Of a stretch of DNA of 64,000 nt, positions 1 to 64,000 are shown piece after piece (position 1 is the stretch's first letter; each line of letters opens with the position of its first letter). Made by a program: the position numbers and the translations under genes. The DNA is from Agreia sp. Leaf283 (lineage in GTDB: Bacteria > Actinomycetota > Actinomycetes > Actinomycetales > Microbacteriaceae). The DNA is taken from the NCBI RefSeq assembly GCF_001422485.1, contig NZ_LMNF01000001.1:751900-815899 (forward strand). The letters run 5' to 3'. Below the pieces are notes generated by a model. The model was given only the letters and a program-made list of their open reading frames with translations. It was not told the DNA's origin and ran no database searches.

Positions 1-705
1 CTCGAGTTCGCATCGCTCTCGTCGACCGGCGGCACCGTGGGCGAGCTGCTCGATTCGGCGATGGACCCGTCGATCGACTTCGACGACCTCGCGTTCATCC
101 GCAGCATGTGGCCCGGCAAGATCGTGATCAAGGGAGTGCAGAACCTCGAGGACTCGAAGCGCCTCGCCGACCTCGGCGTCGACGGGATCCTGCTCTCGAA
201 CCACGGAGGGCGCCAGCTCGACCGCGCCCCGATCCCGTTCCACCTGCTGCCCGACGTGGCCCGCGAGGTCGGCGGCGACGTCGAGGTGATGGTCGACACG
301 GGCATCATGGACGGCGCCGACATCGTGGCCTCGCTCGCCCTCGGCGCGAAGTTCACCCTGATCGGCCGCGCCTACCTCTACGGGCTCATGGCCGGAGGGC
401 GCGCGGGCGTCGACCGCACGATCGCAATCCTGTCGGAGCAGATCGTGCGCACGATGAAGCTGCTCGAGGTCGCCTCCATCGAGGAGCTGACCCCGGCCCA
501 CGTCACGCAGCTGCAGCGTCTGGCGCCCCGCGCCGTCTCGGCGCAGACCGCTGCGGTGGCCGAGCAGGCCGCCTCGCGGCCGGCGAAGGGCACGGCGTCG
601 TCGGCCGGCGCGCGCAAGGCGCCGACCCGCAAGCCCGCCGCATCCACCCCCGCGGTCGCCAAGGCGGCGGCGAAGAAGGTCGAGGCGACGCCGGCCGACG
701 CATAG
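1..705 (+). CDS. lldD: FMN-dependent alpha-hydroxy-acid dehydrogenase (L-lactate dehydrogenase type), 3' part
   Basis: The frame is open from the first base, so only the C-terminal 234 residues are present. The fragment carries the hallmarks of the FMN-dependent (S)-2-hydroxy-acid oxidase/LldD TIM barrel: a K in IVIKGV, the SNHGGRQLD segment with the catalytic His (codon at 202-204) and the substrate-binding Arg, the phosphate-binding [11 protein letters not shown] loop, and IGRAYLYG. Members oxidise L-lactate or similar hydroxy acids and pass electrons to the quinone pool or oxygen; lactate is the likeliest substrate but others cannot be excluded. The enzyme fold ends near THVTQL, after which about 65 residues follow that are rich in Ala, Lys, Pro and Ser, an unusual basic tail. 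The 59-bp palindrome starts 24 bp after the stop. Confidence 0.85.
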
Positions 706-729
706 TCGCTGTCTGATTCGTCGTTCCTT

Positions 730-788
730 ATTCAGGAGGAGCGCGCCACCGTGTGGATAGTGTCGACGGTGACGCGCTCCTCCTGAAT
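730..788. repeat. 59-bp palindromic repeat, copy 1
   Basis: A perfect 16-bp inverted repeat (ATTCAGGAGGAGCGCG and its complement) encloses a 27-bp centre containing CACCGTGTGGATAGT. A second copy in the opposite orientation lies at 57521-57579. Both are exactly 59 bp and about 52 of 59 positions agree, including much of the loop. It sits between the dehydrogenase stop and the SMR pair, so it may also end transcription. The arm contains AGGAGG, which could be mistaken for a ribosome-binding site; the real one for the next gene lies at 803-808. Confidence 0.85.
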
Positions 789-812
789 ACGTTGCGCCGA
801 CGAAGGAGAAGC

Positions 813-1175
813 ATGAAGAAGTGGCTGTTTCTGGGCGGCGCCATCGTGACCGAGGTGACCGGATCGCTGTCGCTGAAGGCCGGCCTCGAGAATCCGGGCT
901 GGTACGCGCTGATGGCGGCGGGCTTCGCGGGGGCGTTCGTGTTCCTGTCGCTGGTGCTGCGCGCGGGGCTGCCGCTCGGCGTCGCCTACGGAATCTGGGG
1001 CGCCCTCGGGGTAGCGCTCACCGCCCTGTTCTCGGCTCTTCTCTTCGGCGAACCGCTGACTCCCGTGATGGGGGCGGGGCTCGTGCTGATCATCGGCGGG
1101 GTGCTGTGCATCGAGCTCGGACGGCAGCGCGCCGAGAAGACGCGTGAGTCGGCCATGCACGGGCAGGCCCGCTGA
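813..1175 (+). CDS. SMR-family multidrug efflux subunit, first of a pair
   Basis: A 120-residue protein with four predicted transmembrane helices, the normal size of the small multidrug resistance (EmrE) family, which exchanges protons for cationic drugs or guanidinium-type compounds across the inner membrane. The essential TM1 glutamate is visible in IVTEVTGSLSLK, and the family signature GIWGALGVALTALFSALLFGE is present in TM3-TM4. An upstream in-frame start at 753 would begin inside the palindrome and give an Arg-rich extension, so ATG 813, preceded by AAGGAGAA, is preferred. Its stop overlaps the start of the next SMR gene (TGATG). Paired SMR genes usually encode heterodimers of opposite membrane orientation, as in EbrAB or YkkCD. 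Confidence 0.9.
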   Translation: MKKWLFLGGAIVTEVTGSLSLKAGLENPGWYALMAAGFAGAFVFLSLVLRAGLPLGVAYGIWGALGVALTALFSALLFGEPLTPVMGAGLVLIIGGVLCIELGRQRAEKTRESAMHGQAR

Positions 1176-1495
1176 TGGCCTGGCTCTTCCTCGTCGGCGC
1201 GATCCTCACCGAGGTCACCGCCACGCTCTCGCTCAAGGCCGCCATCACCGGCAGCAAGCTCTGGTACATCCCGGTCGCAGTCGGCTACGGAATCGCGTTC
1301 ACGTGCCTGTCGTTCGCCCTGCAGAACGACATGCCGCTCGGCGTCGCCTATGGAATCTGGTCGGCGGCCGGAGTCGCGCTCACCGCGGTGGCCGGGCGGC
1401 TCATCTTCAAGGAGCCGTTCACCTGGGTGATGGCAGCGGGCATCGCCCTCGTCATGGGCGGAGTGCTGCTGGTCGAGGCGGGCGCGGAGTTCTAG
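1175..1495 (+). CDS. SMR-family multidrug efflux subunit, second of a pair
   Basis: A 106-residue four-helix SMR protein, translationally coupled to the preceding gene through a one-base overlap. It keeps the TM1 glutamate (ILTEVTATLSLKA) and the GIWSAAGVALTAVAGRLIF segment. The two proteins share the family frame but differ in sequence and in loop charges: the first ends in a basic tail while this one ends in GAEF. That is what is seen in obligate heterodimeric pairs with opposed topology. The substrate cannot be read from the sequence; quaternary ammonium compounds, guanidinium or dyes are typical. It converges on the ppk2 gene with only 10 bp between stops. Confidence 0.9.
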   Translation: MAWLFLVGAILTEVTATLSLKAAITGSKLWYIPVAVGYGIAFTCLSFALQNDMPLGVAYGIWSAAGVALTAVAGRLIFKEPFTWVMAAGIALVMGGVLLVEAGAEF

Positions 1496-1505
1496 CGGAC
1501 GACCA

Positions 1506-2333
1506 CTAGCTCTTCGCCACTGCCCCCGCGTGATCGGGCACGTACTTGTAGCGCCCCTTCTCCGGCCGGTCGTAGTCGTCGGCAACGGGGCGGGGTGGGA
1601 TCGTGACCTCGTCGGGGTCGCGCGACTCGTAGGGAATCTGCGACAGCAGGTGGCTGATGGTGTTGATTCTGGATGCGCGCTTGTCGTCGCTCTCGATGGT
1701 CCACCAGGGCGCGTCGGCGTGGTCGGTCGCCTCGAACATCGCGTCCTTCGCGCGGGAGTAGTCCTCCCACTTCGTGATCGAGACCACGTCGGTGTCGGAG
1801 AGCTTCCAGCGCCGCATCGGGTCGTTCAGGCGCGAGTGGAACCGCTCCTCCTGAATGTCGTCCGACACCGAGAACCAGTACTTGATGAGGATGATGCCGT
1901 CTTCGACGAGCATGCGCTCGAACGTCGGAACCTGGTGAAGGAAGCGTCGGTACTGCTCGGGCGTGCAGTAGTCCATGACCCGCTCGACGCCGGCCCTGTT
2001 GTACCAGGAGCGATCCATCAGCACGATCTCGCCCGTCGTGGGCAGCCGCTCGATGTAGCGCTGGAAGTACCACTGCCCCTTCTCGCGCTCGCTCGGCGTG
2101 GGCAGAGCGATCACCCGGGCCGACCGCGGATTGAGGTACTGCATGATGCGCTTGATCGCGCCACCCTTGCCTGCGGCGTCGCGGCCCTCGAAGATCACGA
2201 CCACGCGGGCGCCCGTGTCGATCACCCACTGCTGCATGCTCACGAGCTCGATCTGCAGGCGCTCGAGCTCCTTCTCGTAGAGAGGTTTCGGCATGCGCTG
2301 CACGCGCGAGGAGGACTTTTTCGAATGGGCCAT
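1506..2333 (-). CDS. ppk2: Polyphosphate kinase 2 family protein
   Basis: A 275-residue cytosolic PPK2 enzyme. The P-loop GRDAAGKGG is at residues 50-58 and the Walker-B/lid motif DRSWYNRAG begins at residue 107; both are diagnostic. PPK2 enzymes transfer phosphate between inorganic polyphosphate and nucleotides, mainly ADP or GDP to ATP or GTP. The length, a single PPK2 domain and the order of motifs fit the one-domain class I type that phosphorylates nucleoside diphosphates. ATG 2333 lies next to a GGAGAG-type ribosome-binding site. Transcription comes from the gap at 2334-2429, in which no clear regulatory site was seen. No polyP-related genes are nearby. Confidence 0.92.
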   Translation of the reverse strand: MAHSKKSSSRVQRMPKPLYEKELERLQIELVSMQQWVIDTGARVVVIFEGRDAAGKGGAIKRIMQYLNPRSARVIALPTPSEREKGQWYFQRYIERLPTTGEIVLMDRSWYNRAGVERVMDYCTPEQYRRFLHQVPTFERMLVEDGIILIKYWFSVSDDIQEERFHSRLNDPMRRWKLSDTDVVSITKWEDYSRAKDAMFEATDHADAPWWTIESDDKRASRINTISHLLSQIPYESRDPDEVTIPPRPVADDYDRPEKGRYKYVPDHAGAVAKS

Positions 2334-2429
2334 GGCGGAACTCTCCTCGCACCCGGCCGTCTGGGCTCGCGGGGTTGCCGCATCCGTCGCCCGTGCGTAC
2401 AGTGGTCGCCCGCGATCAGTCCGGCGCGA

Positions 2430-2588
2430 TCAGTTCTGGGCGAGGACGCCCAGCCCGACGGCGAGTGCGCTCACGGCCATCGCTCCGGTGCCGACGGCCA
2501 CGCAGGCGAGCGTCGAGAGGGCCGACGGGCGCCTCGAGGGCCGTTCGGCATGGTCACGGGCTCGGAGCGGGGTGTAGGTCGTGGTCAT
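2430..2588 (-). CDS. Small single-pass membrane protein (52 aa), hypothetical
   Basis: An ORF on the minus strand opens with ATG at 2588, preceded by AAAGGA at good distance, and runs 52 residues to a TGA. The N-terminal half is polar and Arg-rich (RARDHAERPSRRPS). The C-terminal half is one long hydrophobic segment rich in Ala, Val, Gly and Leu (about residues 24-50), so a single transmembrane helix with a positive cytoplasmic N-terminus is expected. No family is recognised. Support comes from the ribosome-binding site, the coherent membrane helix and the fit between ppk2 and the tetR gene; the short length keeps confidence moderate. Confidence 0.55.
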   Translation of the reverse strand: MTTTYTPLRARDHAERPSRRPSALSTLACVAVGTGAMAVSALAVGLGVLAQN

Positions 2589-2677
2589 CGTGTCGCGTCC
2601 TTTCGGTTGTTCGCGTGTGATGACTCCAGACTCGCGGGTTCGGCAGGAATGCGAATCGTGCGCAGGGATGACTTCTC

Positions 2678-3277
2678 CTACTGCGTCGGTGGTACCTGAG
2701 TCCCGCTTTCCGAGCGCGCGAACGCCACGTGGAACAGCGACCAGGCCCGGCGCGCCACGGCGTCGCGGCGATCGGCCGGAGTGCGGGCGACGACGCCGGC
2801 GAGCATGGAGATCGCGAGCAGCACGTCGGCCGTCTCGACCTCGCCTCCGAGTCGACCGGCCGACCGCTCGCGTCGCACGACCGTGTCGACCACGTCTTCG
2901 ATGCGCGTCTCGAGGTGCTGCACCCGGGGGTCGTCGAGGTCGGCGGTGATCATGTCGATCATCGCCGTCGACACCAGCGCCTGCGCGATGATCGCGTCGA
3001 GCAGTTCGTCGAGAGTGCTGCCTTCGCGTTCGGCGATCGTCTCGAGCTCTCCGATGTTCTCGTCGAAGACGGCGACGGCCAACGACAGCCGATCGGGGAA
3101 ATGCCGGTAGAGGCTGCCCTGGCCGACCCCCGCCAGCTTGGCCACCGAACTCAGCGGCGCGGCGTAGCCCCCGTCGCCGAACACCTCGCGCGCAGCGGCG
3201 ATGAGCGCGCGCCGATTCTCGGGCCCCGCACTGGGCCCGCGATTCGGCTTGCGCGGTTCAGGTTTCGGTGTTGTCAC
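2678..3277 (-). CDS. TetR-family transcriptional regulator, divergent from an SDR
   Basis: A 199-residue TetR/AcrR protein. The N-terminal helix-turn-helix is visible at about residues 20-65: RALIAAAREVFGDGGY, then LSSVAKLAGVGQGSLYRHF, the usual TetR recognition-helix pattern. The rest is the variable helical ligand domain, with a C-terminal run resembling other SDR-linked TetR proteins. It is divergent from the SDR gene at 3341, and a perfect inverted repeat lies in the 63-bp gap, so it probably represses both itself and the SDR and releases DNA on binding a small lipophilic ligand. The ligand is unknown. Confidence 0.9.
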   Translation of the reverse strand: MTTPKPEPRKPNRGPSAGPENRRALIAAAREVFGDGGYAAPLSSVAKLAGVGQGSLYRHFPDRLSLAVAVFDENIGELETIAEREGSTLDELLDAIIAQALVSTAMIDMITADLDDPRVQHLETRIEDVVDTVVRRERSAGRLGGEVETADVLLAISMLAGVVARTPADRRDAVARRAWSLFHVAFARSESGTQVPPTQ

Positions 3278-3293
3278 GGGTGTAGCCTACGTG

Positions 3294-3309
3294 CGGACAG
3301 AGTTGTCCG
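3294..3309. promoter_or_regulatory. Candidate TetR operator CGGACA-GAGT-TGTCCG
   Basis: A perfect 6-bp inverted repeat with a 4-bp spacer in the short gap between the divergent tetR and SDR genes. Position and symmetry are those of a TetR-family operator. It lies 15 bp upstream of the tetR start, so binding should block tetR and probably the SDR promoter as well. Confidence 0.6.
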
Positions 3310-3340
3310 GTTCAAGACCCGAGAGAAAGAGATGCACCCC

Positions 3341-4393
3341 ATGACCGCAGAGAACACGCCCCTCACCAGCTCCTCGACCATCGGCACCTGGCTGTCGCAC
3401 CCGGTCGGCGGCCCCATCATGAACGACCTGCTGGCCAAGGCCGGTCAGGATGCCAGTGCGTTGCGCACCGTGAGCAAGCTCTCGCTCGATCGACTGGTCG
3501 AGATGAGCCAGGGCGCGTTCAGCCAGGACCTGATCGACGACCTCGTCCGCCGCGCGGCCGCCGGAGAGGTTCCCGAGGGCACGCCGGCCGTCGTCGTGAC
3601 CGAGGACGCCGAGCCGACCGTCCAGTCCCCCGAGTGGGTCGAGCGCATCGACGACGGGCGCTTCTCGGGCAAGACGATCATCGTCACGGGCGCAGGGTCC
3701 GGCATAGGCCGGGCCACGGCATCCAGAATCGCCCGCGAGGGCGGCCGCGTCGTCGCCGTCGACATCTCGCAGGAACGCCTCGACGACTTCGTGGCCAAGA
3801 CCCCCGGCGCGGAGATCGTGACGGTCGTCGCCGACATCACCGACGACGCGGCCGTGGCGCAGATCATCACCGCAGCCGGCGACCGCATCGACGGCCTCGC
3901 GAACATCGCCGGCATCATGGACGACATGACCCCGGTCGGCGACGTCTCCGACGACGTGTGGAAGCGCGTCTTCTCGATCAACGTCGACGGCACGATGAAG
4001 CTGATGCGCGCCGTGATGCCCACGATGCTCGGCCAGGCCTACGGATCGATCGTGAACACGGCATCCGAGGCGGCCCTTCGCGGCTCGGCCGCCGGCGCCG
4101 CCTACACCGCGTCGAAGCACGCCGTCGCGGGGCTCACCAAGAGCAGCGCCTTCATGTACGGACCCAGCGGCATCCGGGTCAACGCCGTCGCCCCCGGCCC
4201 GACGATCACGAACATCGAAGCCAAGTTCAACTCGAAGCTCGGCGCCGAGCGGGTGCGCGTGGGCATGTCGGTCATGCCCGAGGCCGTCGAGAGCGACGCC
4301 CTCGCCGCGTCGATCACGTTCCTGCTGAGCGACGACGGCGTGAACGTGAACGGCGTCATCCTGCCGTCGGACGGCGGCTGGTCGGTGGCATAG
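3341..4393 (+). CDS. SDR-family NAD(P)-dependent oxidoreductase with an N-terminal helical extension
   Basis: A 350-residue protein in two parts. Residues 1-about 105 form an extra region (TIGTWLSHPVGGPIMNDLL onward) with predicted helices. Residues 110-350 are a classical short-chain dehydrogenase: cofactor loop TGAGSGIG at 116-123, an NAG-like NIAGIMD, the active-site YTASK at about 254-258, and the C-terminal DGGWSV. It should interconvert an alcohol and a ketone with NAD(P)H; substrate unknown. ATG 3341 is chosen because GAGAAAGAG ends 9 bases upstream, whereas ATG 3332 would have no spacing. Divergent from tetR with a shared operator, so expression is probably ligand-induced. Typical SDRs are about 250 residues, so the N-terminal module is the odd feature. 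Confidence 0.88.
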   Translation: MTAENTPLTSSSTIGTWLSHPVGGPIMNDLLAKAGQDASALRTVSKLSLDRLVEMSQGAFSQDLIDDLVRRAAAGEVPEGTPAVVVTEDAEPTVQSPEWVERIDDGRFSGKTIIVTGAGSGIGRATASRIAREGGRVVAVDISQERLDDFVAKTPGAEIVTVVADITDDAAVAQIITAAGDRIDGLANIAGIMDDMTPVGDVSDDVWKRVFSINVDGTMKLMRAVMPTMLGQAYGSIVNTASEAALRGSAAGAAYTASKHAVAGLTKSSAFMYGPSGIRVNAVAPGPTITNIEAKFNSKLGAERVRVGMSVMPEAVESDALAASITFLLSDDGVNVNGVILPSDGGWSVA

Positions 4394-4448
4394 GGATCTA
4401 CTGCGTCCGCTGTACTCGCGTATAAGAGCCCGGTGGGAGGATCGACCC

Positions 4449-5633
4449 ATGACCACGCCGAATGCGCCCGCCGAGATGGTGGCGTATCGACCGTCGTGGT
4501 TCCGCCGTCCGGCTCTGCTCGATCGCATCACACTGGTCGTGATCGGACTGGCATCGGCCACCGAGTTCGTCGCGCCTCCTCTCCAGGGCCACGGATTCAT
4601 CGCGTGGGTGCCGCTGATCGTCTCGCTTCTCGGCATCGCGGCGTCGTACCGGTGGCGCTGGCTCGGAGTCGCACTGATCGCCGCGGCCCCCTTCGTGTCG
4701 AACGCTGTCGCGTGGGATCCGCTGATGAGCTGGAACCTCGCCGTCTTCGCGGCATTCTCGCTCACCGTCCGTGGCGGCCCCGCGGTTCGGGTCGCACTGC
4801 TCATCGGGCTCTCGAACTACGTCTCGGTGGCCCTGTTCCAGAACCAGGGCCTCGTCTATCCGGTGGCGATCGTGGCGGCCGCGTTCGCCCTGGCAGCGGC
4901 GGCAGCGGGCAGCGCGGCGTACAGCCAGGATCGCTACCGACGCGAGCTCGAGCAGAGGGCCCTTGCGGCCCTGGCGACGAGAGACGCCGAGGCGAACCAG
5001 CGCGTGAGCGAGGAGCGGCTGCGCATCGCCCGCGACCTGCACGACGTGGTGGGGCACGAGATCGCCGTGCTCAACATGCACCTCGGAGTCGCCGAGGTGA
5101 ACCTGCCGATCGAGGCCGACACGGCTCACGCGTCGCTGGTCGCCGCGCGCGCGAACGTGCAGGCGGTGCTGTCGGAGACGCAGCGCCTGTTGCACGTGCT
5201 GCGCACCGACGACGTCGACGACGGTTCGTCCCGGCCCACACCCGACCTCGGCGGCATCGCACGCCTCATCGAGTCCTACCGCTCGGCCGGCGTCGACGTG
5301 CGCGCTGAACTATGCGAGGCACCGGATGCGATCGATGCCGAGGTCAGCACGGCCGCGTTCCGCATCGTGCAGGAGGCGCTCACGAACTCCCAGCGCCACG
5401 GCCCGGGTGCGGTCTCGGTCACGACCCAGGCGGATGCCGGCATCCTGACGATCACGGTCACGAATGCCCGGGCGCGCCGGGCGCCGAAGACTGCCGCTAC
5501 GCGGCGCGGCTACGGCCTGATCGGCATGCGCGAGCGCGCCACCTCGGCCGGTGGCCGCCTCGAGGTCGTCGACACCGACGATGCCTTCAGCGTCGTCGCG
5601 ACACTGCGCGTGGACGGAGGGCAGATCCGATGA
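4449..5633 (+). CDS. Two-component sensor histidine kinase (HisKA_3, NarL/DesK type)
   Basis: A 394-residue inner-membrane kinase. Residues 25-155 hold about five or six hydrophobic segments with short loops, a membrane sensor without a large external domain. A coiled stretch (RYRRELEQRALAAL) leads to the HisKA_3 box RIARDLHDVVGHEI with the phospho-accepting His at 198. The ATP-binding part follows with an N-box (FRIVQEALTNSQRHG) and a G-box (RGYGLIGMRERATSAGG). ATG 4449 has GGGAGG upstream. Its stop overlaps the start of the response-regulator gene (ATGA), so the two are one cognate pair. The signal is unknown; the next genes, DUF4342 and an MmpL pump, make envelope stress a possibility. Confidence 0.93.
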   Translation: MTTPNAPAEMVAYRPSWFRRPALLDRITLVVIGLASATEFVAPPLQGHGFIAWVPLIVSLLGIAASYRWRWLGVALIAAAPFVSNAVAWDPLMSWNLAVFAAFSLTVRGGPAVRVALLIGLSNYVSVALFQNQGLVYPVAIVAAAFALAAAAAGSAAYSQDRYRRELEQRALAALATRDAEANQRVSEERLRIARDLHDVVGHEIAVLNMHLGVAEVNLPIEADTAHASLVAARANVQAVLSETQRLLHVLRTDDVDDGSSRPTPDLGGIARLIESYRSAGVDVRAELCEAPDAIDAEVSTAAFRIVQEALTNSQRHGPGAVSVTTQADAGILTITVTNARARRAPKTAATRRGYGLIGMRERATSAGGRLEVVDTDDAFSVVATLRVDGGQIR

Positions 5634-6292
5634 TCCGGGTGATGATCGTCGACGACCAGGAGATGATCCGCGCCGGGCTCCGCGCGATTCTGCAGCCACA
5701 GACCGACATCGAGATCGTCGCCGACGTCGGCGACGGGTTCGAGGCCCTCGCCGCGATCGACGGGCTGAGCGTCGACGTCGTGCTCATGGACATCCGGATG
5801 CCCGGCATCGACGGGGTCGAGGCGACCAAGCGTCTGCGCGCCGCCTACACGAGCGAGCAGCTGCGCATCATCGTGCTGACCACCTTCGACAACGACGAGA
5901 ACGTGTTCGCGGCCCTGCGCGCCGGGGCCAACGGCTTTCTCAGCAAGGGGATCGGCCCCGCCGAGCTGGCCGCGGGCATCCGCGAGGTGGCGACGGGCGG
6001 CGGGGCGCTGTCGGCCTCCGCGAGCGCCGCTCTCATCGGCCACGTCGCCCACGAGAGCCGACCCGCTGCAGACTCCGCCATGCTCGACCGGTTCTCGGCA
6101 CTCACCCCGCGCGAGCTCGACGTCGTGAAGGCCGCGGCGCGCGGACTCGACAACACGCAGATCGCCGCCGAGATGTTCGTGTCGCCGTACACGGTGAAGA
6201 CCCACGCGAACAGGGCCATGGCGAAGCTGGGTGCGCGCGACCGCGCCCAACTCGTGACATTCGCCTATCGGGCCGGGTTCACGGCGTCGTAG
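5630..6292 (+). CDS. NarL/LuxR-family response regulator
   Basis: A 220-residue DNA-binding response regulator coupled to the kinase by a 4-bp overlap. The receiver domain (residues 1-120) has the acidic pocket VDDQ, the phospho-accepting Asp54 in LMDIRMPG, a conserved Thr in VLTTFD and Lys in FLSKG. The C-terminal LuxR-type helix-turn-helix begins at about residue 150 (LTPRELDVVKAAARGLDNTQIA, then MFVSPYTVKTHANR). It will act as a dimer when phosphorylated by the kinase at 4449. Targets are not known; a promoter-bearing gap of 129 bp follows before the DUF4342 gene. Confidence 0.95.
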   Translation: MIRVMIVDDQEMIRAGLRAILQPQTDIEIVADVGDGFEALAAIDGLSVDVVLMDIRMPGIDGVEATKRLRAAYTSEQLRIIVLTTFDNDENVFAALRAGANGFLSKGIGPAELAAGIREVATGGGALSASASAALIGHVAHESRPAADSAMLDRFSALTPRELDVVKAAARGLDNTQIAAEMFVSPYTVKTHANRAMAKLGARDRAQLVTFAYRAGFTAS

Positions 6293-6421
6293 TACTGCAT
6301 GTGAATCGGGTGAGTCGTACCCAGGACTGATGCGCGCAGGGCGCGACACGGCCAGACTGGAATCCAGGCGTTCCGAACCGGATCGTCGTACGAACATCGA
6401 CGTCAGACAGGACGAAGCGAC

Positions 6422-6787
6422 ATGAGCGACAAGAAATCCACGTTCGAGCAGTTCGAGGTTGCCGGCGACAAGCTGGTCGAGACCGTGAAGAACCTGATCC
6501 ACGAGGGCAACGTGCAGCGCATCATCTTGAAGCGCGAAGACGGCAGTGTGCTGCTCGAGATCCCGGTGAACGCAGGACTCGTCGGTCTTGCACTGACCGT
6601 CGCGTTCGCGCCCGTGCTTGTCGCGATCGGCGCGATCGCGGCCGTCGTCTCCAAGATCACGCTGGTCGTCGAACGCAAGGCGGATGCGGCCAAGCCGGTC
6701 GATGGCTCGGCCACGCCGCCGACCACGGGCCCGGCCGACGGCCCGGTCTCGGACCCGGCCGATCAGAACCCGGCGGCATCCATCTGA
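6422..6787 (+). CDS. DUF4342 domain-containing protein
   Basis: A 121-residue protein. Residues 1-85 match the DUF4342 pattern: a soluble N-terminus (TFEQFEVAGDKLVETVKNLIHEGN), a strand pair (RIILKREDGSVLLEIPVN), then a hydrophobic hairpin (LVGLALTVAFAPVLVAIGA, continuing IAAVV) and a short basic stretch ending VERK. The last 35 residues are a Pro/Ala/Asp-rich, probably disordered tail. Function of the family is unknown; a membrane-anchored small protein is likely. A purine-rich GACGAAGCGAC lies ahead of ATG 6422. It follows the two-component genes and precedes the MmpL pump on the same strand, separated from each by about 130 bp. Confidence 0.85.
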   Translation: MSDKKSTFEQFEVAGDKLVETVKNLIHEGNVQRIILKREDGSVLLEIPVNAGLVGLALTVAFAPVLVAIGAIAAVVSKITLVVERKADAAKPVDGSATPPTTGPADGPVSDPADQNPAASI

Positions 6788-6796
6788 TCTGTGATC

Positions 6797-6820
6797 GATC
6801 GGGTGGCCCGACACCCGATC
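6797..6820. terminator. Inverted repeat after the DUF4342 gene
   Basis: A perfect 9-bp inverted repeat (GATCGGGTG, 6-bp loop, CACCCGATC) begins 9 bp after the stop. There is no T-run, so it could be a factor-assisted terminator or an operator for the pump gene that starts at 6926. Confidence 0.4.
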
Positions 6821-6925
6821 TCATCCAGACGCAGTAGACAGACCGATTCGACAGGACGATTCCGAGGAGTACACCGCTCGCGAGTATCGAGGTAGACCTT
6901 TCCGCCTCTCTCGAAGGAGCCTCTC

Positions 6926-9142
6926 TTGTCCACATTTCTCGCCCGCGTCGGACGGTTCAGCGCCCGCCACCGCATGGTGGTGATCGGAGCCTGGCTCCTG
7001 ATCTTCGCCGGCCTCATCGGCACCCTCATCATCGGGGGCAACCTCGCCTCGCCGGCCGCGGCAACCGACTCGATTCCCGACTCCCCTGCGTCGCAGGCCC
7101 TCGATCGCATGAACGACGAGTTCCCCGCCTCGGCCGATGCCACAGGCGACACGCTGCAGCTCGTCTTCCAGCCGGATGGCGGCGACGTCTCCGACCCGGC
7201 GGTCTCGGCGCAGATCGCCGACGTTCTGAGCGACGCCGCGGCGCTCCCCGGAGTCGACGCCGTCAGCGATCCGTTCGACGCGAACCGGCCCTACATATCC
7301 GAGGACGGCACCCTCGCCGTCGCGACGCTGAGCTACGGCGAGCTGTCCGACGCGAAGCAGGTGTCGTCTTACGACGCGGCCCTCGAGCTGCAGGCGAACG
7401 CGCCGAGCGACCTCGGCGTCGAACTCGGCGGCAACCTCGTTCCCCTCGGCGCCCCCGAGCCGGGCATCGGCGAGGGCGTCGGTGTGATCATCGCGTTCCT
7501 CGTGCTCATCCTCACCTTCGGCTCGTTGCTGGCCGCCGGTGTCAATCTGCTCATCGCCGTGTTCGGCGTCGGCGTCGGATTGGTCGGTGTGCTCGCCTAT
7601 GGCGCGCTCTTCCCCCTGGGCGACAACTCGATCATCCTGTCGGCCATGCTCGGCCTCGCCGTAGGGATCGACTACAGCCTCTTCATCCTGTCCCGCTTCC
7701 GAACAGAGCTGCGAGGCGGCAAGAGCGTCGAGGACGCGGTCGCCCGGGCGACGGGAACCGCCGGAACGGCCGTCGTCTTCGCCGGCCTCACCGTGATCGT
7801 CGCCCTCGTGGCCCTGCTCGTCGCGAACCTCAGCTTCATCACCGAGATGGGCTTCGCGGCCGCCGCGGCCGTCGCCGTCGCCGTGCTGCTCGCCCTCACC
7901 CTGCTGCCCGCGCTGATGCGCACCATGGGCACCCGGGCGCTCTCCAAGAAGCAGCGCGCGGAGCTCGCCTCCGGAACCGTCTGGGTGGAGGGTGCCACGC
8001 AGAAGCGGGGACTCCTGCGCGGCTGGGGCAGCGTCGTGGTCAACCGGCCGATCGTCTCGGCGCTCGCCGGCATCGTGATTCTCGTGATCGTCGCCCTGCC
8101 CCTGTTCAGCATGAAGACCGCGTTCAGCATCCCCGGGGGCGCCGATCCGGAGTCGACGGAGCGCACCGCGTACAACCTCATCGTCGACGAGTTCGGCGGC
8201 ATCCAGAGCCCGTTGATCGTTCTCGCCGAAGGCGACGACATCGCCTCGAAGACGCCGGATGTCGAGGGCCGGCTGGGCGCGCTGGCGGGTGTTCAGCAGG
8301 TGGTTCCGGCCGAGATCTCGGCCGATGGACGCATGGCGCGGATCGTCGTGATCCCCGACGGCGGCCCGATCAACCAGGCGACGAAAGACGTGGTGACCAC
8401 GATCACCGACGACGCCGACTCGCTGACAGGCGTGCACCTCGAGGTCACCGGCGAGACGGCGATCGGTCTCGACCAGGACGCGGCGCTCACCAGCGCGCTG
8501 ATCAAGTACATCATCGTGATCGTGGTGATCTCCATGCTGCTGCTCGTCGTGATGTTCCGATCGCTGCTCATTCCGCTGATCGCGACGCTCGGCTACCTGC
8601 TGTCGGTCGGGGCCTCGTTCGGCGCCAGCACGGCGGTGTTCCAGTGGGGCTGGCTGGATCCGGTGATCGCCGCGCCCCAGGGCGACCCCATGATGAGCCT
8701 GCTCCCCTTGCTGCTGGTGGGCGTGCTCTTCGGCCTCGCCATGGACTACCAGGTGTTCCTGGTCTCGCGCATCAAAGAGTTGCACGACCGGGGAATGTCC
8801 CCGAAGAAGGCGATCCGCGAGGGCTTCGCGCGCTCCGGCCCGGTGCTCGTGGCAGCGGCGACCATCATGACCGTGGTCTTCGCCGGGTTCGCCACGGGAA
8901 CCTTCGCGATCGGCGCATCCATCGCTTTCGGGCTGATGGTCGGCGTGATGGCCGACGCATTCATCGTGCGGCTCGTCCTGATTCCGGCGCTGCTCAGCCT
9001 GCTCGGCGAGTCGGCCTGGTGGATGCCGAAGTGGCTCGACCGCATCGTTCCGAACATCGACACCGAGGGCCATGCTCTGGATGCCGCGGGGCCGGTCTCC
9101 GCATCGGGTGCGGAGCGGCTGCCTGTGGGCGCCGGGGTGTAG
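6926..9142 (+). CDS. MmpL-family RND transporter
   Basis: A 738-residue membrane protein with the duplicated RND layout: TM1 (VVIGAWLLIFAGLIG), a large external loop of about 130 residues, then five helices (IAFLVLILTFGSLLAAG onward), a basic cytoplasmic stretch near residue 340, and a second copy with TM7, external loop and TM8-12. MMPL signatures are GLAVGIDYSLFILSRFR in the first half and LFGLAMDYQVFLVSRIKE in the second, both with the Asp-Tyr pair needed for proton relay. MmpL proteins export lipids, siderophores or drugs. The start is TTG 6926, supported by GAAGGAG at 6913-6919 with 6-base spacing. It ends at an interspersed repeat. Confidence 0.92.
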   Translation: MSTFLARVGRFSARHRMVVIGAWLLIFAGLIGTLIIGGNLASPAAATDSIPDSPASQALDRMNDEFPASADATGDTLQLVFQPDGGDVSDPAVSAQIADVLSDAAALPGVDAVSDPFDANRPYISEDGTLAVATLSYGELSDAKQVSSYDAALELQANAPSDLGVELGGNLVPLGAPEPGIGEGVGVIIAFLVLILTFGSLLAAGVNLLIAVFGVGVGLVGVLAYGALFPLGDNSIILSAMLGLAVGIDYSLFILSRFRTELRGGKSVEDAVARATGTAGTAVVFAGLTVIVALVALLVANLSFITEMGFAAAAAVAVAVLLALTLLPALMRTMGTRALSKKQRAELASGTVWVEGATQKRGLLRGWGSVVVNRPIVSALAGIVILVIVALPLFSMKTAFSIPGGADPESTERTAYNLIVDEFGGIQSPLIVLAEGDDIASKTPDVEGRLGALAGVQQVVPAEISADGRMARIVVIPDGGPINQATKDVVTTITDDADSLTGVHLEVTGETAIGLDQDAALTSALIKYIIVIVVISMLLLVVMFRSLLIPLIATLGYLLSVGASFGASTAVFQWGWLDPVIAAPQGDPMMSLLPLLLVGVLFGLAMDYQVFLVSRIKELHDRGMSPKKAIREGFARSGPVLVAAATIMTVVFAGFATGTFAIGASIAFGLMVGVMADAFIVRLVLIPALLSLLGESAWWMPKWLDRIVPNIDTEGHALDAAGPVSASGAERLPVGAGV

Positions 9143-9157
9143 CTGCGGAGGTGATCG

Positions 9158-9183
9158 CCCTTCCCTGAGCCTGTCGAAGGGGG
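9158..9183. repeat. CCCTGAGCCTGTCGAAGG-family repeat between convergent genes
   Basis: One copy of the short repeat TTCCCTGAGCCTGTCGAAGG lies in the 45-bp gap between the convergent mmpL and pentapeptide genes. The same word, or its complement, recurs at 12.3, 17.0, 21.0, 26.9, 49.3 and 60.2 kb. Confidence 0.8.
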
Positions 9184-9187
9184 CCGT

Positions 9188-9850
9188 TCAGTCCTCGACG
9201 CGAATGCCCAGGTGCTCGGCGAACGACGACGCGAGGTCGGCGACCTGTCCGCTCGACAGCGTCGCCCCCGCGAGCGCGGTGAACCCGTCGATGCGCGAGA
9301 TCTCGGCGCGGCGCAGGTCGACGTTCTGCAGCGTGGCGTGGTTGAGGCTCAGCACTCCGATCGTGCAGTCGACGAACGCCACGCGGTTGAGCTTGGAGCT
9401 GCTCAGGTCGAGCTCGTCGATCGAGCAGCCGGTGAACAGCACGTCGAGCAGGTTCGCGCCCGAGAGGTTGGCGAAGCCGAGCTTGGTCGACGAGATGTGC
9501 ACAGACGAGAGGGCCGACTCGTACAGCTCGGCGGATCCGAGGCGCGATCCGTCGATCGAGACCGAGCGCAGCTCCGCCCGCGGAGCGGAGAAGATGGGCG
9601 CGTTCAGCCGGTGGATCTCGACGTCGGCGAACGTCGCCCCGCGCAGAGCCGCATCGTGCGCCTGCAGCTCGTCGAACGCGCACTCCCTGAACTGGATGCC
9701 CGACAGGTCGCGGCCGGAGAGGTCGACTGCCTCGAAGCGCAGGCCCTCGTAGACGTCGTGCGACTCGAGCGTCTCGGGATCGCCGGCGACGAGGTCGTCG
9801 AGCACGATCGCATCCAATCGCGGTGCCTGGGTGCCGGACTTGCGCGCCAT
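9188..9850 (-). CDS. Pentapeptide-repeat protein
   Basis: A 220-residue protein in which residues about 35-190 are tandem A(D/N)LXX-like pentapeptides: FEAVDLSGRDLSGIQF, ALRGATFADV, LGFANLSGANLLDVLF, LDLSSSKLNRVAFVDC, LQNVDLRRAEI. These fold into a right-handed quadrilateral beta-helix. Some members (MfpA, Qnr) mimic DNA and shield gyrase from quinolones; most have no known role. The repeats here are imperfect, so a Qnr-like role cannot be inferred. ATG 9850 has a GAGAGG-type ribosome-binding site. No partner genes: it converges on mmpL, and a 198-bp repeat-bearing gap lies upstream. Confidence 0.85.
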   Translation of the reverse strand: MARKSGTQAPRLDAIVLDDLVAGDPETLESHDVYEGLRFEAVDLSGRDLSGIQFRECAFDELQAHDAALRGATFADVEIHRLNAPIFSAPRAELRSVSIDGSRLGSAELYESALSSVHISSTKLGFANLSGANLLDVLFTGCSIDELDLSSSKLNRVAFVDCTIGVLSLNHATLQNVDLRRAEISRIDGFTALAGATLSSGQVADLASSFAEHLGIRVED

Positions 9851-9938
9851 GGTGAGCCTCTCGTCAGCAGAAGTCTAGGGAAGACCCACGACGCCGCCCG
9901 GGAGCGTATTCCCAGCATGGTCTGCCCTCGCTGGGTGC

Positions 9939-10005
9939 CGAGCGCGCCGTCGCCGGGCGAACGCGCGGTCGGCGCCGGAGCGCTCGCCCGCTGGAGGCGC
10001 GCTCG
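9939..10005. repeat. GC-rich inverted repeat (CGAGCGCGCC...GGCGCGCTCG), copy 1
   Basis: A 67-bp element with 10-bp perfect outer arms and an inner GGGCGAACGCGC / CGCTCGCCCGCT region. A closely related element lies at 26967-27035, which marks it as a dispersed repeat family. It occupies the gap upstream of the pentapeptide gene and downstream of the SDR gene; nothing else is seen in this gap. Confidence 0.65.
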
Positions 10006-10048
10006 ATTGTCGCACGACCCAGCGCCACTGCAGGAAGGAACGCCGAGC

Positions 10049-10798
10049 TCAGCGGCCGAGCCAGCCCCCGTCGACCGGCAGGAGGATGCCGTTCACGTAG
10101 TCCGACGCGGTCGACGCCAGGAAGACCGCGGCGCCCGCCAGGTCGCCCGGCTGACCGAGTCGCCCTGCCGGAATGCGCTCGAGGATCTGCTTCGAGCGCA
10201 CCGGGTCTGCCTTCAACCCCTCGGTCACACGAGTGTCGATGTAGCCGGGCGCGATGGCGTTCACATTCACGCCGCTGCCCGCCCACTCGTTCGACAACGC
10301 CCGCGTCAGCCCGGCCAGCCCCGACTTCGCGGCCGCGTAGCTCGCCACGTTCAGCCCGCCTTGGAAGCTCAGCATCGACGCCGTGAAGATGATCTTGCCC
10401 GAGCCGCGCTCGAGCATTCCGCGCCCCACCGCCTGTGCGAGCACGAACTGGCTCGACAGGTTGACCTCGAGAACGTGGTCCCAGTCCTCCTGCGAGTGAT
10501 CGGCGGCGGGCACCCGCCGGAACGTTCCGGCGTTTCCGACCAGGATGCCGACGGGCAGCTCGGCTAGCCGGCTCGCCAGGGCGCTGGTCGCGGTGCGGTC
10601 GGCGAGATCGCACCGGATGGCGGTGAACGCGCGCCCCCGCTTCTCGACGGCCGCTTGCAGCTCGCTTCCCGAGGCCTCCATGCCGAGGCTTACGCCGACG
10701 ATGTCGGCGCCGGCATCCGCGAGCGCGGTGGCTATGCCGAGTCCGATGCCCCGACGGGCGCCGGTGACGACGGCGAGCTTTCCGGTCAGATCGAACAT
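10049..10798 (-). CDS. SDR oxidoreductase, KduD/gluconate-dehydrogenase-like
   Basis: A 249-residue classical SDR: TGARRGIG cofactor loop near residues 13-20, GNAG motif (VGNAGTFRR), active-site Ser in FTASM, catalytic Tyr and Lys in SYAAAKSG, and the C-terminal PVDGGWLGR. Sequence flavour and length are those of 2-deoxy-D-gluconate 3-dehydrogenase / 5-keto-gluconate reductase type enzymes that act on sugar acids or polyols with NAD(P). It is the last gene of the liv-type transport operon, 16 bp after livF, so it most likely acts on the imported compound or its first product. That is the best hint that the importer is not for branched-chain amino acids. Confidence 0.88.
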   Translation of the reverse strand: MFDLTGKLAVVTGARRGIGLGIATALADAGADIVGVSLGMEASGSELQAAVEKRGRAFTAIRCDLADRTATSALASRLAELPVGILVGNAGTFRRVPAADHSQEDWDHVLEVNLSSQFVLAQAVGRGMLERGSGKIIFTASMLSFQGGLNVASYAAAKSGLAGLTRALSNEWAGSGVNVNAIAPGYIDTRVTEGLKADPVRSKQILERIPAGRLGQPGDLAGAAVFLASTASDYVNGILLPVDGGWLGR

Positions 10799-10814
10799 GG
10801 GGGGAGCCTATCTG

Positions 10815-11528
10815 TCACACCACTCCGAGGTAGCGGGACTGCACCTCGGGGTCGCCCGCGATCTCGGCCGCCGGCAGGTCGGCGGCGATGCGCCCGTTGA
10901 CCATTACGAGGATCCTGTCGCACAGCTCGGCGGCGAAACGCAGGTTCTGCTCGACGAGCAGCACCGCCTGCCCCTCGGAGACGACTCGGCGGAACACGTC
11001 GGCCAGGTGGTCGACGACCGCGGGCGCGAGGCCCTCGCTGGGCTCGTCCATCACGAGCAGACGCGGGTTCGTGAGCAACGCCCGACCGATCGCGAGCATC
11101 TGCTGCTCGCCGCCGGAGAGCGCGCCGCCGCCGTTCTTCTTGCGCTCGGCGAGCCGGGGAAAGAGCTCGTAGATCGCGTCCGGGTTCCACCTCGCCGACT
11201 TCTTGGCGCCGACCATCGTGAGGTGCTCGTGCACCGTCAGCGACGGAAAGATGCGGCGCCCCTGCGGCACGTAGCCGATGCCCGCCCGGGTGACCTGAAA
11301 AGGAGCCTTGTTCGCGACATCCCGCCCCTCGAACTCGATCGAGCCCGACTGGGCGGGCAGCATGCCGGCGATCGCATTGACCAGCGTGGTCTTGCCCATG
11401 CCGTTGCGGCCGACCATTCCGAGGGGCTCGACTCCCATCTCGAACGAGACGTCTTGCAGCACGTGCACCCGCCCGTACGAGACGTTCAGGTTCGAGACGC
11501 GGAAGAGGGGGTCAGGCGACGTCGTCAA
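10815..11528 (-). CDS. livF: HAAT-type ABC transporter ATP-binding protein (LivF-like)
   Basis: A 237-residue ABC ATPase, the same length as typical LivF. Walker A is GRNGMGKT, the signature LSGGEQQ, Walker B LLVMDEPSEGL, and a switch His-like LLVEQN, all in the LivF arrangement (EQN rather than EHD). It powers import through LivH/LivM with LivG. The start is taken as TTG 11528 because GGAGG lies 5 bases upstream inside the end of livG; a GTG at 11558 would give ten more residues and is less well placed. It overlaps livG by 17 bp and is followed by the SDR gene. Confidence 0.9.
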   Translation of the reverse strand: MTTSPDPLFRVSNLNVSYGRVHVLQDVSFEMGVEPLGMVGRNGMGKTTLVNAIAGMLPAQSGSIEFEGRDVANKAPFQVTRAGIGYVPQGRRIFPSLTVHEHLTMVGAKKSARWNPDAIYELFPRLAERKKNGGGALSGGEQQMLAIGRALLTNPRLLVMDEPSEGLAPAVVDHLADVFRRVVSEGQAVLLVEQNLRFAAELCDRILVMVNGRIAADLPAAEIAGDPEVQSRYLGVV

Positions 11529-12288
11529 GGGAGCCTCCGAGATAGATTTCGCGCACACGTTCGGACGCCCGGATGTCTGCGGGCGAGCCCTCGAGGATCT
11601 TCTCGCCGTCGTGCATCACCACGACACGGTTGGCCACGGCGAGCGCGATGTCCATGTCGTGCTCGATGAGCAGCAGGGTGATCTCCTCGGGCAGCTCACG
11701 CAGGAGTCGCACGAGATGGATGCGTTCGGCCGGCGAGAATCCCGCGGCCGGTTCGTCGAGCATCAGCAGCTTGGGCTGCAGCGCGAGCGCCATGGCCAGT
11801 TCGAGCTGGCGCTGCTCACCGTGCGAGAGGTCGGCGACGATCGCCGAACCCTTGTCGCCGAGCCCGACGCGGTCGAGCAGGCGTTCGACACGCGACCAGC
11901 GGTTGACCGTGTTCACGTGCTTCGAACTCGGCCACGCGACGCGCAGCGAGGCGCCCCTGAATTCCGAGCCGCCGAGCGCCACGAACACGTTCTCGGCCGC
12001 CGTCAGCTGCTCGAACAGCCGGGAGGTCTGAAATGTGCGGGCAAGCCCGCGTTTGGCCCTCTTCGCGGTGGAGAGCCCCGTCACATCGTGGCCGAACAGT
12101 TCGATGCGGCCCGAGGTGACGGGGAAGACCCCCGCGATGAGGTTGAAGAGCGTCGACTTGCCCGCACCGTTGGTGCCGATCACACTGATGCGCTCCCCGT
12201 CGGCGATCTCCAGGTCGACGTTGCGCATCGCCTTGAGCCCGCCGAAGTGCTTGGACACGTCGGCGACACGGAGAGCGACATCAGTCAT
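11512..12288 (-). CDS. livG: HAAT-type ABC transporter ATP-binding protein (LivG-like)
   Basis: A 258-residue ATPase of the branched-chain amino acid (HAAT) subfamily. Walker A is GTNGAGKST near residue 38, the signature LSHGEQRQLELAMAL, Walker B LLMLDEPAAGFSP, and the switch His in LLLIEHDMD, followed by the C-terminal EGSPADIRASERVREIYLGG typical of LivG. It pairs with LivF on the cytoplasmic face of the LivH/LivM channel. Between it and the upstream binding-protein gene lies a 112-bp gap filled with interspersed repeats, which may set a lower level for the ATPases than for the binding protein. Confidence 0.92.
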   Translation of the reverse strand: MTDVALRVADVSKHFGGLKAMRNVDLEIADGERISVIGTNGAGKSTLFNLIAGVFPVTSGRIELFGHDVTGLSTAKRAKRGLARTFQTSRLFEQLTAAENVFVALGGSEFRGASLRVAWPSSKHVNTVNRWSRVERLLDRVGLGDKGSAIVADLSHGEQRQLELAMALALQPKLLMLDEPAAGFSPAERIHLVRLLRELPEEITLLLIEHDMDIALAVANRVVVMHDGEKILEGSPADIRASERVREIYLGGSLDDVA

Positions 12289-12309
12289 GGTCTTTTCCTT
12301 TCAGCGGTT

Positions 12310-12394
12310 CGTTCCCTGAGCCTGTCGAAGGGGAGCCTGTCGAAGGGGCCCTTCGACAAGCTCAGGGAACGGGTGGTTGCAGCTCAGGGAACGG
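12310..12394. repeat. Cluster of CCCTGAGCCTGTCGAAGG repeats in the liv operon
   Basis: Direct and inverted copies in 85 bp: GTTCCCTGAGCCTGTCGAAG, a truncated GAGCCTGTCGAAGGGG, then the complement CCCTTCGACAAGCTCAGGGA and a further AGCTCAGGGAACG. The inverted copies can form a strong hairpin in the liv transcript between the binding protein and livG, where operons often carry processing or attenuation signals. Confidence 0.85.
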
Positions 12395-12400
12395 TGGTTG

Positions 12401-13681
12401 TTACGGGCAGCCGTCGAAGCGGTCGTAGACAGTGGTGCCCTGTTTCACACCGTTGGCCTCGCTCACATCGGTCAGGGTGAGCGCACCGCCGTCGCCCGCG
12501 GCGACCTCCACGAGGAAGTTGTCGACGACGGCCTGGCGGTTCTCATCCATCGAGATCGGTCCGGTGGGTGAGTCCCACGACGTGGCCTCGAGCGCGGAAC
12601 GCAGGTCGGCCTGTCCATCGCCGAGGTCGCCCTTGACGTCTTCGATGCCGAGCAGCAGCGACTCGAACGAGTTGTAGTACAGGATCGAGAAGATCGACGG
12701 GCTCGGGAACGCGTCCGGCTGAGTGGCATAGGCGTCGACGAACGTCTTCCAGTCGGGGTTGTCGTAGTCGGCACCGGGAACCGGGCCACCGGTGATCGTG
12801 CCGATCGCGGCCTGGCCGATGTTCGCATCCCCCGACAGGGCCGTCGTGTCGACGGCGATCGAACCGCCCACGAGCGGCTTGTTGACGCCGGCCGTCACGG
12901 CCTGCGAGAGGAAGCTGGCGGCATCCGCACCACCGAGACCGACGTACACCGCGTCGGTGTCCGCCGGAATCTGCGACAGGATCGTGGCGTAGTCGGTGGT
13001 GCCGACGGGAACCCACGAGTTGCCGTTCACCTCGCCGCCCGCCGCACAGAACTCGGAGAAGAATCCGCCCGCGTTGTCGTAGGGGAAGGAGTAATCCTCG
13101 GCGATCGAGTAGATCTTCTTGTAACCCTTGTCGTTGTAGGCGTAGTCGCCGAGGCCGCCCATCCACATGGCGGAGTCGCCGTGGAAGCGGAAGAAGTTCT
13201 CGGCGCCCTCGAGAGTCATGCTCACGGGACTCGCCGATCCGTTCACGAACGTGATGTCGGGTGTCGTGAGCGCGTACTGCACGACCGCCTCTCCCTCGTC
13301 ACCCGAGACCGGTCCGAACACGATGTCGACCCCGTCGTTCTCGACAAGCTTCTTCACTTTCGTCTGGGCGGAGCCCGAGGTTCCGTCGGTTCCCTCGTAG
13401 ACGAACTCGACCTTCTTGCCGCCGACTTCACCGCCGTCGACGGTGCCGCCGCGGGCCTCCATGGCCACGCCGATCGCGGCCTTGGCCTCGCCCATTCCGA
13501 AGGCGAGGTTGCCTTCCGACGTGGCGAGCACGCCGATCTTGATGGTGTCGGAGCCTCCGTCGCCGGAGTCGCCTCCCGAGTCGCCGCCCGTTCCGGCCGG
13601 TGCGCATCCTGCCAGGAGGAGCACGAGGCCCGCCCCGGCCGAGGCCGCGGCGAACGCGGTCCTCTTCGTATTCAGCGTCAT
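12401..13681 (-). CDS. HAAT-type ABC transporter substrate-binding lipoprotein
   Basis: A 426-residue secreted lipoprotein. A signal peptide ends in the lipobox LLLAGC (Cys about residue 26), followed by a Gly/Ser/Asp-rich linker. The mature part is a type I periplasmic-binding fold of the LivJ/AmiC family (Peripla_BP_6): IKIGVLATSEGNLAFGMGEAK, then GTSGSAQTKVKKLVENDGVD and IVFGPVSGDEGEAV. It captures the substrate for LivH/LivM. The genes around it (SDR, Gfo/Idh/MocA, isomerases) point to a polyol or sugar-acid-like ligand rather than leucine. Start ATG 13681 overlaps the end of livM. The family also contains binders of urea, amides and aromatic acids, so the substrate is open. Confidence 0.9.
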   Translation of the reverse strand: MTLNTKRTAFAAASAGAGLVLLLAGCAPAGTGGDSGGDSGDGGSDTIKIGVLATSEGNLAFGMGEAKAAIGVAMEARGGTVDGGEVGGKKVEFVYEGTDGTSGSAQTKVKKLVENDGVDIVFGPVSGDEGEAVVQYALTTPDITFVNGSASPVSMTLEGAENFFRFHGDSAMWMGGLGDYAYNDKGYKKIYSIAEDYSFPYDNAGGFFSEFCAAGGEVNGNSWVPVGTTDYATILSQIPADTDAVYVGLGGADAASFLSQAVTAGVNKPLVGGSIAVDTTALSGDANIGQAAIGTITGGPVPGADYDNPDWKTFVDAYATQPDAFPSPSIFSILYYNSFESLLLGIEDVKGDLGDGQADLRSALEATSWDSPTGPISMDENRQAVVDNFLVEVAAGDGGALTLTDVSEANGVKQGTTVYDRFDGCP

Positions 13682-14784
13682 TGCTGTTTCCTTTCATTGG
13701 ATGGATCTGTGATTCCAGGGGGTGTCGGCACGTCGGGAGCTGTCGGCGCCTGGGGTGCGCGCCGACGAGTCGAGAGTGCCCTGACGACCTGCTTGCCGAC
13801 GCCGGCCAGGCCGGTGGGGGCGAAGAGCAGGACGACGATGAAGACCAGTCCGGTGAGCGTCATGTAGCGCTCGGTCACGTTCTGGGCGAAGTTGTCGAGC
13901 AGGGTGAGCACGATGCCGCCGACGAAGACTCCGCCCAGCGACCCCACCCCTCCGATCACGGCGACGACGAGGATGTCGAGGGTCGACGAGAGGCTCACCA
14001 CATCGGGGTCGACCTGGGCCCTGTCGAAGACCATGATCACGCCCCCGATGGAGGCGATGAACGCGGTGAACGTCATCGCCGCGATGCGGTACCGGTTCAC
14101 GTTGTAGCCGAGCGCGCTCATGCGCTCCGGCGAATCGCGGATGCCCTGCAGCGCCAGGCCGAAGCTGGTCGCGGCCACGTAGCGGCAGAGCAGGTAGCAG
14201 AGCACCGCGGCGGCCAGCGCGCCGTAGTAGAAGATGTGCAGCTGGGCGAAATCGACGACTCCCAGGTCGGGGCGCGGGATCGGGGCGAGCCCCCGCCGCG
14301 CGTTGGTGACCTCGATCGACTGCGATGCGAACGAGTACACGACCTGGCCGATCGCGAGGGTGATCATCAGGAAGTAGATGGCCTTGGTGCGGGCCGCGAT
14401 CAGCGCGACGAGGAAGCCCGCGACGGTGCCGACGAGGATGCCCACCGGCACGGCGAGGAACACCGATTGGTCGAGGGTCACGACCATGTAGCCGACGCCG
14501 TAGGCGGCGATGCCGGCCAGCGTCATCTGCGCCAGCGACAGCAGCCCCACGTAGCGGTTCAGGAAGACGAGACTCATGGCGATCGTGCCGAGCCAGAGGG
14601 ACTTGATGCCGATATTCGGAATCCAGAAGCGCGGCCTGTCGACCACGTAGGGGAAGGCGAGAGCCGCGCCCAGCACGACGACCCACAGGATCCACCGGTA
14701 GCGCTGCCACGTCGACTTCTGCGGCGTGCCGACGGGCAGCGGCTCGACGAGTCCGCTGTCGGTGGGTTTGGTCAGGATGCTCAT
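13678..14784 (-). CDS. livM: HAAT-type ABC transporter permease (LivM-like)
   Basis: A 368-residue inner-membrane protein with about nine or ten helices and the LivM signature region: GLLSLAQMTLAGIAAYGVGYM, AARTKAIYFLMITLAIGQVVY, ALQGIRDSPERMSALGYNV and GGVGSLGGVFVGG. The N-terminal 45 residues are cytoplasmic and basic. With LivH it forms the heterodimeric channel. It overlaps livH upstream and the binding-protein gene downstream by 4 bp each, so the three are translated as a unit. Confidence 0.92.
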   Translation of the reverse strand: MSILTKPTDSGLVEPLPVGTPQKSTWQRYRWILWVVVLGAALAFPYVVDRPRFWIPNIGIKSLWLGTIAMSLVFLNRYVGLLSLAQMTLAGIAAYGVGYMVVTLDQSVFLAVPVGILVGTVAGFLVALIAARTKAIYFLMITLAIGQVVYSFASQSIEVTNARRGLAPIPRPDLGVVDFAQLHIFYYGALAAAVLCYLLCRYVAATSFGLALQGIRDSPERMSALGYNVNRYRIAAMTFTAFIASIGGVIMVFDRAQVDPDVVSLSSTLDILVVAVIGGVGSLGGVFVGGIVLTLLDNFAQNVTERYMTLTGLVFIVVLLFAPTGLAGVGKQVVRALSTRRRAPQAPTAPDVPTPPGITDPSNERKQQ

Positions 14785-15650
14785 GCCGTGGCCGTCCGTC
14801 GTCCGAGGATTCCCTGGGGCCGGAACGCGAGCACGACGACCATCAGGGCGAAGGTGAGAACCAGCGAGTACGTCGGGGCGAAGACCAGCGAGAACTGCGA
14901 GATCAGGCCCACCAAGGCAGCCCCGATCGCCGCCCCCGGGATGCTCCCCATGCCTCCCACGATCACGACCACGAGGGAGAAGAGCAGGTAGGTGCCGTCC
15001 TGCCCCGGCAGCAGCGGGAAGAGGGTGCCGCCGACCACACCGGCGAATCCCGCGAGCGCCGAGCCCAGCACGAAGATGAGGGCGAACACGACTCGCACGT
15101 TGATTCCTGTGGCGCTGGTCATCTGGCTGTCGTCGACGCCGGCCCGCACGATCGAGCCGAAGCGGGTGCGATTGACGAACAGCCAGAGTCCGACTCCTAC
15201 GGCGATCGACACCGCGAGAATGAGCAGCCTGATGAGCGGGTACTGCCCGATGCCCGGCAGCTCGAGCCCGATCTGCAGCTCCGGCGGCAGGGGAACCTGC
15301 GTCGCCGTTCCGCCGAAGGTGGCGAGCATCAGGTCGGTGCCGATGAGGCTCACACCGAGGGTGATGAGCGCCACGCGCATGTCGTCGTCTTGAAAACGAC
15401 GGATCAGCAGCTGGTGGATGAGGAGTCCCAGGATTCCCACGGCGACCGCGCCCCCGAGAGCGCCCAGGAACCAGTTGCCGGTCTCGCGGGCCACGACGTA
15501 GCCGAGGTATCCGCCCAGGAGATAGCTGGTTCCGTGGGCCATCGTGATGACGCGCATGAGCCCGAAGATCAGGGTGAGCCCTGATGCCACGAGGAAATAG
15601 ACGGCCCCGAGCGTGAGCCCGTTGAGCGCGATCAGCAGGAACTGATCCAT
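14781..15650 (-). CDS. livH: HAAT-type ABC transporter permease (LivH-like)
   Basis: A 289-residue permease, the first gene of the transport operon. Recognisable LivH segments are NGLTLGAVYFLVASGLTLIF at the N-terminus, MRVITMAHGTSYLLGGYLGY, and GGMGSIPGAAIGAALVG near the C-terminus. It spans the membrane about eight times. ATG 15650 lies downstream of a control region that carries palindromic sites shared with the gntR gene and the flavin oxidase gene, so transcription of the whole liv-SDR operon is probably controlled by that GntR regulator. Confidence 0.92.
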   Translation of the reverse strand: MDQFLLIALNGLTLGAVYFLVASGLTLIFGLMRVITMAHGTSYLLGGYLGYVVARETGNWFLGALGGAVAVGILGLLIHQLLIRRFQDDDMRVALITLGVSLIGTDLMLATFGGTATQVPLPPELQIGLELPGIGQYPLIRLLILAVSIAVGVGLWLFVNRTRFGSIVRAGVDDSQMTSATGINVRVVFALIFVLGSALAGFAGVVGGTLFPLLPGQDGTYLLFSLVVVIVGGMGSIPGAAIGAALVGLISQFSLVFAPTYSLVLTFALMVVVLAFRPQGILGRRTATA

Positions 15651-15707
15651 GTCACCTCTCTCTCACAACGCTGTGATCGATTGAACATTCGGTATTGGAC
15701 ACGTAAC

Positions 15708-15743
15708 TGTATCCACACCTGTATACAACTTCTTGTACACTAA
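15708..15743. promoter_or_regulatory. Candidate GntR operator pair in the liv/Gfo intergenic region
   Basis: Two adjacent palindromic cores: TGTATACA at 15720-15727 and TGTACA at 15734-15739, centres 13 bp apart. The left site (TGTATCC, two bases, ACCTGTATACAA, 15708-15728) matches 19 of 21 positions at 25736-25756 in front of the flavin oxidase gene. The right site CTTCTTGTACACTAA (15729-15743) matches 14 of 15 positions at 20957-20971, just upstream of the gntR start. It lies between the divergent livH and Gfo/Idh/MocA genes. Confidence 0.75.
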
Positions 15744-15820
15744 TTGCACGGCTCTCCGCTGTCAACGGAGCAGAATAGATGCACACCACAACAAATCGCG
15801 ACGAAGCGAATGGAGACCAA

Positions 15821-17029
15821 GTGAGCCAAGACCCCGTGACTCCCCGGGCAGCCGCACCGCTCGGCGTAGCCGTCATCGGATACGCCTTCATGGGCAAGGC
15901 CCACTCGGGAGCCTGGCGCAACGTGGCCGCCTACTTCGACGTTCCCGCCGTCGAGCAGACCGTGCTCGTCGGTCGTGATGCGGCGAAGGTCGCCGCCGCC
16001 GCCGAGAGGTTCGGCTGGAAGGAGAGCGCCACCGACTGGCGTGCGGTGCTGGAGCGCGACGACGTGCACATCGTCGACGTCTGCACCCCGGGCATCCTGC
16101 ACCACGAGATCGTGCTCGCGGCGCTCGCGGCAGGCAAGCACGTGATCGTCGAGAAGCCGCTGGCCAACACCGTCGCCGAGGCCGAGGAGATGGCCGAGGC
16201 CTTCGAGAAGGCCAGGGCCAACGGGCAGCACGCGATCGTCAACTTCAACTACCGCCGGGTGCCCGCCATCGCGCTCGCGAAGAAGTTCATCGACGACGGC
16301 CGCATCGGCCCCATCCGGCACGTGCGCATCAGCTACCTGCAGGACTGGCTCAGCGACCCCTCCTCCCCCATGAGCTGGCGGCTTCGCCGCGAGGAGGCCG
16401 GATCGGGCGCGCTCGGCGACCTCGGCTCGCACGCCACCGACCTCGTGCTGCACCTCACGGGCGAGAGCATCGACAGCCTCACCGGTGGCGTGCACACCTT
16501 CGTGACGCAGCGGCCGTCGGGCGACAGCGGTGACGGGGCGATCGGCGGCTCGGCTTCCGACTCGGGGTCGGCTGACGTCGCGCTCGAAGACGTGACAGTG
16601 GATGACGCCGCGTGGGCGACGGGTCGGCTCTCAGGGGGCGGCATCGTGCAGCTCGAGGTCTCGCGCTTCGCGCTCGGCGCCAAGAACGGCCTCGCGCTCG
16701 AGATCTATGGCGAGAAGGGCAGCCTGACGTTCGACCTCGAGAACCTCAACGAGCTGATGTTCTTCGACTCCGGCGATGCGGCCGGGGAACAGGGGTTCCG
16801 ACGCATCCTGGTGACCGAGGCCGGGCATCCGTATGTCGGCCACTGGTGGCCCGACGGCCACATCATCGGTTGGGAGCACACGTTCGTGCACCAGTTCGCC
16901 GACTTCCTCAACTCCATCCGCGACGACACCGAGTCGCAGCCGTCGTTCGCCGACGGACTGCGGGTTCAGAAGGTGCTCGCCGCCGTGGAGAGTTCTGCCG
17001 CCGCAGGCGGCGCATCCGTCACCCCGTAA
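15821..17029 (+). CDS. Gfo/Idh/MocA-family oxidoreductase
   Basis: A 402-residue NAD(P)-dependent dehydrogenase. The Rossmann part begins with GVAVIGYAFMGKAHSGAW, has the family EKPLANT motif near residue 120, and the C-terminal alpha/beta domain carries GDLGSHATDLVLHLTG with the catalytic-type His. A Ser/Gly/Asp-rich loop at about residues 230-260 looks like an insertion. Family members oxidise inositols, sugars or aldose derivatives. GTG 15821 with GGAG 5 bases upstream is chosen; ATG 15779 (GGAG at 8 bases) would add 14 residues and is a real alternative. It is divergent from livH across the shared operator, so it is expected to be induced with the importer. Confidence 0.9.
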   Translation: MSQDPVTPRAAAPLGVAVIGYAFMGKAHSGAWRNVAAYFDVPAVEQTVLVGRDAAKVAAAAERFGWKESATDWRAVLERDDVHIVDVCTPGILHHEIVLAALAAGKHVIVEKPLANTVAEAEEMAEAFEKARANGQHAIVNFNYRRVPAIALAKKFIDDGRIGPIRHVRISYLQDWLSDPSSPMSWRLRREEAGSGALGDLGSHATDLVLHLTGESIDSLTGGVHTFVTQRPSGDSGDGAIGGSASDSGSADVALEDVTVDDAAWATGRLSGGGIVQLEVSRFALGAKNGLALEIYGEKGSLTFDLENLNELMFFDSGDAAGEQGFRRILVTEAGHPYVGHWWPDGHIIGWEHTFVHQFADFLNSIRDDTESQPSFADGLRVQKVLAAVESSAAAGGASVTP

Positions 17030-17035
17030 CAGATC

Positions 17036-17098
17036 CGTTCCCTGAGCCTGTCGAAGGGAAGCGTTCAGACGAGTTCCCTTCGACAGGCTCAGGGAACG
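17036..17098. repeat. Inverted pair of CCCTGAGCCTGTCGAAGG repeats
   Basis: CGTTCCCTGAGCCTGTCGAA at the left faces its complement (TTCGACAGGCTCAGGGAACG) at the right with about 20 bp between. The hairpin lies between the Gfo gene and the isomerase gene, 21 bp before the latter's start. Confidence 0.85.
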
Positions 17099-17119
17099 AA
17101 CGAGCACAAGGAGAAGCAC

Positions 17120-18133
17120 ATGACACGCCCCGTCACCCTGTTCACCGGCCAGTGGGCCGACCTGCCGTTCGAGGAGGTGGCCAGGCTCGCCGGAGAGTGG
17201 GGCTACGACGGCCTCGAGATCGCCTGCTGGGGCGATCATCTCGACCCGTGGCGCGCAGCCGAAGACGACGCCTACGTGCAGTCGCGCCTCGACATCCTCG
17301 AGAAGAACAACCTCAAGGTCTTCGCGATCTCGAACCACCTCAAGGGTCAGGCGGTCTGCGACAACCCCATCGACTTCCGCCACAAGGACATGGTCTCGGC
17401 GAAGGTCTGGGGCGACGGCGACGGTGAGGGCGTTCGCCAGCGCGCTGCCGAGGAGATGAAGAAGACCGCGATCTCGGCGCGCAAGCTCGGCGTCGACACC
17501 GTCGTGGGCTTCACCGGCTCGAGCATCTGGCAGTACGTGGCCATGTTCCCGCCCGTGGGTCAAGACGTGATCGATGCCGGCTACCAGGACTTCGCCGACC
17601 GCTGGAACCCGATCCTCGACGTGTTCGAGGGCGAGGGCGTGCGCTTCGCCCACGAGGTGCACCCGTCGGAGATCGCCTACGACTACTGGTCGACCGTTCG
17701 CACCCTCGAAGCCATCGACCACAGAAAGTCGTTCGGGCTGAACTGGGACCCGAGCCACATGGTCTGGCAGGGCATCAACCCGGTCGAGTTCATCACCGAG
17801 TTCGCCGAGCTGATCTACCACGTCGACTGCAAGGACACCCGCATGCGCAACGGCAACTCGGGGCGCGCAGGCATCCTCGGCTCGCACCTGCCATGGGCCG
17901 ACCCGCGCCGCGGCTGGGACTTCGTGTCGACGGGGCACGGCGACGTTCCGTGGGAGGACGCGTTCCGCGCGCTCAACCACATCGGCTACACCGGCCCCAT
18001 CTCGGTGGAGTGGGAGGACGCCGGCATGGACCGCCTGCGCGGCGCGCCCGAGGCCCTCGCCTTCGTGCGCTCGCTGCTCTGGGAGGCGCCCACGGCATCC
18101 TTCGACGCCGCCTTCTCGACGAAGGTCGACTAG
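17120..18133 (+). CDS. Sugar phosphate isomerase/epimerase family TIM barrel
   Basis: A 337-residue xylose-isomerase-like TIM barrel (AP_endonuc_2 fold). Metal-ligand residues of the fold are seen as the Glu of [13 protein letters not shown], the Asp/His of [19 protein letters not shown], and the late [11 protein letters not shown]. The substrate is not readable; relatives epimerise or isomerise keto-sugars or act as inosose dehydratases. A ribosome-binding AAGGAGAA precedes ATG 17120. It follows the Gfo/Idh/MocA gene on the same strand with only the repeat hairpin between them, a pairing common in polyol and inositol catabolism. Confidence 0.88.
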
Positions 18134-18142
18134 CGGCTGCAC

Positions 18143-18238
18143 TGCGCCGGTCGAGTAGCCCGCGAGGAACGAGTGGGCGTATCGAGACCACCTCGACGGG
18201 TCTCGATACGGCCGCGGGCGGCCTACTCGACCGGCGCA
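18143..18238. repeat. Long imperfect palindrome, GGTCGAGTAGC/TATCGAGACC family
   Basis: TGCGCCGGTCGAGTAG on the left pairs with CTACTCGACCGGCGCA on the right, with a second pair GTATCGAGACC / GGTCTCGATAC inside. The 96-bp element fills the gap between two convergent genes and could end transcription from both sides. Half copies occur at 27041-27082 and 46228-46282. Confidence 0.85.
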
Positions 18239-18248
18239 ATTGGTGCGG

Positions 18249-18923
18249 CTACGCCGTCGCGACCACGCCCGTGAACTCGGACGGCTGCACGATGACCCAG
18301 CCCGGTCCGTGGAACGCGTACTGGAACGCCTCGCCCGATCCACGACCGATGAAGGCCCCCGCGCTCAGCGAAGACTTGACGGTCGGCTGCAGGTTCGCAC
18401 TCCAGGCGACGGTGGCGTTGATGTCGGTGAACGTGGGCTGCTGCGAGCAGTCGAGGATCATCGGGGTGCCCTGCGTGGCGACGGCCATGTGTCCGTGGCC
18501 GTGCACGGTCGTGTTCCAGAATCCGCCGGCGAGCATGCTCGCACCCTTGAGTCGCGTGAGCTCGTAGCCGAGGTCGGCCTGGAACGCGAGGAGGGACGTT
18601 CCGTTGATCGTGATGCCCTCGCCCTCGAGCTGAATGAGGTGGATGTTGGCCCGGTGGTGCGCGAAGAACACGTCGCCGTGTCCGAACACGCGCATGAGCG
18701 GCTGGTCGTCCGACGAGACCATCTTGCGCAACAGGGCACCGGCATCCCTCGCACCTTCGTGCTTGAACTCGACGTTGCCCTGGTAGGCGACCATCGCGCC
18801 TTTCCTGGTGATGAGGTCTCGCCCGGGCGTGACCCGGGAGCGCAGCATGTAGGGGTTCTGCAGGGCCATCAGAGCGTCGGATTCGACCTCGTTGTTCTCC
18901 TGGCTGAAGAGTGTCGAGCGCAT
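18249..18923 (-). CDS. AIM24-family protein
   Basis: A 224-residue protein of the AIM24 (formerly DUF124/TspB) family, a beta-rich fold of unknown biochemical role. Recognisable pieces are NPYMLRSRVTPGRDLITRKGAMVAY, GEGITINGTSLLAFQ, VHGHGHMAVATQG and the C-terminal GPGWVIVQPSEF with a Gly-rich turn GAFIGRGSGEAFQYAF. ATG 18923 has AAGGA 8 bases upstream; the longer in-frame extension to 19064 has Arg/Pro-rich non-coding character. Its setting inside the catabolic island appears incidental: it converges on the isomerase gene and has its own 147-bp upstream gap, in which no site was recognised. Confidence 0.85.
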   Translation of the reverse strand: MRSTLFSQENNEVESDALMALQNPYMLRSRVTPGRDLITRKGAMVAYQGNVEFKHEGARDAGALLRKMVSSDDQPLMRVFGHGDVFFAHHRANIHLIQLEGEGITINGTSLLAFQADLGYELTRLKGASMLAGGFWNTTVHGHGHMAVATQGTPMILDCSQQPTFTDINATVAWSANLQPTVKSSLSAGAFIGRGSGEAFQYAFHGPGWVIVQPSEFTGVVATA

Positions 18924-19070
18924 GGGGAGTGTCCTTCTCGTGCGTTGCGGGTGGATGGCCCCCAGCCTAGGGGTGCAGTGCCCCCTGTGAGAGGGTGGAT
19001 GGCACTTTCCGACTGGAGCTGGGCGGGCGGAGCGCATTCTGCGACAGATGGTCGCCGGCAGCATAGGCGG

Positions 19071-20012
19071 TCACGGGGTCCAGCCTCTCTCGCGGAGGGC
19101 GCGTTCGACGCGGCGCGTCGCCTCGGCTGCGCCGTTGCGCATCTGCTCCTTGCGGATCTTCAGGGGAAACCAGTCGGCCCTGATGAACTCCTCGGTTCGC
19201 GTCATGTCGCGGTCGTACTGCACGGAGTCGGTCCTGTGCTGCTGTCCGTCGTACTCCACGATGAGCTTGTAGCGGCGGTACACCTTGTCGGCGCGCCCGA
19301 TGCGCTCGCCCGCCTTCGAGTAGATCACCTGGTTGAGCTCGGGCTCCGGCAGTCCAGCCCTCACGATGGCGAGTCGGAGCTGGGTCTCCCTGCGCGACTC
19401 CGATCCGACGCGCACGTGCTCGAGAGCCTCGCGCGCCCGGCGCGCGCCCCGCCCGGAGTAGCCGGCCACGCGCATCCGGAGTTCGTCGAGCGTGACGAAC
19501 GGGCGCGGGTCTGCCGGATTCACGTACTCGGGCACAAGGACAAGGTGGTCGGCCACGATGATGAGTTCGTCGAGGGAGACGCCGGGGGTCGCGGCCAGCT
19601 GCAGCCACGTCGAGGCGGGGTCGGCGACGGGGAATCCGAAGCGATCGACCACGATCAGACGCGGATCATTCGTCTCGTGGCCGACGATGCCTCGACCGCG
19701 GGCGGCGCGCTCCGGTGATCTCGACATCACATGCAGGGGCTCGAGCGCTGAGAAGTAACCGGCAAGCGGTGCAAGCCACATGCGAGCTGCGGTGGTGTGG
19801 CTGAAGAACTGCCCGTCTGACATGCGGTGTCGATAGGCGGCGCAGACAGTGCTGAGCTGCACTGCGGTCCCGGCCGGCATCCGCACCCCGCGGAACGGGG
19901 TGGCGAGGTCGGAACTACGCAGACGTGCCGGGCTGACACCTTCGGTGCGCGCTTGTCTGACGGAGAACGCGCGCCCTCGAAGCCGGGGAGGAAGGGGTCG
20001 GTGCGAAGTCAT
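19071..20012 (-). CDS. DUF559/Vsr-like endonuclease-domain protein with an AbiEi-like N-terminus
   Basis: A 313-residue protein. The N-terminal part (SVRQARTEGVSPARLRSSDL, then TPFRGVRMP) resembles the winged-helix of AbiEi-type antitoxin-like proteins. The C-terminal 110 residues are a DUF559 domain: YKLIVEYDGQQH with the Glu-Tyr-Asp of the PD-(D/E)XK fold, then YDRDMTRTEEFIRADW and PLKIRKEQM. This fusion is common and multi-copy in Microbacteriaceae and related actinobacteria; its role is unknown and no toxin partner is adjacent. ATG 20012 is chosen because upstream codons run into a non-coding repeat region, but no clear ribosome-binding site is visible. Confidence 0.75.
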   Translation of the reverse strand: MTSHRPLPPRLRGRAFSVRQARTEGVSPARLRSSDLATPFRGVRMPAGTAVQLSTVCAAYRHRMSDGQFFSHTTAARMWLAPLAGYFSALEPLHVMSRSPERAARGRGIVGHETNDPRLIVVDRFGFPVADPASTWLQLAATPGVSLDELIIVADHLVLVPEYVNPADPRPFVTLDELRMRVAGYSGRGARRAREALEHVRVGSESRRETQLRLAIVRAGLPEPELNQVIYSKAGERIGRADKVYRRYKLIVEYDGQQHRTDSVQYDRDMTRTEEFIRADWFPLKIRKEQMRNGAAEATRRVERALRERGWTP

Positions 20013-20084
20013 GCGCCCATGATGGGGCAGCAGCCCGACTGGATGGATGCCTCTCCACAGGGTCGTCTTCGGCTGGGCGGCGAT

Positions 20085-20185
20085 GCGAACCGACGCAAAT
20101 TGCTGCCTTTTGACGTCAGGAGAGCAGATTGCGTCGGTTCGCGTCGTCACCGAGAACGCGAACCGACGCTAACTGCTCTCCTTTC
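20085..20185. repeat. Inverted repeats built on CGAACCGACGC
   Basis: GCGAACCGACGCAA (20085-20098) pairs perfectly with TTGCGTCGGTTCGC (20129-20142). A third arm GCGAACCGACGC starts at 20158 and is followed by TAACTGCTCTCC. A related element with CGAACTGACGC arms lies at 30164-30254. The gap 20013-20264 holds only this and no gene. Confidence 0.8.
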
Positions 20186-20264
20186 GCAGAAGGAGCGCAC
20201 TATGCGGCAAGTCGCTGGGGAGGAGAGGAGCGGAGCGGGACGCCGGAGGGGCGGGGCGCCTGGG

Positions 20265-20945
20265 CTACGCATCGCCCAGCAGCATCGCGGCAGCGTCGAG
20301 CATGTCGAGCATGCGACGGCGCATGTGGCCGATGTGCTCTTTCACGGCGGGCTCGATGGCCGCGTAGTCCTTGGCGATCATGGCGTCGGCCAGCACCTGG
20401 TGCTCGGTCGAGCACGCCTCGAGGCGGTGCTGCAGCGTGGCCGCGCGCAGCCAGAAGCGCTGGATGCGACGTCGCGTCTCCTTGACCGTGTCGGCCACCA
20501 GCTGGTTGCCCGCGATTCCGTTGACCAGTCGGTGGAACGCGAGGTCCGCCTCCGACCAGGAGTCGCGATCGTCGCCGTGCGCCGCCCGCGTCATCTCCTC
20601 GACCGACGAACGCAGGCGTTGGATGTCGTCTTCCGTCAGCTTCTCGGCCGCCTTGCGGCAGATGTAGGTGTCGAGAACCTCGAGCAGGTCGCAGGCGTCG
20701 TTGACCTCGGTGCGCGTGAGCTGCGACACGGTGAAGCGCGCATTGTCGGTGCGCTTGACGAGCCCCTCCTTCTCAAGGCGCTGCAGGGCCTCGCGCACCG
20801 GAGTGCGCGAGATTCCGAGCTGGTTGGCGATGCGGTTCTCCGAGAGCGGCGCTCCGGAGCGCAGGCGGAAACCCGTTATCTCCGAGAGCAGGAACTCGTA
20901 GGCGTCGTTGACCCGTGAGCTCGCCTCGGTCGTTGTGATCACCAT
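20265..20945 (-). CDS. GntR-family (FadR/FCD subfamily) transcriptional regulator
   Basis: A 226-residue regulator. The winged helix is at about residues 10-75 (GAPLSENRIANQLGISRTPV, then REALQRLEKEGLVKR, the GntR signature). The C-terminal FCD helical domain (residues 85-215) has the metal/ligand residues Asp and His in SEADLAFHRLVNGIAGN and His in CSTEHQVLADAM and VKEHIGHMRR. FCD regulators respond to sugar acids and other carboxylates. An operator-like word just upstream (20957-20971) matches one in the liv/Gfo control region, and a second shared word lies upstream of the flavin oxidase. It is therefore the probable master regulator of catabolic island A. Confidence 0.92.
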   Translation of the reverse strand: MVITTTEASSRVNDAYEFLLSEITGFRLRSGAPLSENRIANQLGISRTPVREALQRLEKEGLVKRTDNARFTVSQLTRTEVNDACDLLEVLDTYICRKAAEKLTEDDIQRLRSSVEEMTRAAHGDDRDSWSEADLAFHRLVNGIAGNQLVADTVKETRRRIQRFWLRAATLQHRLEACSTEHQVLADAMIAKDYAAIEPAVKEHIGHMRRRMLDMLDAAAMLLGDA

Positions 20946-20956
20946 CGAAGACCACC

Positions 20957-20971
20957 CTTCTTGTGCACTAA
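20957..20971. promoter_or_regulatory. Candidate GntR auto-operator CTTCTTGTGCACTAA
   Basis: Lies 12 bp upstream of the gntR start codon and differs at one base from CTTCTTGTACACTAA at 15729-15743. The core GTGCAC is palindromic. Position indicates autoregulation. Confidence 0.7.
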
Positions 20972-20996
20972 GAATAAGCTCCCGTGACGACGCCGG

Positions 20997-21026
20997 CCCG
21001 CTTCGACAAGCTCAGCGACCGGCGCA
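20997..21026. repeat. Fragment of the TTCGACAAGCTCAG repeat fused to GACCGGCGCA
   Basis: GCTTCGACAAGCTCAGCGACC joins the end of one repeat family (TTCGACAAGCTCAG) to a word of the other (GACCGGCGCA). It lies in the 85-bp gap between gntR and the creatininase-family gene. Confidence 0.6.
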
Positions 21027-21030
21027 ACGA

Positions 21031-21939
21031 TCACAGCACGCGGTCGACGAACTCGCGGTTGTGCACCGTCACCGGAACCTTCTGCAGCTCGAGGATGCCC
21101 CGGGCGACGTGCTCCGACAGCCGGCGGAAGGCCTCGTGCCCCTTCTCAGCGGTGGCGCGCATCGGGTTGCCGATGATCCCGTTCTCGACGAACTCGTGGT
21201 GGTCCATGGGGAAGCTGAAGTACTGGTACCCCTCGAACTCGGCGTCGGGCATCCCGTCGTCTTTCGAGAACGCCTTCGGCAGGAAGGCAGGGATGTGCGC
21301 GCGGGTGTCGACGGCGCGCTCCATGCGCACGAGGTTCTCGTTCCAGGCCAGGTCCTGCGACGTCTCGAGCTCGGAGGAGTGCCAGCCGGGAGTCTCCTCG
21401 GGCGGGTTCTCCATGAGTCCCTTCAGGATGCCCTCGTAGCGCTCCATGTAGGGCTTCACGAAGGAGATCAGCGCGCCCGTCTCGTAGCGGAGCTTGCGCA
21501 GCACCGGGTCGACGACCTTGATGTTCGAGCCGTGGCCGTTGATGAAGATGATGCGGTTGAATCCGTGATGGATGAGGCTGCGCGCGATGTCGTTCATCAG
21601 CGCGAGCAGCGTCGACGAGCGCACCGTGATCGTGCCGCGCCCCTCGCCCACGCCGTACATGTGCTGCGGCGAGTAGCCCGTCCAGATGGGAGGGGTGTGC
21701 AGCACGCCGATCTCCTCGGAGATGCGCTCCGAGATCTCGACCGCCGTGATCGTGTCGGTGAACAGCGGCAGGTGCGGCCCGTGCTGCTCGGTCGACGCGA
21801 TGGGAACGAGCACCGTGTCCTTCGTCTTGAGGTACTCGCCGATGTCGACGTACGAGAGGTGCGCCAGGTTCCACGAGCGGAACTTCTCGCGGAACTCCTC
21901 GTCCCCCTCGGTCAGTCTGTTCACAATGCGTTCGCTCAT
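21031..21939 (-). CDS. Creatininase-family metal-dependent hydrolase
   Basis: A 302-residue cytosolic protein with the three metal motifs of the creatininase fold: Glu/His/Asp in STEQHGPHLPLFTD (about residues 50-62), INGHGSN (about 130), and the His-Glu block in WHSSELETS (about 190). The family includes creatinine amidohydrolase, MftE and, to my recollection, a ring-opening hydrolase (IolN) for 3-dehydro-scyllo-inosose in the Thermotoga inositol pathway. The neighbours here are a Tm-1-like protein (4-bp overlap), an epimerase-like barrel and a flavin oxidase, so a carbohydrate-ring or C-C/C-N hydrolysis step fits better than creatinine. The exact reaction is unproven. Confidence 0.85.
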   Translation of the reverse strand: MSERIVNRLTEGDEEFREKFRSWNLAHLSYVDIGEYLKTKDTVLVPIASTEQHGPHLPLFTDTITAVEISERISEEIGVLHTPPIWTGYSPQHMYGVGEGRGTITVRSSTLLALMNDIARSLIHHGFNRIIFINGHGSNIKVVDPVLRKLRYETGALISFVKPYMERYEGILKGLMENPPEETPGWHSSELETSQDLAWNENLVRMERAVDTRAHIPAFLPKAFSKDDGMPDAEFEGYQYFSFPMDHHEFVENGIIGNPMRATAEKGHEAFRRLSEHVARGILELQKVPVTVHNREFVDRVL

Positions 21940-23177
21940 GCGAGTGCCTCCTTGGGGCGGGTCGAGTCGAGGATGGTACTGAACAGCTCGGCGACATGGC
22001 GCCCGAGCTCGGGGTCGTTGATGTGCAGGTCGATGGTCTCGACGGGTATGTCGGGCCGGATGTTCGCCCGCACCTCCTCGAGGAACGCGGCGTCGGCCGC
22101 GGGGTTCCAGAACGGACCGTCGGGCGTCGACGGGATCGACAGCCCGCGGGTCGGAACGACGACGCGCACCGGCCCGGTGGCCGAGTTCAGCCGATCCGCG
22201 AAGATGCGCCCGATCTGTCGCATCTCGTCTTCGGGAGTGCGCACGAGCGTGTACTCGGGATTGTGGTCGTAGACGGGTCGGCCCGCGAGCGCCGAGGGGA
22301 TCTGCCCCGCCGCGAAGACAGAGAAGTCGATGCAGCCGGGCACGATGACCTGCGGCAAGCCGAGTTCGCCCACGACCCGCAGACGGTTCGGCCCGCCGTT
22401 GTGGATGCCTCCGGTCAGCGGATCCGTGATCTCGTTCGTCGTGTAGTCGATGACCCCCACGAACTGGCCGGCCGCCGCGAGCTCCTCCATGGCGGGCCCG
22501 CCGACGCCGTTCGAGTGGAACACCACCGTCTCGTAGCCGAGCTCCGCGAGGCGCGCCTTCATCGCCTCCACGGCGTGGGTGGTGTTGCCCAGCATGGTGG
22601 TGGCCACATAGCGGGTGTCTGCCGACGGCGGGCCGAGCGGATGACCCGCCCGCAGCATCCCGAGCATCGCCGCGGCCACGTTGTCGAAGACCGTGGTCGA
22701 GATGGGGTTGAGGCCCAGGATGTCGACGATCGAGTGCACGACCATCACGTCTTTCGTGCCCACGTAGGGCGCGAATTCGTGGTGACCGGATGCCGTCGGC
22801 GCGACGACGATCTTCGGCACGCCGACGGGCAGGACCTGGATGGCGGCGGCGCCCATGACCGAGCCCACTCCCCCGACGCTGATGCCGCCGACCACCTCTC
22901 CGAGGGCGAACTTCTCGCGCACCAGGTCGGTGACGAGGGTGCGCATGATCTCGACGGCGCGTCCGCGGGTTCCGGCGTGCTGCAGCTCGTCGAGGGTCAT
23001 GCCCCCTCGACGAGCCAGCTCGCCGTGCGAGATGTCTGGCGTGATGCCCACCGGCTCGCCCAGGATGCCGGAGTCGATCACGAAGGTGTCGACGCCAAGG
23101 GAGGCGAGGCGGTCGCGCAGATACGCGACCTCCGGCCCCTTGGTGTCGAGCGTCGCTATGAGAACGACAGCACCCAT
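21936..23177 (-). CDS. Tm-1-like ATP-binding domain protein (UPF0261)
   Basis: A 413-residue UPF0261 protein: N-terminal VVLIATLDTKGPEVAYLRDRL, the conserved ILGEPVGITPDISHGELA, GGISVGGVGSVMGAAAIQVL, VAPTASGHHEFAPYVGT, and a second half with VFHSNGVGGPAMEELAAAGQF and GCIDFSVFAAGQIPSA. The plant homologue Tm-1 binds ATP and inhibits tobamovirus replication; bacterial members sit in catabolic clusters with no assigned reaction. ATG 23177 has GGGAG 7 bases upstream; the extension to 23204 is unsupported. Its end overlaps the creatininase start (ATGA), so the two are coupled and probably act on consecutive intermediates or as a complex. Confidence 0.88.
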   Translation of the reverse strand: MGAVVLIATLDTKGPEVAYLRDRLASLGVDTFVIDSGILGEPVGITPDISHGELARRGGMTLDELQHAGTRGRAVEIMRTLVTDLVREKFALGEVVGGISVGGVGSVMGAAAIQVLPVGVPKIVVAPTASGHHEFAPYVGTKDVMVVHSIVDILGLNPISTTVFDNVAAAMLGMLRAGHPLGPPSADTRYVATTMLGNTTHAVEAMKARLAELGYETVVFHSNGVGGPAMEELAAAGQFVGVIDYTTNEITDPLTGGIHNGGPNRLRVVGELGLPQVIVPGCIDFSVFAAGQIPSALAGRPVYDHNPEYTLVRTPEDEMRQIGRIFADRLNSATGPVRVVVPTRGLSIPSTPDGPFWNPAADAAFLEEVRANIRPDIPVETIDLHINDPELGRHVAELFSTILDSTRPKEALA

Positions 23178-23207
23178 GACGGGCTCCCTTCGAGAAAGAA
23201 CCACGGC

Positions 23208-24104
23208 CTACTTCGTGATCAGCGGCAGCAGCGTTTCGGCGTTCACCTTGACCAGCCAGTCGTAGTACTCCTCGGTGAGGATCGACGAGCCGTGGTCGAT
23301 GATGAACTTCAGCTGGTCGGGGTCGATGTCGAGCCCGTCGAAGTTCGTCTCGAGCGCGTTCGGGTACTTGTTCGCCGGCGTGCGGTCGACGGGGGCCACG
23401 AACTCCGCCGTGAGGGCGCCGTCGTAGCCGATCTCCTCGAGCGTCGAGACGACCCTCTGCCAGTCGTAGTCCCCGTAGCCGGCGGGCATCCGGTTGTTCT
23501 CGGCGACGTGGAAGTCGACGAGCTTCGGGCCGACAAGCCGGATGGCGTCCCAGAGGTTCGCCTCCTCGATGTTGATGTGGAACGCATCCAGCACCACTCC
23601 GAGGTTCGGGCCCACGGCGTCGCAGAGCGCCAGCGCCTGCTCGGCGCGGGTGATGAGATACGACTCGAAGCGGTTGAGCGGTTCGATGCCGACGCGCACG
23701 CCTTTGGCCTCGGCGACCTCGTAGATCTCCTTGACGCCGTCGACGAGCCAGCCCCACTCGTTCTCGGGAGTCGAGTCGGGCGTGATCTTGCCCACCTCGC
23801 CCGGAACGAGCGTGAGGATCTGGCCGTCGAGGTCGGAGACGAGCTGGATGCAGTCCTTCACGTACTGCACGCTCGACGCGCGCACGCCTTCGTCGCCGGA
23901 CTGCATGTTGCGGCCGCCGACCATGAGCGTCACGGATCCCCAGCAGTCGAGGCCGTAGTGGTCGAGCAGCCCGCGCACATGCTTGGGGTCGTACTTCTCG
24001 GGCTCTCCCGAGATCTCGATGCTCTTGTAGCCGTATTTCGCGAGACGGGCGATCGTGGTCTCGATCGGTTCCGATCGCATCCAGTTGTGCATGGACAGAT
24101 GCAT
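23208..24104 (-). CDS. Sugar phosphate isomerase/epimerase TIM barrel (tagatose-3-epimerase-like)
   Basis: A 298-residue barrel of the xylose-isomerase-like superfamily. Metal-site residues follow the D-tagatose/psicose 3-epimerase order: Glu in VGIEPLNRFESYLIT (about 150), Asp and His in VVLDAFHINIEE (about 182), His in LVDFHVAENNR (about 208), and Glu in GALTAEFVAP (about 245). It should epimerise or isomerise a keto-sugar or keto-acid. It begins with AAAGGAG ahead of ATG 24104 and is 30 bp upstream of the Tm-1-like gene in a four-gene operon. It is a different subfamily from the barrel at 17120. Confidence 0.88.
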   Translation of the reverse strand: MHLSMHNWMRSEPIETTIARLAKYGYKSIEISGEPEKYDPKHVRGLLDHYGLDCWGSVTLMVGGRNMQSGDEGVRASSVQYVKDCIQLVSDLDGQILTLVPGEVGKITPDSTPENEWGWLVDGVKEIYEVAEAKGVRVGIEPLNRFESYLITRAEQALALCDAVGPNLGVVLDAFHINIEEANLWDAIRLVGPKLVDFHVAENNRMPAGYGDYDWQRVVSTLEEIGYDGALTAEFVAPVDRTPANKYPNALETNFDGLDIDPDQLKFIIDHGSSILTEEYYDWLVKVNAETLLPLITK

Positions 24105-24176
24105 GACTCTCTCCTTTGAGAATTGCGGGGTGGGGGTGAGGCTGTTCAGTTGTGGGGGCCGGATGCCGGGGGCCGG

Positions 24177-25676
24177 CTACCAGCGGGAGTTGCGGGGCGG
24201 CCCGAAGCCGAGTTTGCCGGGGTTCATGATTCCGTCGGGATCCCACGCGTCTTTGAGTGCACGCATGAGCTCGAAGCCGGTGCCGTGCTGGAGGCGCATG
24301 AATCGACCGAGCTTCATTCCCACGCCGTGGTGATCATTGAGCACGCCCCCCGCTGAGATTCCCTCACGGATTCCAACATCCCACAGCCTGTCGTGCAGCG
24401 CCATGGCCTCGGCCGGGTCGGTGGGCGGCTCGTCGACATAGAACCGGTCGTAGATCATGGCGCCCCAGTCGTACCAGTGCGAGAGGTGGGCCGTGTAGCG
24501 GGCGCCGTAGTCGGCGAACTGCGCTTCGATCGCCGACTTCTTGGCCCGGTAGATCGCGGGCAGGTCGCTGAAGCGGGCGACGGTGTCGAAGGTTCCGTAG
24601 AGCAGAGGCGGCTGGGGCAGCTTGCCCTTCGCGTAGGGCTCGTACTTCCCGTCCCACCAGATGCGCCCCACATCGGGGCCGAGCGAGGTGCCGCCGGCCT
24701 TCTCCGCCTGCGCGGTGATGGCGCGCAGCTCGTAGTCGACGAGCTCCTGATCGCCGTCGCACATGATCACCATGAGGGTGCCGGTGAACGGGGTGCCGAC
24801 CCAGTCCTTGAGCTTCTTCGAGTCTGCCTCGTCGTAGAGCCGGATGACCGCGGGACGCAACCTGGCGGTCATGATGCGGCGACCCGCATCCATGCCCGCG
24901 AAGATGTCGGGGAAGCTGAAAGAGAGGAACCCACGGGCCTCGGGCAGGGGGTCGATGCGGAGGCTGGCCTCGGTGATCACGCCGAGGGTGCCCTCGCTGC
25001 CGACGAAGGTCTGCAGCAGGTCGGAGCCCGCGGCGTGGCTCGGAACGTTCAGCGTCTTGACGACCGTGCCGGGCGCGACGACGGCCTCGACCTGCAGCAC
25101 CTGGTCTTCGGCCTTGCCGTACTTGGTGCTCACGACTCCCGAGCCTCGGGCGGCGATGAAGCCGCCGATCGTGGCGCCGAGGTGGTAGCTGCCGGGGTAG
25201 TGCGCGAGCGTGAGGCCCTTCTCGTTGAGGGCCGCCTCGAGCGTCGGGCCGTCGATTCCCGCACCCGTCGTCACGACCAGGCTCTCCTCGTCGATCTCGA
25301 CGATCGTGTTCAGGCGGGTGAGGTCGACGGCTATTCCGCCGTAGGGCGCGAAGGTGCCGCCCTGGGTGCCGGAGCCTCCGCCGCGCGGGACCACGGGGAT
25401 GCGGTAGTCGGATGCGAGTCGCACGACGGCCTGCACGTCGGCGGTCGTTCCCGGGCGCACTACGAAGTCGGCGGCGGGCACCGCGAGATCGCGATACTGC
25501 AGGTACTTGCTCATCCACGACCAGTCGGCGGCCTGCTCCTGCGTCTCGGCCTGATCGATCGACACGTGCTCGGCGCCGATGGCCATCTGGAGTTCGCGCA
25601 GCACGTGGCCCCGCAGGAACGAGGAGCCGCTGACGAGTGTGGTGTCGACGCTGCTGCCCAGATCATGGTTCCCCAC
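24177..25676 (-). CDS. FAD-linked oxidase, alkyl-DHAP synthase/glycolate oxidase-like
   Basis: A 499-residue flavoprotein of the VAO/PCMH family. The FAD domain shows VVPRGGGSGTQGG (about 95-107), VTTGAGIDGPTLEAAL, HYPGSYHLGATIGGFIAARG and VGSEGTLGVITEA; the cap domain follows. The C-terminus GGVLNDHHGVGMKLGRF then DAWDPDGIMNPGKLGFG is the form seen in alkyl-dihydroxyacetone-phosphate synthase and in GlcD-type hydroxy-acid oxidases. It probably oxidises a hydroxy acid or polyol-derived alcohol. The start is GTG 25676 with AAAGGAG 5 bases upstream. It is the first gene of the operon reading toward gntR, under the shared operator at 25734. Confidence 0.9.
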   Translation of the reverse strand: MGNHDLGSSVDTTLVSGSSFLRGHVLRELQMAIGAEHVSIDQAETQEQAADWSWMSKYLQYRDLAVPAADFVVRPGTTADVQAVVRLASDYRIPVVPRGGGSGTQGGTFAPYGGIAVDLTRLNTIVEIDEESLVVTTGAGIDGPTLEAALNEKGLTLAHYPGSYHLGATIGGFIAARGSGVVSTKYGKAEDQVLQVEAVVAPGTVVKTLNVPSHAAGSDLLQTFVGSEGTLGVITEASLRIDPLPEARGFLSFSFPDIFAGMDAGRRIMTARLRPAVIRLYDEADSKKLKDWVGTPFTGTLMVIMCDGDQELVDYELRAITAQAEKAGGTSLGPDVGRIWWDGKYEPYAKGKLPQPPLLYGTFDTVARFSDLPAIYRAKKSAIEAQFADYGARYTAHLSHWYDWGAMIYDRFYVDEPPTDPAEAMALHDRLWDVGIREGISAGGVLNDHHGVGMKLGRFMRLQHGTGFELMRALKDAWDPDGIMNPGKLGFGPPRNSRW

Positions 25677-25733
25677 GGAGACTCCTTTGTGTCGTGTGGA
25701 CGGTTCGTGTCACGGTCCGCGGTCTGCATCGAC

Positions 25734-25757
25734 CTTGTATCCGAACCTGTATACAAG
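25734..25757. promoter_or_regulatory. Candidate GntR operator upstream of the flavin oxidase and AKR genes
   Basis: CTTGTAT (25734-25740) and ATACAAG (25751-25757) form a 7-bp inverted repeat, and the right half contains the perfect palindrome TGTATACA (25748-25755). The stretch 25736-25756 agrees with 15708-15728 at 19 of 21 positions. It sits in the 137-bp gap between the divergent flavin oxidase and aldo/keto reductase genes. Confidence 0.75.
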
Positions 25758-25813
25758 CAAGAACACTATGTGGTGTTTGGGTGCGTGTCAACTGACCCGC
25801 GTACGCTCGAACG

Positions 25814-26899
25814 GTGGAAGACATCGAGATCGAAGACAGCATCGCGTCGCGCCTGGGGCTGGGACTCGCCGCTATCGGCCGCCCCGCGTACATCACCGCC
25901 GGGCGCACGAAGGACCTGGGCGAGGGCGCCGATCGCAGCGTGGATGCGATGCGCGAGCGGGCGCACAAGCTTCTGGATGCCGCGTGGTGGCTGGGCATCC
26001 GCTACGTCGACGCGGCGCGCTCGTACGGACGCGCCGAGGAGTTCCTCGGATCGTGGCTCGCCGCGCATCCGGGGTATCGCGACGAGCTGACCATCGGATC
26101 GAAGTGGGGCTACGAGTACACCGGCGACTGGCGGCTCGACGCGCCGCAGCAGGAGCGCAAGGAGCACTCCCTCGCGATGTTCGAGCGGCAGTGGGCGCAG
26201 ACGCTCGAGACGCTCGGCACCGAACCCGACGTGTACCTCGTGCACTCCCTGACCTCCGACAGCACGGCCCTCGACGACGGCGCGCTGCTCGACCGGCTGC
26301 GCGCGCTGCGCGAGAGCGGGGTGCGCGTGGGCTTCTCGACGAGCGGGCCGGCGCAGGCCGCCGTGATCGAGCGCGCGCTCGGCCTGGCCGACTCCCCGTT
26401 CTCTGCCGTGCAGTCCACCTGGAACCTTCTCGAGCCCTCGGTGGGCGAGGCGCTCGCCGCGGCGAACGACGCCAAGTGGCTCGTCGTGGTGAAGGAGGTG
26501 CTGGCCAATGGGCGGCTGACGTCGCGGGCTGCAAGCGCAGGTGCTGCCGGGTCTGACGGGTCTGTTCCGGGCGCTGCCGGCGGGGCGGTTCCGGATGCCG
26601 CGGTCGCGGCCGCCGCTGCCCTCGCCGCCGAAGACGGCCAGCGCCTCGACGGGCTGGCCATCGGTGCGGCCGCCGCTGCCCTCGCCGCCGAAGACGGCCA
26701 GCGCCTCGACGGGCTGGCCATCGGTGCGGCCGTCGCGCATCCGTGGGCCGACATCGTGTTGACCGGAGCGGTGACCCGCAAGCAGCTCAAGCAGAACCTC
26801 GAGGCGCGCGCGCCCTCTCTCGACGAGGAGCGCCTCGCGGCACTGGCCGAGCCGGCCGAACAGTACTGGGAGGCGCGCGCCGCCCGCCCCTGGAGCTGA
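25814..26899 (+). CDS. Aldo/keto reductase with a recent in-frame 20-residue tandem duplication
   Basis: A 361-residue AKR. Active-site residues follow the family order: Asp and Tyr in YVDAARSYGRAEEF (about 60-73), Lys in IGSKWGY (about 96), and His in VYLVHSL (about 139). NADPH is the usual cofactor. The GTG start has no ribosome-binding site, but TACGCT ends 6 bp upstream, so the message may be leaderless. The region from about residue 235 to 305, before VLTGAVTRKQLKQNL, is swollen: a low-complexity Gly/Ala/Ser stretch, then a block of 20 residues (AAEDGQRLDGLAIG and flanking Ala) repeated exactly. This lies near the cofactor-binding C-terminal loops and could affect activity. Divergent from the flavin oxidase, sharing its operator. 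Confidence 0.85.
   Translation: MEDIEIEDSIASRLGLGLAAIGRPAYITAGRTKDLGEGADRSVDAMRERAHKLLDAAWWLGIRYVDAARSYGRAEEFLGSWLAAHPGYRDELTIGSKWGYEYTGDWRLDAPQQERKEHSLAMFERQWAQTLETLGTEPDVYLVHSLTSDSTALDDGALLDRLRALRESGVRVGFSTSGPAQAAVIERALGLADSPFSAVQSTWNLLEPSVGEALAAANDAKWLVVVKEVLANGRLTSRAASAGAAGSDGSVPGAAGGAVPDAAVAAAAALAAEDGQRLDGLAIGAAAAALAAEDGQRLDGLAIGAAVAHPWADIVLTGAVTRKQLKQNLEARAPSLDEERLAALAEPAEQYWEARAARPWS
26606..26732 (+). repeat. Perfect 60-bp tandem duplication inside the AKR gene
   Basis: Positions 26606-26665 and 26666-26725 are identical, and identity continues for 7 further bases. The unit length is a multiple of three, so the frame is kept. No mismatches means a very recent event, a strain-variable repeat, or an assembly artefact. 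Confidence 0.95.
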
Positions 26900-26925
26900 G
26901 CGCCGCCGCTCCCTGAGCCCCCTCC

Positions 26926-26965
26926 CGTTCCCTGAGCCTGTCGTTCCCTGAGCCTGTCGAAGGGC
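26926..26965. repeat. Two tandem copies of the CCCTGAGCCTGTCG repeat
   Basis: GTTCCCTGAGCCTGTC occurs twice in a row after the AKR gene, the second copy complete to GAAGGG. A further partial CCCTGAGCC lies just before at 26911. Confidence 0.85.
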
Positions 26966-26966
26966 A

Positions 26967-27035
26967 GCGAGCGCGCCCCCAGCGGGCGAACGCGCCGTCG
27001 CCGGTGGAGCGCTCGCCCGCTGAACGCGCGCTCGC
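26967..27035. repeat. GC-rich inverted repeat, copy 2
   Basis: Outer arms GCGAGCGCGC and GCGCGCTCGC enclose inner arms AGCGGGCGA and TCGCCCGCT. It shares long identical words with the element at 9939-10005. Confidence 0.7.
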
Positions 27036-27040
27036 CCACT

Positions 27041-27082
27041 TGCGCCGGTCGAGTAGCGAGGAACGAGCGTATCGAGACCACC
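27041..27082. repeat. Half copy of the GGTCGAGTAGC/TATCGAGACC repeat
   Basis: TGCGCCGGTCGAGTAGCGAG continues to CGTATCGAGACCACC, matching the left half of the palindrome at 18143-18238. With its neighbours it makes 26900-27082 a pile-up of three repeat families between the AKR gene and the rhamnosidase control region. Confidence 0.8.
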
Positions 27083-27102
27083 CCGCCCCGCCCACTAGCG
27101 GT

Positions 27103-27128
27103 AAAAACCGAACGACTGTAAGGTTTTT
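27103..27128. promoter_or_regulatory. Candidate TetR operator upstream of the rhamnosidase gene
   Basis: AAAAACC (27103-27109), 12 bp, GGTTTTT (27122-27128). The spacer GAACGACTGTAA resembles the AGCGACCACT and AGCGGCTACT spacers of the sites at 43650 and 46169. It lies 46 bp before the rhamnosidase start. Confidence 0.75.
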
Positions 27129-27173
27129 GAATCGGTTCATTCGCCGCGCGTCCCACGTCTCAACGGAGAGTCC

Positions 27174-30128
27174 ATGTCCCAGTCACCATCCGACTCCACT
27201 GTCACCGTCTCGAAGCTCTGGGCCGAGGGCCGGGGCCGACCCGAGTTCCTGGCCACGGGCATCCCGTCGCTCTCGTGGCAGGTGACCACGGATGCGCCGG
27301 GCTGGCTGCAGGCGTCGGCCGACATCGAGATACGCCGCGGCTCGCAGAGCGGCTCGCATGCCGGAAGCTCGAATGCCGGCAGCACGGAGTCGTTCACCGT
27401 CGACGGGCGCGAGTCGCAGCACGTCGCGTGGCCGTTCGCGCCGCTCGCCGCCTACGACTCCGCCGAGGTGCGCGTGCGCGTGCGCGGCGAAGACGGCTCG
27501 ACCTCGGAGTTCGGCGACTGGGCATCGCTGCGCACCGGCCCGCTCACTGCCGACGACTGGGTCGCCCCCTTCATCGCGGTCGATGGGCCCACCGATGCCG
27601 ACCTCGCGCAGCACAGCAACCTGGACCGCGGAACCGTGCGCTTCCGCACCGAGTTCACGCCGAGCAGCGACGTCACCTCCGCGGTGCTCTCCGCCACCGC
27701 CCATGGCATCTACGAGCTCACCCTGGCGGGTTCGGTCGTGGGCGACGAGGTGCTCACCCCGGGCTGGACCGCCTACGACGACCGCCTCACCTTCCAGAGC
27801 TACGACGTGACCGATCGCCTCGCCGCGGGCGAAGCCGTGGTGCTCGGCGCCACCGTTGCCGAGGGCTGGTACCGCGAGCGCTTCGGCTTCGACGGCAACT
27901 TCGCCACCTTCTACCCGGGCCCCGTCGCCCTCTCGGCCCAGCTCGTCGTGAGCTACGAAGACGGCACTGTCGAGCGCGTCATCACCGACGACAGCTGGCA
28001 GGGCACCGCCGCAGGGCCCGTCGTCAGCGCCGGCATCTACCCCGGCGAGGCGTTCGACGCCCGCGAAGACGACGACGCCCTCCTCGCCGTCGGCGCCGGG
28101 TTCCCCGAGCCGGCCCGCACCCACGAGCTGAGCACCGACGAAGCCGACCCCGCGCGGCTCGTGCCGTCGTTCGCGCCGCCCGTGCGTCGCATCCAGACCA
28201 TGCCCGCGCAGCGCATCTTCACCTCGCCGTCGGGCAAGACCCTCGTCGACTTCGGCCAGAACCTCGTGGGCTGGCTCGAGTTGCGGATCGACGCGCCGGC
28301 GGGGCACGAGGTGACCCTGCGCCACGCCGAGGTGCTCGAAGACGGCGAGCTGGGCATCCGGCCGCTGCGCTTCGCGAAGGCGACCGACACATTCACCGGC
28401 GACGGCGGCGGCGAGCGCACGTGGAGCCCGCGCTTCACGTTCCACGGGTTCCGCTATGCGGAGATCACGAACTGGCCCGGCGAGCTCACGCTCGACGACA
28501 TCTCCGCGGTGGTCGTTCACAACGACATGGTGCGCACCGGCTACCTCGAGACGAGCAATCCGATGCTCGACCAGCTGCACTCGAACGTGCTCTGGGGCAT
28601 GCGCGGCAACTTCCTGAGCCTGCCGACCGACTGCCCGCAGCGAGACGAACGCCTCGGCTGGACCGGCGACATCCAGGTCTTCGCGCCCACCGCGAGCTAC
28701 CTCTACGACACGAGCGGCTTCCTCGGCTCGTGGCTGCGCGACCTTGAGGCCGAGCAGCGCAAGGCCGCGGGCGTGGTGCCGTTCGTCGTCCCCAGCCCGC
28801 TTCCGACCCCGCCGATGGCCGCGGCCGCGTGGGGCGATGCCGCGACGCTGGTTCCGGATGCCCTCTTCGAGCGTTTCGCAGACCGGGTCGCGTTGGCCGC
28901 GCAGTACGAGAGCATGACCCGGTGGGTCGACGTGGTGGATGCGCTGGCCGGCGACGACCACCTGTGGACGGGCGGGTTCCAGTTCGGCGACTGGCTCGAC
29001 CCGAGCGCGCCGCCCGAGAACCCGGCGAAGGCGAAGACCGATCCGGACATCGTGGCCACCGCCTACTTCTACCGCTCGACGGCGCGTACCGCCGAGGCCG
29101 CCCGCGTGCTCGGCCATGCGGCCGACGCGAGCCGATACGGCGAGCTGGCCGAGGGCATCCGATCGGCCTTCCTCGCCGAGTATGTGACGCCCGCCGGGCG
29201 CGTGATGTCGGATGCGCACACCGCGTACGCGATCGCGATCGGCTTCGAGCTGATCACCGAGCCGCAGGCGCTGGCCACGGCCGGGGCGCGACTCGCGGAG
29301 CTCGTGCGCTCGCACGGCTACCGCATCGGCACCGGATTCGTGGGCACTCCCCTGATCTGCGACGCGCTCGTGCGCGGCGGGCAGAGCGACGTGGCGTTCA
29401 GGCTTCTGCTCGAAGAGGGCTGCCCGTCGTGGCTGTACCCGATCACCATGGGCGCGACCACGATCTGGGAGCGCTGGGACAGCATGCTGCCCGACGGCAG
29501 CATCAACCCGGGCGAGATGACGTCGTTCAATCACTACGCGCTGGGCGCGGTGGCGGATTGGATGCAGCGCTCGATCGGCGGAATCGCTCCCGGCGCGCCC
29601 GGCTACTCGGTCGTCGAGATCGCTCCCGTGCTCGGGGGCGGGCTCACCCGTGCGCACGCGAGCCTCGACACCGGCTTCGGTCTCGTCGACGTGTCGTGGA
29701 TGCTCGAGGGCGCGTCGTTCCTGCTCGTCGCGGTGGTTCCGCCGAACGTCACCGCGCGCATCACGCTGCCGGGCTCAGGCATTGATGTCGGCGCTGCCTC
29801 TGAGGCGATCGAGGTCGGATCGGGGCGGCACGAGTTCACGGCCGACGTGTCGGCGCTCGTCGCCGCCGCGGAGGTCGAGCCGCTGACCATGGAGACTCCG
29901 CTGTCTCGGATCGTCGGCGACACCGAGGCGCGCGACGGACTCGAGGCGCTCTTCGCAGAGCTCGGCTACTTCATCGGCCTGGGCTGGACGAAGGACGGCC
30001 GCTGGAAGAGTGGCAGCCCTCTGGGCAAGTCGCTCATCATGATGCCCCCGCACAACGTCGCCCGCGTCGAGCAGTACCTGACCACCCTGAACGAGTCGCG
30101 TTCAGCTGGTTCGACCACCGCGAGCTGA
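27174..30128 (+). CDS. GH78 alpha-L-rhamnosidase
   Basis: A 984-residue glycosidase. It has the Bac_rhamnosid layout: N-terminal fibronectin-like and beta-sandwich domains (FRTEFTPSSD, then TAHGIYELTLAGSVVGDEVL and GWTAYDDRLTFQSYDVT), the concanavalin-like part ending in FHGFRYAEI, and the (alpha/alpha)6 barrel with the family block LPTDCPQRDERLGWTGD (general acid Glu/Asp region, about residue 485) and later TIWERWDSMLPDGS (about 770) holding the catalytic Glu. No signal peptide, so it works in the cytosol on imported oligosaccharides. The last 85 residues (METPLSRIVGDTEARDGLEA onward) form an extra helical module. ATG 27174 follows GGAGAG. The TetR-type operator upstream links it to the facing operon. 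Confidence 0.93.
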   Translation: MSQSPSDSTVTVSKLWAEGRGRPEFLATGIPSLSWQVTTDAPGWLQASADIEIRRGSQSGSHAGSSNAGSTESFTVDGRESQHVAWPFAPLAAYDSAEVRVRVRGEDGSTSEFGDWASLRTGPLTADDWVAPFIAVDGPTDADLAQHSNLDRGTVRFRTEFTPSSDVTSAVLSATAHGIYELTLAGSVVGDEVLTPGWTAYDDRLTFQSYDVTDRLAAGEAVVLGATVAEGWYRERFGFDGNFATFYPGPVALSAQLVVSYEDGTVERVITDDSWQGTAAGPVVSAGIYPGEAFDAREDDDALLAVGAGFPEPARTHELSTDEADPARLVPSFAPPVRRIQTMPAQRIFTSPSGKTLVDFGQNLVGWLELRIDAPAGHEVTLRHAEVLEDGELGIRPLRFAKATDTFTGDGGGERTWSPRFTFHGFRYAEITNWPGELTLDDISAVVVHNDMVRTGYLETSNPMLDQLHSNVLWGMRGNFLSLPTDCPQRDERLGWTGDIQVFAPTASYLYDTSGFLGSWLRDLEAEQRKAAGVVPFVVPSPLPTPPMAAAAWGDAATLVPDALFERFADRVALAAQYESMTRWVDVVDALAGDDHLWTGGFQFGDWLDPSAPPENPAKAKTDPDIVATAYFYRSTARTAEAARVLGHAADASRYGELAEGIRSAFLAEYVTPAGRVMSDAHTAYAIAIGFELITEPQALATAGARLAELVRSHGYRIGTGFVGTPLICDALVRGGQSDVAFRLLLEEGCPSWLYPITMGATTIWERWDSMLPDGSINPGEMTSFNHYALGAVADWMQRSIGGIAPGAPGYSVVEIAPVLGGGLTRAHASLDTGFGLVDVSWMLEGASFLLVAVVPPNVTARITLPGSGIDVGAASEAIEVGSGRHEFTADVSALVAAAEVEPLTMETPLSRIVGDTEARDGLEALFAELGYFIGLGWTKDGRWKSGSPLGKSLIMMPPHNVARVEQYLTTLNESRSAGSTTAS

Positions 30129-30163
30129 CCTGAAGTGCTGCCTTCCGGCCGACGGAGGGCACC

Positions 30164-30254
30164 GAACTGACGCAAACTGCTCTATCTCGACAGAAAAAGA
30201 GCACTTCGCGTCAGTTCGCCAGCACCCCAGAGCACTTCGCGTCAGTTCGCCAGC
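30164..30254. repeat. Inverted and direct repeats built on CGAACTGACGC
   Basis: GAACTGACGC (30164-30173) pairs with GCGTCAGTTC (30208-30217), and the 26 bp from AGAGCACTTCGCG through TTCGCCAGC occur twice in direct order (from 30198 and from 30229). It is related to the element at 20085-20185. It fills the gap between the convergent GH78 and GH43 genes. Confidence 0.8.
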
Positions 30255-30266
30255 GCACCGAAGGGG

Positions 30267-31796
30267 TCAGTCGCGGCCCTCGTAGTGGAAGGCCGTGAAG
30301 GCCACGTCTCCGGAGGTGGCGTAGAGGCCGATGACGCGGCCCGTGAACGAGGCGGCCGTCTCCTGCGAGAGGTAGCGGCCGTCGACGCGCGCCAGCTCGT
30401 GCTGCTCGCCCTCGGCGGTTTCGACGCTCAACACGACGACATCGCTGGTGAGATTCGGCAGGAAGCCCTCGCCGACTGACGCGACGAAGTCGAGGCGCAG
30501 CGTCACGGGCGACTCGGGTGAGATCGAGGCGCTCCACTCCTGCCGGATGCCCGCCACGGCCGCGCGCGCGGTCACCCGCCCCGCAGACACCTCCACCTCG
30601 TAGTGGTGCAGCTCGTCGTAGCGAACGCCCAGCCCGCCGAGACCATCCGATCCGGGGTCGACCAGCACCGACACCGAGGCGAGCGGATGCTGCTGCCGAT
30701 ACCCGAGGAACGCCGGCCTCAGATCGTCGAGGGTCGACCCGTCGCCGCTCAGAACGACCTGCCCGGGCCACGCACTCAGCGACGCGAACGACGACGGATA
30801 CCGCCGCACGCCGATCCACTCGAGCCCCAACGAGGTTCCCTCGAACGAATCCGAGAACTCGAACTCCCCCGCCCGCGGGTTGAGCAGAACAGGGTCGGCC
30901 TCGAGCCACCCGTCGGCCGTCCAGCGCGCATCGGTGATGAACGTCTCGCGCCCCATCGCCGAGAACGCCTGCGTCATGCCGGTGGGCCGCATGCCGAGCA
31001 TCACGATCGCCCAGCCGCCATCCGGGGTCTCGACGAGGTCGCCGTGGCCGGTGTTCTGGATGGGCCGCGAGGTGCTGCGCGCCGACAGGATGGGGTTGCC
31101 CGGCCCCGGCTCGAACGGCCCCGCCGGGTGGGTGCCACGGGCCACGCTGATGCCGTGCCCGCGCTCGGTGCCGCCCTCGGCGATCACGAGGTACCAGTAG
31201 TCGCCGTGCTGGTAGAGGTGGGGCGCTTCGGGGAACTTGAGCCCGGATCCCTGCCACAGCGGAACGGGCGGAGAGAGCACGGCGCCGGTCGAGAGGTCGA
31301 CGGTCACCTGCAGGATGCCGCCGTGCTCGCCGGGAGGGTTGCCGCTGGTCACGTCGAGGCCCGAATAGGTGATGTACGCGAGCCCGTCCGAGTCCCAGGC
31401 GAGGTCGGAGTCGATGCCGTGCACCCCGTCGACGAGCGTGCCGTCGCTCCAGGGGCCGGCCGGGTCGGTGGCCGTGAAGATCAGCATTCCGCGACCCATC
31501 GCATCCGTCACGACGACGTAGAAGACGCCGTCGCGGTGCCGGATCGTGGGAGCCCACGCCCCGCCGAGCGTCGGCACCGCGTGCGAGTCGAGCTGACCCT
31601 CACGCGAGACGACGTGGCCGATCTGCGTCCACTCGACGAGGTCGCGGCTGTGGAACACGGGGATTCCGGGAAGGTACTCGAAGGTCGAGTTCACCAGGTA
31701 GTAGTCGTCGCCGACCTTCAGCACGCTCGGGTCGGGGTAGAAGCCGGCGATGAGCGGGTTGGGCCAGGCGCTGCCGCCTGTGACGCCCTCGCTCAC
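30267..31796 (-). CDS. GH43 glycoside hydrolase (beta-xylosidase/arabinofuranosidase type)
   Basis: A 509-residue enzyme. The five-bladed propeller has the general base Asp in GFYPDPSVLKVGDDYYLV (about residue 18), the pKa-tuning Asp in GIDSDLAWDSDG (about 135), and the acid Glu in KFPEAPHLYQHGDYWYL (about 190). Residues about 330-509 are a beta-sandwich of the GH43 C-terminal concanavalin-like type. This two-domain form is usual for intracellular beta-xylosidases and alpha-L-arabinofuranosidases. Translation starts at GTG 31796, overlapping the GH3 stop (GTGA); longer in-frame ORF sequence upstream is GH3 antisense shadow. It is the last gene of the eight-gene operon. Confidence 0.92.
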   Translation of the reverse strand: MSEGVTGGSAWPNPLIAGFYPDPSVLKVGDDYYLVNSTFEYLPGIPVFHSRDLVEWTQIGHVVSREGQLDSHAVPTLGGAWAPTIRHRDGVFYVVVTDAMGRGMLIFTATDPAGPWSDGTLVDGVHGIDSDLAWDSDGLAYITYSGLDVTSGNPPGEHGGILQVTVDLSTGAVLSPPVPLWQGSGLKFPEAPHLYQHGDYWYLVIAEGGTERGHGISVARGTHPAGPFEPGPGNPILSARSTSRPIQNTGHGDLVETPDGGWAIVMLGMRPTGMTQAFSAMGRETFITDARWTADGWLEADPVLLNPRAGEFEFSDSFEGTSLGLEWIGVRRYPSSFASLSAWPGQVVLSGDGSTLDDLRPAFLGYRQQHPLASVSVLVDPGSDGLGGLGVRYDELHHYEVEVSAGRVTARAAVAGIRQEWSASISPESPVTLRLDFVASVGEGFLPNLTSDVVVLSVETAEGEQHELARVDGRYLSQETAASFTGRVIGLYATSGDVAFTAFHYEGRD

Positions 31797-34276
31797 GCGG
31801 TGACCTCGACCGACTTCGAGCGGGCGAGCGCCGAGACACTGGTGCCCGCGTGCAGACGGAACACGCCGGGCTCGTAGTGCCAGCCCGGGGCGCCCTGCGC
31901 ATCCACGCCCCAGTCGGCGAAGGCGCGAGCCGACACCGGAATGGTGACCCACGCGCTCTCGCCCGGTTCGACGCGCACGGCGGCGAAGCCGACGAGCCAG
32001 CGCACCGGGCGGTCGATCGCCGAGCTCTCGCGTGAGGCGTAGAGCTGCACGACCTGCTTGCCGAGACGCGTTCCCGTGTTCGTGACGCGCACGGCGGCCG
32101 AGACGGTGCCGCCCTCGGCGATCGACGAGGTGTCGAGCGCGAGGTCGTCGACGGTCCAGGTGGTGTAACCGAGGCCGTGGCCGAATTCGTAGGCGGGCTC
32201 TGTGCCGGCCTTCAGCCAGGCCCGATACCCGATATGGATGCCCTCGTCATACGACACGACACCGTTCTGGGGCGTCACGTCGATCACGGGCACGTCGGAC
32301 TGCTCGATCGGCCAGGTCGTGGGCAGGCGGCCGCCCGGCTCGGCGAGCCCGAGCAGGATGTCGGCGACCGCGTCTCCGTACTCCTGTCCTCCGAACCAGC
32401 TGAGCAGAACGGCGGCGACCTCGTTGCGCCACGGCAGCAGCACGGGCGATCCCGAGTTGACCACCACGACGGTGCGCGGGTTGACCGCGGCGACGGCGCG
32501 CACGAGCTCGTCCTGCCGACCCGGAAGAGCCAGCGACTCGCGGTCGTAGCCCTCGGACTCGACGCGCGAGTTCGTTCCCACGACCACCACGGCGACGTCG
32601 GCCGAACGGGCCGCCTCGACGGCGTCGGCGATGAGCTGCTCGGGGTGCGAGCGATCCGGCTCGATGCCGATCGTGATGCTCAGCGCGCCGGCCAGCGGAC
32701 CGCCCTGCTCGATGTCGTATTCGATGGTGACATCGATCGGCTCGCCCTCGACGACGGGAACCGCGACCGAGCTCGAGGGCGGTGAGAGGAACGCCGCGCC
32801 GAGGTCGGTTCCGGCGGTGACCACCTTCTCCTCATGCAGCAGTTCGCCGTTCACGATCACTCGGCCGTTACCGGCGCCCGCAAAGCCGAGCAGGATCTCG
32901 CCTGTCGCATCCGGCGTGTAGCGGGTGCTGAACTCGAGCGACGAGGCCTGCGCGATCGGGGCGTCGCCGCCGAACCAGACGAGCGCCGAAGCGCGGCGCT
33001 CCTCGTCGAAGATCGAGGCACCGGATGCGTCGAGGAACCGCACGTGCGCGCCCGGTTCGCCGGTGGCCGGGTTGGTCATGCTCTCGAGCGGGAGCTCGGC
33101 GATGCCCTCCTGAACGACCGCGCCGACGGAGTAGCTGATCGCGACGTCGGGAAGGGCGCTGCGCAGTCCGTCGAGCGGCGTGACCACCTTGTCGGGAAGA
33201 ACCGTGGCGCTTCCGCCGCCCTGAGTGCGGGCGAAGCGGGCGTTGTGCCCGATCACGGCGACCGAGGTCAGCGATGCGGCGTTCCACGGCAGCTCGGAGT
33301 TCTCGTTGCGCACGAGAACGGCGCCCTCGACCTCGGCAGTGCGCGCGAAGGCGACACCGTCTTCGACCACGACCGGCTCGGGCACGGAGGCGTCGAATCC
33401 CTCGAGCGCTCCGACCCGGGCGGCCAGGGCCAGCAGTCGCAGCACCTTTCGGTCGACGGCCGACTCCTCGACCTCGCCGGCACGCACGGCGGCGACGAGG
33501 GCGTCGCCCCAGGGACCTGCCGGTCCGGGCATCACCAGGTCTTGGGAGAAGCGCGCACTGTTCACGTCGCGCACCGCGGTCCAGTCGCTGATGACCACGC
33601 CGTCGAAGCCCCACTCCGAGTTCAGCGGGGTCTCGAGCAGGTCGTTCTCGGTGACCGTGGCGCCGTTGACGGAGTTGTACGAACTCATGACGAGCCAGGC
33701 GTGCGCCTCGGTGATGGCCTTCTCGAAGGCGAGCAGGTAGAGCTCGCGCAGGGGGCGCTCGGCCACACGCACGTCGACGGTGAAACGGTCGGTCTCGAAG
33801 TCGTTGGCGATGTAGTGCTTGGGCGTCGCACCCACGCCGTTCTCCTGCATGCCCACGACGTAGGCGGCGGCCAGGTCGGCGGTGAGAACCGGGTCCTCGC
33901 TGAACGCTTCGAAGTGGCGGCCGCCGAGCGGGGAGCGGTGCAGGTTGATGGTCGGGCCGAGTACAACGTCGACACCCTTGCGACGCGCCTCCACGGCGGC
34001 GACGTTCCCGTAGCGGCGGGCGATGTCCGCATCCCATGACGAGCCGAGCGCGGTGGCCGAGGGCAGGTTGAGCGACGGGCTGCGCTCGTCCCACACCTCG
34101 CCGCGAACACCCGACGGCCCGTCGGAGACGAGCATGCGGCGCAGTCCGATCTTCTCGAGCGGCCACGTGGCCCAGAAGTCGTGCCCGGTGAGCACGAGCA
34201 CCTTCTCTTCGAGGGTCAGCTTCGACAGCAGTTCGAGCAGTCGCGGGTCGGCGGGGGCCTGGATGAGGTCGGTCAT
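31793..34276 (-). CDS. GH3 beta-glycosidase with PA14 domain
   Basis: An 827-residue GH3 enzyme: TIM barrel at the N-terminus (LTLEEKVLVLTG, SDGPSGVRG, GPTINLHRSPLGGRHFEAFSE, ATPKHYIANDFETDR) with the nucleophile Asp in GVVISDWTAVRDV (about 235). A PA14-like insert follows (EFSTRYTPDATGEILLGFAG), then the (alpha/beta)6 sandwich with VVVVGTNSRVESEGYDRESL carrying the acid/base, and a fibronectin-like C-terminus (YEFGHGLGYTTW onward). No signal peptide. The PA14 insert is typical of beta-glucosidases and xylosidases that act on plant oligosaccharides. It follows the smaller GH3 gene after 3 bp. Confidence 0.93.
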   Translation of the reverse strand: MTDLIQAPADPRLLELLSKLTLEEKVLVLTGHDFWATWPLEKIGLRRMLVSDGPSGVRGEVWDERSPSLNLPSATALGSSWDADIARRYGNVAAVEARRKGVDVVLGPTINLHRSPLGGRHFEAFSEDPVLTADLAAAYVVGMQENGVGATPKHYIANDFETDRFTVDVRVAERPLRELYLLAFEKAITEAHAWLVMSSYNSVNGATVTENDLLETPLNSEWGFDGVVISDWTAVRDVNSARFSQDLVMPGPAGPWGDALVAAVRAGEVEESAVDRKVLRLLALAARVGALEGFDASVPEPVVVEDGVAFARTAEVEGAVLVRNENSELPWNAASLTSVAVIGHNARFARTQGGGSATVLPDKVVTPLDGLRSALPDVAISYSVGAVVQEGIAELPLESMTNPATGEPGAHVRFLDASGASIFDEERRASALVWFGGDAPIAQASSLEFSTRYTPDATGEILLGFAGAGNGRVIVNGELLHEEKVVTAGTDLGAAFLSPPSSSVAVPVVEGEPIDVTIEYDIEQGGPLAGALSITIGIEPDRSHPEQLIADAVEAARSADVAVVVVGTNSRVESEGYDRESLALPGRQDELVRAVAAVNPRTVVVVNSGSPVLLPWRNEVAAVLLSWFGGQEYGDAVADILLGLAEPGGRLPTTWPIEQSDVPVIDVTPQNGVVSYDEGIHIGYRAWLKAGTEPAYEFGHGLGYTTWTVDDLALDTSSIAEGGTVSAAVRVTNTGTRLGKQVVQLYASRESSAIDRPVRWLVGFAAVRVEPGESAWVTIPVSARAFADWGVDAQGAPGWHYEPGVFRLHAGTSVSALARSKSVEVTA

Positions 34277-34279
34277 GAC

Positions 34280-36067
34280 TTATTTGCTTTCTGTTGAGCG
34301 TCGAGCGTGTGAGTAGCTGAGGCCGTGGCCGAAATCGAAGAGGGGGTCGGCGAAGCGGTGCGGCTGGTCGAGGTCGCCGGCGAGCACGTCGCTCATCGAG
34401 CGCGGCAGCTGGAACGGCAGGCGTCCCTCGGGCTCGGCCCTGCCGAAGAGCACGTCGAGAACGGCGCGGTCGCTCGATCCGAAGTCGCCGACCACCGCCG
34501 CGGCCTCGGCCGCGATCTCGGGGATGACTGCCGGGCGCTCGAGGTTCTGCACCACGACGGTGGGCCGCCCCGCGAGCGTTTCGCGGATGCGCGCCAGCTC
34601 GTCGGGAGCGAAGTCGAGCGGCCCCGAGTGGAAGTTGCTCTCGAAGATCGTGGTCTGCCGATGATCGTGCGGGGTCGAGAGGCGCAGGATCACCACGTCG
34701 GCGTCGCCGACCGAGCTCGCGACGTCGGCGTACGCGAACAGCACGGCGTCGTCGATGTCGGGCGCGAAGACGCGCAGCCCGTTGGCCAGCGGCAGGGTCG
34801 GATGCGCCGGGTCGCCGTTCGTGAGCAGCGTCAGCGAGCGGCGCTGGGCTTCGAGGCCCGAGGCCACGAGATCGGCCCGGCCCACGACATCCGCAGCCGT
34901 CGCCGGGTCGAGCGGCTCGGCGTCGAACAGGCCGAGTCGCAGCTTCTCGCGCAGGATGCGTCGCACCGATGAGTCGATGCGCTCCTCGCTGATGCGACCG
35001 TCGCGCACGAGCTGGGCCACGAGCGAGCTCTCGGAGTCGCCGCCGAACTGGTCGACGCCCGCCTCGAGCGCACGCTGGGTGCGGGCGGGCGGATCGAGCT
35101 GCTCGATGCCCCACGCACGCGCCACGAACATCTGCCCCATGATCTCGTGGTCGTTCAGTACGCCCCAGTCGGTCGAGATGATGCCCTCGAATTCGAGTCC
35201 CTCGCGCAGCATTCCGGTGATCACCTGGCGATTGAAGGCGAACGCCACCTCTTCGAGCTCGGTGCCCACGGGCATGCCGTAGTAGGCCATGACCTGGTTG
35301 GCTCCGGCCGCGAGCGCGGGCGGGAACGGCACGACGTGCTCGGCGAGGTGCCCGCCCGGGTAGACCTGCTCCCTGCCGTGGGCGAAGTGCGGGTCCTCCC
35401 CGTCTTTCTGGGGGCCTCCGCCCGGAAAGTGCTTGACCATCGTGGCCACGGAGTCGGGTCCGAGCTCGGGAGTCTGCACCGCCTTGATGAACGCCGAGGC
35501 GAGTTCGCTCGTGAGCTCGGGATCGCCGCCCCAGGTTCCGCTGATGCGCGACCAGCGCGGCTCGGTCGCGATGTCGATCTGGGGGCCGAGCAGAAGCCGG
35601 ATGCCCACGGCCCGGAACTCCTGCCGCACCGCGTCGCCGAAGCGGCGGGCGAGCTGGGGGTCGCGGGTCGCTGCGAGTCCGGTGGGCTCGGGCCAGGCCG
35701 AGAAGTGTCCGGCCGCGTGCGAGGCGCCGGCGCGCTCGGTCGCGGCGGAGCGCGGGTCGCTCGACACCGTCACGGGAACGCCCGATCCGGTCTGCCGGGC
35801 GAGCACCTGCAGCGCGTTGTACCAGCGCGCCTGCTCGGCGGGCGGCAGCACGTTGACCAGGTTCATGTGGGTCACGTGGTGCTTCACCACGAAGTCGTGC
35901 ACCGGGCCCGGAAGCAGCGGCTGCCCGTCTTCGGCGGGGATGGCGGAGGCATCGACGAAGGCCATGGCGTGGAACATCTGGCCGGCCTTCTCGTCGAGGG
36001 TCAGCGACGCGACGATCTCTGCCAGGCGGGCTTCTCCGGCCTCGTCGAGTTCGAGCGAGCGGGTCAT
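34280..36067 (-). CDS. GH3 beta-glycosidase, short form
   Basis: A 595-residue GH3 protein. The barrel includes ASLTLDEKAGQMFHAM, HVTHMNLVN, LLLGPQIDIATEPRWSRISG, VATMVKHFPGGGPQKDGEDPH, and the nucleophile Asp in GIISTDWGVLNDHEIM (about 300). A second alpha/beta domain follows with VILRLSTPHDHR and ends in FDFGHGLSYSH. It lacks the PA14 and long fibronectin parts of its neighbour, so the two GH3 enzymes probably split different linkages. ATG 36067 overlaps the GH42 stop (ATGA). No signal peptide is seen; it is cytosolic. Confidence 0.92.
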   Translation of the reverse strand: MTRSLELDEAGEARLAEIVASLTLDEKAGQMFHAMAFVDASAIPAEDGQPLLPGPVHDFVVKHHVTHMNLVNVLPPAEQARWYNALQVLARQTGSGVPVTVSSDPRSAATERAGASHAAGHFSAWPEPTGLAATRDPQLARRFGDAVRQEFRAVGIRLLLGPQIDIATEPRWSRISGTWGGDPELTSELASAFIKAVQTPELGPDSVATMVKHFPGGGPQKDGEDPHFAHGREQVYPGGHLAEHVVPFPPALAAGANQVMAYYGMPVGTELEEVAFAFNRQVITGMLREGLEFEGIISTDWGVLNDHEIMGQMFVARAWGIEQLDPPARTQRALEAGVDQFGGDSESSLVAQLVRDGRISEERIDSSVRRILREKLRLGLFDAEPLDPATAADVVGRADLVASGLEAQRRSLTLLTNGDPAHPTLPLANGLRVFAPDIDDAVLFAYADVASSVGDADVVILRLSTPHDHRQTTIFESNFHSGPLDFAPDELARIRETLAGRPTVVVQNLERPAVIPEIAAEAAAVVGDFGSSDRAVLDVLFGRAEPEGRLPFQLPRSMSDVLAGDLDQPHRFADPLFDFGHGLSYSHARRSTESK

Positions 36068-38238
36068 GGGGTCTCCTTGAGTGAGGGTGTTTCAGAAGGC
36101 GTCAAAGATTCGGTCGCGAGCACGCGCACGTCCCACGCGCCCAGTTCGAGAGCCGAGCCCGACGCGAGCACCGGGCCCGCGGCATCCAGCACATCGACGA
36201 GTTCGCGCGGAATCGCGACCGAGTGCTCGAGCCACGACCAGTTGTGCACGAAGAAGACGCGGCGCCCATCGGGCCCGGTCGAGCTCGTCACGGTGACGCT
36301 GGGCGGCAGTTCGCCCCACGCGGCCACGGGCTCGGCGACGAGCCACTCGGCGATCGAGTGAGCGAGCTGCTGGTTGGGCACGGTGCCGACCATCGTGATG
36401 CGACCCCGGCCATGGGCTCTGGTCGTCACGGCGGGCCAGCGGCCGAAATGCGGATGCACATACGACACGAGGTCGTCGGCCGTGGTGGGGGTGAGTCCGT
36501 CGATCCAGTCGGTCGCCGCCGAGCCGTCTCGCAGGGCGAGGCCGGCGATGCCGTCGGGTGCATCGGATGCCGCGGTCACCTCGAGCGGTTCGGTCAGGTT
36601 CGCGAGCTCGTCGTACCAGGCGCCCGCGGCGTCGTCGAGCCGCGCGGGCTTCTGCTCGAGGCGGGCACGGCCCTCTCGGTCGGAGTACGCGGAGCGCGGC
36701 CCGAGAACGAGGTGTCCGCCGGCCTCGGCATAGTCGCGCAGCCAGTCGAGCTCGGCGTCTGCCGCCGTGAAGAAGGCGGGCACGATGAGCACGGGAAGCT
36801 CGGCCGCGACCGCGGCGGCATCCCGGCCCGCGATCGGCTCGACGCCATCCGCGGCCCGTGTGGGGAAGAGCTGCTGCGGGCGTACGAGCCGGGTCTGCAG
36901 GCCCGCGTCGAACGCGCCCCGCACGAACGACGCCATGATCTTGCGGTACGCGTCGGCATCCATGTACTGGCCGGGCGCCGCAAACGGGGCCTGCGACGAC
37001 AGGGCGAACTTGCTGTCGGAGTCGTAGAGCACGGCGACGTCGACGTCGGGTGTGCCGTCGGAGATGAGCTCGCCCGCGCGGCCGAACTCGGCGCCGAGCA
37101 GGGCCAGCTCGCGATAGGTGCGACCGGGCTTCTGGCTGTGCGGCAGGATTCCGCCCCAGTAGGTCTCGGTGCCGAAGTGCAGCGTGTGCCAGTGCCAGTA
37201 CTCGATCATGTCGGCGCCGCGGGCCACGAGCGCCCAGGCGGCCTGGCGCCACTGGCCGTCGTAGGGCGAGAAGTTCATGGGCGAGTGCCCGATCGACGAC
37301 GCGTTCGTCTCGGTCACGAGAAAACGGGCCTGCTTCGACGAGTACATGAGGTCGGCGAGGTGGAAAAGCGCCCAGGTGCCCTTGACGATCCAGCCGGTCG
37401 AGCGCTCCTCGGTCGACGGATGCGCCAGCGACGACTCCATCTCGTAGTACGCATTGCCGCTGGCCACGTCGAGCTCGGCCGAGAGGTCGACGTCTTCGAC
37501 GCCCAGCTGATCGTACGAGATGCAAGTGGTCACGAAGTGCCTGGGGTCGGCGAGCTCGCGCACGATGCCTGCCTGCCAGCCGATGAAGTCGGTCACGAGC
37601 TGCGCCTGGAAGCGCCGCCACGCGAGGTCGTACTGCGGCTGGTAGTTGCCGTCGGGAACCCAGAGGTCGTCCCAGGTCGAGAGCCGATGCGACCAGTAGA
37701 CGAGGCCCCACTCGCGGTTCAGCGTCTCGACGTCTTTATAGCTGTGCCGCAACGAGTCCTTGAACGCCTCGAAGACGCCGTGGTTGTAGAGCAGGCGGAT
37801 GCCCGGCTCGTTGTCGACCTGGTAGCCGATGATCGCGGGGTGGTCGCGATAGCGCGTGACGATCTTGCGGATGATGCGCTCGGCATGGAACAGGAATGCC
37901 GGGTTGGTGAAGTCCATCTCCTGCCGGTTGCCCCAGCGATTCGGCACGCCGGTCGCCACGTCGGCCGCGACCTCCGGATGCTTGCGGGCCAGCCACATGG
38001 GCAGGGCGTACGTCGGCGTGCCGAGGATCACGCCGATGCAGCGGGCGTGGGCGCCGTCGAGCACGGGCTGCAGCCAGTCGAGGTCGAAGACGCCGTCCTC
38101 CGGCTCCCACGTCGACCAGACCGACTCGCCCACGCGGATGACCGTGAATCCGGCCTGCTGCATGAGGTCGAGGTCGTCGTCGAGCCGGGGGCTCGGCTGG
38201 TACTCGTGATAGTAAGCGGCTCCGAAACGGATGCTCAC
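36064..38238 (-). CDS. GH42 beta-galactosidase
   Basis: A 724-residue GH42 enzyme. The barrel begins with FGAAYYHEYQPSPRLDDDL, continues through GVILGTPTYALPMWLARKHPE, and has the acid/base Glu144 in QVDNEPG and the nucleophile Glu310 in FLVTETNAS. The trimerisation (A4-like) domain covers about residues 380-600 and a small beta domain ends the chain. It cleaves terminal beta-D-galactosides, often from galactan or arabinogalactan oligosaccharides, and is cytosolic. It overlaps the ABC ATPase gene upstream by 4 bp, so hydrolysis is coupled to import. Confidence 0.95.
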   Translation of the reverse strand: MSIRFGAAYYHEYQPSPRLDDDLDLMQQAGFTVIRVGESVWSTWEPEDGVFDLDWLQPVLDGAHARCIGVILGTPTYALPMWLARKHPEVAADVATGVPNRWGNRQEMDFTNPAFLFHAERIIRKIVTRYRDHPAIIGYQVDNEPGIRLLYNHGVFEAFKDSLRHSYKDVETLNREWGLVYWSHRLSTWDDLWVPDGNYQPQYDLAWRRFQAQLVTDFIGWQAGIVRELADPRHFVTTCISYDQLGVEDVDLSAELDVASGNAYYEMESSLAHPSTEERSTGWIVKGTWALFHLADLMYSSKQARFLVTETNASSIGHSPMNFSPYDGQWRQAAWALVARGADMIEYWHWHTLHFGTETYWGGILPHSQKPGRTYRELALLGAEFGRAGELISDGTPDVDVAVLYDSDSKFALSSQAPFAAPGQYMDADAYRKIMASFVRGAFDAGLQTRLVRPQQLFPTRAADGVEPIAGRDAAAVAAELPVLIVPAFFTAADAELDWLRDYAEAGGHLVLGPRSAYSDREGRARLEQKPARLDDAAGAWYDELANLTEPLEVTAASDAPDGIAGLALRDGSAATDWIDGLTPTTADDLVSYVHPHFGRWPAVTTRAHGRGRITMVGTVPNQQLAHSIAEWLVAEPVAAWGELPPSVTVTSSTGPDGRRVFFVHNWSWLEHSVAIPRELVDVLDAAGPVLASGSALELGAWDVRVLATESLTPSETPSLKETP

Positions 38239-39095
38239 AGAGCTGCCGCCTGCTGGCCCTGCTGGCTCTGTTCTGTCAGAAGGCGCTCGCGCTCGGCACG
38301 ACGCTGCTCCTGGCGCACGGGGTCGGGCACCGGAGCGGCGAGGAACAGTCGCTGCGTGTACGGGTGATTCGGGCGCGCGGTGACCTGGTCGCCGTCACCC
38401 CACTCCACGATCTCTCCGTGGTACATCACGGCGACGCGGTGGCTGAGGTTGCGCACCACCGCGAGGTCGTGGGAGACGAAGAGGTAGGCCACACCGGTGC
38501 GCTCCTGGATCTCCTTGAAGAGGTCCATGACCCGGGCCTGCGTCGACAGGTCGAGCGCCGACACCGGCTCGTCGCACACGATCAGTCGCGGCTCGAGGGC
38601 GAGGGCTCGGGCGATCGCGATGCGCTGGCGCTGGCCACCGGAGAACTCCCGGGGCAGGCGGTCGGCGGCCGACTGCGGCAGGCCGACCTGGTCGAGCAGC
38701 GACAGAACCCGCCGCGACGCCTCCTTTGCGGGGATGTTCTTGATCGTCAGGGGCTCCACCAGGATCTGCTCGATCGTGAGAGACGGATTGAGCGAGGTGT
38801 AGGGGTCTTGGAAGACCACCTGGATCTCGCTCGACAGTGCGCGACGCTCGCGACGACCGAGGTGGGCGATGTCGGCGCCCTTGTAGAGGATGGAGCCGCC
38901 CGTGACCGGAGCGAGTCCCAGCACGGCGCGACCGAGTGTGGTCTTGCCCGATCCCGACTCGCCGACGAGACCGACGGTCTCGCCGGGTCGGATGTCGAGC
39001 GAGACCCCCTTGAGGGCCTTAAAGGGCGCCTTGCGGAATCCCTTGATGGGGTATTCGACCACGACGTCTTTGACGTCGAGCAGCAGCTCGCTCAT
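38235..39095 (-). CDS. dppF: Opp/Dpp-type ABC transporter ATP-binding protein (second ATPase)
   Basis: A 286-residue OppF/DppF-like ATPase. Walker A GESGSGKTT (about 46), Q-loop VVFQDPYTSLNP, signature FSGGQRQRIAIARAL, Walker B LIVCDEPVSALD and switch HDLAVV, then the oligopeptide-type C-terminal NHPYTQRLFLAAPVPDP. It couples ATP hydrolysis to the permeases encoded upstream. The gene overlaps the fused permease-ATPase gene (ATGA) and the GH42 gene. Position in a glycosidase operon points to an oligosaccharide substrate, as known for several family-5 binding-protein systems. Confidence 0.93.
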   Translation of the reverse strand: MSELLLDVKDVVVEYPIKGFRKAPFKALKGVSLDIRPGETVGLVGESGSGKTTLGRAVLGLAPVTGGSILYKGADIAHLGRRERRALSSEIQVVFQDPYTSLNPSLTIEQILVEPLTIKNIPAKEASRRVLSLLDQVGLPQSAADRLPREFSGGQRQRIAIARALALEPRLIVCDEPVSALDLSTQARVMDLFKEIQERTGVAYLFVSHDLAVVRNLSHRVAVMYHGEIVEWGDGDQVTARPNHPYTQRLFLAAPVPDPVRQEQRRAERERLLTEQSQQGQQAAAL

Positions 39096-41035
39096 CGCAG
39101 GCCTTCCTTCTCAGTCTGTGCGGCGACGAGCTCGCCGCGGGGCTCGCCCTCCTCGAGGATCGCCGCGAAGAGCGCTTTCGTGTATTCGTGCTGGGGTGCC
39201 GCGAAGATCGACCGCACCGGCCCGGTCTCGACGATGCGACCGGCGCGCATGACAGAGACCCTGTCGCACAGGTCGGCGACGACGCCGAAGTTGTGGGTCA
39301 CCAGGATCACACCCATGTTCAGCTCCGCCTGCAGCTCGCGCAGCAGACTCAGAACCTCGGCCTGCACCGTCACGTCGAGGGCGGTCGTCGGCTCGTCGGC
39401 GATGAGCAGATCGGGGTCGCACGAGATGGCGCCCGCGATCAGCACCCGCTGGGCCATGCCGCCAGAGACCTCGTGCGGATAGGCGTCGAAGGTGCGCTGG
39501 GGGTTCGGGATGCCGACCCGCTCGAGCAGTCCGAGGGCACGCTTGGTCGCCTCCGCCTTGCCGAGCCCGAGTACAACGCGCATCGGTTCGACGAGCTGCG
39601 AACCGATCGTGAACGATGCGTCGAGGTTCGACATGGGCTCCTGCGGAATGTACGCGATCTTCGCGCCGCGGAGCTTGGTCATCTCGTTCTCGGTGGCGTG
39701 GGCCAGGTCCTTTCCCTCGAACGAGATCGACCCGTCGATGACACGACCTCCGTCGGGCAGAAGGCGGAGCACACTCCACGCGGTCTGGGTCTTGCCCGAG
39801 CCCGACTCGCCGATGAGTCCGTGCACCTCGCCGCGGCGCACCCGCAGCGACACGTCGTTGACCACGACCTTGATCGACCCGTCGGGCTGGTCGTAGCCGA
39901 CGGCGAGATTCCTGACCGAGAGCAGCTCTTCGCCGAACGGGTTGCCGGTCGACGACCGGCCTCCGTCTTCGGGGTCGGGATGCACGACCACGGGGTGCAC
40001 GATCTCTCGCGGCTCCGAGGCGGTCGGCTGCTCGAGGGCCAGGCGGCGCTCCTCCTCGGAGATCGTGGCCATGCCGACGGTGGAGAGGTGGGCGGCCTTG
40101 ACGATGGGGGCCTCGGTGTCGCGGTTGCGGTTCTTGCGGCGCTTGACCGGACCGGCGGTTCGCTCGAGCTCGTCGCGCATGACGTTGGCGAGCAGCGTCA
40201 GCGCGATGCAGGTGAGGGCGATCGCCGATGCCGGCCAGATCATCAGATCGGGGTTGGTGTAGATCTTGGCGAACGCGTCGTTCAGCATCGATCCCCAGCT
40301 GGGCACGGTCGTGTCGCCGAGGCCGAGGAAGTCGAGTCCGGCCTGGATCGCGATCGCGATTCCCGTGATCATGGCGGCCTGGATGATGACGGGGGCGCGC
40401 ACGACCGTGAGGATGTGGCGGGCGATGATCCGGGCATCCGAGAGACCGGCGACCCGCGCCGCGTCGACGTAGAGCTCGTTGCGCACGGCCGAGACCGAGG
40501 CGTAGACCAGCCGGAAGAACGCGGGCGACAGCAGCACGCCGAAGATCGCCATCGACAGCCACATCGACGGGCCGAGCACGGCCCGGGCCGCGAGCAGCAC
40601 GACGATGCCGGGGAGCGCCATGAGGAGGCCCGCGAACCACGACGAGACGGAGTCGAACCACTTGCCGAAGTAGCCGGCGATCAACCCGCTGACCACACCG
40701 ATGACCGCGGCGACCGCGAGGGCCAACAGGGCGCCGGCGAGCGAGAACCGTGTGGCGAAGAGAAGCCTCGAGAGAACGTCGCGTCCGGCCGAGTCGGCGC
40801 CGAGCGGGTGCTCGCCTCCAGGAGGAGCGAGAACCTCCTGCAGCGAGGCGGTGTTCGGGTCGGCCGGAGCGAGCAGCGGGGCGAAGATCGCGGAGAGCAC
40901 GAGCAGCCCGAGGAAGATGAGCGCGATGAGGCCCACGGGGTTCTTGACCAGCTTGCGGAAGAGGGAGACTCGAGCGGCGCGTTCTTCGAGCGCGGGAGTC
41001 AGCTGCGGATCGGGCAGGGGCATGGAGGAGGTCAC
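39092..41035 (-). CDS. Fused ABC permease and ATPase (DppC-DppD in one chain)
   Basis: A 647-residue polypeptide joining two subunits that are usually separate. Residues 1-295 are a DppC/OppC permease: N-terminal KLVKNPVGLIALIFLG, HPLGADSAGRDVLSRLL, and the EAA-like loop VDAARVAGLSDARIIARHIL. About 65 linker residues (KRRKNRNRDTEAPIV, then EEERRLALEQPTASEPREI) lead to a DppD-type ATPase with Walker A GESGSGKTQ (about 409), IPQEPMSNLDASF, VSGGMAQRVLIAGAI, Walker B LLIADEPTTALD and THNFGVV. No stop or frameshift interrupts the frame. GTG 41035 overlaps the DppB stop. Such fusions fix one permease to one ATPase at 1:1. Confidence 0.92.
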   Translation of the reverse strand: MTSSMPLPDPQLTPALEERAARVSLFRKLVKNPVGLIALIFLGLLVLSAIFAPLLAPADPNTASLQEVLAPPGGEHPLGADSAGRDVLSRLLFATRFSLAGALLALAVAAVIGVVSGLIAGYFGKWFDSVSSWFAGLLMALPGIVVLLAARAVLGPSMWLSMAIFGVLLSPAFFRLVYASVSAVRNELYVDAARVAGLSDARIIARHILTVVRAPVIIQAAMITGIAIAIQAGLDFLGLGDTTVPSWGSMLNDAFAKIYTNPDLMIWPASAIALTCIALTLLANVMRDELERTAGPVKRRKNRNRDTEAPIVKAAHLSTVGMATISEEERRLALEQPTASEPREIVHPVVVHPDPEDGGRSSTGNPFGEELLSVRNLAVGYDQPDGSIKVVVNDVSLRVRRGEVHGLIGESGSGKTQTAWSVLRLLPDGGRVIDGSISFEGKDLAHATENEMTKLRGAKIAYIPQEPMSNLDASFTIGSQLVEPMRVVLGLGKAEATKRALGLLERVGIPNPQRTFDAYPHEVSGGMAQRVLIAGAISCDPDLLIADEPTTALDVTVQAEVLSLLRELQAELNMGVILVTHNFGVVADLCDRVSVMRAGRIVETGPVRSIFAAPQHEYTKALFAAILEEGEPRGELVAAQTEKEGLR

Positions 41036-41976
41036 GAGAGTCGCACCTTCGGGTTGAGGAAGCCTTGCAGAATGTCGATGACGAGGTTCACGACCACGAC
41101 GATGATGGCCGTGACCACGACGAGGCCCATGACGAGTGGAATGTCGCCCTGGTTGGTGGCGCTCACGGCGACCTGGCCGAGGCCCGGAATGGCGAAGACC
41201 TGCTCGACGATCACGGCCCCGCCGAGCAGACCGACGAACTGCACCGCGAGAACGGCGAGGGCAGGACCACCGGCGTTGCGCAGAACGTGCTTGTAGATGA
41301 CGCGATTCGCCGAGAGCCCGCGGCTGCGGAGGGTGCGCACGTAATCCTGGCGCAGGGCGTCGATGACCGATCCGCGGATCTGCTGGGTCACGCCGGCGAT
41401 GCCGCCGATGGCCAGGGCGATGACGGGAAGGGTGATCGACGACAACCAGCCCGAGGGCGAGGTCGCGAACTGCACGAAGCCCGTCGGCTTGAACCAGCCG
41501 AGGTTGATGGCGAAGACGATGACCAGACCGAGGGCGATGAGGAACCCGGGAATGGCGAAGCCGAGAACGGAGATGACCTGCACGAGCCTGTCCGGCCAGC
41601 CACGCCGGCGCGCGGCCCACACACCGAGCAGCACGGCGACGATCGCGCTGATGAGCGTCGCGCCGATCACGAGGGAGAGCGTCACGGCGACCCGAGAGGA
41701 GATGGCCTGAATGACCTCCTGGCCGGTGAACCACGATGTGCCGAAGTCGCCGACGACGGCGTGGGACACCCAGTCGACGAACTGTTCGTAGAGGGGCCGG
41801 TTGAGACCCAGCTGCTCGGTCTTCTGGGCGACGGTCTCGGCCGTCGCGGTCTGACCGAGGATGCGGCGGGCGATGTCGCCGCCGCCGACGTAGAGCAGGC
41901 CGAAGGCGATCGTCGAGATGACGACGATCAGCACCACGCCGGAGGCCAAACGCCTCAGAATGAATCTCAACACCAT
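41032..41976 (-). CDS. dppB: Opp/Dpp-type ABC transporter permease (DppB-like)
   Basis: A 314-residue permease with six helices. It starts with FILRRLASGVVLIVVISTIAF, the standard DppB N-terminus, and includes LGLNRPLYEQFVDWV, the external loop GDFGTSWFTGQEVIQAI, and the EAA loop DYVRTLRSRGLSANRVIYKHVLRN in its usual place. AAAGGA precedes ATG 41976. Its partner is the permease half of the fused gene downstream, which it overlaps by 4 bp. A strong hairpin lies just upstream, between it and the binding-protein gene. Confidence 0.93.
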   Translation of the reverse strand: MVLRFILRRLASGVVLIVVISTIAFGLLYVGGGDIARRILGQTATAETVAQKTEQLGLNRPLYEQFVDWVSHAVVGDFGTSWFTGQEVIQAISSRVAVTLSLVIGATLISAIVAVLLGVWAARRRGWPDRLVQVISVLGFAIPGFLIALGLVIVFAINLGWFKPTGFVQFATSPSGWLSSITLPVIALAIGGIAGVTQQIRGSVIDALRQDYVRTLRSRGLSANRVIYKHVLRNAGGPALAVLAVQFVGLLGGAVIVEQVFAIPGLGQVAVSATNQGDIPLVMGLVVVTAIIVVVVNLVIDILQGFLNPKVRLS

Positions 41977-42018
41977 TGTTCCTTTACGGGAATGAGAGGG
42001 ATGAAGCTGCGCTGAAGG

Positions 42019-42059
42019 CCGGCCGGCGCCGACAACCAAGGGTTGCCGGCGCCGGCCGG
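42019..42059 (-). terminator. Strong hairpin between binding-protein and permease genes
   Basis: CCGGCCGGCGCCGACAACC, 3-bp loop, GGTTGCCGGCGCCGGCCGG: 18 of 19 positions pair. It begins 11 bp after the dppA stop on the minus-strand transcript. There is no T-run, and the operon clearly continues, so a partial terminator or a 3'-end stabiliser that raises binding-protein levels over the permeases is likely. Confidence 0.7.
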
Positions 42060-42070
42060 GCACCGAGGGC

Positions 42071-43588
42071 CTAGGCCTTCGGCGTGATGTTCCAGAGGTA
42101 GGGCACCGCGTTGCCGGGCTGCATCACGACCGAGGTGTTCGCGTCGGTCACGTAGGTCGACTGCGGGCGGTACCACGGTGCGAACCAGGCGTTGTCGACC
42201 AGGTACTTGTTGAGGTCAGCGGCCGCCTTGTCGGCTTCTTCCTGGGTTCCGTTCTGCACGGTGGCGATGTAGCCATTCACCGTGTCGTCGGTGGTGTGGT
42301 ACGGGTTGAAGGTCGCCGTGGGGGAGATCAGGAACTGGATCAGCTCCCAGTCGCCACCCTGCTGGAGCGGGATGTAGACCACGGGGTACTTCGGGGTGAG
42401 CACGTCGGCGATGAAGTTGTTGCCGGGCTCGCCGTATTCGACGGTGATGCCGACGTCGGCGAGCTGCTGCTGGATCAGCGTGAACGTGGCCGATCCGAGG
42501 AGGGGCGTGCTCGGCATCTGGATGGTGACGCCGTCGGCGTAGCCTGCCTCGGCCAGGAGCTCCTTGGCCTTGGCGGGGTCGTAGTCGTAGGCCGAGTCGA
42601 GGCTCTTGTCGTAGGCGGCGGAACGCTCGGGGAACACCTGGGTGGTCGGGGTGCCGAAGCCGCTCTCGACCGTCTTCAGCATCGCGTCCTTGTCGAACGC
42701 GTAGTTGATGGCCTGGCGCACCTTGACGTTGGCGAGTGCCGGGTCGACGGTTCCGTCGCGGTCCATCAGGGTGAGACCGGCCCAGTTGAGCTCGAGCGGG
42801 TTCGCCGTGAAGCCGGAGGCCTCCATCTGCGCGACGTCGTTGTTGTTGAGGGTGTTCGCCGCATTGACCTGTCCGCCCTTGACCGCGTTGAGCAGAGCGG
42901 TCGGGTCGCCGTACACGTTCATCACGATCTTGTCGTAGTGCTGGTTCTCGGCGTTCCAGTAGTCGGGGTTCTTATTGAACACGTAGGAGGTTCCGATGAC
43001 GGTCGCCGCCGTGTCGAGCGTGTAGGGGCCGCTGCCGACCGGCACGGTCTGGATGTCGGACGACTCGAAGGCACTCGGCGCCTCGACGAGGCCCGCGTTC
43101 TGCGAGAGGTAGGTGAGGAGCGCCGGGTTGGCGGCCTTGAGGGTGATCGTGACGGTCGTGGCGTCGGTGGCGACCGCATCCGTCATGTCGACGAGGTACG
43201 AGGCGTTGGGGCCGGCGCCGTCGCGGAAGCGGACCAGGTTCTGGGCCACGGCCTCGGCGTCGAGGGCGGTGCCGTCGGTGAACTTCACATCGTCGCGCAG
43301 CGTGAGCGTGAGCTGCGTCTTGTCGTCGTTGTACTCCCACTTGGTGGCGAGCCCGGGCTGAAGCTCGCCCTCGGGGTCGGCGGTGAGGAGGGTGTCGTAG
43401 ACGGCCTGCATGTAGGGCGACTCGTTCGCCCAGTTCGACTGCGCTGCAGCGAACGTGGTCGGCTGAACGATCTGACCGAGGGTCAGCGTGCCTCCCGCAT
43501 CTTCGCTACCACCGGATGAAGCGGAGCAGCCGGTCAGGCCCAGTGCGACGACGGCAGCGACCGCCGCCAATCTCTTCCATCGGAACAT
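42071..43588 (-). CDS. Family-5 ABC substrate-binding lipoprotein
   Basis: A 505-residue extracellular solute-binding protein of the DppA/OppA family (SBP_bac_5). Signal peptide and lipobox VALGLTGC place Cys at about residue 21. The fold shows TLTLRDDVKFTDGTALDAEA (about 100), VKVRQAINYAFDKDAML (about 275) and YDYDPAKAKELLAEAGYADG (about 340), all standard. It hands ligand to the permeases downstream. ATG 43588 has GAAAGAGA in front; the upstream in-frame codons to 43621 are probably leader. The glycosidase genes that follow suggest an oligosaccharide ligand, although peptide binding cannot be ruled out. Confidence 0.92.
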   Translation of the reverse strand: MFRWKRLAAVAAVVALGLTGCSASSGGSEDAGGTLTLGQIVQPTTFAAAQSNWANESPYMQAVYDTLLTADPEGELQPGLATKWEYNDDKTQLTLTLRDDVKFTDGTALDAEAVAQNLVRFRDGAGPNASYLVDMTDAVATDATTVTITLKAANPALLTYLSQNAGLVEAPSAFESSDIQTVPVGSGPYTLDTAATVIGTSYVFNKNPDYWNAENQHYDKIVMNVYGDPTALLNAVKGGQVNAANTLNNNDVAQMEASGFTANPLELNWAGLTLMDRDGTVDPALANVKVRQAINYAFDKDAMLKTVESGFGTPTTQVFPERSAAYDKSLDSAYDYDPAKAKELLAEAGYADGVTIQMPSTPLLGSATFTLIQQQLADVGITVEYGEPGNNFIADVLTPKYPVVYIPLQQGGDWELIQFLISPTATFNPYHTTDDTVNGYIATVQNGTQEEADKAAADLNKYLVDNAWFAPWYRPQSTYVTDANTSVVMQPGNAVPYLWNITPKA

Positions 43589-43649
43589 CGTTGTCTCTTT
43601 CGGGTGCATGTAGACCCCCATTGGGCTACGTCTGGGGCGACGCTAACAC

Positions 43650-43676
43650 GAAAAGCGAGCGACCACTAGGTTTTGA
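43650..43676. promoter_or_regulatory. Candidate TetR operator between the ABC/GH operon and tetR
   Basis: GAAAAGC (43650-43656), 12 bp, GGTTTTG (43669-43675). The stretch AGCGACCACTAGGTTTTGA (43658-43676) matches AGCGGCTACTCGGTTTTGA at 46177-46195 at 16 of 19 positions. The left arm is less perfect than at the other two sites. It lies 61 bp from the operon start and 34 bp from tetR. Confidence 0.75.
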
Positions 43677-43710
43677 CCGAATCGTTATTTTCGCCGGTAG
43701 AGTCGCCCCC

Positions 43711-44316
43711 ATGACTGTTACCGGAAAGCCCCGCGGCACGTACGCGAAGACCGCTGCCCGGCGACGAGAGATTCTCGAGGCCGGCATCGAGGTCTTCTCA
43801 TCGAACGGCTTCCGCAGCGGCTCGATCCGCGAGATCGCCGAACGGGTCGGTATGAGCCAGGCCGGCCTGCTGCACCACTTCTCGAACAAGAACGAGCTGC
43901 TGGCCGGCGTGCTCGAGTTGCGCGACGACCAGTCGCGCACACTGACGAACATGGACAACCCCGACGGTCTCGAGCAGATTCGTGGCCTTGTGTCCCTTGT
44001 CGAATACAACGCCAGCGTTCCCGGCCTTGTCGAACTGCACTGCATTCTGTCCGCCGAGGCCACGTCGGCCGACCATCCCGCCCACAAGTACTTCATCAAT
44101 CGATACAAATGGGTCGTCGGATTCACGACCGCGGCCTTCGAGAACATGAGACACGAGGGTCGGCTCGAGGTCGGCGTCGACCCGGCCAGCGCCGCGCGAT
44201 CTCTGGTCGCCCTGATGGACGGCTTGCAAGTTCAATGGCTCCTCGACAAGGACTCGATCGACATGGCCGACGAGACCCGGCGCTACGTGCAGTCGCTGCT
44301 CACCGTTCCGCTCTAG
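43711..44316 (+). CDS. TetR-family regulator of the glycan island
   Basis: A 201-residue TetR protein. The DNA-binding part (residues 8-60) is clear: AARRREILEAGIEVFSSNGF, then IREIAERVGMSQAGLLHHFSNK. The C-terminal domain (LVSLVEYNASVPGLVELHCIL, ADETRRYVQSLL) belongs to the type common beside actinobacterial glycosidase genes. It is divergent from the eight-gene operon with a shared palindrome in the gap, and two more copies of the palindrome precede the rhamnosidase and nucleoside-hydrolase-like genes. It should therefore repress all three units until an oligosaccharide or sugar inducer binds. Its end overlaps the end of the convergent AKR gene by 4 bp. Confidence 0.92.
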   Translation: MTVTGKPRGTYAKTAARRREILEAGIEVFSSNGFRSGSIREIAERVGMSQAGLLHHFSNKNELLAGVLELRDDQSRTLTNMDNPDGLEQIRGLVSLVEYNASVPGLVELHCILSAEATSADHPAHKYFINRYKWVVGFTTAAFENMRHEGRLEVGVDPASAARSLVALMDGLQVQWLLDKDSIDMADETRRYVQSLLTVPL

Positions 44317-45173
44317 CCGGCGCTCGCGCGGATCTGGTCGCCGAGTCGGACCGCCTGCTCCGAGGTGAGCTGGATCTCGCTCGCAGCGGCGGATGAGCGG
44401 ATGCTCTCCTCGCGAGTGGCCCCCGTGATCGGAATCACGGTCGCTCCCTGCACGAGCATCCACGCGAGAACGAGCTGCTGCGGCGACGCGCCCTGTTCAG
44501 CCGCGAGCGCCGTGACGAAGTCGTTCGCCGAGAATTTCTGCCAGTCACGAACGACGCCCAGAGGCGAATATGCCAGATACGGCATACCGATCTTCGTGAC
44601 ATACGAGAGCACCGCCCACGAGTCGTGCAGCGCAAGGTCGAGCCGATTCTCGACCGCATCGATCGCGGTGACCGACTGCGCGCGTCTGAGCTCGTCTCGG
44701 CTCACGTTCGACACCCCGACCCGCTTCACGAGGCCCTGCTCCCGCAGAGTCGCGAGCGCTCCGACGCTCTCCTCCAGGGGAACGTCGGGATCGGGCTTGT
44801 GAAGCAGGTACAGGTCGATGGCGTCGACGCCCAGCGCCGCGAGGCTGCCCCGGCAATCGGCTGCGATCGCCTCGGGACGCCCATCGATCGGGAACCTGTC
44901 GCCGTCGCGGTAGTGGCCGCCCTTCGAGATCACGGTCACCGAGCCGTCGCGCATCGATGAGCCGAGGGCGCGCGCGACGAGCCGTTCGTTGTGATGCCTC
45001 TCGTCGGCCGTCGAGTAGGCGAGGGCGGTGTCGATGAGCGTGCACCCGGCATCCACGGCGACGCGCAGCAACTGCTCGCGCCGCGCGTCGTCGAGCTGCT
45101 CCGCGAACGTGAGACCGGCTCCGCCGAACGCGATCGACGACACCGCCAGGTCGCCGAGCATGCGACTCCTCAT
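44313..45173 (-). CDS. Aldo/keto reductase
   Basis: A 286-residue AKR. Asp and Tyr are in TLIDTALAYSTADERHHNERL (about 48-53), Lys in VISKGGHY (about 84), His in LYLLHKPDPDVP (about 125); the NADP-binding end is PITGATREESIRSSAAAS. Relatives include pyridoxal, L-fucose/galactose and D-threo-aldose dehydrogenases. It is co-transcribed with the nucleoside-hydrolase-like gene (ATGA overlap) under the TetR-type operator, so a sugar released by the glycosidases, such as an aldose oxidised to a lactone, is a reasonable substrate; this is inference. Confidence 0.9.
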   Translation of the reverse strand: MRSRMLGDLAVSSIAFGGAGLTFAEQLDDARREQLLRVAVDAGCTLIDTALAYSTADERHHNERLVARALGSSMRDGSVTVISKGGHYRDGDRFPIDGRPEAIAADCRGSLAALGVDAIDLYLLHKPDPDVPLEESVGALATLREQGLVKRVGVSNVSRDELRRAQSVTAIDAVENRLDLALHDSWAVLSYVTKIGMPYLAYSPLGVVRDWQKFSANDFVTALAAEQGASPQQLVLAWMLVQGATVIPITGATREESIRSSAAASEIQLTSEQAVRLGDQIRASAG

Positions 45174-46153
45174 CGCTCTGTCGCGGCGAACAGGTCGAGC
45201 TTGGCGAACAGGTCGTCGAACATGAGCCGCACGTCGAGCCGGGTGTAGACGCGCATGTCGCGCACCCCCGCAGCCTCGATGTAGCCGCCCTCGTCGTCGA
45301 ACGAGGGCGTGGGCCGCACGACGTAGTCGCTCGATGACGGATCGGCCTCGAACGCCGACTGCAGCGCCGTGAGCAGAACGAGCGGGCTGTCGCCGCAGAT
45401 ATAGGTCTCACCCAGCAGGATGCCCTGCCGGCCCGCCATCGTCGACACCCGGGTGATCGCACGCTCGAGATGCTCGCCCAGCGACCCCGCCTGCCCGATT
45501 CGCGTGATGAGCTCGGCGGTCGAGAGCAGCGTCTGCCGGTAGGCGTTGCGCGGGATCTGCCAGATGGGAATGCCGGAATCGCCGAACACCACCTGGCCGG
45601 CGATCAGGTCGATATTGAGGTTGTACTCGGGGCCGACCGAGCCGGGAGGCGCAACGGCGAGACCGCGGTGCTCGGGCCCGCCGATCCACACCAGGGTGAG
45701 GCGGTCGGCGATGCGGGGCTCCAGCAGCCAGGCACTGGCCAGCTCGGTGAGCCCCGCCCCGAACGCGAGATACAGCGGCAGGTCGGTGTCGTCGCGCATC
45801 GCCTCGGCGATGATCGCGTCGGTCGCCGCAGACCGGATGGGCGTTGCCCGATCGGCCAGGCCGACGTTCGAGCCGGCCACCACCGGAACGTGGCCGTCGA
45901 GGCCGAGCCGCGTCACGACATCCAGAGCCTCTCGAGCGGCGTTGTCGGCCGTGACCTCGCTGGGGTCGAACGGGTCGCCGGGGCGCAGGTGCGAGCCGAT
46001 GACGGCGCGGATGTCGACGGAGGGCGAGAGCAGGTGGTGGGCGAGTTGCAGAAGACCGTCGGGATCACCGGAGAAGTCGTTGTCGATGATCACGCGGGCG
46101 CGGGCGGGAACGAGATCGCGGAGTCGGGCGAGTGAGGCTGGCATCAGTGGCAT
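45170..46153 (-). CDS. Nucleoside-hydrolase-fold protein with an altered metal motif
   Basis: A 327-residue protein of the inosine/uridine-preferring nucleoside hydrolase superfamily. The N-terminal calcium motif, normally DXDXXXDD, reads DNDFSGDPDGLLQLAHHLL, so the Asp pair is split by a Pro. Other family blocks are VPVVAGSNVGL, LTLVWIGGPEHRG, EYNLNIDLIAGQVVF and ICGDSPLVLLTALQ (late Asp). The fold cleaves N- or O-ribosides. Control by the glycan-island operator suggests action on a plant-derived glycoside rather than on nucleosides. ATG 46153 is chosen; ATG 46144 is possible, and a TTG at 46177 would lie in the operator. Confidence 0.82.
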   Translation of the reverse strand: MPLMPASLARLRDLVPARARVIIDNDFSGDPDGLLQLAHHLLSPSVDIRAVIGSHLRPGDPFDPSEVTADNAAREALDVVTRLGLDGHVPVVAGSNVGLADRATPIRSAATDAIIAEAMRDDTDLPLYLAFGAGLTELASAWLLEPRIADRLTLVWIGGPEHRGLAVAPPGSVGPEYNLNIDLIAGQVVFGDSGIPIWQIPRNAYRQTLLSTAELITRIGQAGSLGEHLERAITRVSTMAGRQGILLGETYICGDSPLVLLTALQSAFEADPSSSDYVVRPTPSFDDEGGYIEAAGVRDMRVYTRLDVRLMFDDLFAKLDLFAATER

Positions 46154-46168
46154 CCTAGGCGTCGTGGG

Positions 46169-46194
46169 CAAAACCAAGCGGCTACTCGGTTTTG
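46169..46194. promoter_or_regulatory. Candidate TetR operator upstream of the nucleoside-hydrolase-like gene
   Basis: The best copy of the operator: CAAAACC (46169-46175), 12-bp spacer, GGTTTTG (46188-46194), a perfect 7-bp inverted repeat. The spacer contains AGCGGCTACT. It ends 16 bp before the start codon on the minus strand. Confidence 0.8.
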
Positions 46195-46227
46195 AAGAAT
46201 TCTAGCTCTGCACTATGCGTTCCCCGA

Positions 46228-46282
46228 CTGCGCCGGTCGAGTAGTCGTCGCGAGGCACGAGCACGGCGTATCGAGACCACCT
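46228..46282. repeat. Half copy of the GGTCGAGTAGC/TATCGAGACC repeat
   Basis: CTGCGCCGGTCGAGTAG followed after about 20 bp by GGCGTATCGAGACCACCT; same family as 18143-18238 and 27041-27082. It touches the stop of the AAA ATPase gene and separates it from the nucleoside-hydrolase control region. Confidence 0.8.
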
Positions 46283-47000
46283 AGACGTGCCTCAGAAACC
46301 GGCCCGGGGCATCCAGAAACAGCGTCAGGTTGCGCACCAGGTCGAGGTCGGCCCATTCCGATCGACGCAGGCCCCACTCCCCCACCTCCTGGATGTCGGC
46401 GCCCGGAAAAGCGGCGAGCACCGGTGAGTGTGTCGACAGGATGACCTGCGAGTCTCCCGTGGCGACGAGGTCTTTGAGGATGCCGATCAACGACAGGCAG
46501 CCGGTGAACGAGAGCGCCGACTCCGGCTCGTCGAGCACCCACAGGCCCGGCCCCCTGAACCGGTCGACGACCAGCTCGAGGAAGGACTCCCCGTGCGACA
46601 GCTCGTGGAAGCGCGGTTCGGCGCGAGCGCCCGGATTCTGCTCGAGGTACGTATAGAAGCCGTGCATCGTCTCGGCGCGCAGGAAGTAGCCGCGCTTCGA
46701 CGCCCCCGCGTTGCGCACGAGCTGCAGATGCCGCCACAGGCCGGACTCGGTCGACCGGGTCGAGTGCATGGCGTTCACGGAGCCGCCCTCAGGCGAGAGC
46801 CCATAGGCCTGGGCGATCGCCTCGACGAGGGTCGACTTGCCGGAGCCGTTCTCGCCCACGAACACCGTGACAGGCGCGAAGTCGATTCCCTCGTCGAGCA
46901 GGTGGATGACGGGCGCGAGCGTCGCGGGCCACGCGCCGCGGGGCATCGGTTCGAGTGGATGCTCGTGGGCACGACGCAGAGGAAAACTCTCGAATGCCAT
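46281..47000 (-). CDS. AAA-family ATPase (ABC/SMC-like, OLD-type small ATPase)
   Basis: A 239-residue stand-alone ATPase. Walker A FVGENGSGKST is near residue 47, an ABC-like signature LSHGESFLEL near 140, Walker B GLWVLDEPESALS near 163, and a switch segment VILSTHSPVLAAFPGADI near 195. Such single-domain predicted ATPases (AAA_21/AAA_15 type) occur across bacteria with no settled role; some are halves of defence systems, but no nuclease or toxin partner is adjacent. ATG 47000 is chosen over TTG 47027. Its end runs into a dispersed repeat. Confidence 0.85.
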   Translation of the reverse strand: MAFESFPLRRAHEHPLEPMPRGAWPATLAPVIHLLDEGIDFAPVTVFVGENGSGKSTLVEAIAQAYGLSPEGGSVNAMHSTRSTESGLWRHLQLVRNAGASKRGYFLRAETMHGFYTYLEQNPGARAEPRFHELSHGESFLELVVDRFRGPGLWVLDEPESALSFTGCLSLIGILKDLVATGDSQVILSTHSPVLAAFPGADIQEVGEWGLRRSEWADLDLVRNLTLFLDAPGRFLRHV

Positions 47001-47105
47001 GGGTCCATTCTGCCCAGCGTTTTGCAAGCGCAGTCATAGCGACGTCGAAGGTGGCGTGAATAGCGTCGGGCCGTTCGATCTGTGCACTGCCGAGGAGACC
47101 CGCCG

Positions 47106-47978
47106 ATGAGAGCCGACAAGACCCTGTTCACCGGACTCGTCAAGAAGGACCGCCGCGCGCTGGCCCGCGAACTCGCGCGGCTCGAACGCGAGGAGGCCGC
47201 CCGCAGGCGGAGGCACAGACGCATCGCCTGGAGGACGGGCCTGGCGGTGGTCGGAGTCGCCGTGCTCTCGGTCGGAACGGTCACCATCGTGTCCGCCCTC
47301 CAGCCGACCCCCGTGCTCGGGCCGATGAACATGGCGAGCGACGGCATCCTGTTCTCGGGCGACGGCAGCACCGTCACCGCGGCGACCGCGGCGGGGCTGG
47401 AGTCGGACGCGACGCCCGTGGCCAGCACGCTCGACACGAGCGACAAGCTTCTGCACGTGGTGGTCTACGCCGACTACGGAAGCGCCGATTCCGCGCTGTT
47501 CGAGACCACCAACGGCAGCGCCCTGCTGTCATGGGTCACGTCGGGCTATGCGACGCTCGAGCTTCACCCCGTGGCCCTCGACGACTCGGTGAACCAGAAC
47601 TACTCGAAGCGCGCGGCGAACGCGGTGGCCTGCGTCGCCGATGCGTCACCCGATGCCGTTCCGGCCGTGAACACGGCCCTGGCCACCGCGCAGTCCACGG
47701 CGGGGGCGTCGGGCCTCGCCGATGACGCCCTCGTCACTCTCGTGCAGACCGCCGGCGTGACCGACGCCGCGGTCGCCGACTGCATCACGTCGGGCACCTT
47801 TGACGACTGGGTCGTGGATGCGACGGGCAGGGCCCAAGCATCGGTTCCGAACTCAGACGTGGCGGCCCTCGACACCGCGCCGCTCGTCGTGGTGAACGGA
47901 ACCGCCTACACCGGGGCACTCGACGACGCGAGCGCCTTCGAGTCGTTCGTGCAGAACGTGTACGCGCCGAGCGAGTAG
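47106..47978 (+). CDS. Membrane-anchored DsbA/thioredoxin-like protein lacking CXXC
   Basis: A 290-residue protein: basic cytoplasmic N-terminus with a charged helix (RRALARELARLEREEAARRRR), one transmembrane helix at about 43-62 (GLAVVGVAVLSVGTVTIVSAL), and an outer thioredoxin-fold domain of the DsbA-like type seen in actinobacteria. The strand that should lead to the active site reads LLHVVVYADYGSADSALFE where family members have YXDYXCPXC, so both redox cysteines are absent. Two other cysteines remain (AVACVAD and VADCITSG). It ends with the cis-Pro region APLVVVNGTAYTGAL. It is probably a scaffold or binding protein rather than an oxidoreductase. ATG 47106 has GAGGAG 8 bases upstream. 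Confidence 0.75.
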   Translation: MRADKTLFTGLVKKDRRALARELARLEREEAARRRRHRRIAWRTGLAVVGVAVLSVGTVTIVSALQPTPVLGPMNMASDGILFSGDGSTVTAATAAGLESDATPVASTLDTSDKLLHVVVYADYGSADSALFETTNGSALLSWVTSGYATLELHPVALDDSVNQNYSKRAANAVACVADASPDAVPAVNTALATAQSTAGASGLADDALVTLVQTAGVTDAAVADCITSGTFDDWVVDATGRAQASVPNSDVAALDTAPLVVVNGTAYTGALDDASAFESFVQNVYAPSE

Positions 47979-47983
47979 GCAAG

Positions 47984-48047
47984 TCCGCGCCCGCTTGGTG
48001 CATCCGCGCCCCGTCGAGCGGCGGCGGACGCACCAAAAGGGCGCGGA
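47984..48047. terminator. Inverted repeat between convergent genes, possible bidirectional terminator
   Basis: TCCGCGCCC (47984-47992) with TTGGTGC (47995-48001) pairs with GCACCAA (48030-48036) and GGGCGCGGA (48039-48047). It lies between the stop of the DsbA-like gene and the convergent stop of rocD. Confidence 0.6.
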
Positions 48048-48058
48048 TAGCCAGAGGG

Positions 48059-49291
48059 CTAGGCCGCGAACGACTCCAGCGTGAGCTCGAGCTCGTCGAC
48101 CAGCCAGTCGAGGTCTTCCCTTGAGACAACGATCGGCGGAGCCAGACGGATGGTCGAGCCGTGCGTATCCTTCGCCAGGATGCCGCGGGCGAGCAGCGCC
48201 TCGCAGACCTCACGTCCCGACGCGAGCGCGGGATCGATGTCGATGCCCGCCCAGAGGCCGGCTCCGCGAACCTCGACCACGCCGCGACCGACGAGTGAGA
48301 GCAGACGCGAGTGCAGGTGCGCTCCGAGCTCGGCCGCGCGGGCCTGGTACTCGCCGGTGGCCAGCAGGTCGACGACCGCGTGGCCGACGGCGGCTGCCAG
48401 CGGGTTTCCTCCGAAGGTCGATCCGTGCTCGCCGGGATTCAGCACCCCGAGCACATCGGAGTTGCCGACCACGGCCGAGACGGGAACGATTCCGCCGCCG
48501 AGAGCCTTGCCCAGCAGGTAGAGGTCGGGAACGACGCCGACGAGATCGCACGCGAAGGTGGCTCCCGTGCGGCCGAGGCCCGACTGGATCTCGTCGGCGA
48601 TCATGAGCACGTTCTGCTCCGTGCACAGCTCTCGCAGCGTGGGCAGGTACGACGCGGGCGGAACCACGATGCCCGCCTCTCCCTGGATCGGCTCGACCAG
48701 CACGGCGACCGTGTTCTCGTCGATGGCGTTCGCGATCGCATCCACATCGCCGTAGGCGACACTGCGGAAACCGGGCGTGAAGGGGCCGAAGCCGTCGCGG
48801 GCCGTGGCGTCGTCGGAGAAGCTGATGATCGAGATGGTGCGGCCGTGGAAGTTGCCGTCCATGACGATGATGTTCGCCTGTTCGGGGGCGACGCCCTTGA
48901 CGCGGTATCCCCAGGCGCGGGCGACCTTGATGCCCGACTCCACGGCCTCGGCGCCCGTGTTCATGGGCAGCACCATGTCTTTGCCGGCGAGCTGGGCCAG
49001 GGCGGTGACGAACGGACCGAGCCTGTCGGAGTGGAACGCGCGCGACGTCAGCGTGATGCGGTCGAGCTGCGCCTTGGCCGCGTCGATCAGCACGGGGTTC
49101 GAGTGGCCGAAGTTGACCGCCGAATACGCCGCGAGGCAGTCGAGGTAGCGTCGCCCGTCGATATCGGTGACCCACGCTCCGTCGCCCGATTCCACGACCA
49201 CCTGAAGCGGGTGGTAGTTGTGCGCGGCATGCTCGTCGACGAGCCGGATGGCCGCCGCCTGAGCAACTGAAAGACTGCTGTCCGTAATCAC
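48059..49291 (-). CDS. rocD: Ornithine aminotransferase
   Basis: A 410-residue class III PLP aminotransferase. It shows HNYHPLQVVVESGDGAWVTD, LPMNTGAEAVESGIKVARAWGY, FHGRTISIISFS, the PLP-stacking VLMIADEIQSGLGRTG and the Schiff-base Lys in LLGKALGGG (about residue 255), a set specific to ornithine aminotransferase. It converts ornithine and 2-oxoglutarate to glutamate 5-semialdehyde and glutamate. The start is GTG 49291, which overlaps the ddaH stop (GTGA). The product feeds the P5C dehydrogenase of PutA encoded at the right edge. Confidence 0.93.
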   Translation of the reverse strand: MITDSSLSVAQAAAIRLVDEHAAHNYHPLQVVVESGDGAWVTDIDGRRYLDCLAAYSAVNFGHSNPVLIDAAKAQLDRITLTSRAFHSDRLGPFVTALAQLAGKDMVLPMNTGAEAVESGIKVARAWGYRVKGVAPEQANIIVMDGNFHGRTISIISFSDDATARDGFGPFTPGFRSVAYGDVDAIANAIDENTVAVLVEPIQGEAGIVVPPASYLPTLRELCTEQNVLMIADEIQSGLGRTGATFACDLVGVVPDLYLLGKALGGGIVPVSAVVGNSDVLGVLNPGEHGSTFGGNPLAAAVGHAVVDLLATGEYQARAAELGAHLHSRLLSLVGRGVVEVRGAGLWAGIDIDPALASGREVCEALLARGILAKDTHGSTIRLAPPIVVSREDLDWLVDELELTLESFAA

Positions 49292-50175
49292 TTTTCGGTC
49301 CCTGAGCCTGCCGAAGGGCGGAGTTCCAACGTGCAGCACTTCACGCCGCCGCCGCCGAGCAGCAGCTCGGAGAGGTCGACCTTGATGGGGTTGTAGCCGC
49401 GCTCGCACAGCTGCTTCTCGAAGCCCACCGCGCGGTTCGCGATGACCACGTTGTAGCCGTCGGAGATGGAGTTGAGGCCGAGGATCGCACCGTCTTCTTC
49501 GCTGACGAGGATCGCGTCGGGGAAGCGCTTCTCGAGCTCGAGGCGGCTGGCCGTGTCGAAGGCGCTGGGCAGGTAGGCGATGTTGGCCGACGAGTCACCC
49601 GTCAGCGGATCGAGCACCGAGATCGCGGTGTCGAGGTGGTAGAAGCGGGGGTCGACGAGGTTCAGCGTGACGACCTCGCGGTTATAGAGGGCGCCGATCT
49701 CCTCGTGGCTGTTCGATGCGCTGCGGAACCCGGTGCCCGCGAGGATCACATCTCCGACGAGAAGGAAGTCGCCCTCGCCCTCGTTGATGTTCTGCGGCTC
49801 GGCGACCTGATAGCCGTGCTCGCGGAACCACTCCATGAAAGCCGGCCCTTCGGGCTGGCGCTCCGGATGTGTGAACAGGGCGCCGTAGGCGACGTTGTCG
49901 ATGACGAATCCGCCGTTGGCCGTGTAGACCATGTCGGGCAGGCCGGGGATCTGGTCGATGAGCTCGACCGTGTGGCCGAGCGAGAGGTAGGTCTCGTAGA
50001 GGGTGTTCCACTGGGCCACGGCGAGCGAGGTGTCGGTGGGAATCGCCGGATCCATCCACGGGTTGATGCGGTAGGCGACGGTGAAGTGGTCGGGGCGGCA
50101 CATGAGGTAGTGGCGCGGGGTGGCGACGCGGGCGGGAGCCGCGGACTGGCCTGAGGTTTCGAGGGTGGACGTCAT
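49288..50175 (-). CDS. ddaH: Dimethylarginine dimethylaminohydrolase / amidinotransferase-fold protein
   Basis: A 295-residue protein of the arginine deiminase/DDAH superfamily: RHYLMCRPDHFTVAYRINPWMD at the N-terminus, MVYTANGGFVIDN, GEGDFLLVGDVILAGTGFRS, the His region FYHLDTAISVLD (about 180) and the catalytic Cys in GGGGVKCCTLEL (about 280). It hydrolyses methylated arginine to citrulline, or a related guanidino compound; in actinobacteria this gene with rocD forms an arginine-ornithine module. The final nine residues (PSAGSGTEK) come from a dispersed repeat and are not part of the fold. The Lrp-type regulator gene is divergent upstream. Confidence 0.9.
   Translation of the reverse strand: MTSTLETSGQSAAPARVATPRHYLMCRPDHFTVAYRINPWMDPAIPTDTSLAVAQWNTLYETYLSLGHTVELIDQIPGLPDMVYTANGGFVIDNVAYGALFTHPERQPEGPAFMEWFREHGYQVAEPQNINEGEGDFLLVGDVILAGTGFRSASNSHEEIGALYNREVVTLNLVDPRFYHLDTAISVLDPLTGDSSANIAYLPSAFDTASRLELEKRFPDAILVSEEDGAILGLNSISDGYNVVIANRAVGFEKQLCERGYNPIKVDLSELLLGGGGVKCCTLELRPSAGSGTEK
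49297..49321. repeat. CCCTGAGCCTGCCGAAGG repeat overlapping the 3' end of ddaH
   Basis: A one-base variant of the dispersed repeat (GCCGAAGG in place of GTCGAAGG) lies inside the last codons of ddaH and encodes PSAGSGT at its C-terminus. Confidence 0.8.
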
Positions 50176-50355
50176 GGGGAGTTCCTCCGAGGATTGTCAC
50201 GGGAGGCGGACTGAGTCCAGTGGCCCAGGCCTGTTGCACAGCCGGGCACGCCTGAGACCAGTCTTGCATGCGGCAATCCGCGCGTGACTATCGTTCAACG
50301 CTGTTCTTGTGCGCGAACTCCCTGCCCGTGCAACAATTCCGCGTATCCTCGGGGT

Positions 50356-50784
50356 ATGGACGCCCTGGACTACAAGATTCTCGACCTGCTCAAGCTGAAT
50401 TCCCGCACCGGGTACGGCGATATCGGGCAGGTCATCGGGCTCTCCGCCTCGGCGGTGAAGAGACGCATCGACCGGCTCGTGGGCAGCGGCATCATCCGCG
50501 GCTTCACGATTCAGCTCGACCCCACCCTCGACGGCACGGTCACCGAGGCGTATGTCGAGCTGTTCTGCCGCGGGACGGTCGCGCCCGCCGAGCTCAAGCG
50601 CATCCTCTCGTCTGTGCCCGAGGTCGTCGATGCGGGAACCGTCACGGGCAGCGCCGACGCCATCGTGCACATGCGCTCGCGCGACATCCCGAGCCTGGAG
50701 CTGGCCCTCGAGAAGGTGCGCATCGCGCCGAACGTCGATCACACCCGCAGCGCCATCGTGCTCTCGAACCTGATCCGCAGGTAG
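50356..50784 (+). CDS. Lrp/AsnC-family transcriptional regulator
   Basis: A 142-residue feast/famine regulator. The helix-turn-helix is in residues 1-50 (MDALDYKILDLLKLNSRTGY, then GDIGQVIGLSASAVKRRIDRL), and the RAM/AsnC ligand domain follows (GTVTEAYVELFC, VVDAGTVTGSADAIVHMRS). ATG 50356 is chosen over an upstream GTG at 50284 that would add a Cys-rich stretch. It is divergent from ddaH-rocD across a 180-bp gap, the usual position for a regulator of arginine or ornithine catabolism; no clear operator was picked out by eye in that gap. Confidence 0.9.
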   Translation: MDALDYKILDLLKLNSRTGYGDIGQVIGLSASAVKRRIDRLVGSGIIRGFTIQLDPTLDGTVTEAYVELFCRGTVAPAELKRILSSVPEVVDAGTVTGSADAIVHMRSRDIPSLELALEKVRIAPNVDHTRSAIVLSNLIRR

Positions 50785-50802
50785 CACTGGCAGACTTCCG
50801 CT

Positions 50803-51618
50803 GTGCACGCCCCTTCAGACACCCCGCCCGTCACCGAGCTGCCCCGCACGGAGGCCGAGATCCGCGACCTGCGGGCCGAGTTCACGCGCTTCATGATGTC
50901 GTACAAGTTCGGCATCGACGAGGTGATGACGAAGATCAACATCCTGCGCGAGGAGTTCAACCACGTGCACGACTACAACCCCATCGAGCACGTGAACTCG
51001 AGGCTCAAGTCGCCCGATTCCATTCTCGAGAAGGCGCGTCGCAAGGGGCTCGCGATCGACACCGCGGTGATCCGCGACTGCATCCACGACATCGCGGGCA
51101 TCCGCATCACATGCAGCTTTCTGAGCGACATCTACAAGATCCGCGACATGCTCGCGAGCCAGGTCGACCTCACGGTGATCGCCGAGCGCGACTACGTCGC
51201 CAACCCCAAGGCCAACGGCTACACGAGCCTGCACCTCATCGTGTCTGTGCCCGTCTTCATGTCCGACAGGGTGGAGCAGGTTCCGGTCGAGATCCAGATC
51301 CGCACCATCGCCATGGACTTCTGGGCGAGCCTCGAGCACAAGATCTACTACAAGTACAACCGCGAGGTTCCGGCCACGCTGCTCGACGAGCTGAAAGATG
51401 CGGCAGACACGGCGAACCGCCTCGACCTCAAGATGCAGAACCTGCACACGCAGGTGCGGGCGCTCAGCAACAGCGCCGACGACCGGGCCGACGAGGGTGC
51501 GGTTCCGTTCGGCGACCTCGAGCGGCTCATCGTTCCGAAGGCGCTGCTCGAGTCGCTGGCCGACCGTGGGCGGGCCGACACCGACGCGCCCGAGCGGCCG
51601 GAGGCATCCGATGCCTGA
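50803..51618 (+). CDS. Small alarmone synthetase (GTP pyrophosphokinase, RelA/SpoT domain)
   Basis: A 271-residue single-domain (p)ppGpp synthetase of the RelQ/RelP type. It has the helical lead-in (DLRAEFTRFMMSYKFGIDEV), SRLKSPDSILEKARRKG (ATP-binding Arg/Lys), the catalytic DIAGIRITCSFLSDIY (Asp about 92), NPKANGYTSLHL, and the acidic VEIQIRTIAMDFWASLEHK. There is no hydrolase (HD) or TGS/ACT domain. It makes (p)ppGpp from GTP/GDP and ATP in the cytosol under stress. GTG 50803 is 18 bp after the Lrp gene, so they may share a transcript, and its end overlaps the next gene by 8 bp. Confidence 0.93.
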   Translation: MHAPSDTPPVTELPRTEAEIRDLRAEFTRFMMSYKFGIDEVMTKINILREEFNHVHDYNPIEHVNSRLKSPDSILEKARRKGLAIDTAVIRDCIHDIAGIRITCSFLSDIYKIRDMLASQVDLTVIAERDYVANPKANGYTSLHLIVSVPVFMSDRVEQVPVEIQIRTIAMDFWASLEHKIYYKYNREVPATLLDELKDAADTANRLDLKMQNLHTQVRALSNSADDRADEGAVPFGDLERLIVPKALLESLADRGRADTDAPERPEASDA

Positions 51619-51991
51619 CGCCGGGTTTCCCGGCGACTGGTCGGTGGATGCCGCGGGCGGCACTCCCCCCTACGAGCAGCTGCGGGCTCACGTTCTCGAG
51701 CTCGCCACCTCGGGCGAGCTGCCCGCGGGCTACCGGCTGCCGCCGGTGCGCGCGCTGGCCGAACGACTCGGCCTCGCCGCGAACACCGTGGCCCGCGCGT
51801 ACAAGGAGCTCGAGGCCGACGGCATCGTCGAGACCCATGGCCGGGGCGGCACGCTGGTGTCTGCACAGGGCGACGCCGCACATCGGGCCGCGCAGCACGC
51901 CGCGGCGGACTACGCGGCGAAGACCCGCTCGCTCGGCCTGACTTCGGACGAGGCCCTCGACCTGGTCTCGCAGGCCCTGAAGCTGCGCTGA
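51611..51991 (+). CDS. Short GntR-family regulator (YtrA/YhcF type)
   Basis: A 126-residue protein made of little more than a GntR winged helix: PPYEQLRAHVLELATSGELP, then LPPVRALAERLGLAANTVAR and AYKELEADGIVETHGRGGT, followed by a helical C-terminus for dimerisation (about 45 residues). This YtrA-like form typically controls neighbouring ABC transporter genes, but none is adjacent here. It overlaps the alarmone synthetase gene by 8 bp and is probably co-translated with it, which suggests a link to stress regulation. Confidence 0.9.
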   Translation: MPDAGFPGDWSVDAAGGTPPYEQLRAHVLELATSGELPAGYRLPPVRALAERLGLAANTVARAYKELEADGIVETHGRGGTLVSAQGDAAHRAAQHAAADYAAKTRSLGLTSDEALDLVSQALKLR

Positions 51992-52021
51992 TCGGGTAGC
52001 GGCGCGACCCCCTTTGCGGCG

Positions 52022-52378
52022 CTAGCGGTCGATGCCGTCCAAGTCCATGTCGATGTCGACGGCGTCGGAGCTGTCGCCGCCGGCGTGCGGCATCGCGTAG
52101 CGCGGAGAGCTCAAAGCGACCATCTGCTCGCGAATGTACGCGACGGCCTCCGAGTTGTCGGGCTCCTCGAGGCTGTTGTGGCTCGTAGCCGCGACGATAT
52201 TGGTTCCCGAGTTGAGAAGCAGCTTCGCTTCAACCGTGTCGCCGTCGGCGTCGAAGGCGTTCAGCGTGATCGTGTCGGCTTTGCTGAGGTTGGCCAGCAC
52301 CGCCGCATACTCGATCGCCAGGTCGGCCGCGTCATCGCCGATCATCAGTGTCTTCTCTGCATACATGATGTGCTTCAT
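52022..52378 (-). CDS. Hypothetical protein, small acidic
   Basis: A 118-residue protein from ATG 52378; longer in-frame sequence upstream has non-coding character and would overlap the next gene. It begins KHIMYAEKTLMIGDDAADLA, has a strand-helix pattern (TITLNAFDADGDTVEAKLLL, NSGTNIVAATSHN, NSEAVAYIREQM) and ends in an acidic tail (DSSDAVDIDMDLDG). No family is recognised and no clear ribosome-binding site is seen. The compositional contrast with the shadow frame and the tidy folding pattern support it as real. It is divergent from the DUF4011 gene; the 166-bp gap between shows no recognised site. Confidence 0.65.
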   Translation of the reverse strand: MKHIMYAEKTLMIGDDAADLAIEYAAVLANLSKADTITLNAFDADGDTVEAKLLLNSGTNIVAATSHNSLEEPDNSEAVAYIREQMVALSSPRYAMPHAGGDSSDAVDIDMDLDGIDR

Positions 52379-52544
52379 GCTTCGAGGGTAGGGATGTTCC
52401 CTCTGCGGCCACCCCGCCTTGACAGACCCCCCGCTGCCATGGAAACCAGGGCAGTCGGCCCGCCGGTTTCGCCCTCCACGGCTCGGCACATCTTTCCTCC
52501 AGCGCACAGAGGCGACACTGGATGCAAGGGGAGAGACACGCACC

Positions 52545-55500
52545 ATGAACATGAACACCGACGAGCCGGTCAGGCGCGCCAGGCACGCAGGACCGCTCAA
52601 AGACGGTGATGCCCCAGTCGAGGACGCGCCGATCGAAGCCACCGTTCAAGCCCCCCTGCAGGACGCCGTGCAGGATGCTCCCCAGAACCCCGTCGAAGAC
52701 GCGGCCGACGCCGAGGTGCTGTCGAGGCTCGAGCGCCTCGACGACTCCCCCGCCCGGGTGCGCAACTGGAAGCGCGACCTGCTCGACCTCACCCTGCGCA
52801 ATCCGCTGCTGAACATGCCGCGCACCCAGAAGGTGCTCGACCTCGTGGTGCCTCCGGGCCTTCTCCCCTCCATCGACGACGCCGTGCACGCGGGCCGCAA
52901 GCTGCGCCTCTCGAGCGGCCTCGACGCATCCGGCCGCAAGCGGGTCGACGGCATCGACTCGCACACGCCGCTCGCGCACGACGAGCTGAGCGCCGTCTTC
53001 CGCACCTCTCGCACCCTGTTCTCTCAGCTCGACGATGAGAAGCATCGCAAGCAGCTGCGCGCCATGAAGCGCGAGGCCGAGTCGCTCGAGCAGGAGACGG
53101 GCAGCAACTACCTGTACCTCACGCTGGGCACGCTGGTTCACACGAGGCCGGATGGGCGCGAGGCGCGCGCTCCCCTGTTCCTCATGCCGGTGCGCCTCAC
53201 GGGCGGCCTGTCGTTCACCCCCTACTTCCTCGCGGCCGACGGAGACGACCTCGCGCAGCCCAATCTGTGCCTTCTGCAGTGGTTCCAGACCACGCAGGGG
53301 CTCGACCTCACCGAGCTGAGCTCGCCGGCGATCGACGACTCCGGCCTCGCCATCGAGGCGGTGTTCGAGGGAATCCGCCGCCAGCTCGCGGAGGCCGAGC
53401 TGCCCTACCGGCTCGAGGAGTCGGTGAGTCTCGCCATCCTGCGCTTCTCCACCTTCCAGATCTGGAAGGACATCGACAGCAACTGGCGCTCCCTGCTGTC
53501 GAATCCCGTGGTCAGGCACCTCGTCGAGCGTCCGGGCGAGACGTTCGTGGAGCCCGCCGGCGATTCTCGTCCCACGATCGACGAGGCGGCCCTGCGACTG
53601 CCGATCGCGGCCGACGGATCGCAGATGGCGGCCGTGGTGCGCGCTACCAGCGGTCAGTCCTTCGTGCTCGAGGGCCCTCCCGGCACGGGCAAGTCGCAGA
53701 CCATCACGAACCTCATCGCGCACGCGCTCACCGAGGGCAAGACGGTGCTGTTCGTGGCAGAGAAGCAGGCCGCCCTCGAGGTCGTCAAGCGACGGCTCGA
53801 TCGGATCGGGCTCGGGGCGTTCAGCCTCGAGCTGCACGGCGCGAAGCAGTCGATGAACACGATCCGCGAGCAGCTGCGCGAGTCGCTGCGGCTGCGCGTG
53901 GCCACCGATCCGCACGCGTGGGCCCTGGCCGACACCCGGCTGCGCGCGGCGATCGCCGAGCTCGACCGGCATCCCACGCGGGTGCACTCGCCGAACGCGC
54001 TCGGCTATACGGTGTGGTCGGCCTACGACGCCCTGGCCGCACTCGGAGAAGGCCCGACCGCGGCCGTGCCGACGGGCTGGCTCACCACCACTCCCGACGA
54101 GAGTCCCACCATCATCGCCCGCGACTTCCGTGATGCAGCGCAGCGCTTCGGCCTGCGGCCCGCGCACCCGTGGCTCGTCGTCGGCGCGACGGATCCCGCC
54201 CGGCTGCAGGTCGCACCCGTCACGGATTCGCTGCGCGACCTTGCCGCCGTGCGCCCCCGGCTCGACGAGCTGTCGCCCGAGGCGCGCCTCGTTCTCGGAG
54301 ACCTGCGCCCGGCCACCGAGCTGCCCGTCGCATCGCGGCTGCTCGACGCCCGCTCGCGAGGCCTTCTGCCGCCCGCCGACGCGCTGGCCGCCATCGACCG
54401 CACGAGCTGGCGCGAGGCATCCGACGACCTGCGAACGGGCCTCGCCGACTACCTCGAGCGGCACGCCGCCGTTCTGACGGATGCCTCGGCGGCCGCCATC
54501 GAGGCGCCCCGACTCGACGAGTGGGTCGAGCGCTCGACGGCGCTCGACGGCGCGTGGTTCCTTCCCGAGCTGCGCCGCCGCTCGATCCGCTCCGCCCTGC
54601 GCCCCCTGCTGCGCTCCGGCTTCGAGCCGAGCGGCAAGGCCGTGACTCCGCTGCTCGTGGCGTTGCAGGCGGCCCGATCGGATGCGCAGGAGCTGCAGCG
54701 CCAGGCGTCGGCATTGGCGGGTCTCGTTCTTCCGGCCGGCTGGCAGCCCTACGCGCCCGAGGCGAAGACCGCCCTCGACACGGCCGTGCGCACCTCGCTC
54801 GGCTCCGTCTGGCTGGCGAAGCGCACCCCGAGGGCCTGGAGCTGGGTCTCCGCGGGCGCAGGCGACGGCGCGGGCGCGGGCGCCACTGGAACGACCGACG
54901 CCGACGCCGCCATCGTGCGCGACATCGACGCGAGCTGGAACCGCTGGCTCGCCGCCGTCGGCGCGACCGGACTGACCGTGCGCCAGTGGACGCACGGACG
55001 CGACTGGGTCTCGTCCTGGGCCACCGACGAGGTGGCCTGGCTGATCGACGTGCGCGCCACCGGGCTGCTGCAGCTGCAGCGTTTCACCGAGACGCGGCGC
55101 CAGCTCGAGCACCTGCGCGAACTGGGCCTGGCCGGCTTCAGCACGCAGCTGGCGACGGGCCAGATCGAGCCGACCGACGCATCCGAGGCCCTGATGCGGG
55201 GTCTCGCCACGGCGTCGCTCGAGGAGCGGCTGCGCGCGGCGAACCTCGACACCTTCGACGGCGACGCACAGGATCGGCATGTGTCGGCCTACCGCGACCA
55301 GGGCGCGCTCGTGCGCGAGCAGCTGCGCGGCGAACTCGCCTCCGAACTTCTGGCGGCCCGACCCTTCGACGCCGACGAGCTGCGCGGCGAGGTCGCCGAG
55401 CTCGCCCGCCAGATCGAGCGCAAGCGCGGCGGCCTCGCCTTCCGCGAGGTGGCACGCCGCTACCCGCGCGCGCTCACGTCGATCGTGCCCGTGTTCCTTA

Positions 55501-57521
55501 TGAGCCCGGGCTCGGTGGCGCACTTCCTCGACCCCGACAGCATCGAATTCGACCTCGTGATCTTCGACGAGGCGTCGCAGATCAGGGTGCCTCAGGCCAT
55601 CGGGGCGATGGGGCGCGGCAAGGCCGTGATCGTGGTGGGCGACTCGAAGCAGATGCCTCCCACGCGCATCATGCAGGTGGATGCGACGGGTCCCGACACC
55701 CCGGCCCCCGAACGCGACGAACCGCTGGTGGTCGAAGACCTCGAGTCGATCCTCACCGAGTCGGTGGAGTCCGGGCTGCCTCAGCTCTGGCTCAACTGGC
55801 ACTATCGCAGCCAGGACGAGAGCCTCATCGCGTTCTCGAACGCCGCCTACTACGGCAACAAGCTCGTGAGCCTGCCGTCGCCGCTCAGCGGCGCGGCGGC
55901 TGCGGGGGCCGGTTCCGGCGCGTCGGCCGGCGCCGGCGGCACCGGGCTCAGCTGGCGCCGGGTCGACGGCACGTTCGACCGCGGGCGCACCCGCACGAAC
56001 GAGGTCGAGGCGCAGGCCATCGTCGACGAGATCGTGGCTCGGCTGCGGGCGCCTTCGACGATGCGCGAGTCGATCGGCGTCGTGTGCTTCAACGTGCAGC
56101 AGCGCGACCTCATCCTCGACAAGCTCGAGGACAGCACCGACCCGGTGATCCAGAAGGCGCTGCTCGCCGCCCCCGGCTCCGAGCTCTTCGTGAAGAACCT
56201 CGAGAACGTGCAGGGCGACGAGCGCGACACCATTCTGTTCTCGCTCGCGTTCTCGAAAGACCTGGCCACGGGCATCCTGCCCCTGAACTTCGGGCCTCTC
56301 AACCTGCCCGGCGGCGAGCGCCGGCTCAACGTGGCGGTCACCCGCGCGAAGCGGCAGGTGGTGCTGTTCAGCTCGTTCGACGCGGCCGACATCCAGCTCA
56401 CCCGATCGCGCGCCCAGGGAATCGCCGACCTCAAGTCGTATCTCGAGTTCGCGGCGACCCGCAGCGCGGGCGCGCTTCCGGGCGGCGGCCGGGGCGGGGC
56501 GCAGGATGCCGTCACCGGCAACCAGGGACGCTTCGTCGACGAGCTCGCCACCGCGCTGCGCGATCGCGGACTCGAGGTGGAGACCGGCCTCGGACTCTCG
56601 TCGTTCACGGTCGACCTCGCCGTGCGGCACCGCGGATCGTCGTCTTGGGCCGTCGCCGTGATGGTCGACGGACCCGGCTGGGCATCGCGCCCCACGGTGA
56701 GCGACCGTGACGGCGCGCCGAACCTGCTCGTCGACGTGATGTCGTGGCCCGCGGTCATCCGCGCCTGGCTGCCGGCGTGGATCCGGGACCGCAGCGCCCT
56801 GATCGCCCGGATCGTCGTGGCCGTCGATCACCCGGCGAGTGCACGCCTGCCCGACGCGGATGCGGTGGAGGCCACGCGCGACGCAGGCAAGGCCGCCGAC
56901 CGGGCCGCCGAGGATGCGCGGGCCGAGAGGGCGTTCCCCACGACCGCGTCGACGTCTACTCTGGCGCGCGAACTTCCCGTGTTCGAGCCGGCCGACGACA
57001 GTGCGGTGTACCCGCAGTCGAAGCTCGACAACCTCGACGCCGTGCCGATCATCGAGACCGAGGCGGCGAGCATCCTCGAGGTGGAGGGGCCGATACCCGT
57101 CGACCGACTGGTGTCGACGATCGCGCGCCGCTTCGACTACAGCCGCGTCGGCGACGCGAAGCGTGAACTGCTGCAGCAGACCGTGCGCGGAGCGTTCGCG
57201 ATCTCGCCCGACGACTTCGTGTGGCCCGCCGGGCTCGACGCGTCGACCTGGAGGGGGGCGCGTCGCACCTCTTCGACCGCCATTCGTCCCGTGACCGACG
57301 TGAGCCCGCAGGAGATCTCGAACGCGATCGAGCTGCTGCTCGCCGAGTCGCTCAGCATCGACTCCGACGAGCTGCTGCGCGAGACGGCGTCGGTTCTCGG
57401 CTACTCGCGACTCACCGAGTCGACCCGCGTGTGGATCGAGCGCGGCCTCGAGCTCGCGCTCTCGCAGAACCGGGTGCAGCGCCAGGGCTCACGCCTCGTT
57501 CGCGCCGCTGCCCGCGACTGA
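52545..57521 (+). CDS. DUF4011 / superfamily-1 helicase / Vsr-like nuclease / DUF3320 protein (Hhe-type)
   Basis: A 1658-residue protein. DUF4011 (about 60-300): NWKRDLLDLTLRNPLLNM. Helicase: Walker A LEGPPGTGKSQT (about 377), Walker B FDEASQIRVPQAIGAMG (about 1007), VVGDSKQMPP, LNWHYRSQDESLIAFSN, VQGDERDTILFSLAFS and VAVTRAKRQV. Nuclease-like domain (about 1330-1450): FVDELATALRDRGLEVETG, SSFTVDLAV. DUF3320 (about 1488-1570): YPQSKLDNLDAVPI. This order matches the single-gene anti-phage system reported as DUF4011-helicase-Vsr-DUF3320 (Hhe). The nuclease segment reads AVAVMVDGPGW where relatives have GIECDGATY, so a catalytic Glu may be lost. ATG 52545 follows GGGGAGAG. It stands alone, with no other defence gene beside it. 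Confidence 0.85.
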   Translation: MNMNTDEPVRRARHAGPLKDGDAPVEDAPIEATVQAPLQDAVQDAPQNPVEDAADAEVLSRLERLDDSPARVRNWKRDLLDLTLRNPLLNMPRTQKVLDLVVPPGLLPSIDDAVHAGRKLRLSSGLDASGRKRVDGIDSHTPLAHDELSAVFRTSRTLFSQLDDEKHRKQLRAMKREAESLEQETGSNYLYLTLGTLVHTRPDGREARAPLFLMPVRLTGGLSFTPYFLAADGDDLAQPNLCLLQWFQTTQGLDLTELSSPAIDDSGLAIEAVFEGIRRQLAEAELPYRLEESVSLAILRFSTFQIWKDIDSNWRSLLSNPVVRHLVERPGETFVEPAGDSRPTIDEAALRLPIAADGSQMAAVVRATSGQSFVLEGPPGTGKSQTITNLIAHALTEGKTVLFVAEKQAALEVVKRRLDRIGLGAFSLELHGAKQSMNTIREQLRESLRLRVATDPHAWALADTRLRAAIAELDRHPTRVHSPNALGYTVWSAYDALAALGEGPTAAVPTGWLTTTPDESPTIIARDFRDAAQRFGLRPAHPWLVVGATDPARLQVAPVTDSLRDLAAVRPRLDELSPEARLVLGDLRPATELPVASRLLDARSRGLLPPADALAAIDRTSWREASDDLRTGLADYLERHAAVLTDASAAAIEAPRLDEWVERSTALDGAWFLPELRRRSIRSALRPLLRSGFEPSGKAVTPLLVALQAARSDAQELQRQASALAGLVLPAGWQPYAPEAKTALDTAVRTSLGSVWLAKRTPRAWSWVSAGAGDGAGAGATGTTDADAAIVRDIDASWNRWLAAVGATGLTVRQWTHGRDWVSSWATDEVAWLIDVRATGLLQLQRFTETRRQLEHLRELGLAGFSTQLATGQIEPTDASEALMRGLATASLEERLRAANLDTFDGDAQDRHVSAYRDQGALVREQLRGELASELLAARPFDADELRGEVAELARQIERKRGGLAFREVARRYPRALTSIVPVFLMSPGSVAHFLDPDSIEFDLVIFDEASQIRVPQAIGAMGRGKAVIVVGDSKQMPPTRIMQVDATGPDTPAPERDEPLVVEDLESILTESVESGLPQLWLNWHYRSQDESLIAFSNAAYYGNKLVSLPSPLSGAAAAGAGSGASAGAGGTGLSWRRVDGTFDRGRTRTNEVEAQAIVDEIVARLRAPSTMRESIGVVCFNVQQRDLILDKLEDSTDPVIQKALLAAPGSELFVKNLENVQGDERDTILFSLAFSKDLATGILPLNFGPLNLPGGERRLNVAVTRAKRQVVLFSSFDAADIQLTRSRAQGIADLKSYLEFAATRSAGALPGGGRGGAQDAVTGNQGRFVDELATALRDRGLEVETGLGLSSFTVDLAVRHRGSSSWAVAVMVDGPGWASRPTVSDRDGAPNLLVDVMSWPAVIRAWLPAWIRDRSALIARIVVAVDHPASARLPDADAVEATRDAGKAADRAAEDARAERAFPTTASTSTLARELPVFEPADDSAVYPQSKLDNLDAVPIIETEAASILEVEGPIPVDRLVSTIARRFDYSRVGDAKRELLQQTVRGAFAISPDDFVWPAGLDASTWRGARRTSSTAIRPVTDVSPQEISNAIELLLAESLSIDSDELLRETASVLGYSRLTESTRVWIERGLELALSQNRVQRQGSRLVRAAARD

Positions 57522-57579
57522 TTCAGGAGGAGAGCGCGGCCGTCGCCACTATCCACACGGTGACGCACTCCTCCTGAAT
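57521..57579. repeat. 59-bp palindromic repeat, copy 2
   Basis: ATTCAGGAGGAG...CTCCTCCTGAAT with 15 of 16 arm positions paired, inverted relative to copy 1 at 730-788. It starts on the last base of the DUF4011 stop codon and ends on the last base of the convergent APC permease stop, so it exactly fills the space between two genes and may terminate both. Confidence 0.85.
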
Positions 57580-58841
57580 TAGACACGACTCATCCGCAGG
57601 GCCCGCAGTGCGAAGCCGGCGAGAACCACTGCGGCACCGGTCACGATGGCCGGCAGGGGCAGCGTGACGACGAGCACCGCGCAGCCGATCGCGCCGACGA
57701 CACTCACCACGCGCCCGACAGTGCGCATCCGAACCCACGGCAGCTCGCGGCGCTGCCGGAACGCCGCCACGTTGGCCACGAAGTAGTACAGCAGAACGCC
57801 GAACGACGAGAAGGCGATCACTCCGCGCAGATCAGCGACGAGCACCAGCACGACCACCACGATGCCGACCGCGATCTCCGCCCGATACGGCGTGCTGTAG
57901 CGGGCATGCACGGCGCTGAACCAGCGCGGCAGGTCTCCCTCGCGCGCCATGGCGAAGCTCGTGCGACCGATTCCGGTGATGAGCGCCAGCAGCGCGCCGA
58001 GCGAGGCGAGAGCGGCCCCGATGCGCACCAGCGGCGAGGCCCACGCCCATCCATTGGCCGTCACGACATCGACGAGCGGGTTGTCGCTGGCCGCGAGACC
58101 GGATGCGCCGAGGGCACCGAGCGCCGTCACTCCGACGGCGGCGTAGACGACCACGACGACAGCGAAGGCGATGCCGATCGCCCGCGGAATCGTGCGGGCC
58201 GGGTCGCGTACCTCCTCGCCGAGGGTCGCGATGCGCGCGTACCCCGCGAAGGCGAAGAACAGCAGGCCCGCCGACTGCAGCACGGCGAAGGCATCGCCCG
58301 ACGGGCCCGCGAGAGCGTCGGCGCCCGGGCCGCTCGGTGCCGATCCGAGAAGGCCGGATGCGACGACCACGGCGAGCAGGGCCAGCACCGGCACCACGAT
58401 CAGCCGGGTGAGAAACGCGGTGCGCGTGATTCCGAAGAGGTTCACCGTGACCAGCACGACGACCACCGCGACGGCGGCCAGGCGCGACCACGGAGACGGC
58501 ACTGCGTAGGCCGCGAAGGTCATCGCCATGGCGGCCGAGCTGGCGACCTTGCCGACGACGAAGCTCCAGCCGGCGGCGAACCCCCACCATGGTCCGAGGA
58601 GCTCGCGGCCGTAGACGTAGGTTCCGCCGGCCGAGGGGTACTGCGCCGCGAGCCGCGCAGAGGAGTGCGCATTGCAGAACGCGACGACGGCCGCGATCGC
58701 CAGACCCACGAGCAGGCCGACGCCCGCGGTCTGCGCGGCGGGCTGGAACACGGCGAAGACGCCGGCGCCGATCATCGATCCGAGGCCGATGAAGACGGCG
58801 TCGCCCAGCGTGAGTCGACGGGCCAGTCGCGGTGAAGTCAC
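57579..58841 (-). CDS. APC-family amino acid/polyamine permease
   Basis: A 420-residue inner-membrane transporter with about 12 helices. TM1 carries the unwound substrate site GLGSMIGAGVFAVFQ (about 20-34), then ARLAAQYPSAGGTYVYGRELLG, GFAAGWSFVVGKVAS, and TM6 LLFFAFAGYARIATLGEEVRDP, then ARTIPRAIGIAF; all are APC signatures. The substrate is likely an amino acid, amine or polyamine. It starts 35 bp after the kinase/aminotransferase gene on the same strand, so the two form an operon that probably imports and metabolises one amine. Its stop codon ends at the 59-bp palindrome. Confidence 0.92.
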   Translation of the reverse strand: MTSPRLARRLTLGDAVFIGLGSMIGAGVFAVFQPAAQTAGVGLLVGLAIAAVVAFCNAHSSARLAAQYPSAGGTYVYGRELLGPWWGFAAGWSFVVGKVASSAAMAMTFAAYAVPSPWSRLAAVAVVVVLVTVNLFGITRTAFLTRLIVVPVLALLAVVVASGLLGSAPSGPGADALAGPSGDAFAVLQSAGLLFFAFAGYARIATLGEEVRDPARTIPRAIGIAFAVVVVVYAAVGVTALGALGASGLAASDNPLVDVVTANGWAWASPLVRIGAALASLGALLALITGIGRTSFAMAREGDLPRWFSAVHARYSTPYRAEIAVGIVVVVLVLVADLRGVIAFSSFGVLLYYFVANVAAFRQRRELPWVRMRTVGRVVSVVGAIGCAVLVVTLPLPAIVTGAAVVLAGFALRALRMSRV

Positions 58842-58876
58842 GACCGCACGCTAGCGCAGTCGGATTAACGGGGCGC

Positions 58877-61800
58877 TCACGCCGAGCGGCGCCTCTCGTC
58901 GAAGCCGAACCCCTCGGCGAGCACCCGGTCGAGCATGTCGACGAAGTAGTCCGCCGCCTCGATCGTGAGGGTCAGCGGCGGCTTGATCTTGAGGATGTTC
59001 TGGCGGTCGCCCGTGGCCTGGATGATCACGCCGAGCTCGCGCATCCGCTCGCAGATCGCCGCGGTCTCGCGCGTCGCCGGCTCGAGAGTCTCGCGCGAGG
59101 TCACGAACTCGAGGCCGAGATAGAGGCCGGATCCGTGCACCGCGCCCACCAGCTCGTGTGCGTCTCCGAGCGCGCCGAGTCGCGAGCGCAAGTGCCCTCC
59201 GACGACGCGCGCGTTCTCCTGGAGTCCCTCGTCGCGCAGGATGTCGAGAACGGCCAGGCCGATGACGCTCGACACCGGCGATCCTCCGGCAGACGAGAAG
59301 AAGTACCCCTGGTTGCGGTAGTTGTCGGCCACCTCGCGGCTCGTGATCACCGCTCCGAGCGGATGCCCGTTGCCCATCGCCTTCGCGATCGTCACGATGT
59401 CGGGAACCACCCCCTGCTGCTCGAAACCCCAGAACCACTCGCCCAGTCGGCCGTAGCCCACCTGCACTTCGTCGGCGATCGCCAGCCCGCCGGCCTCGCG
59501 CACGGCCGCGTAGACCTCGGCAAGGTAGCCGTCGGGCAGCGGCATCCCTCCCGCGTTCCCGTAGAAGGCCTCGGCGAGAAACGCCGCGGGCGGGTGACCG
59601 GATGCCGTCAGCTCGCGGATCTCGGCGGCCGCTCGGCCCGCGTAGTGGGTCGCGTCGGCACCGCGCAGTTCGCCCCGGTATGCGTTCGGGGCCGGCACGG
59701 TGTGCACCCAGTCGGGCCTCGTCTCGAGGGCGTCGGGGTTGTCGGCCACCGAGGTCGACACGGCATCGGTCGCGAAGGTCCAGCCGTGGTACGCCTCGCG
59801 CACCGAGACGACGTCCTGCCGTCCGCTCCATGCCCACGCGATGCGCAGCGCCAGGTCGTCGGCCTCCGAGCCCGAGTTCACGAGGAACACCGTGTCGAGC
59901 GGGTCGGGCAGCAGGGCCGTGAGCCTCTCGGAGAGCTCGACGACAGAGGAGTAGTTGAACCGCGAGTTGCTGTTGAACCGCTGCAGCTGGCGGTACGCGG
60001 CTTCGGCGATTCTCGGATGCGCGTGGCCGACCGAGGCGACGTTGTTCACCATGTCGAGATAGCAGCGGGCGTCGGTGTCGACGAGGGTGTGCCTCCAGCC
60101 GCGCTCGATGCGGGGCGGATCGGCGTAGTAGTGCTCCTGCACATCGGCGAAGACGGCTGCGCGGCGCTCGAGCAACGGGGTGCCCGTTCCCTGAGCGGCC
60201 TCCGTTCCCTGAGCAGCGCCCGTTCCCTGAGCTTGTCGAAGGGAACCCGTGTCGACTGCCCCTTCCCCTTCGACAGGCTCAGGGAACGACTGGCCCAGCA
60301 GGTACGTCGCATCCGGGCTCACCACGCTCCACCCGGCGAACAGCGCACTCTGCACGAACTCCGGCGCGGCCCCGTCGATCGTCACGAGCTGAACCGACAG
60401 CGCCGACAGCCCGGCCGCGACGACGGCCGTCGTTCCGAGCTGCTGGCCCGCCCGCAGCTGCGTGCCCGAGGCAACTCCCGTGTCGACGCCGCGGAGCACC
60501 AGTCTGACTCCGCGCGACACCAGCTCCACCGCGTCGTCGCGGCGCTCGAGGCGTCCAGACCAGGGAGCGTGCACAGCGGTCGGCACCGGCAGGAACACCG
60601 AGGTCGACAGCGCGGCCACGGCGGGGGCCTCCGGCGACATGGCGGCAGACCGCGAGAGCCGACGCTCCCCGTACGGGGTGATCACGGCATCCGCGCCCGT
60701 CGCGAGCAGGCGCCGGGCGGCGTCGAACTCTACCGACGCCGCAAGCCAGCGGCCCTCGTTCATCTCGTCGGAATCGCTCGAGAGCGAGAGCACCGCCGGC
60801 GCAGAGGGATCGAGCGCAGGCAGGAGCGGCGCGACCACGGGCGGAACCGTCGCCGGCGAGGTCGCCGCGCCCAGCCCATCCGAGCCCGGCCCATCCAAAC
60901 CCAGCGCACCCAGACCCAGTGCCTCGCGCAGAACGCCCGTCATCACGGCGAGCGGAACGCTGTCGGCGACCTCGAAGATGCGCCACTCGTGCTCGACGGC
61001 GCCGGTCGCGTAGTCGTTGCCCTCGTCGATGGATGCCTGCTGGTTTCCGCTGGCCACGAGCACGGCTCCGCGCAGAACCACGAGCGCCCAGAGGGCGTCG
61101 ACCTCGTCGCCCGTGAGCGACGCGATCGCGTGGAAGGCGCGCACCGCGGGCAGCGCCGTGAGCGGGGAGGCGCCCGCGTGATGCAGCACCGACGAGATCG
61201 CGACGGCCAGTTCGGCCACGCGCCACGAGGTCATCACGTCGCCGAAGTCAATCACGCCGTCGGCCACCCGGTAGCCCTCGGCCGACACCGTGCACACCAC
61301 ATTGTCGTCGGCCACGTCGCCGTGGATCGCCTGCACGGGAAGCCGGCCGGCGAGGGTGGCGACGGCCGCCGAGGCCCGGGCCGTGGCATCCAGCACTGCT
61401 GCTCGCCGGGACCCGTCGGAGATGTAGGGGGCGAGCCGGTCGACGACCGCGGCCGCATGCCGCAGGTCCCACTGCAGGGTGCGTTCGGTACCCGGATGCG
61501 CGAAGTCGGCGAGGCCCGACGACACGCGCGCGGCCACCTCCCCGAGGCTCGCGACGGCCGCCGGGGGAAGGTAGCCGCCTCCCGAGAGGGTGCCCCCGCC
61601 GAGGTGCTCGATCACCCGGGCGAGCATGGGCTCGCCGCCCACGTCGACCGTCTCGATCGTGGCCCCGGATGCCCCGGCCCGCGAGATCGGCAGCCGCAGC
61701 CCGGGCTGCCGCTCGGCGAGATGGCGGGTCGCCGCATCCTGCGCCTCGAGCTCGAGACGCGAAAACGCGGGGTTCGCGATCTTGAGAACGGCGCGCTGAC

Positions 61801-61966
61801 CCTGTTCGTCGATCAGCAGGAAGTTCGCGTCCTGCTGGCTGCCCAGCTCGCTGGCGACGCCGTCGATGCAGAACTTCTCGTGGGCGATCCGCTGCGCCTC
61901 GCCGAGAGTGAGCGCCGGCCCCGGCAGCTCGTCCTGCGCGAAGAAGTCGAAGGTGCCAGAGCTCAT
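58877..61966 (-). CDS. Three-domain APH kinase / M23-like / class III aminotransferase
   Basis: A 1029-residue protein. Residues 1-about 330: aminoglycoside-phosphotransferase-like kinase with IHGDVADDNVV (about 214) and VIDFGDVMTS. Residues about 455-540: M23-peptidase-like barrel (VHAPWSGRLERRDDAVELV). Residues about 600-1029: class III aminotransferase with DEVQVGYGRLGEWFWGFE and the PLP Lys in IVTIAKAMGNGHPLG (about 859). This fusion is related to the ethanolamine-phosphate/5-phosphohydroxylysine phospho-lyase family, so it may phosphorylate and then eliminate or transaminate an amino alcohol. The linker (about 560-594) is encoded by dispersed repeats. ATG 61966 is preferred over 62008. 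Confidence 0.88.
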   Translation of the reverse strand: MSSGTFDFFAQDELPGPALTLGEAQRIAHEKFCIDGVASELGSQQDANFLLIDEQGQRAVLKIANPAFSRLELEAQDAATRHLAERQPGLRLPISRAGASGATIETVDVGGEPMLARVIEHLGGGTLSGGGYLPPAAVASLGEVAARVSSGLADFAHPGTERTLQWDLRHAAAVVDRLAPYISDGSRRAAVLDATARASAAVATLAGRLPVQAIHGDVADDNVVCTVSAEGYRVADGVIDFGDVMTSWRVAELAVAISSVLHHAGASPLTALPAVRAFHAIASLTGDEVDALWALVVLRGAVLVASGNQQASIDEGNDYATGAVEHEWRIFEVADSVPLAVMTGVLREALGLGALGLDGPGSDGLGAATSPATVPPVVAPLLPALDPSAPAVLSLSSDSDEMNEGRWLAASVEFDAARRLLATGADAVITPYGERRLSRSAAMSPEAPAVAALSTSVFLPVPTAVHAPWSGRLERRDDAVELVSRGVRLVLRGVDTGVASGTQLRAGQQLGTTAVVAAGLSALSVQLVTIDGAAPEFVQSALFAGWSVVSPDATYLLGQSFPEPVEGEGAVDTGSLRQAQGTGAAQGTEAAQGTGTPLLERRAAVFADVQEHYYADPPRIERGWRHTLVDTDARCYLDMVNNVASVGHAHPRIAEAAYRQLQRFNSNSRFNYSSVVELSERLTALLPDPLDTVFLVNSGSEADDLALRIAWAWSGRQDVVSVREAYHGWTFATDAVSTSVADNPDALETRPDWVHTVPAPNAYRGELRGADATHYAGRAAAEIRELTASGHPPAAFLAEAFYGNAGGMPLPDGYLAEVYAAVREAGGLAIADEVQVGYGRLGEWFWGFEQQGVVPDIVTIAKAMGNGHPLGAVITSREVADNYRNQGYFFSSAGGSPVSSVIGLAVLDILRDEGLQENARVVGGHLRSRLGALGDAHELVGAVHGSGLYLGLEFVTSRETLEPATRETAAICERMRELGVIIQATGDRQNILKIKPPLTLTIEAADYFVDMLDRVLAEGFGFDERRRSA
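60185..60288. repeat. Four CCCTGAGC-family repeats inside the coding linker
   Basis: Three partial or full copies of CGTTCCCTGAGC in a row, the third continuing to TTGTCGAAGGG, then one inverted copy (CCTTCGACAGGCTCAGGGAACG in two pieces). All are translated in frame; they give the peptides FPEPVEG and LRQAQGT plus two AQGT repeats. Confidence 0.9.
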
Positions 61967-62075
61967 GCCCCCATCATCCCGCACCGGCCCGCCTCGCCGA
62001 GATGACACTTCGCGCCGCTCGACCGCGCCACGATGCCAACTCGCGTGGCCGCAAAAGGCAACTCGAAGTCGCGAG
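61967..62075. other. Gap between putA and the kinase/aminotransferase gene
   Basis: Contains the near-direct repeat GCCAACTCG / GGCAACTCG and a weak inverted pair ACTTCG / CGAAGT. No gene, operator or clear terminator is seen. Confidence 0.4.
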
Positions 62076-64000
62076 CTACAGCAGTCCGTCGCTCAGGGTG
62101 CTCGGGTTGCCGAACCGGTGGTTCGTGATCGAGACGGCCTGCTCGCGCAGGAACGGCAGCAGCTCGATGCGGCCGGCGCGAGTGACCTCGCCGGCGTACA
62201 CCGCGACATCCGGTTCGTCACCCAGGGCCGCGGCCAGAGCGGCAGCCGAGCCGCCGATCAGCCGGATGCGCGGGGTCGAGACCCCTTCCGCAGCCACACG
62301 GGCGAGCCACGCCTCGTCGTTCTCGATGACCACGCGAACGGCCCACTCCTTGAGCAGCGCTCGCATCGGCCGGGGAAGCTTGTGCGCCGACGACAGGGTG
62401 ACCTTCGACCGGGCCAGCGTCGCCGCCGACAGCACGCGCAGCAGCTCGTGCCGTTCACCGTCGTCGGAGAGCCGCACCGTGACCGGAACGGGCCGGTAGC
62501 GCAGCACGTTGCGCTCGACGCCGAGGCCTGAGCGGTCGACGGGCGCGAACGACTGCGACCAGGCGACCGCGTCGCTCTTCGCCCCGCGCCGGGCGAGGTC
62601 GAAGCTGGTCCAGTCGAGGCCGGCCTGCGCCGAGTCGAGCAGAGCGCCGACGCGACCGTCGAGCCCCGCGTTGCTGAGGCCCTCGCTGGGCTCACCCGGC
62701 TCGGTGACCCACGATCCGAGGTGCACGAGGTAGTTCGGGCCGCCGGCCTTGGCGCCCGCGCCCACGGCGGAGCGCTTCCACCCTCCGAACGGCTGGCGCT
62801 GCACGATGGCACCGGTGATTCCGCGGTTCACATAGAGGTTGCCCGCCTCGACCGTGGCCAGCCACTGCTCGACCTCGGCCGGGTCGAGGGAGTGCAGCCC
62901 GGCGGTCAGTCCGTAGTCGGTGCCGTTCTGGTACTCGACGGCCTGTTCGAGCGTCGACGCGTGCATGATGCCCAGAACGGGGCCGAAGTACTCGGTGGTG
63001 TGGAACGTCGAGGCCGGCAGCACGCCCTCGCGCACCCCCGGGGTCCAGAGTCGCCCGTCGGAGCTGCGCCGCACCGGCTCGGCGAGCCACTTCTCGCCCG
63101 GTCCGAGCGTGGTGAGCCCCTCGAGCAGCTTGCCCTCGGCGGGCTCGATGAGCGGGCCCATCTCGGTGAGCGGGTCGGATGCGTAGCCGACCCGCAGCGA
63201 CGACACCGCATCCACGAGCTGCCGGTGAAAACGTTCGGAACGCGCCACCGACCCCACGAGGATCACGAGAGACGCGGCCGAGCACTTCTGGCCGGCGTGG
63301 CCGAAGGCGCTCTTCACGATGTCGGCCACGGCGAGGTCGAGGTCGGCGGCGGGCGTCACGACGATGGCGTTCTTACCGCTCGTCTCGGCGAGAAGAGGCA
63401 GCTCCGGCCGCCACGAGCGGAACAGCTTCGCGGTCTCGTAGGCGCCGGTGAGGATCACGCGGTCGACGAGCTCGTGGGAGATGAGCCTCTGGCCGAGGTC
63501 GCCCTCCTCGATGTCGACGAGCGCGAGCAGCTCGCGTGGGATGCCCGACTCCCACAGGGCCTCGACCAGCACGGCGGCCGATCGGCGTGCCTGCGGTGCC
63601 GGCTTGATGACGACTCCGCTGCCGGCGGCGAGGGCGGCCAGAACACCGCCCGCGGGGATGGCCACGGGGAAGTTCCACGGAGGCGTCACGACGGTGAGCG
63701 CAGACGGCACGAACACGGCCCCGTCGACCCGGTCGAGCTCCTCAGCGCGCTCGGCGTAGTAGTTCGCGAAGTCGACCGCCTCGCTCACCTCGGGGTCGCC
63801 CTCCGCGATGGTCTTGCCGGTCTCCGAGGCCATGACCTCGATCAGCCGGTCGCGGTTGGCCTCGAGCGCCAGCGCGGCCCGGCGCAGCACGGCCGCGCGC
63901 TCGGCGCCGGTCTGCGCGCCCCAACGGGCCCCCGCCTCGCGCACCGAGTGGATGATGCCATCCAGAACCGCGGGATCGGTCACCACGGCCGCGTCGATGG
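62076..64000 (-). CDS. putA: Proline/pyrroline-5-carboxylate dehydrogenase (PutA), C-terminal part, 5' end outside window
   Basis: The frame is open to the right edge, so about 640 C-terminal residues are present. They hold the aldehyde dehydrogenase half of PutA: NADase motif VVTPPWNFPVAIP, LTGAYETAKLFRSW, LLAETSGKNAIVVTPAADLD, and the catalytic Cys in FGHAGQKCSAAS, then EYFGPVLGIMHA and the C-terminal actinobacterial extension (to STLSDGLL). It oxidises glutamate 5-semialdehyde (from proline or from RocD) to glutamate with NAD. The proline dehydrogenase half should lie beyond the window. A 109-bp gap separates its stop from the next gene on the same strand. Confidence 0.92.
   Translation of the reverse strand, partial: IDAAVVTDPAVLDGIIHSVREAGARWGAQTGAERAAVLRRAALALEANRDRLIEVMASETGKTIAEGDPEVSEAVDFANYYAERAEELDRVDGAVFVPSALTVVTPPWNFPVAIPAGGVLAALAAGSGVVIKPAPQARRSAAVLVEALWESGIPRELLALVDIEEGDLGQRLISHELVDRVILTGAYETAKLFRSWRPELPLLAETSGKNAIVVTPAADLDLAVADIVKSAFGHAGQKCSAASLVILVGSVARSERFHRQLVDAVSSLRVGYASDPLTEMGPLIEPAEGKLLEGLTTLGPGEKWLAEPVRRSSDGRLWTPGVREGVLPASTFHTTEYFGPVLGIMHASTLEQAVEYQNGTDYGLTAGLHSLDPAEVEQWLATVEAGNLYVNRGITGAIVQRQPFGGWKRSAVGAGAKAGGPNYLVHLGSWVTEPGEPSEGLSNAGLDGRVGALLDSAQAGLDWTSFDLARRGAKSDAVAWSQSFAPVDRSGLGVERNVLRYRPVPVTVRLSDDGERHELLRVLSAATLARSKVTLSSAHKLPRPMRALLKEWAVRVVIENDEAWLARVAAEGVSTPRIRLIGGSAAALAAALGDEPDVAVYAGEVTRAGRIELLPFLREQAVSITNHRFGNPSTLSDGLL

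Follow-up and report, generated by a model that had tools for sequence, protein, structure and literature searches.

UPF0261 is a protein family to which scarcely any chemistry has been assigned; the N-terminal part of the plant resistance protein Tm-1 belongs to it. Four-carbon acid sugar pathways, which we compare below with a locus carrying a UPF0261 gene, employ an OtnI isomerase, a DUF1537 kinase and a class II aldolase; members of the Liv-type importer family often carry amino acids, amides or aromatics. The levoglucosan clusters described in the available excerpts of two reports carry sugar ABC importers (PMC7676230, PMC10066097). In the species that provided the UPF0261 structure 9MPY, acetovanillone catabolism is started by the kinase MarK, whose substrates, as named in the excerpted source, are phenolic ketones and not sugars (PMC13101465).

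The bacterial UPF0261 protein Saro_1862 was solved with acetovanillone bound (9MPY), and we infer that it is MarK. The view of the initial annotation that UPF0261 has no assigned reaction therefore looks outdated, given this ligand and an acetovanillone-catabolism kinase in the same species. By homology only, the UPF0261 protein of our locus is a probable kinase. In the open literature, the titles and abstract beginnings among the matches listed do not describe its gene set.

Gene content and predicted regulation

The window, that is, the whole 64 kb stretch of DNA that was analysed, contains the features collected in Table 1. Profile matches agree with the gene families named in the initial annotation, and its coordinates proved exact or very close.

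Table 1. Features of the UPF0261 locus, with positions in the window
Feature	Position	Strand	Evidence or occurrence
SDR, KduD-like, optional member	10049-10798	-	kduD 314.3 bits
LivF, Liv-type ATPase	10815-11558	-	Pfam
LivG, Liv-type ATPase	11512-12288	-	Pfam
Solute-binding protein, Peripla_BP_6	12401-13681	-	59-84% in 11/11 actinobacterial loci
LivM, Liv-type permease	13678-14784	-	11/11 actinobacterial loci
LivH, Liv-type permease	14781-15650	-	11/11 actinobacterial loci
Predicted operator, gap between divergent importer and Gfo/Idh	15719-15728	.	TTGTATACAA site
Gfo/Idh/MocA dehydrogenase, levoglucosan-dehydrogenase-like, accessory	15779-17029	+	NF052479 339.4 bits
TIM1, TIM barrel, accessory	17120-18133	+	2ZDS 524.5 bits, 8RO4 117.3 bits
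AIM24/unknown gene pair	18249-20150		
GntR/FCD regulator	20265-20945	-	55-79% in 11/11 actinobacterial loci
Crt, creatininase-fold hydrolase	21031-21939	-	PF02633 198.9 bits
UPF0261 (Tm-1-like), probable kinase by homology	21936-23177	-	PF06792 + PF23189
TIM2, ketose-3-epimerase-type TIM barrel	23208-24104	-	D-psicose/D-tagatose 3-epimerase relatives
VAO-type FAD enzyme, AGPS/GlcD-like	24177-25676	-	25/31 loci
Predicted operator upstream of VAO operon	25747-25756	.	TTGTATACAA site
AKR	25814-26899		

The local GntR/FCD regulator would control two operons, namely an importer operon with the optional SDR, to which the Gfo/Idh-TIM1 pair is divergent, and a core degradative operon VAO-TIM2-UPF0261-Crt-gntR. 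The shared predicted operator suggests that GntR binds the TTGTATACAA sites. Allowing at most one mismatch, this motif occurs at only two sites in 64 kb, one upstream of each operon, where 0.03 sites are expected by chance; two sites were reached in 1 of 100 shuffles. In relatives it is found again in 22 of 30 regions. Over the genome as a whole this short motif shows no enrichment, the 11-base pattern having, with at most one mismatch, 15 matches in 4 Mb versus 22 for the reversed control; its sole exact match in the whole genome lies upstream of VAO. The earlier proposal of a jointly regulated catabolic unit that matches no pathway known to us is supported; the unit would import and degrade a small, probably sugar-related molecule.

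Core enzymes and their recurrence across phyla

Similarity to the UPF0261 protein of the window, used as the query, retrieved 31 loci from about eight phyla, 11 of them actinobacterial and 20 from other groups. A conserved-neighbourhood analysis, suggested at the outset, finds Crt adjoining UPF0261 in all 31, in support of a tie between the two. The four-base overlap of these genes is ATGA, read from the sequence. Conservation of Crt is unusually high, with 73-93% identity over these phyla. VAO is present in all 25 loci that have enough upstream sequence, the remaining six ending too early, and TIM2 in 11/11 actinobacterial and 15/20 other loci. The core enzymes thus recur together in distantly related bacteria, and the grouping of the genes is far beyond chance. 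The gntR gene and the Liv importer are additions of the actinobacterial loci; LivG is found in all 11 and LivF in 10, the sequence of the eleventh ending before that position. Gfo/Idh and TIM1, each found in 8 of the 11, form an optional, accessory pair, and the SDR is rarer (4/11, 55-61%). The AKR (orthologues of at least 40% identity) and the AIM24/unknown pair (at least 35%) are probably bystanders, since neither has a counterpart in any of the 31 fetched orthologous stretches; the AKR, initially counted among the pathway members, should be dropped.

The cluster is sporadic. Within the class, 3/394 genomes, counting that of the window, have a Crt match at 1e-50, UPF0261 proteins of at least 62% identity occur in 8/299 genomes of the family, and the UPF0261 family is found in 32/396 sampled genomes of the phylum. 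Assemblies as small as 1.3-1.7 Mb also retain the cluster, and two of these are 99% complete; the cluster is therefore probably of use to its carriers. One genome (G487) whose cluster retains VAO and Crt has no TIM2 match, and in two other genomes TIM2 lies outside the cluster.

Full-length matches to PF06792 (150.8 bits) and PF23189 (233.7 bits; both cut-offs 27) place the window protein in UPF0261, and it has structure matches to 9MPY and plant Tm-1. The two-component dikinase HpeHI was rejected as a relative, its domain make-up being different: in the excerpted source it combines ATP-grasp, swivel and substrate domains in a rifampin phosphotransferase-like arrangement (PMC12167813). Crt belongs to the creatininase fold superfamily (PF02633, cut-off 31.3 bits). 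Its E51, H53, D62 and H136, presumably the metal-site residues, align with those of a creatininase structure; its AlphaFold model is poor (pLDDT 67). The top NCBIfam match of Crt is creatininase (TIGR04448), at 125.1 bits under a cut-off of 235, and creatininase reads GHYEN where Crt has GHGSN. The comparison of Crt with IolN (NF041098) that had been proposed earlier returned 104.9 of 245 bits.

Aligned with ketose 3-epimerases (DTE/psicose), TIM2 matches all seven active-site positions, E141, E147, D173, H176, H199, R205 and E234, which we take to be catalytic and metal residues and which are at least 96% identical among 27 TIM2 sequences. Its best NCBIfam match is IolO (NF041099, 131.9 bits, cut-off 300), and it scores 128.7 bits against D-psicose 3-epimerase (NF051856, cut-off 300). 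Of the two TIM barrels described as epimerases, TIM2 is of the ketose-3-epimerase type, and the description is not supported for TIM1, since the latter is nearest to 2ZDS, whose deposition names it a putative DNA-binding protein, and to 8RO4, a 2-hydroxy-3-keto-glucal hydratase. The SDR is KduD-like as annotated and falls below the KduD cut-off (TIGR01832, 338.85 bits). VAO scores 177.7 bits against GlcD (TIGR00387, cut-off 567.9); its best solved structures are alkyl-DHAP synthase (169 bits) and then D-lactate dehydrogenase (145).

Outside the Actinobacteria, a gene for an Fe-S-type protein is matched in 17 of the 20 loci, directly after VAO where VAO is present, an arrangement of flavoenzyme and Fe-S protein known for 2-hydroxyacid dehydrogenases. 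The label GlcF-like for this protein was assigned by eye. At 1e-5, Pfam gives no match for the L071 protein, and NCBIfam gives a single weak one (37.6 bits); among four sequences compared, those of L071 and L090 lack several cysteines found in those of L068 and L074. A LarA-type nickel racemase gene occurs in 8 of the 20 loci, the L071 copy scoring above the lactate-racemase cut-off, and FMN_dh genes occur in L064 and L066. Locus L105 has malate synthase A and GlcD-, GlcE- and GlcF-like genes beside the cluster, GlcD and GlcE being below cut-off. A sulfonate idea, raised by a TauE-family gene near the cluster in five Chloroflexota loci and L104, was dropped because the L104 protein has no match to the others at 1e-10.

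Candidate pathways

Based on the above data, we tentatively favor, at somewhat less than even chances, a sugar-acid-type regulon in which VAO, TIM2, UPF0261 and Crt degrade a polyhydroxy acid or ketose under GntR; here we infer the binding of GntR to its site, every reaction, the reaction order and the substrate class. VAO would oxidize a hydroxyl group on the substrate, a polyhydroxy acid or ketose-like compound, after which TIM2 would epimerize the product or shift its keto group between C2 and C3, and UPF0261 would phosphorylate the TIM2 product with ATP. Crt, as a metal hydrolase, would cleave the product with water, either at a C-C bond flanked by a keto group, the reaction for which IolN is named, or at a lactone or amide. 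The Gfo/Idh-TIM1 pair may be a portable module for the 3-oxidation of glycosides that broadens intake. In favor of this reading are the cross-phylum core, the shared operator-like site, the epimerase residues of TIM2, the Fe-S-type and LarA genes outside the Actinobacteria, the genes of the distant loci L103 and L155 described below, and the kinship of UPF0261 to 9MPY together with the acetovanillone kinase. Against it stand the phenolic substrates of MarK, the by-eye label of the Fe-S protein, the genomes with TIM2 missing or displaced, the alkyl-DHAP synthase match of VAO, the usual cargo of the importer family and the poor model of Crt; moreover, among the families of the window proteins scanned, no aldolase was found in the cluster.

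The initial annotation pointed to the Thermotoga inositol route (IolG/IolM/IolN/IolO), and a corresponding cyclitol pathway, in which VAO and Gfo/Idh would produce a diketo-inositol, Crt would act as IolN, TIM2 as IolO, and UPF0261 would phosphorylate a keto-hexonate, is unlikely. It stays a rival because IolO is the best NCBIfam match of TIM2; Crt also matches IolN, and Gfo/Idh matches IolG (96.1 of 355 bits) and a scyllo-inositol dehydrogenase structure (206 bits). However, all three Iol scores lie far below their cut-offs, Crt scores higher against creatininase than against IolN, and Gfo/Idh is absent from 3 of the 11 actinobacterial loci, two of these genomes (G422, G1048) having no Gfo/Idh match at 1e-50. 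IolM is not among the NCBIfam matches listed for ten window proteins. Less probable still is the breakdown of a phenolic compound or glycoside, whereby Gfo/Idh-TIM1 would free the phenol, UPF0261 phosphorylate it as MarK does, VAO oxidize the side chain and Crt cleave the beta-keto product. Aromatic acids are common cargo of Liv-type importers and phenols are frequent substrates of VAO enzymes; the acetovanillone in 9MPY, an OYE-type gene in the variant locus L098 and, in L104, a gene of the FAA-hydrolase family would also fit. The ketose epimerase residue set of TIM2 argues against it, as do the sugar kinases (FGGY, PfkB) and LarA encoded in some Chloroflexota loci, and families of ring-cleavage enzymes, CoA ligases and biotin carboxylases are absent among the selected neighbor proteins scanned. 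We rate lower again the import of a nitrogen compound, like an amino acid or amide, for hydrolysis by Crt as an ordinary creatininase-like C-N hydrolase. The Liv-type importer, the top NCBIfam match of Crt and its aligned metal-site residues are consistent with this, but the sub-cut-off score and the GHGSN sequence speak against it, and the only amine-related domain among the selected neighbors scanned is an aminotransferase-GntR fusion in L068.

A broader proposal, the least probable of those considered, is that UPF0261 proteins are ATP-dependent kinases for enolizable ketones or keto acids whose downstream cleavage partner (a PEP_hydrolase-like barrel, creatininase or class II aldolase) is exchanged by lineage. 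In the creatininase version represented by the window, VAO would oxidize C2 of an aldonate, TIM2 would move the keto group to C3, UPF0261 would phosphorylate the far end and Crt would split C2-C3 hydrolytically. If true, a pentonate would be converted into 3-phosphoglycerate and glycolate in four steps. Glycolate as a product, to which the L105, L064 and L066 genes had pointed, is kept only here, because the cluster has no clear association with malate synthase or glyoxylate carboligase: the window genome has no match to the former and none over cut-off to the latter. Malate synthase occurs in 4/9 cluster-bearing genomes (the G487 variant counted; two of the five lacking a match are only 82% complete) versus 150/299 in the sample of the family, in which these nine are counted, and glyoxylate carboligase over cut-off in 3/12 cluster-bearing versus 0/12 other genomes.

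With its fixed enzyme neighbor, importer and predicted operator, the compact regulon of the window offers a route to a UPF0261 substrate, and the recurrence of the core in distant bacteria provides a means of testing the function of the family.

Comparison with described systems

The Thermotoga inositol route, like the window, clusters a dehydrogenase, a creatininase-fold hydrolase and a keto-sugar-acid epimerase; given the low IolG, IolN and IolO scores the analogy is weak and membership of the window genes in that route is not supported, and we know of no counterpart of VAO or UPF0261 in that route. Levoglucosan/glucoside 3-oxidation (LgdA, LgdB, LgdC) also combines an LGDH-type Gfo/Idh with a PF01261 barrel, but the window Gfo/Idh reaches only 339.4 of 650 bits against levoglucosan dehydrogenase and belongs to an accessory pair, and the importer is of the Liv type, in contrast to the sugar ABC importers of the levoglucosan clusters as excerpted.

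The UPF0261 protein shares a two-domain fold over nearly its whole length with Saro_1862 (32-33% identity by structural alignment) and plant Tm-1 (28-30%). Its neighbor here is a creatininase, whereas most other UPF0261 loci examined have a PEP_hydrolase-like barrel. Which of the two neighbors is present goes mostly by lineage. In two more distant UPF0261-creatininase loci, L103 on a Thermus plasmid and L155, the additional genes encode a class II aldolase, a zinc dehydrogenase and a tripartite tricarboxylate importer, a set that would suit the breakdown of phosphorylated acid sugars. Four-carbon acid sugar pathways, like the window, oxidize, isomerize with an AP_endonuc_2 barrel, phosphorylate and cleave; TIM2, however, scores 46.6 of 325 bits against their 2-oxo-tetronate isomerase, UPF0261 stands where they use the DUF1537 kinase, and a creatininase here replaces or accompanies their aldolase.

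The conserved catabolic unit

Family searches with the window proteins bear out the gene families and coordinates of the initial annotation, and the catabolic unit described there, in a genome of 3.98 Mb, is genuine and, within the open literature searched, uncharacterised. The 31 related loci used for comparison come from a scan with the window UPF0261 (Tm-1-like) protein, at 61-75% identity. Many are metagenome bins, and they are labeled Actinomycetota, Chloroflexota, Deinococcota, Rhodothermota, Balneolota, Bacteroidota, Poribacteria and Gemmatimonadota.

Features of the window and their occurrence in the 31 related loci
Feature	Coordinates	Strand	Occurrence or remark
FMN-dependent dehydrogenase gene end, near window start	37-705		same family near the cluster in L064, L066
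SDR gene	10049-10798		4/11 actinobacterial loci
Liv-type importer: LivH, LivM, LivG, binding protein	11512-15650		each 11/11 actinobacterial loci
Liv-type importer: LivF	10815-11558		10/11 actinobacterial loci (L087 contig cut off there)
TTGTATACAA match	15719
Gfo/Idh/MocA dehydrogenase gene (Gfo/Idh)	15779-17029	+	8/11 actinobacterial loci
TIM-barrel gene TIM1	17120-18133	+	8/11 actinobacterial loci
AIM24-family gene and gene without Pfam match at 1e-6 (latter 19071-20150), between TIM1 and gntR	18249-20150		0/31 fetched stretches (at least 35%)
GntR/FCD regulator gene (gntR)	20265-20945		11/11 actinobacterial loci
Creatininase-fold gene	21031-21939	-	31/31, same strand as UPF0261
UPF0261 gene	21936-23177	-	31/31 by construction
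Ketose-3-epimerase-type TIM-barrel gene TIM2	23208-24104	-	26/31 (at least 45%)
VAO-type FAD enzyme gene (VAO)	24177-25676	-	25/31
TTGTATACAA match	25747
AKR gene	25814-26899		0/31 fetched stretches (at least 40%)
Tandem repeat in AKR gene	26601-26736		60 bp, 2.2 copies, 97%; about 20 residues duplicated
GH78 gene			0/31 fetched stretches (at least 45%)

The creatininase-fold protein is 73-93% identical across these loci, and across 32 sequences 153 of its 302 positions reach 96% identity or more. Between aligned stretches, its gene lies 14-176 bp from UPF0261 in 28 loci and 339-1263 bp in three; in L075 the order is reversed, with the creatininase-fold gene before UPF0261. In the window, the end of UPF0261 and the start of its partner share an ATGA overlap, and the identical 4-base overlap occurs, by longest-ORF coordinates, in six of the 20 mapped loci (L071, L076, L078, L079, L086, L091). 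The six loci without VAO are contigs ending early upstream (L070, L073, L080, L084, L086, L091), as are L080 and L091 for TIM2. At the 45% threshold TIM2 is absent at the locus in L075, L083 and L085; copies lie elsewhere in the genomes of L075 (54%) and L083 (48%).

The AIM24-family gene and its neighbor appear to have been inserted between TIM1 and gntR, as none of the 31 fetched stretches contains them. Of the 11 cluster-bearing genomes searched, 7 have a TIM1 match at 1e-30 and 9 a Gfo/Idh match at 1e-50, and we therefore term this pair accessory. It also occurs outside the cluster in L133 and L135, near sugar importer genes recognised by eye; such genes, likewise recognised by eye, lie near TIM1 in L136, where a 33% Gfo relative is about 6 kb off, and L134 has TIM1 without a Gfo relative. 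The cluster is sporadic: among 394 genomes sampled from the class, its own included, 3 have a match to the creatininase-fold gene at 1e-50. A close UPF0261 (at least 62%) occurs in 8 of 299 genomes of the family; five genomes of the same genus were sampled and none has one.

A shared operator-like site

The pattern TTGTATACAA was picked by eye from the region upstream of VAO. With at most one mismatch it matches the window twice (0.03 expected), a count reached in one of 100 shuffles, and it is found in 24 of 32 VAO or LivH upstream regions from 17 loci including the window (0.14 expected; the L087 VAO region was too short and left out), or in 22 of 30 without the window, the source of the pattern. 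Two mismatches each account for the misses at L077 (VAO), L087 (LivH), L088 (both) and L092 (LivH); L105 (both) has three and four, and L098 (VAO) five. Genome-wide, the short motif shows no enrichment (15 matches vs 22 for the reversed control), and its sole exact match lies upstream of VAO. Joint control of both operons is well supported by these shared sites in the window and its relatives, and the position and conservation of gntR point to its product as the binder of the predicted operator.

UPF0261 and its partners

The AlphaFold model of UPF0261 (pLDDT 90) aligns over nearly its full length with Tm-1 and 9MPY chains (TM-score by query 0.64-0.82). No other match among the best 50 of 1332 exceeds 0.35 by query, a value that belongs to a Tm-1 fragment; scored by target, those outside Tm-1 reach up to 0.46. 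The 9MPY entry is entitled 'Structure of Saro_1862, a UPF0261 domain protein from Novosphingobium aromaticivorans with bound acetovanillone'. A kinase, MarK, starts acetovanillone catabolism in that organism, and we infer that it is Saro_1862. YxGxxD and FHxxGxGG are common to all three proteins, and DTK to the window protein and 9MPY, Tm-1 being outside the alignment there.

Of the 97 rows (89 distinct) in a UPF0261 tree whose sampling is biased by 31 loci chosen for closeness to the window protein, 42 lie within 1.3 kb of a creatininase, 50 of a PEP_hydrolase-like barrel and 4 of neither, the neighbor of 9MPY being unassigned. Partner labels require 5 changes on this tree vs 35.6 in shuffles, and the creatininase label alone 2; 9MPY, L103 and L024 are long branches of unsure placement. 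L103 (a Thermus plasmid) and L155 unite creatininase, UPF0261, class II aldolase, zinc dehydrogenase and tripartite tricarboxylate transporter genes; a second creatininase-fold gene lies about 5 kb from the L155 pair (16292-17086). L098 combines VAO (79%), the creatininase-fold gene (92%), a different UPF0261 (45%), SDR (68%) and an OYE-type gene, with no TIM2. A second UPF0261 paired with a PEP_hydrolase-like gene neighbors the UPF0261-creatininase pair in L078, L081 and L089; L099 (8582-10729) holds the second UPF0261 of its genome in such a pairing, with GH78-like genes near. A GH78-like gene adjoins UPF0261 in 10 of 61 short loci.

Enzymes and proposed chemistry

Against solved structures, VAO scores highest with alkyl-DHAP synthase and D-lactate dehydrogenase. 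A putative Fe-S-type protein is matched in 17 of 20 non-actinobacterial loci, and because its gene directly follows VAO wherever VAO is present in the stretch, a dehydrogenase rather than an oxidase is suggested. In L068 and L074 this protein has two cysteine clusters resembling those of glycolate-oxidase Fe-S subunits; the copies in L071 and L090 are without several of these residues. TIM2 matches all seven positions that we take to be the ketose 3-epimerase active site. A TIM2 match in L153 is reported with one internal TAA. TIM1 gives 524.5 bits to 2ZDS and 117.3 bits to 8RO4, a 2-hydroxy-3-keto-glucal hydratase, and Gfo/Idh is levoglucosan-dehydrogenase-like with a score below the cut-off. 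Downstream of the creatininase-fold gene, 8 of the 20 non-actinobacterial loci carry a LarA-type nickel racemase gene (L070, L071, L072, L080, L081, L086, L089, L091), and L105 has a malate synthase A gene beside the cluster, together with GlcD/E/F-like genes of glycolate oxidase type (123-6079).

These families best fit a route in which a polyhydroxy acid or ketose would undergo oxidation, isomerisation and phosphorylation, then hydrolytic cleavage, each reaction being predicted. A glycolate-forming version would be chemically neat but finds no support in how glyoxylate enzymes are distributed. The analogy with the Thermotoga inositol route (IolG/IolM/IolN/IolO) put forward in the initial annotation may still hold, but membership scores give it no support.
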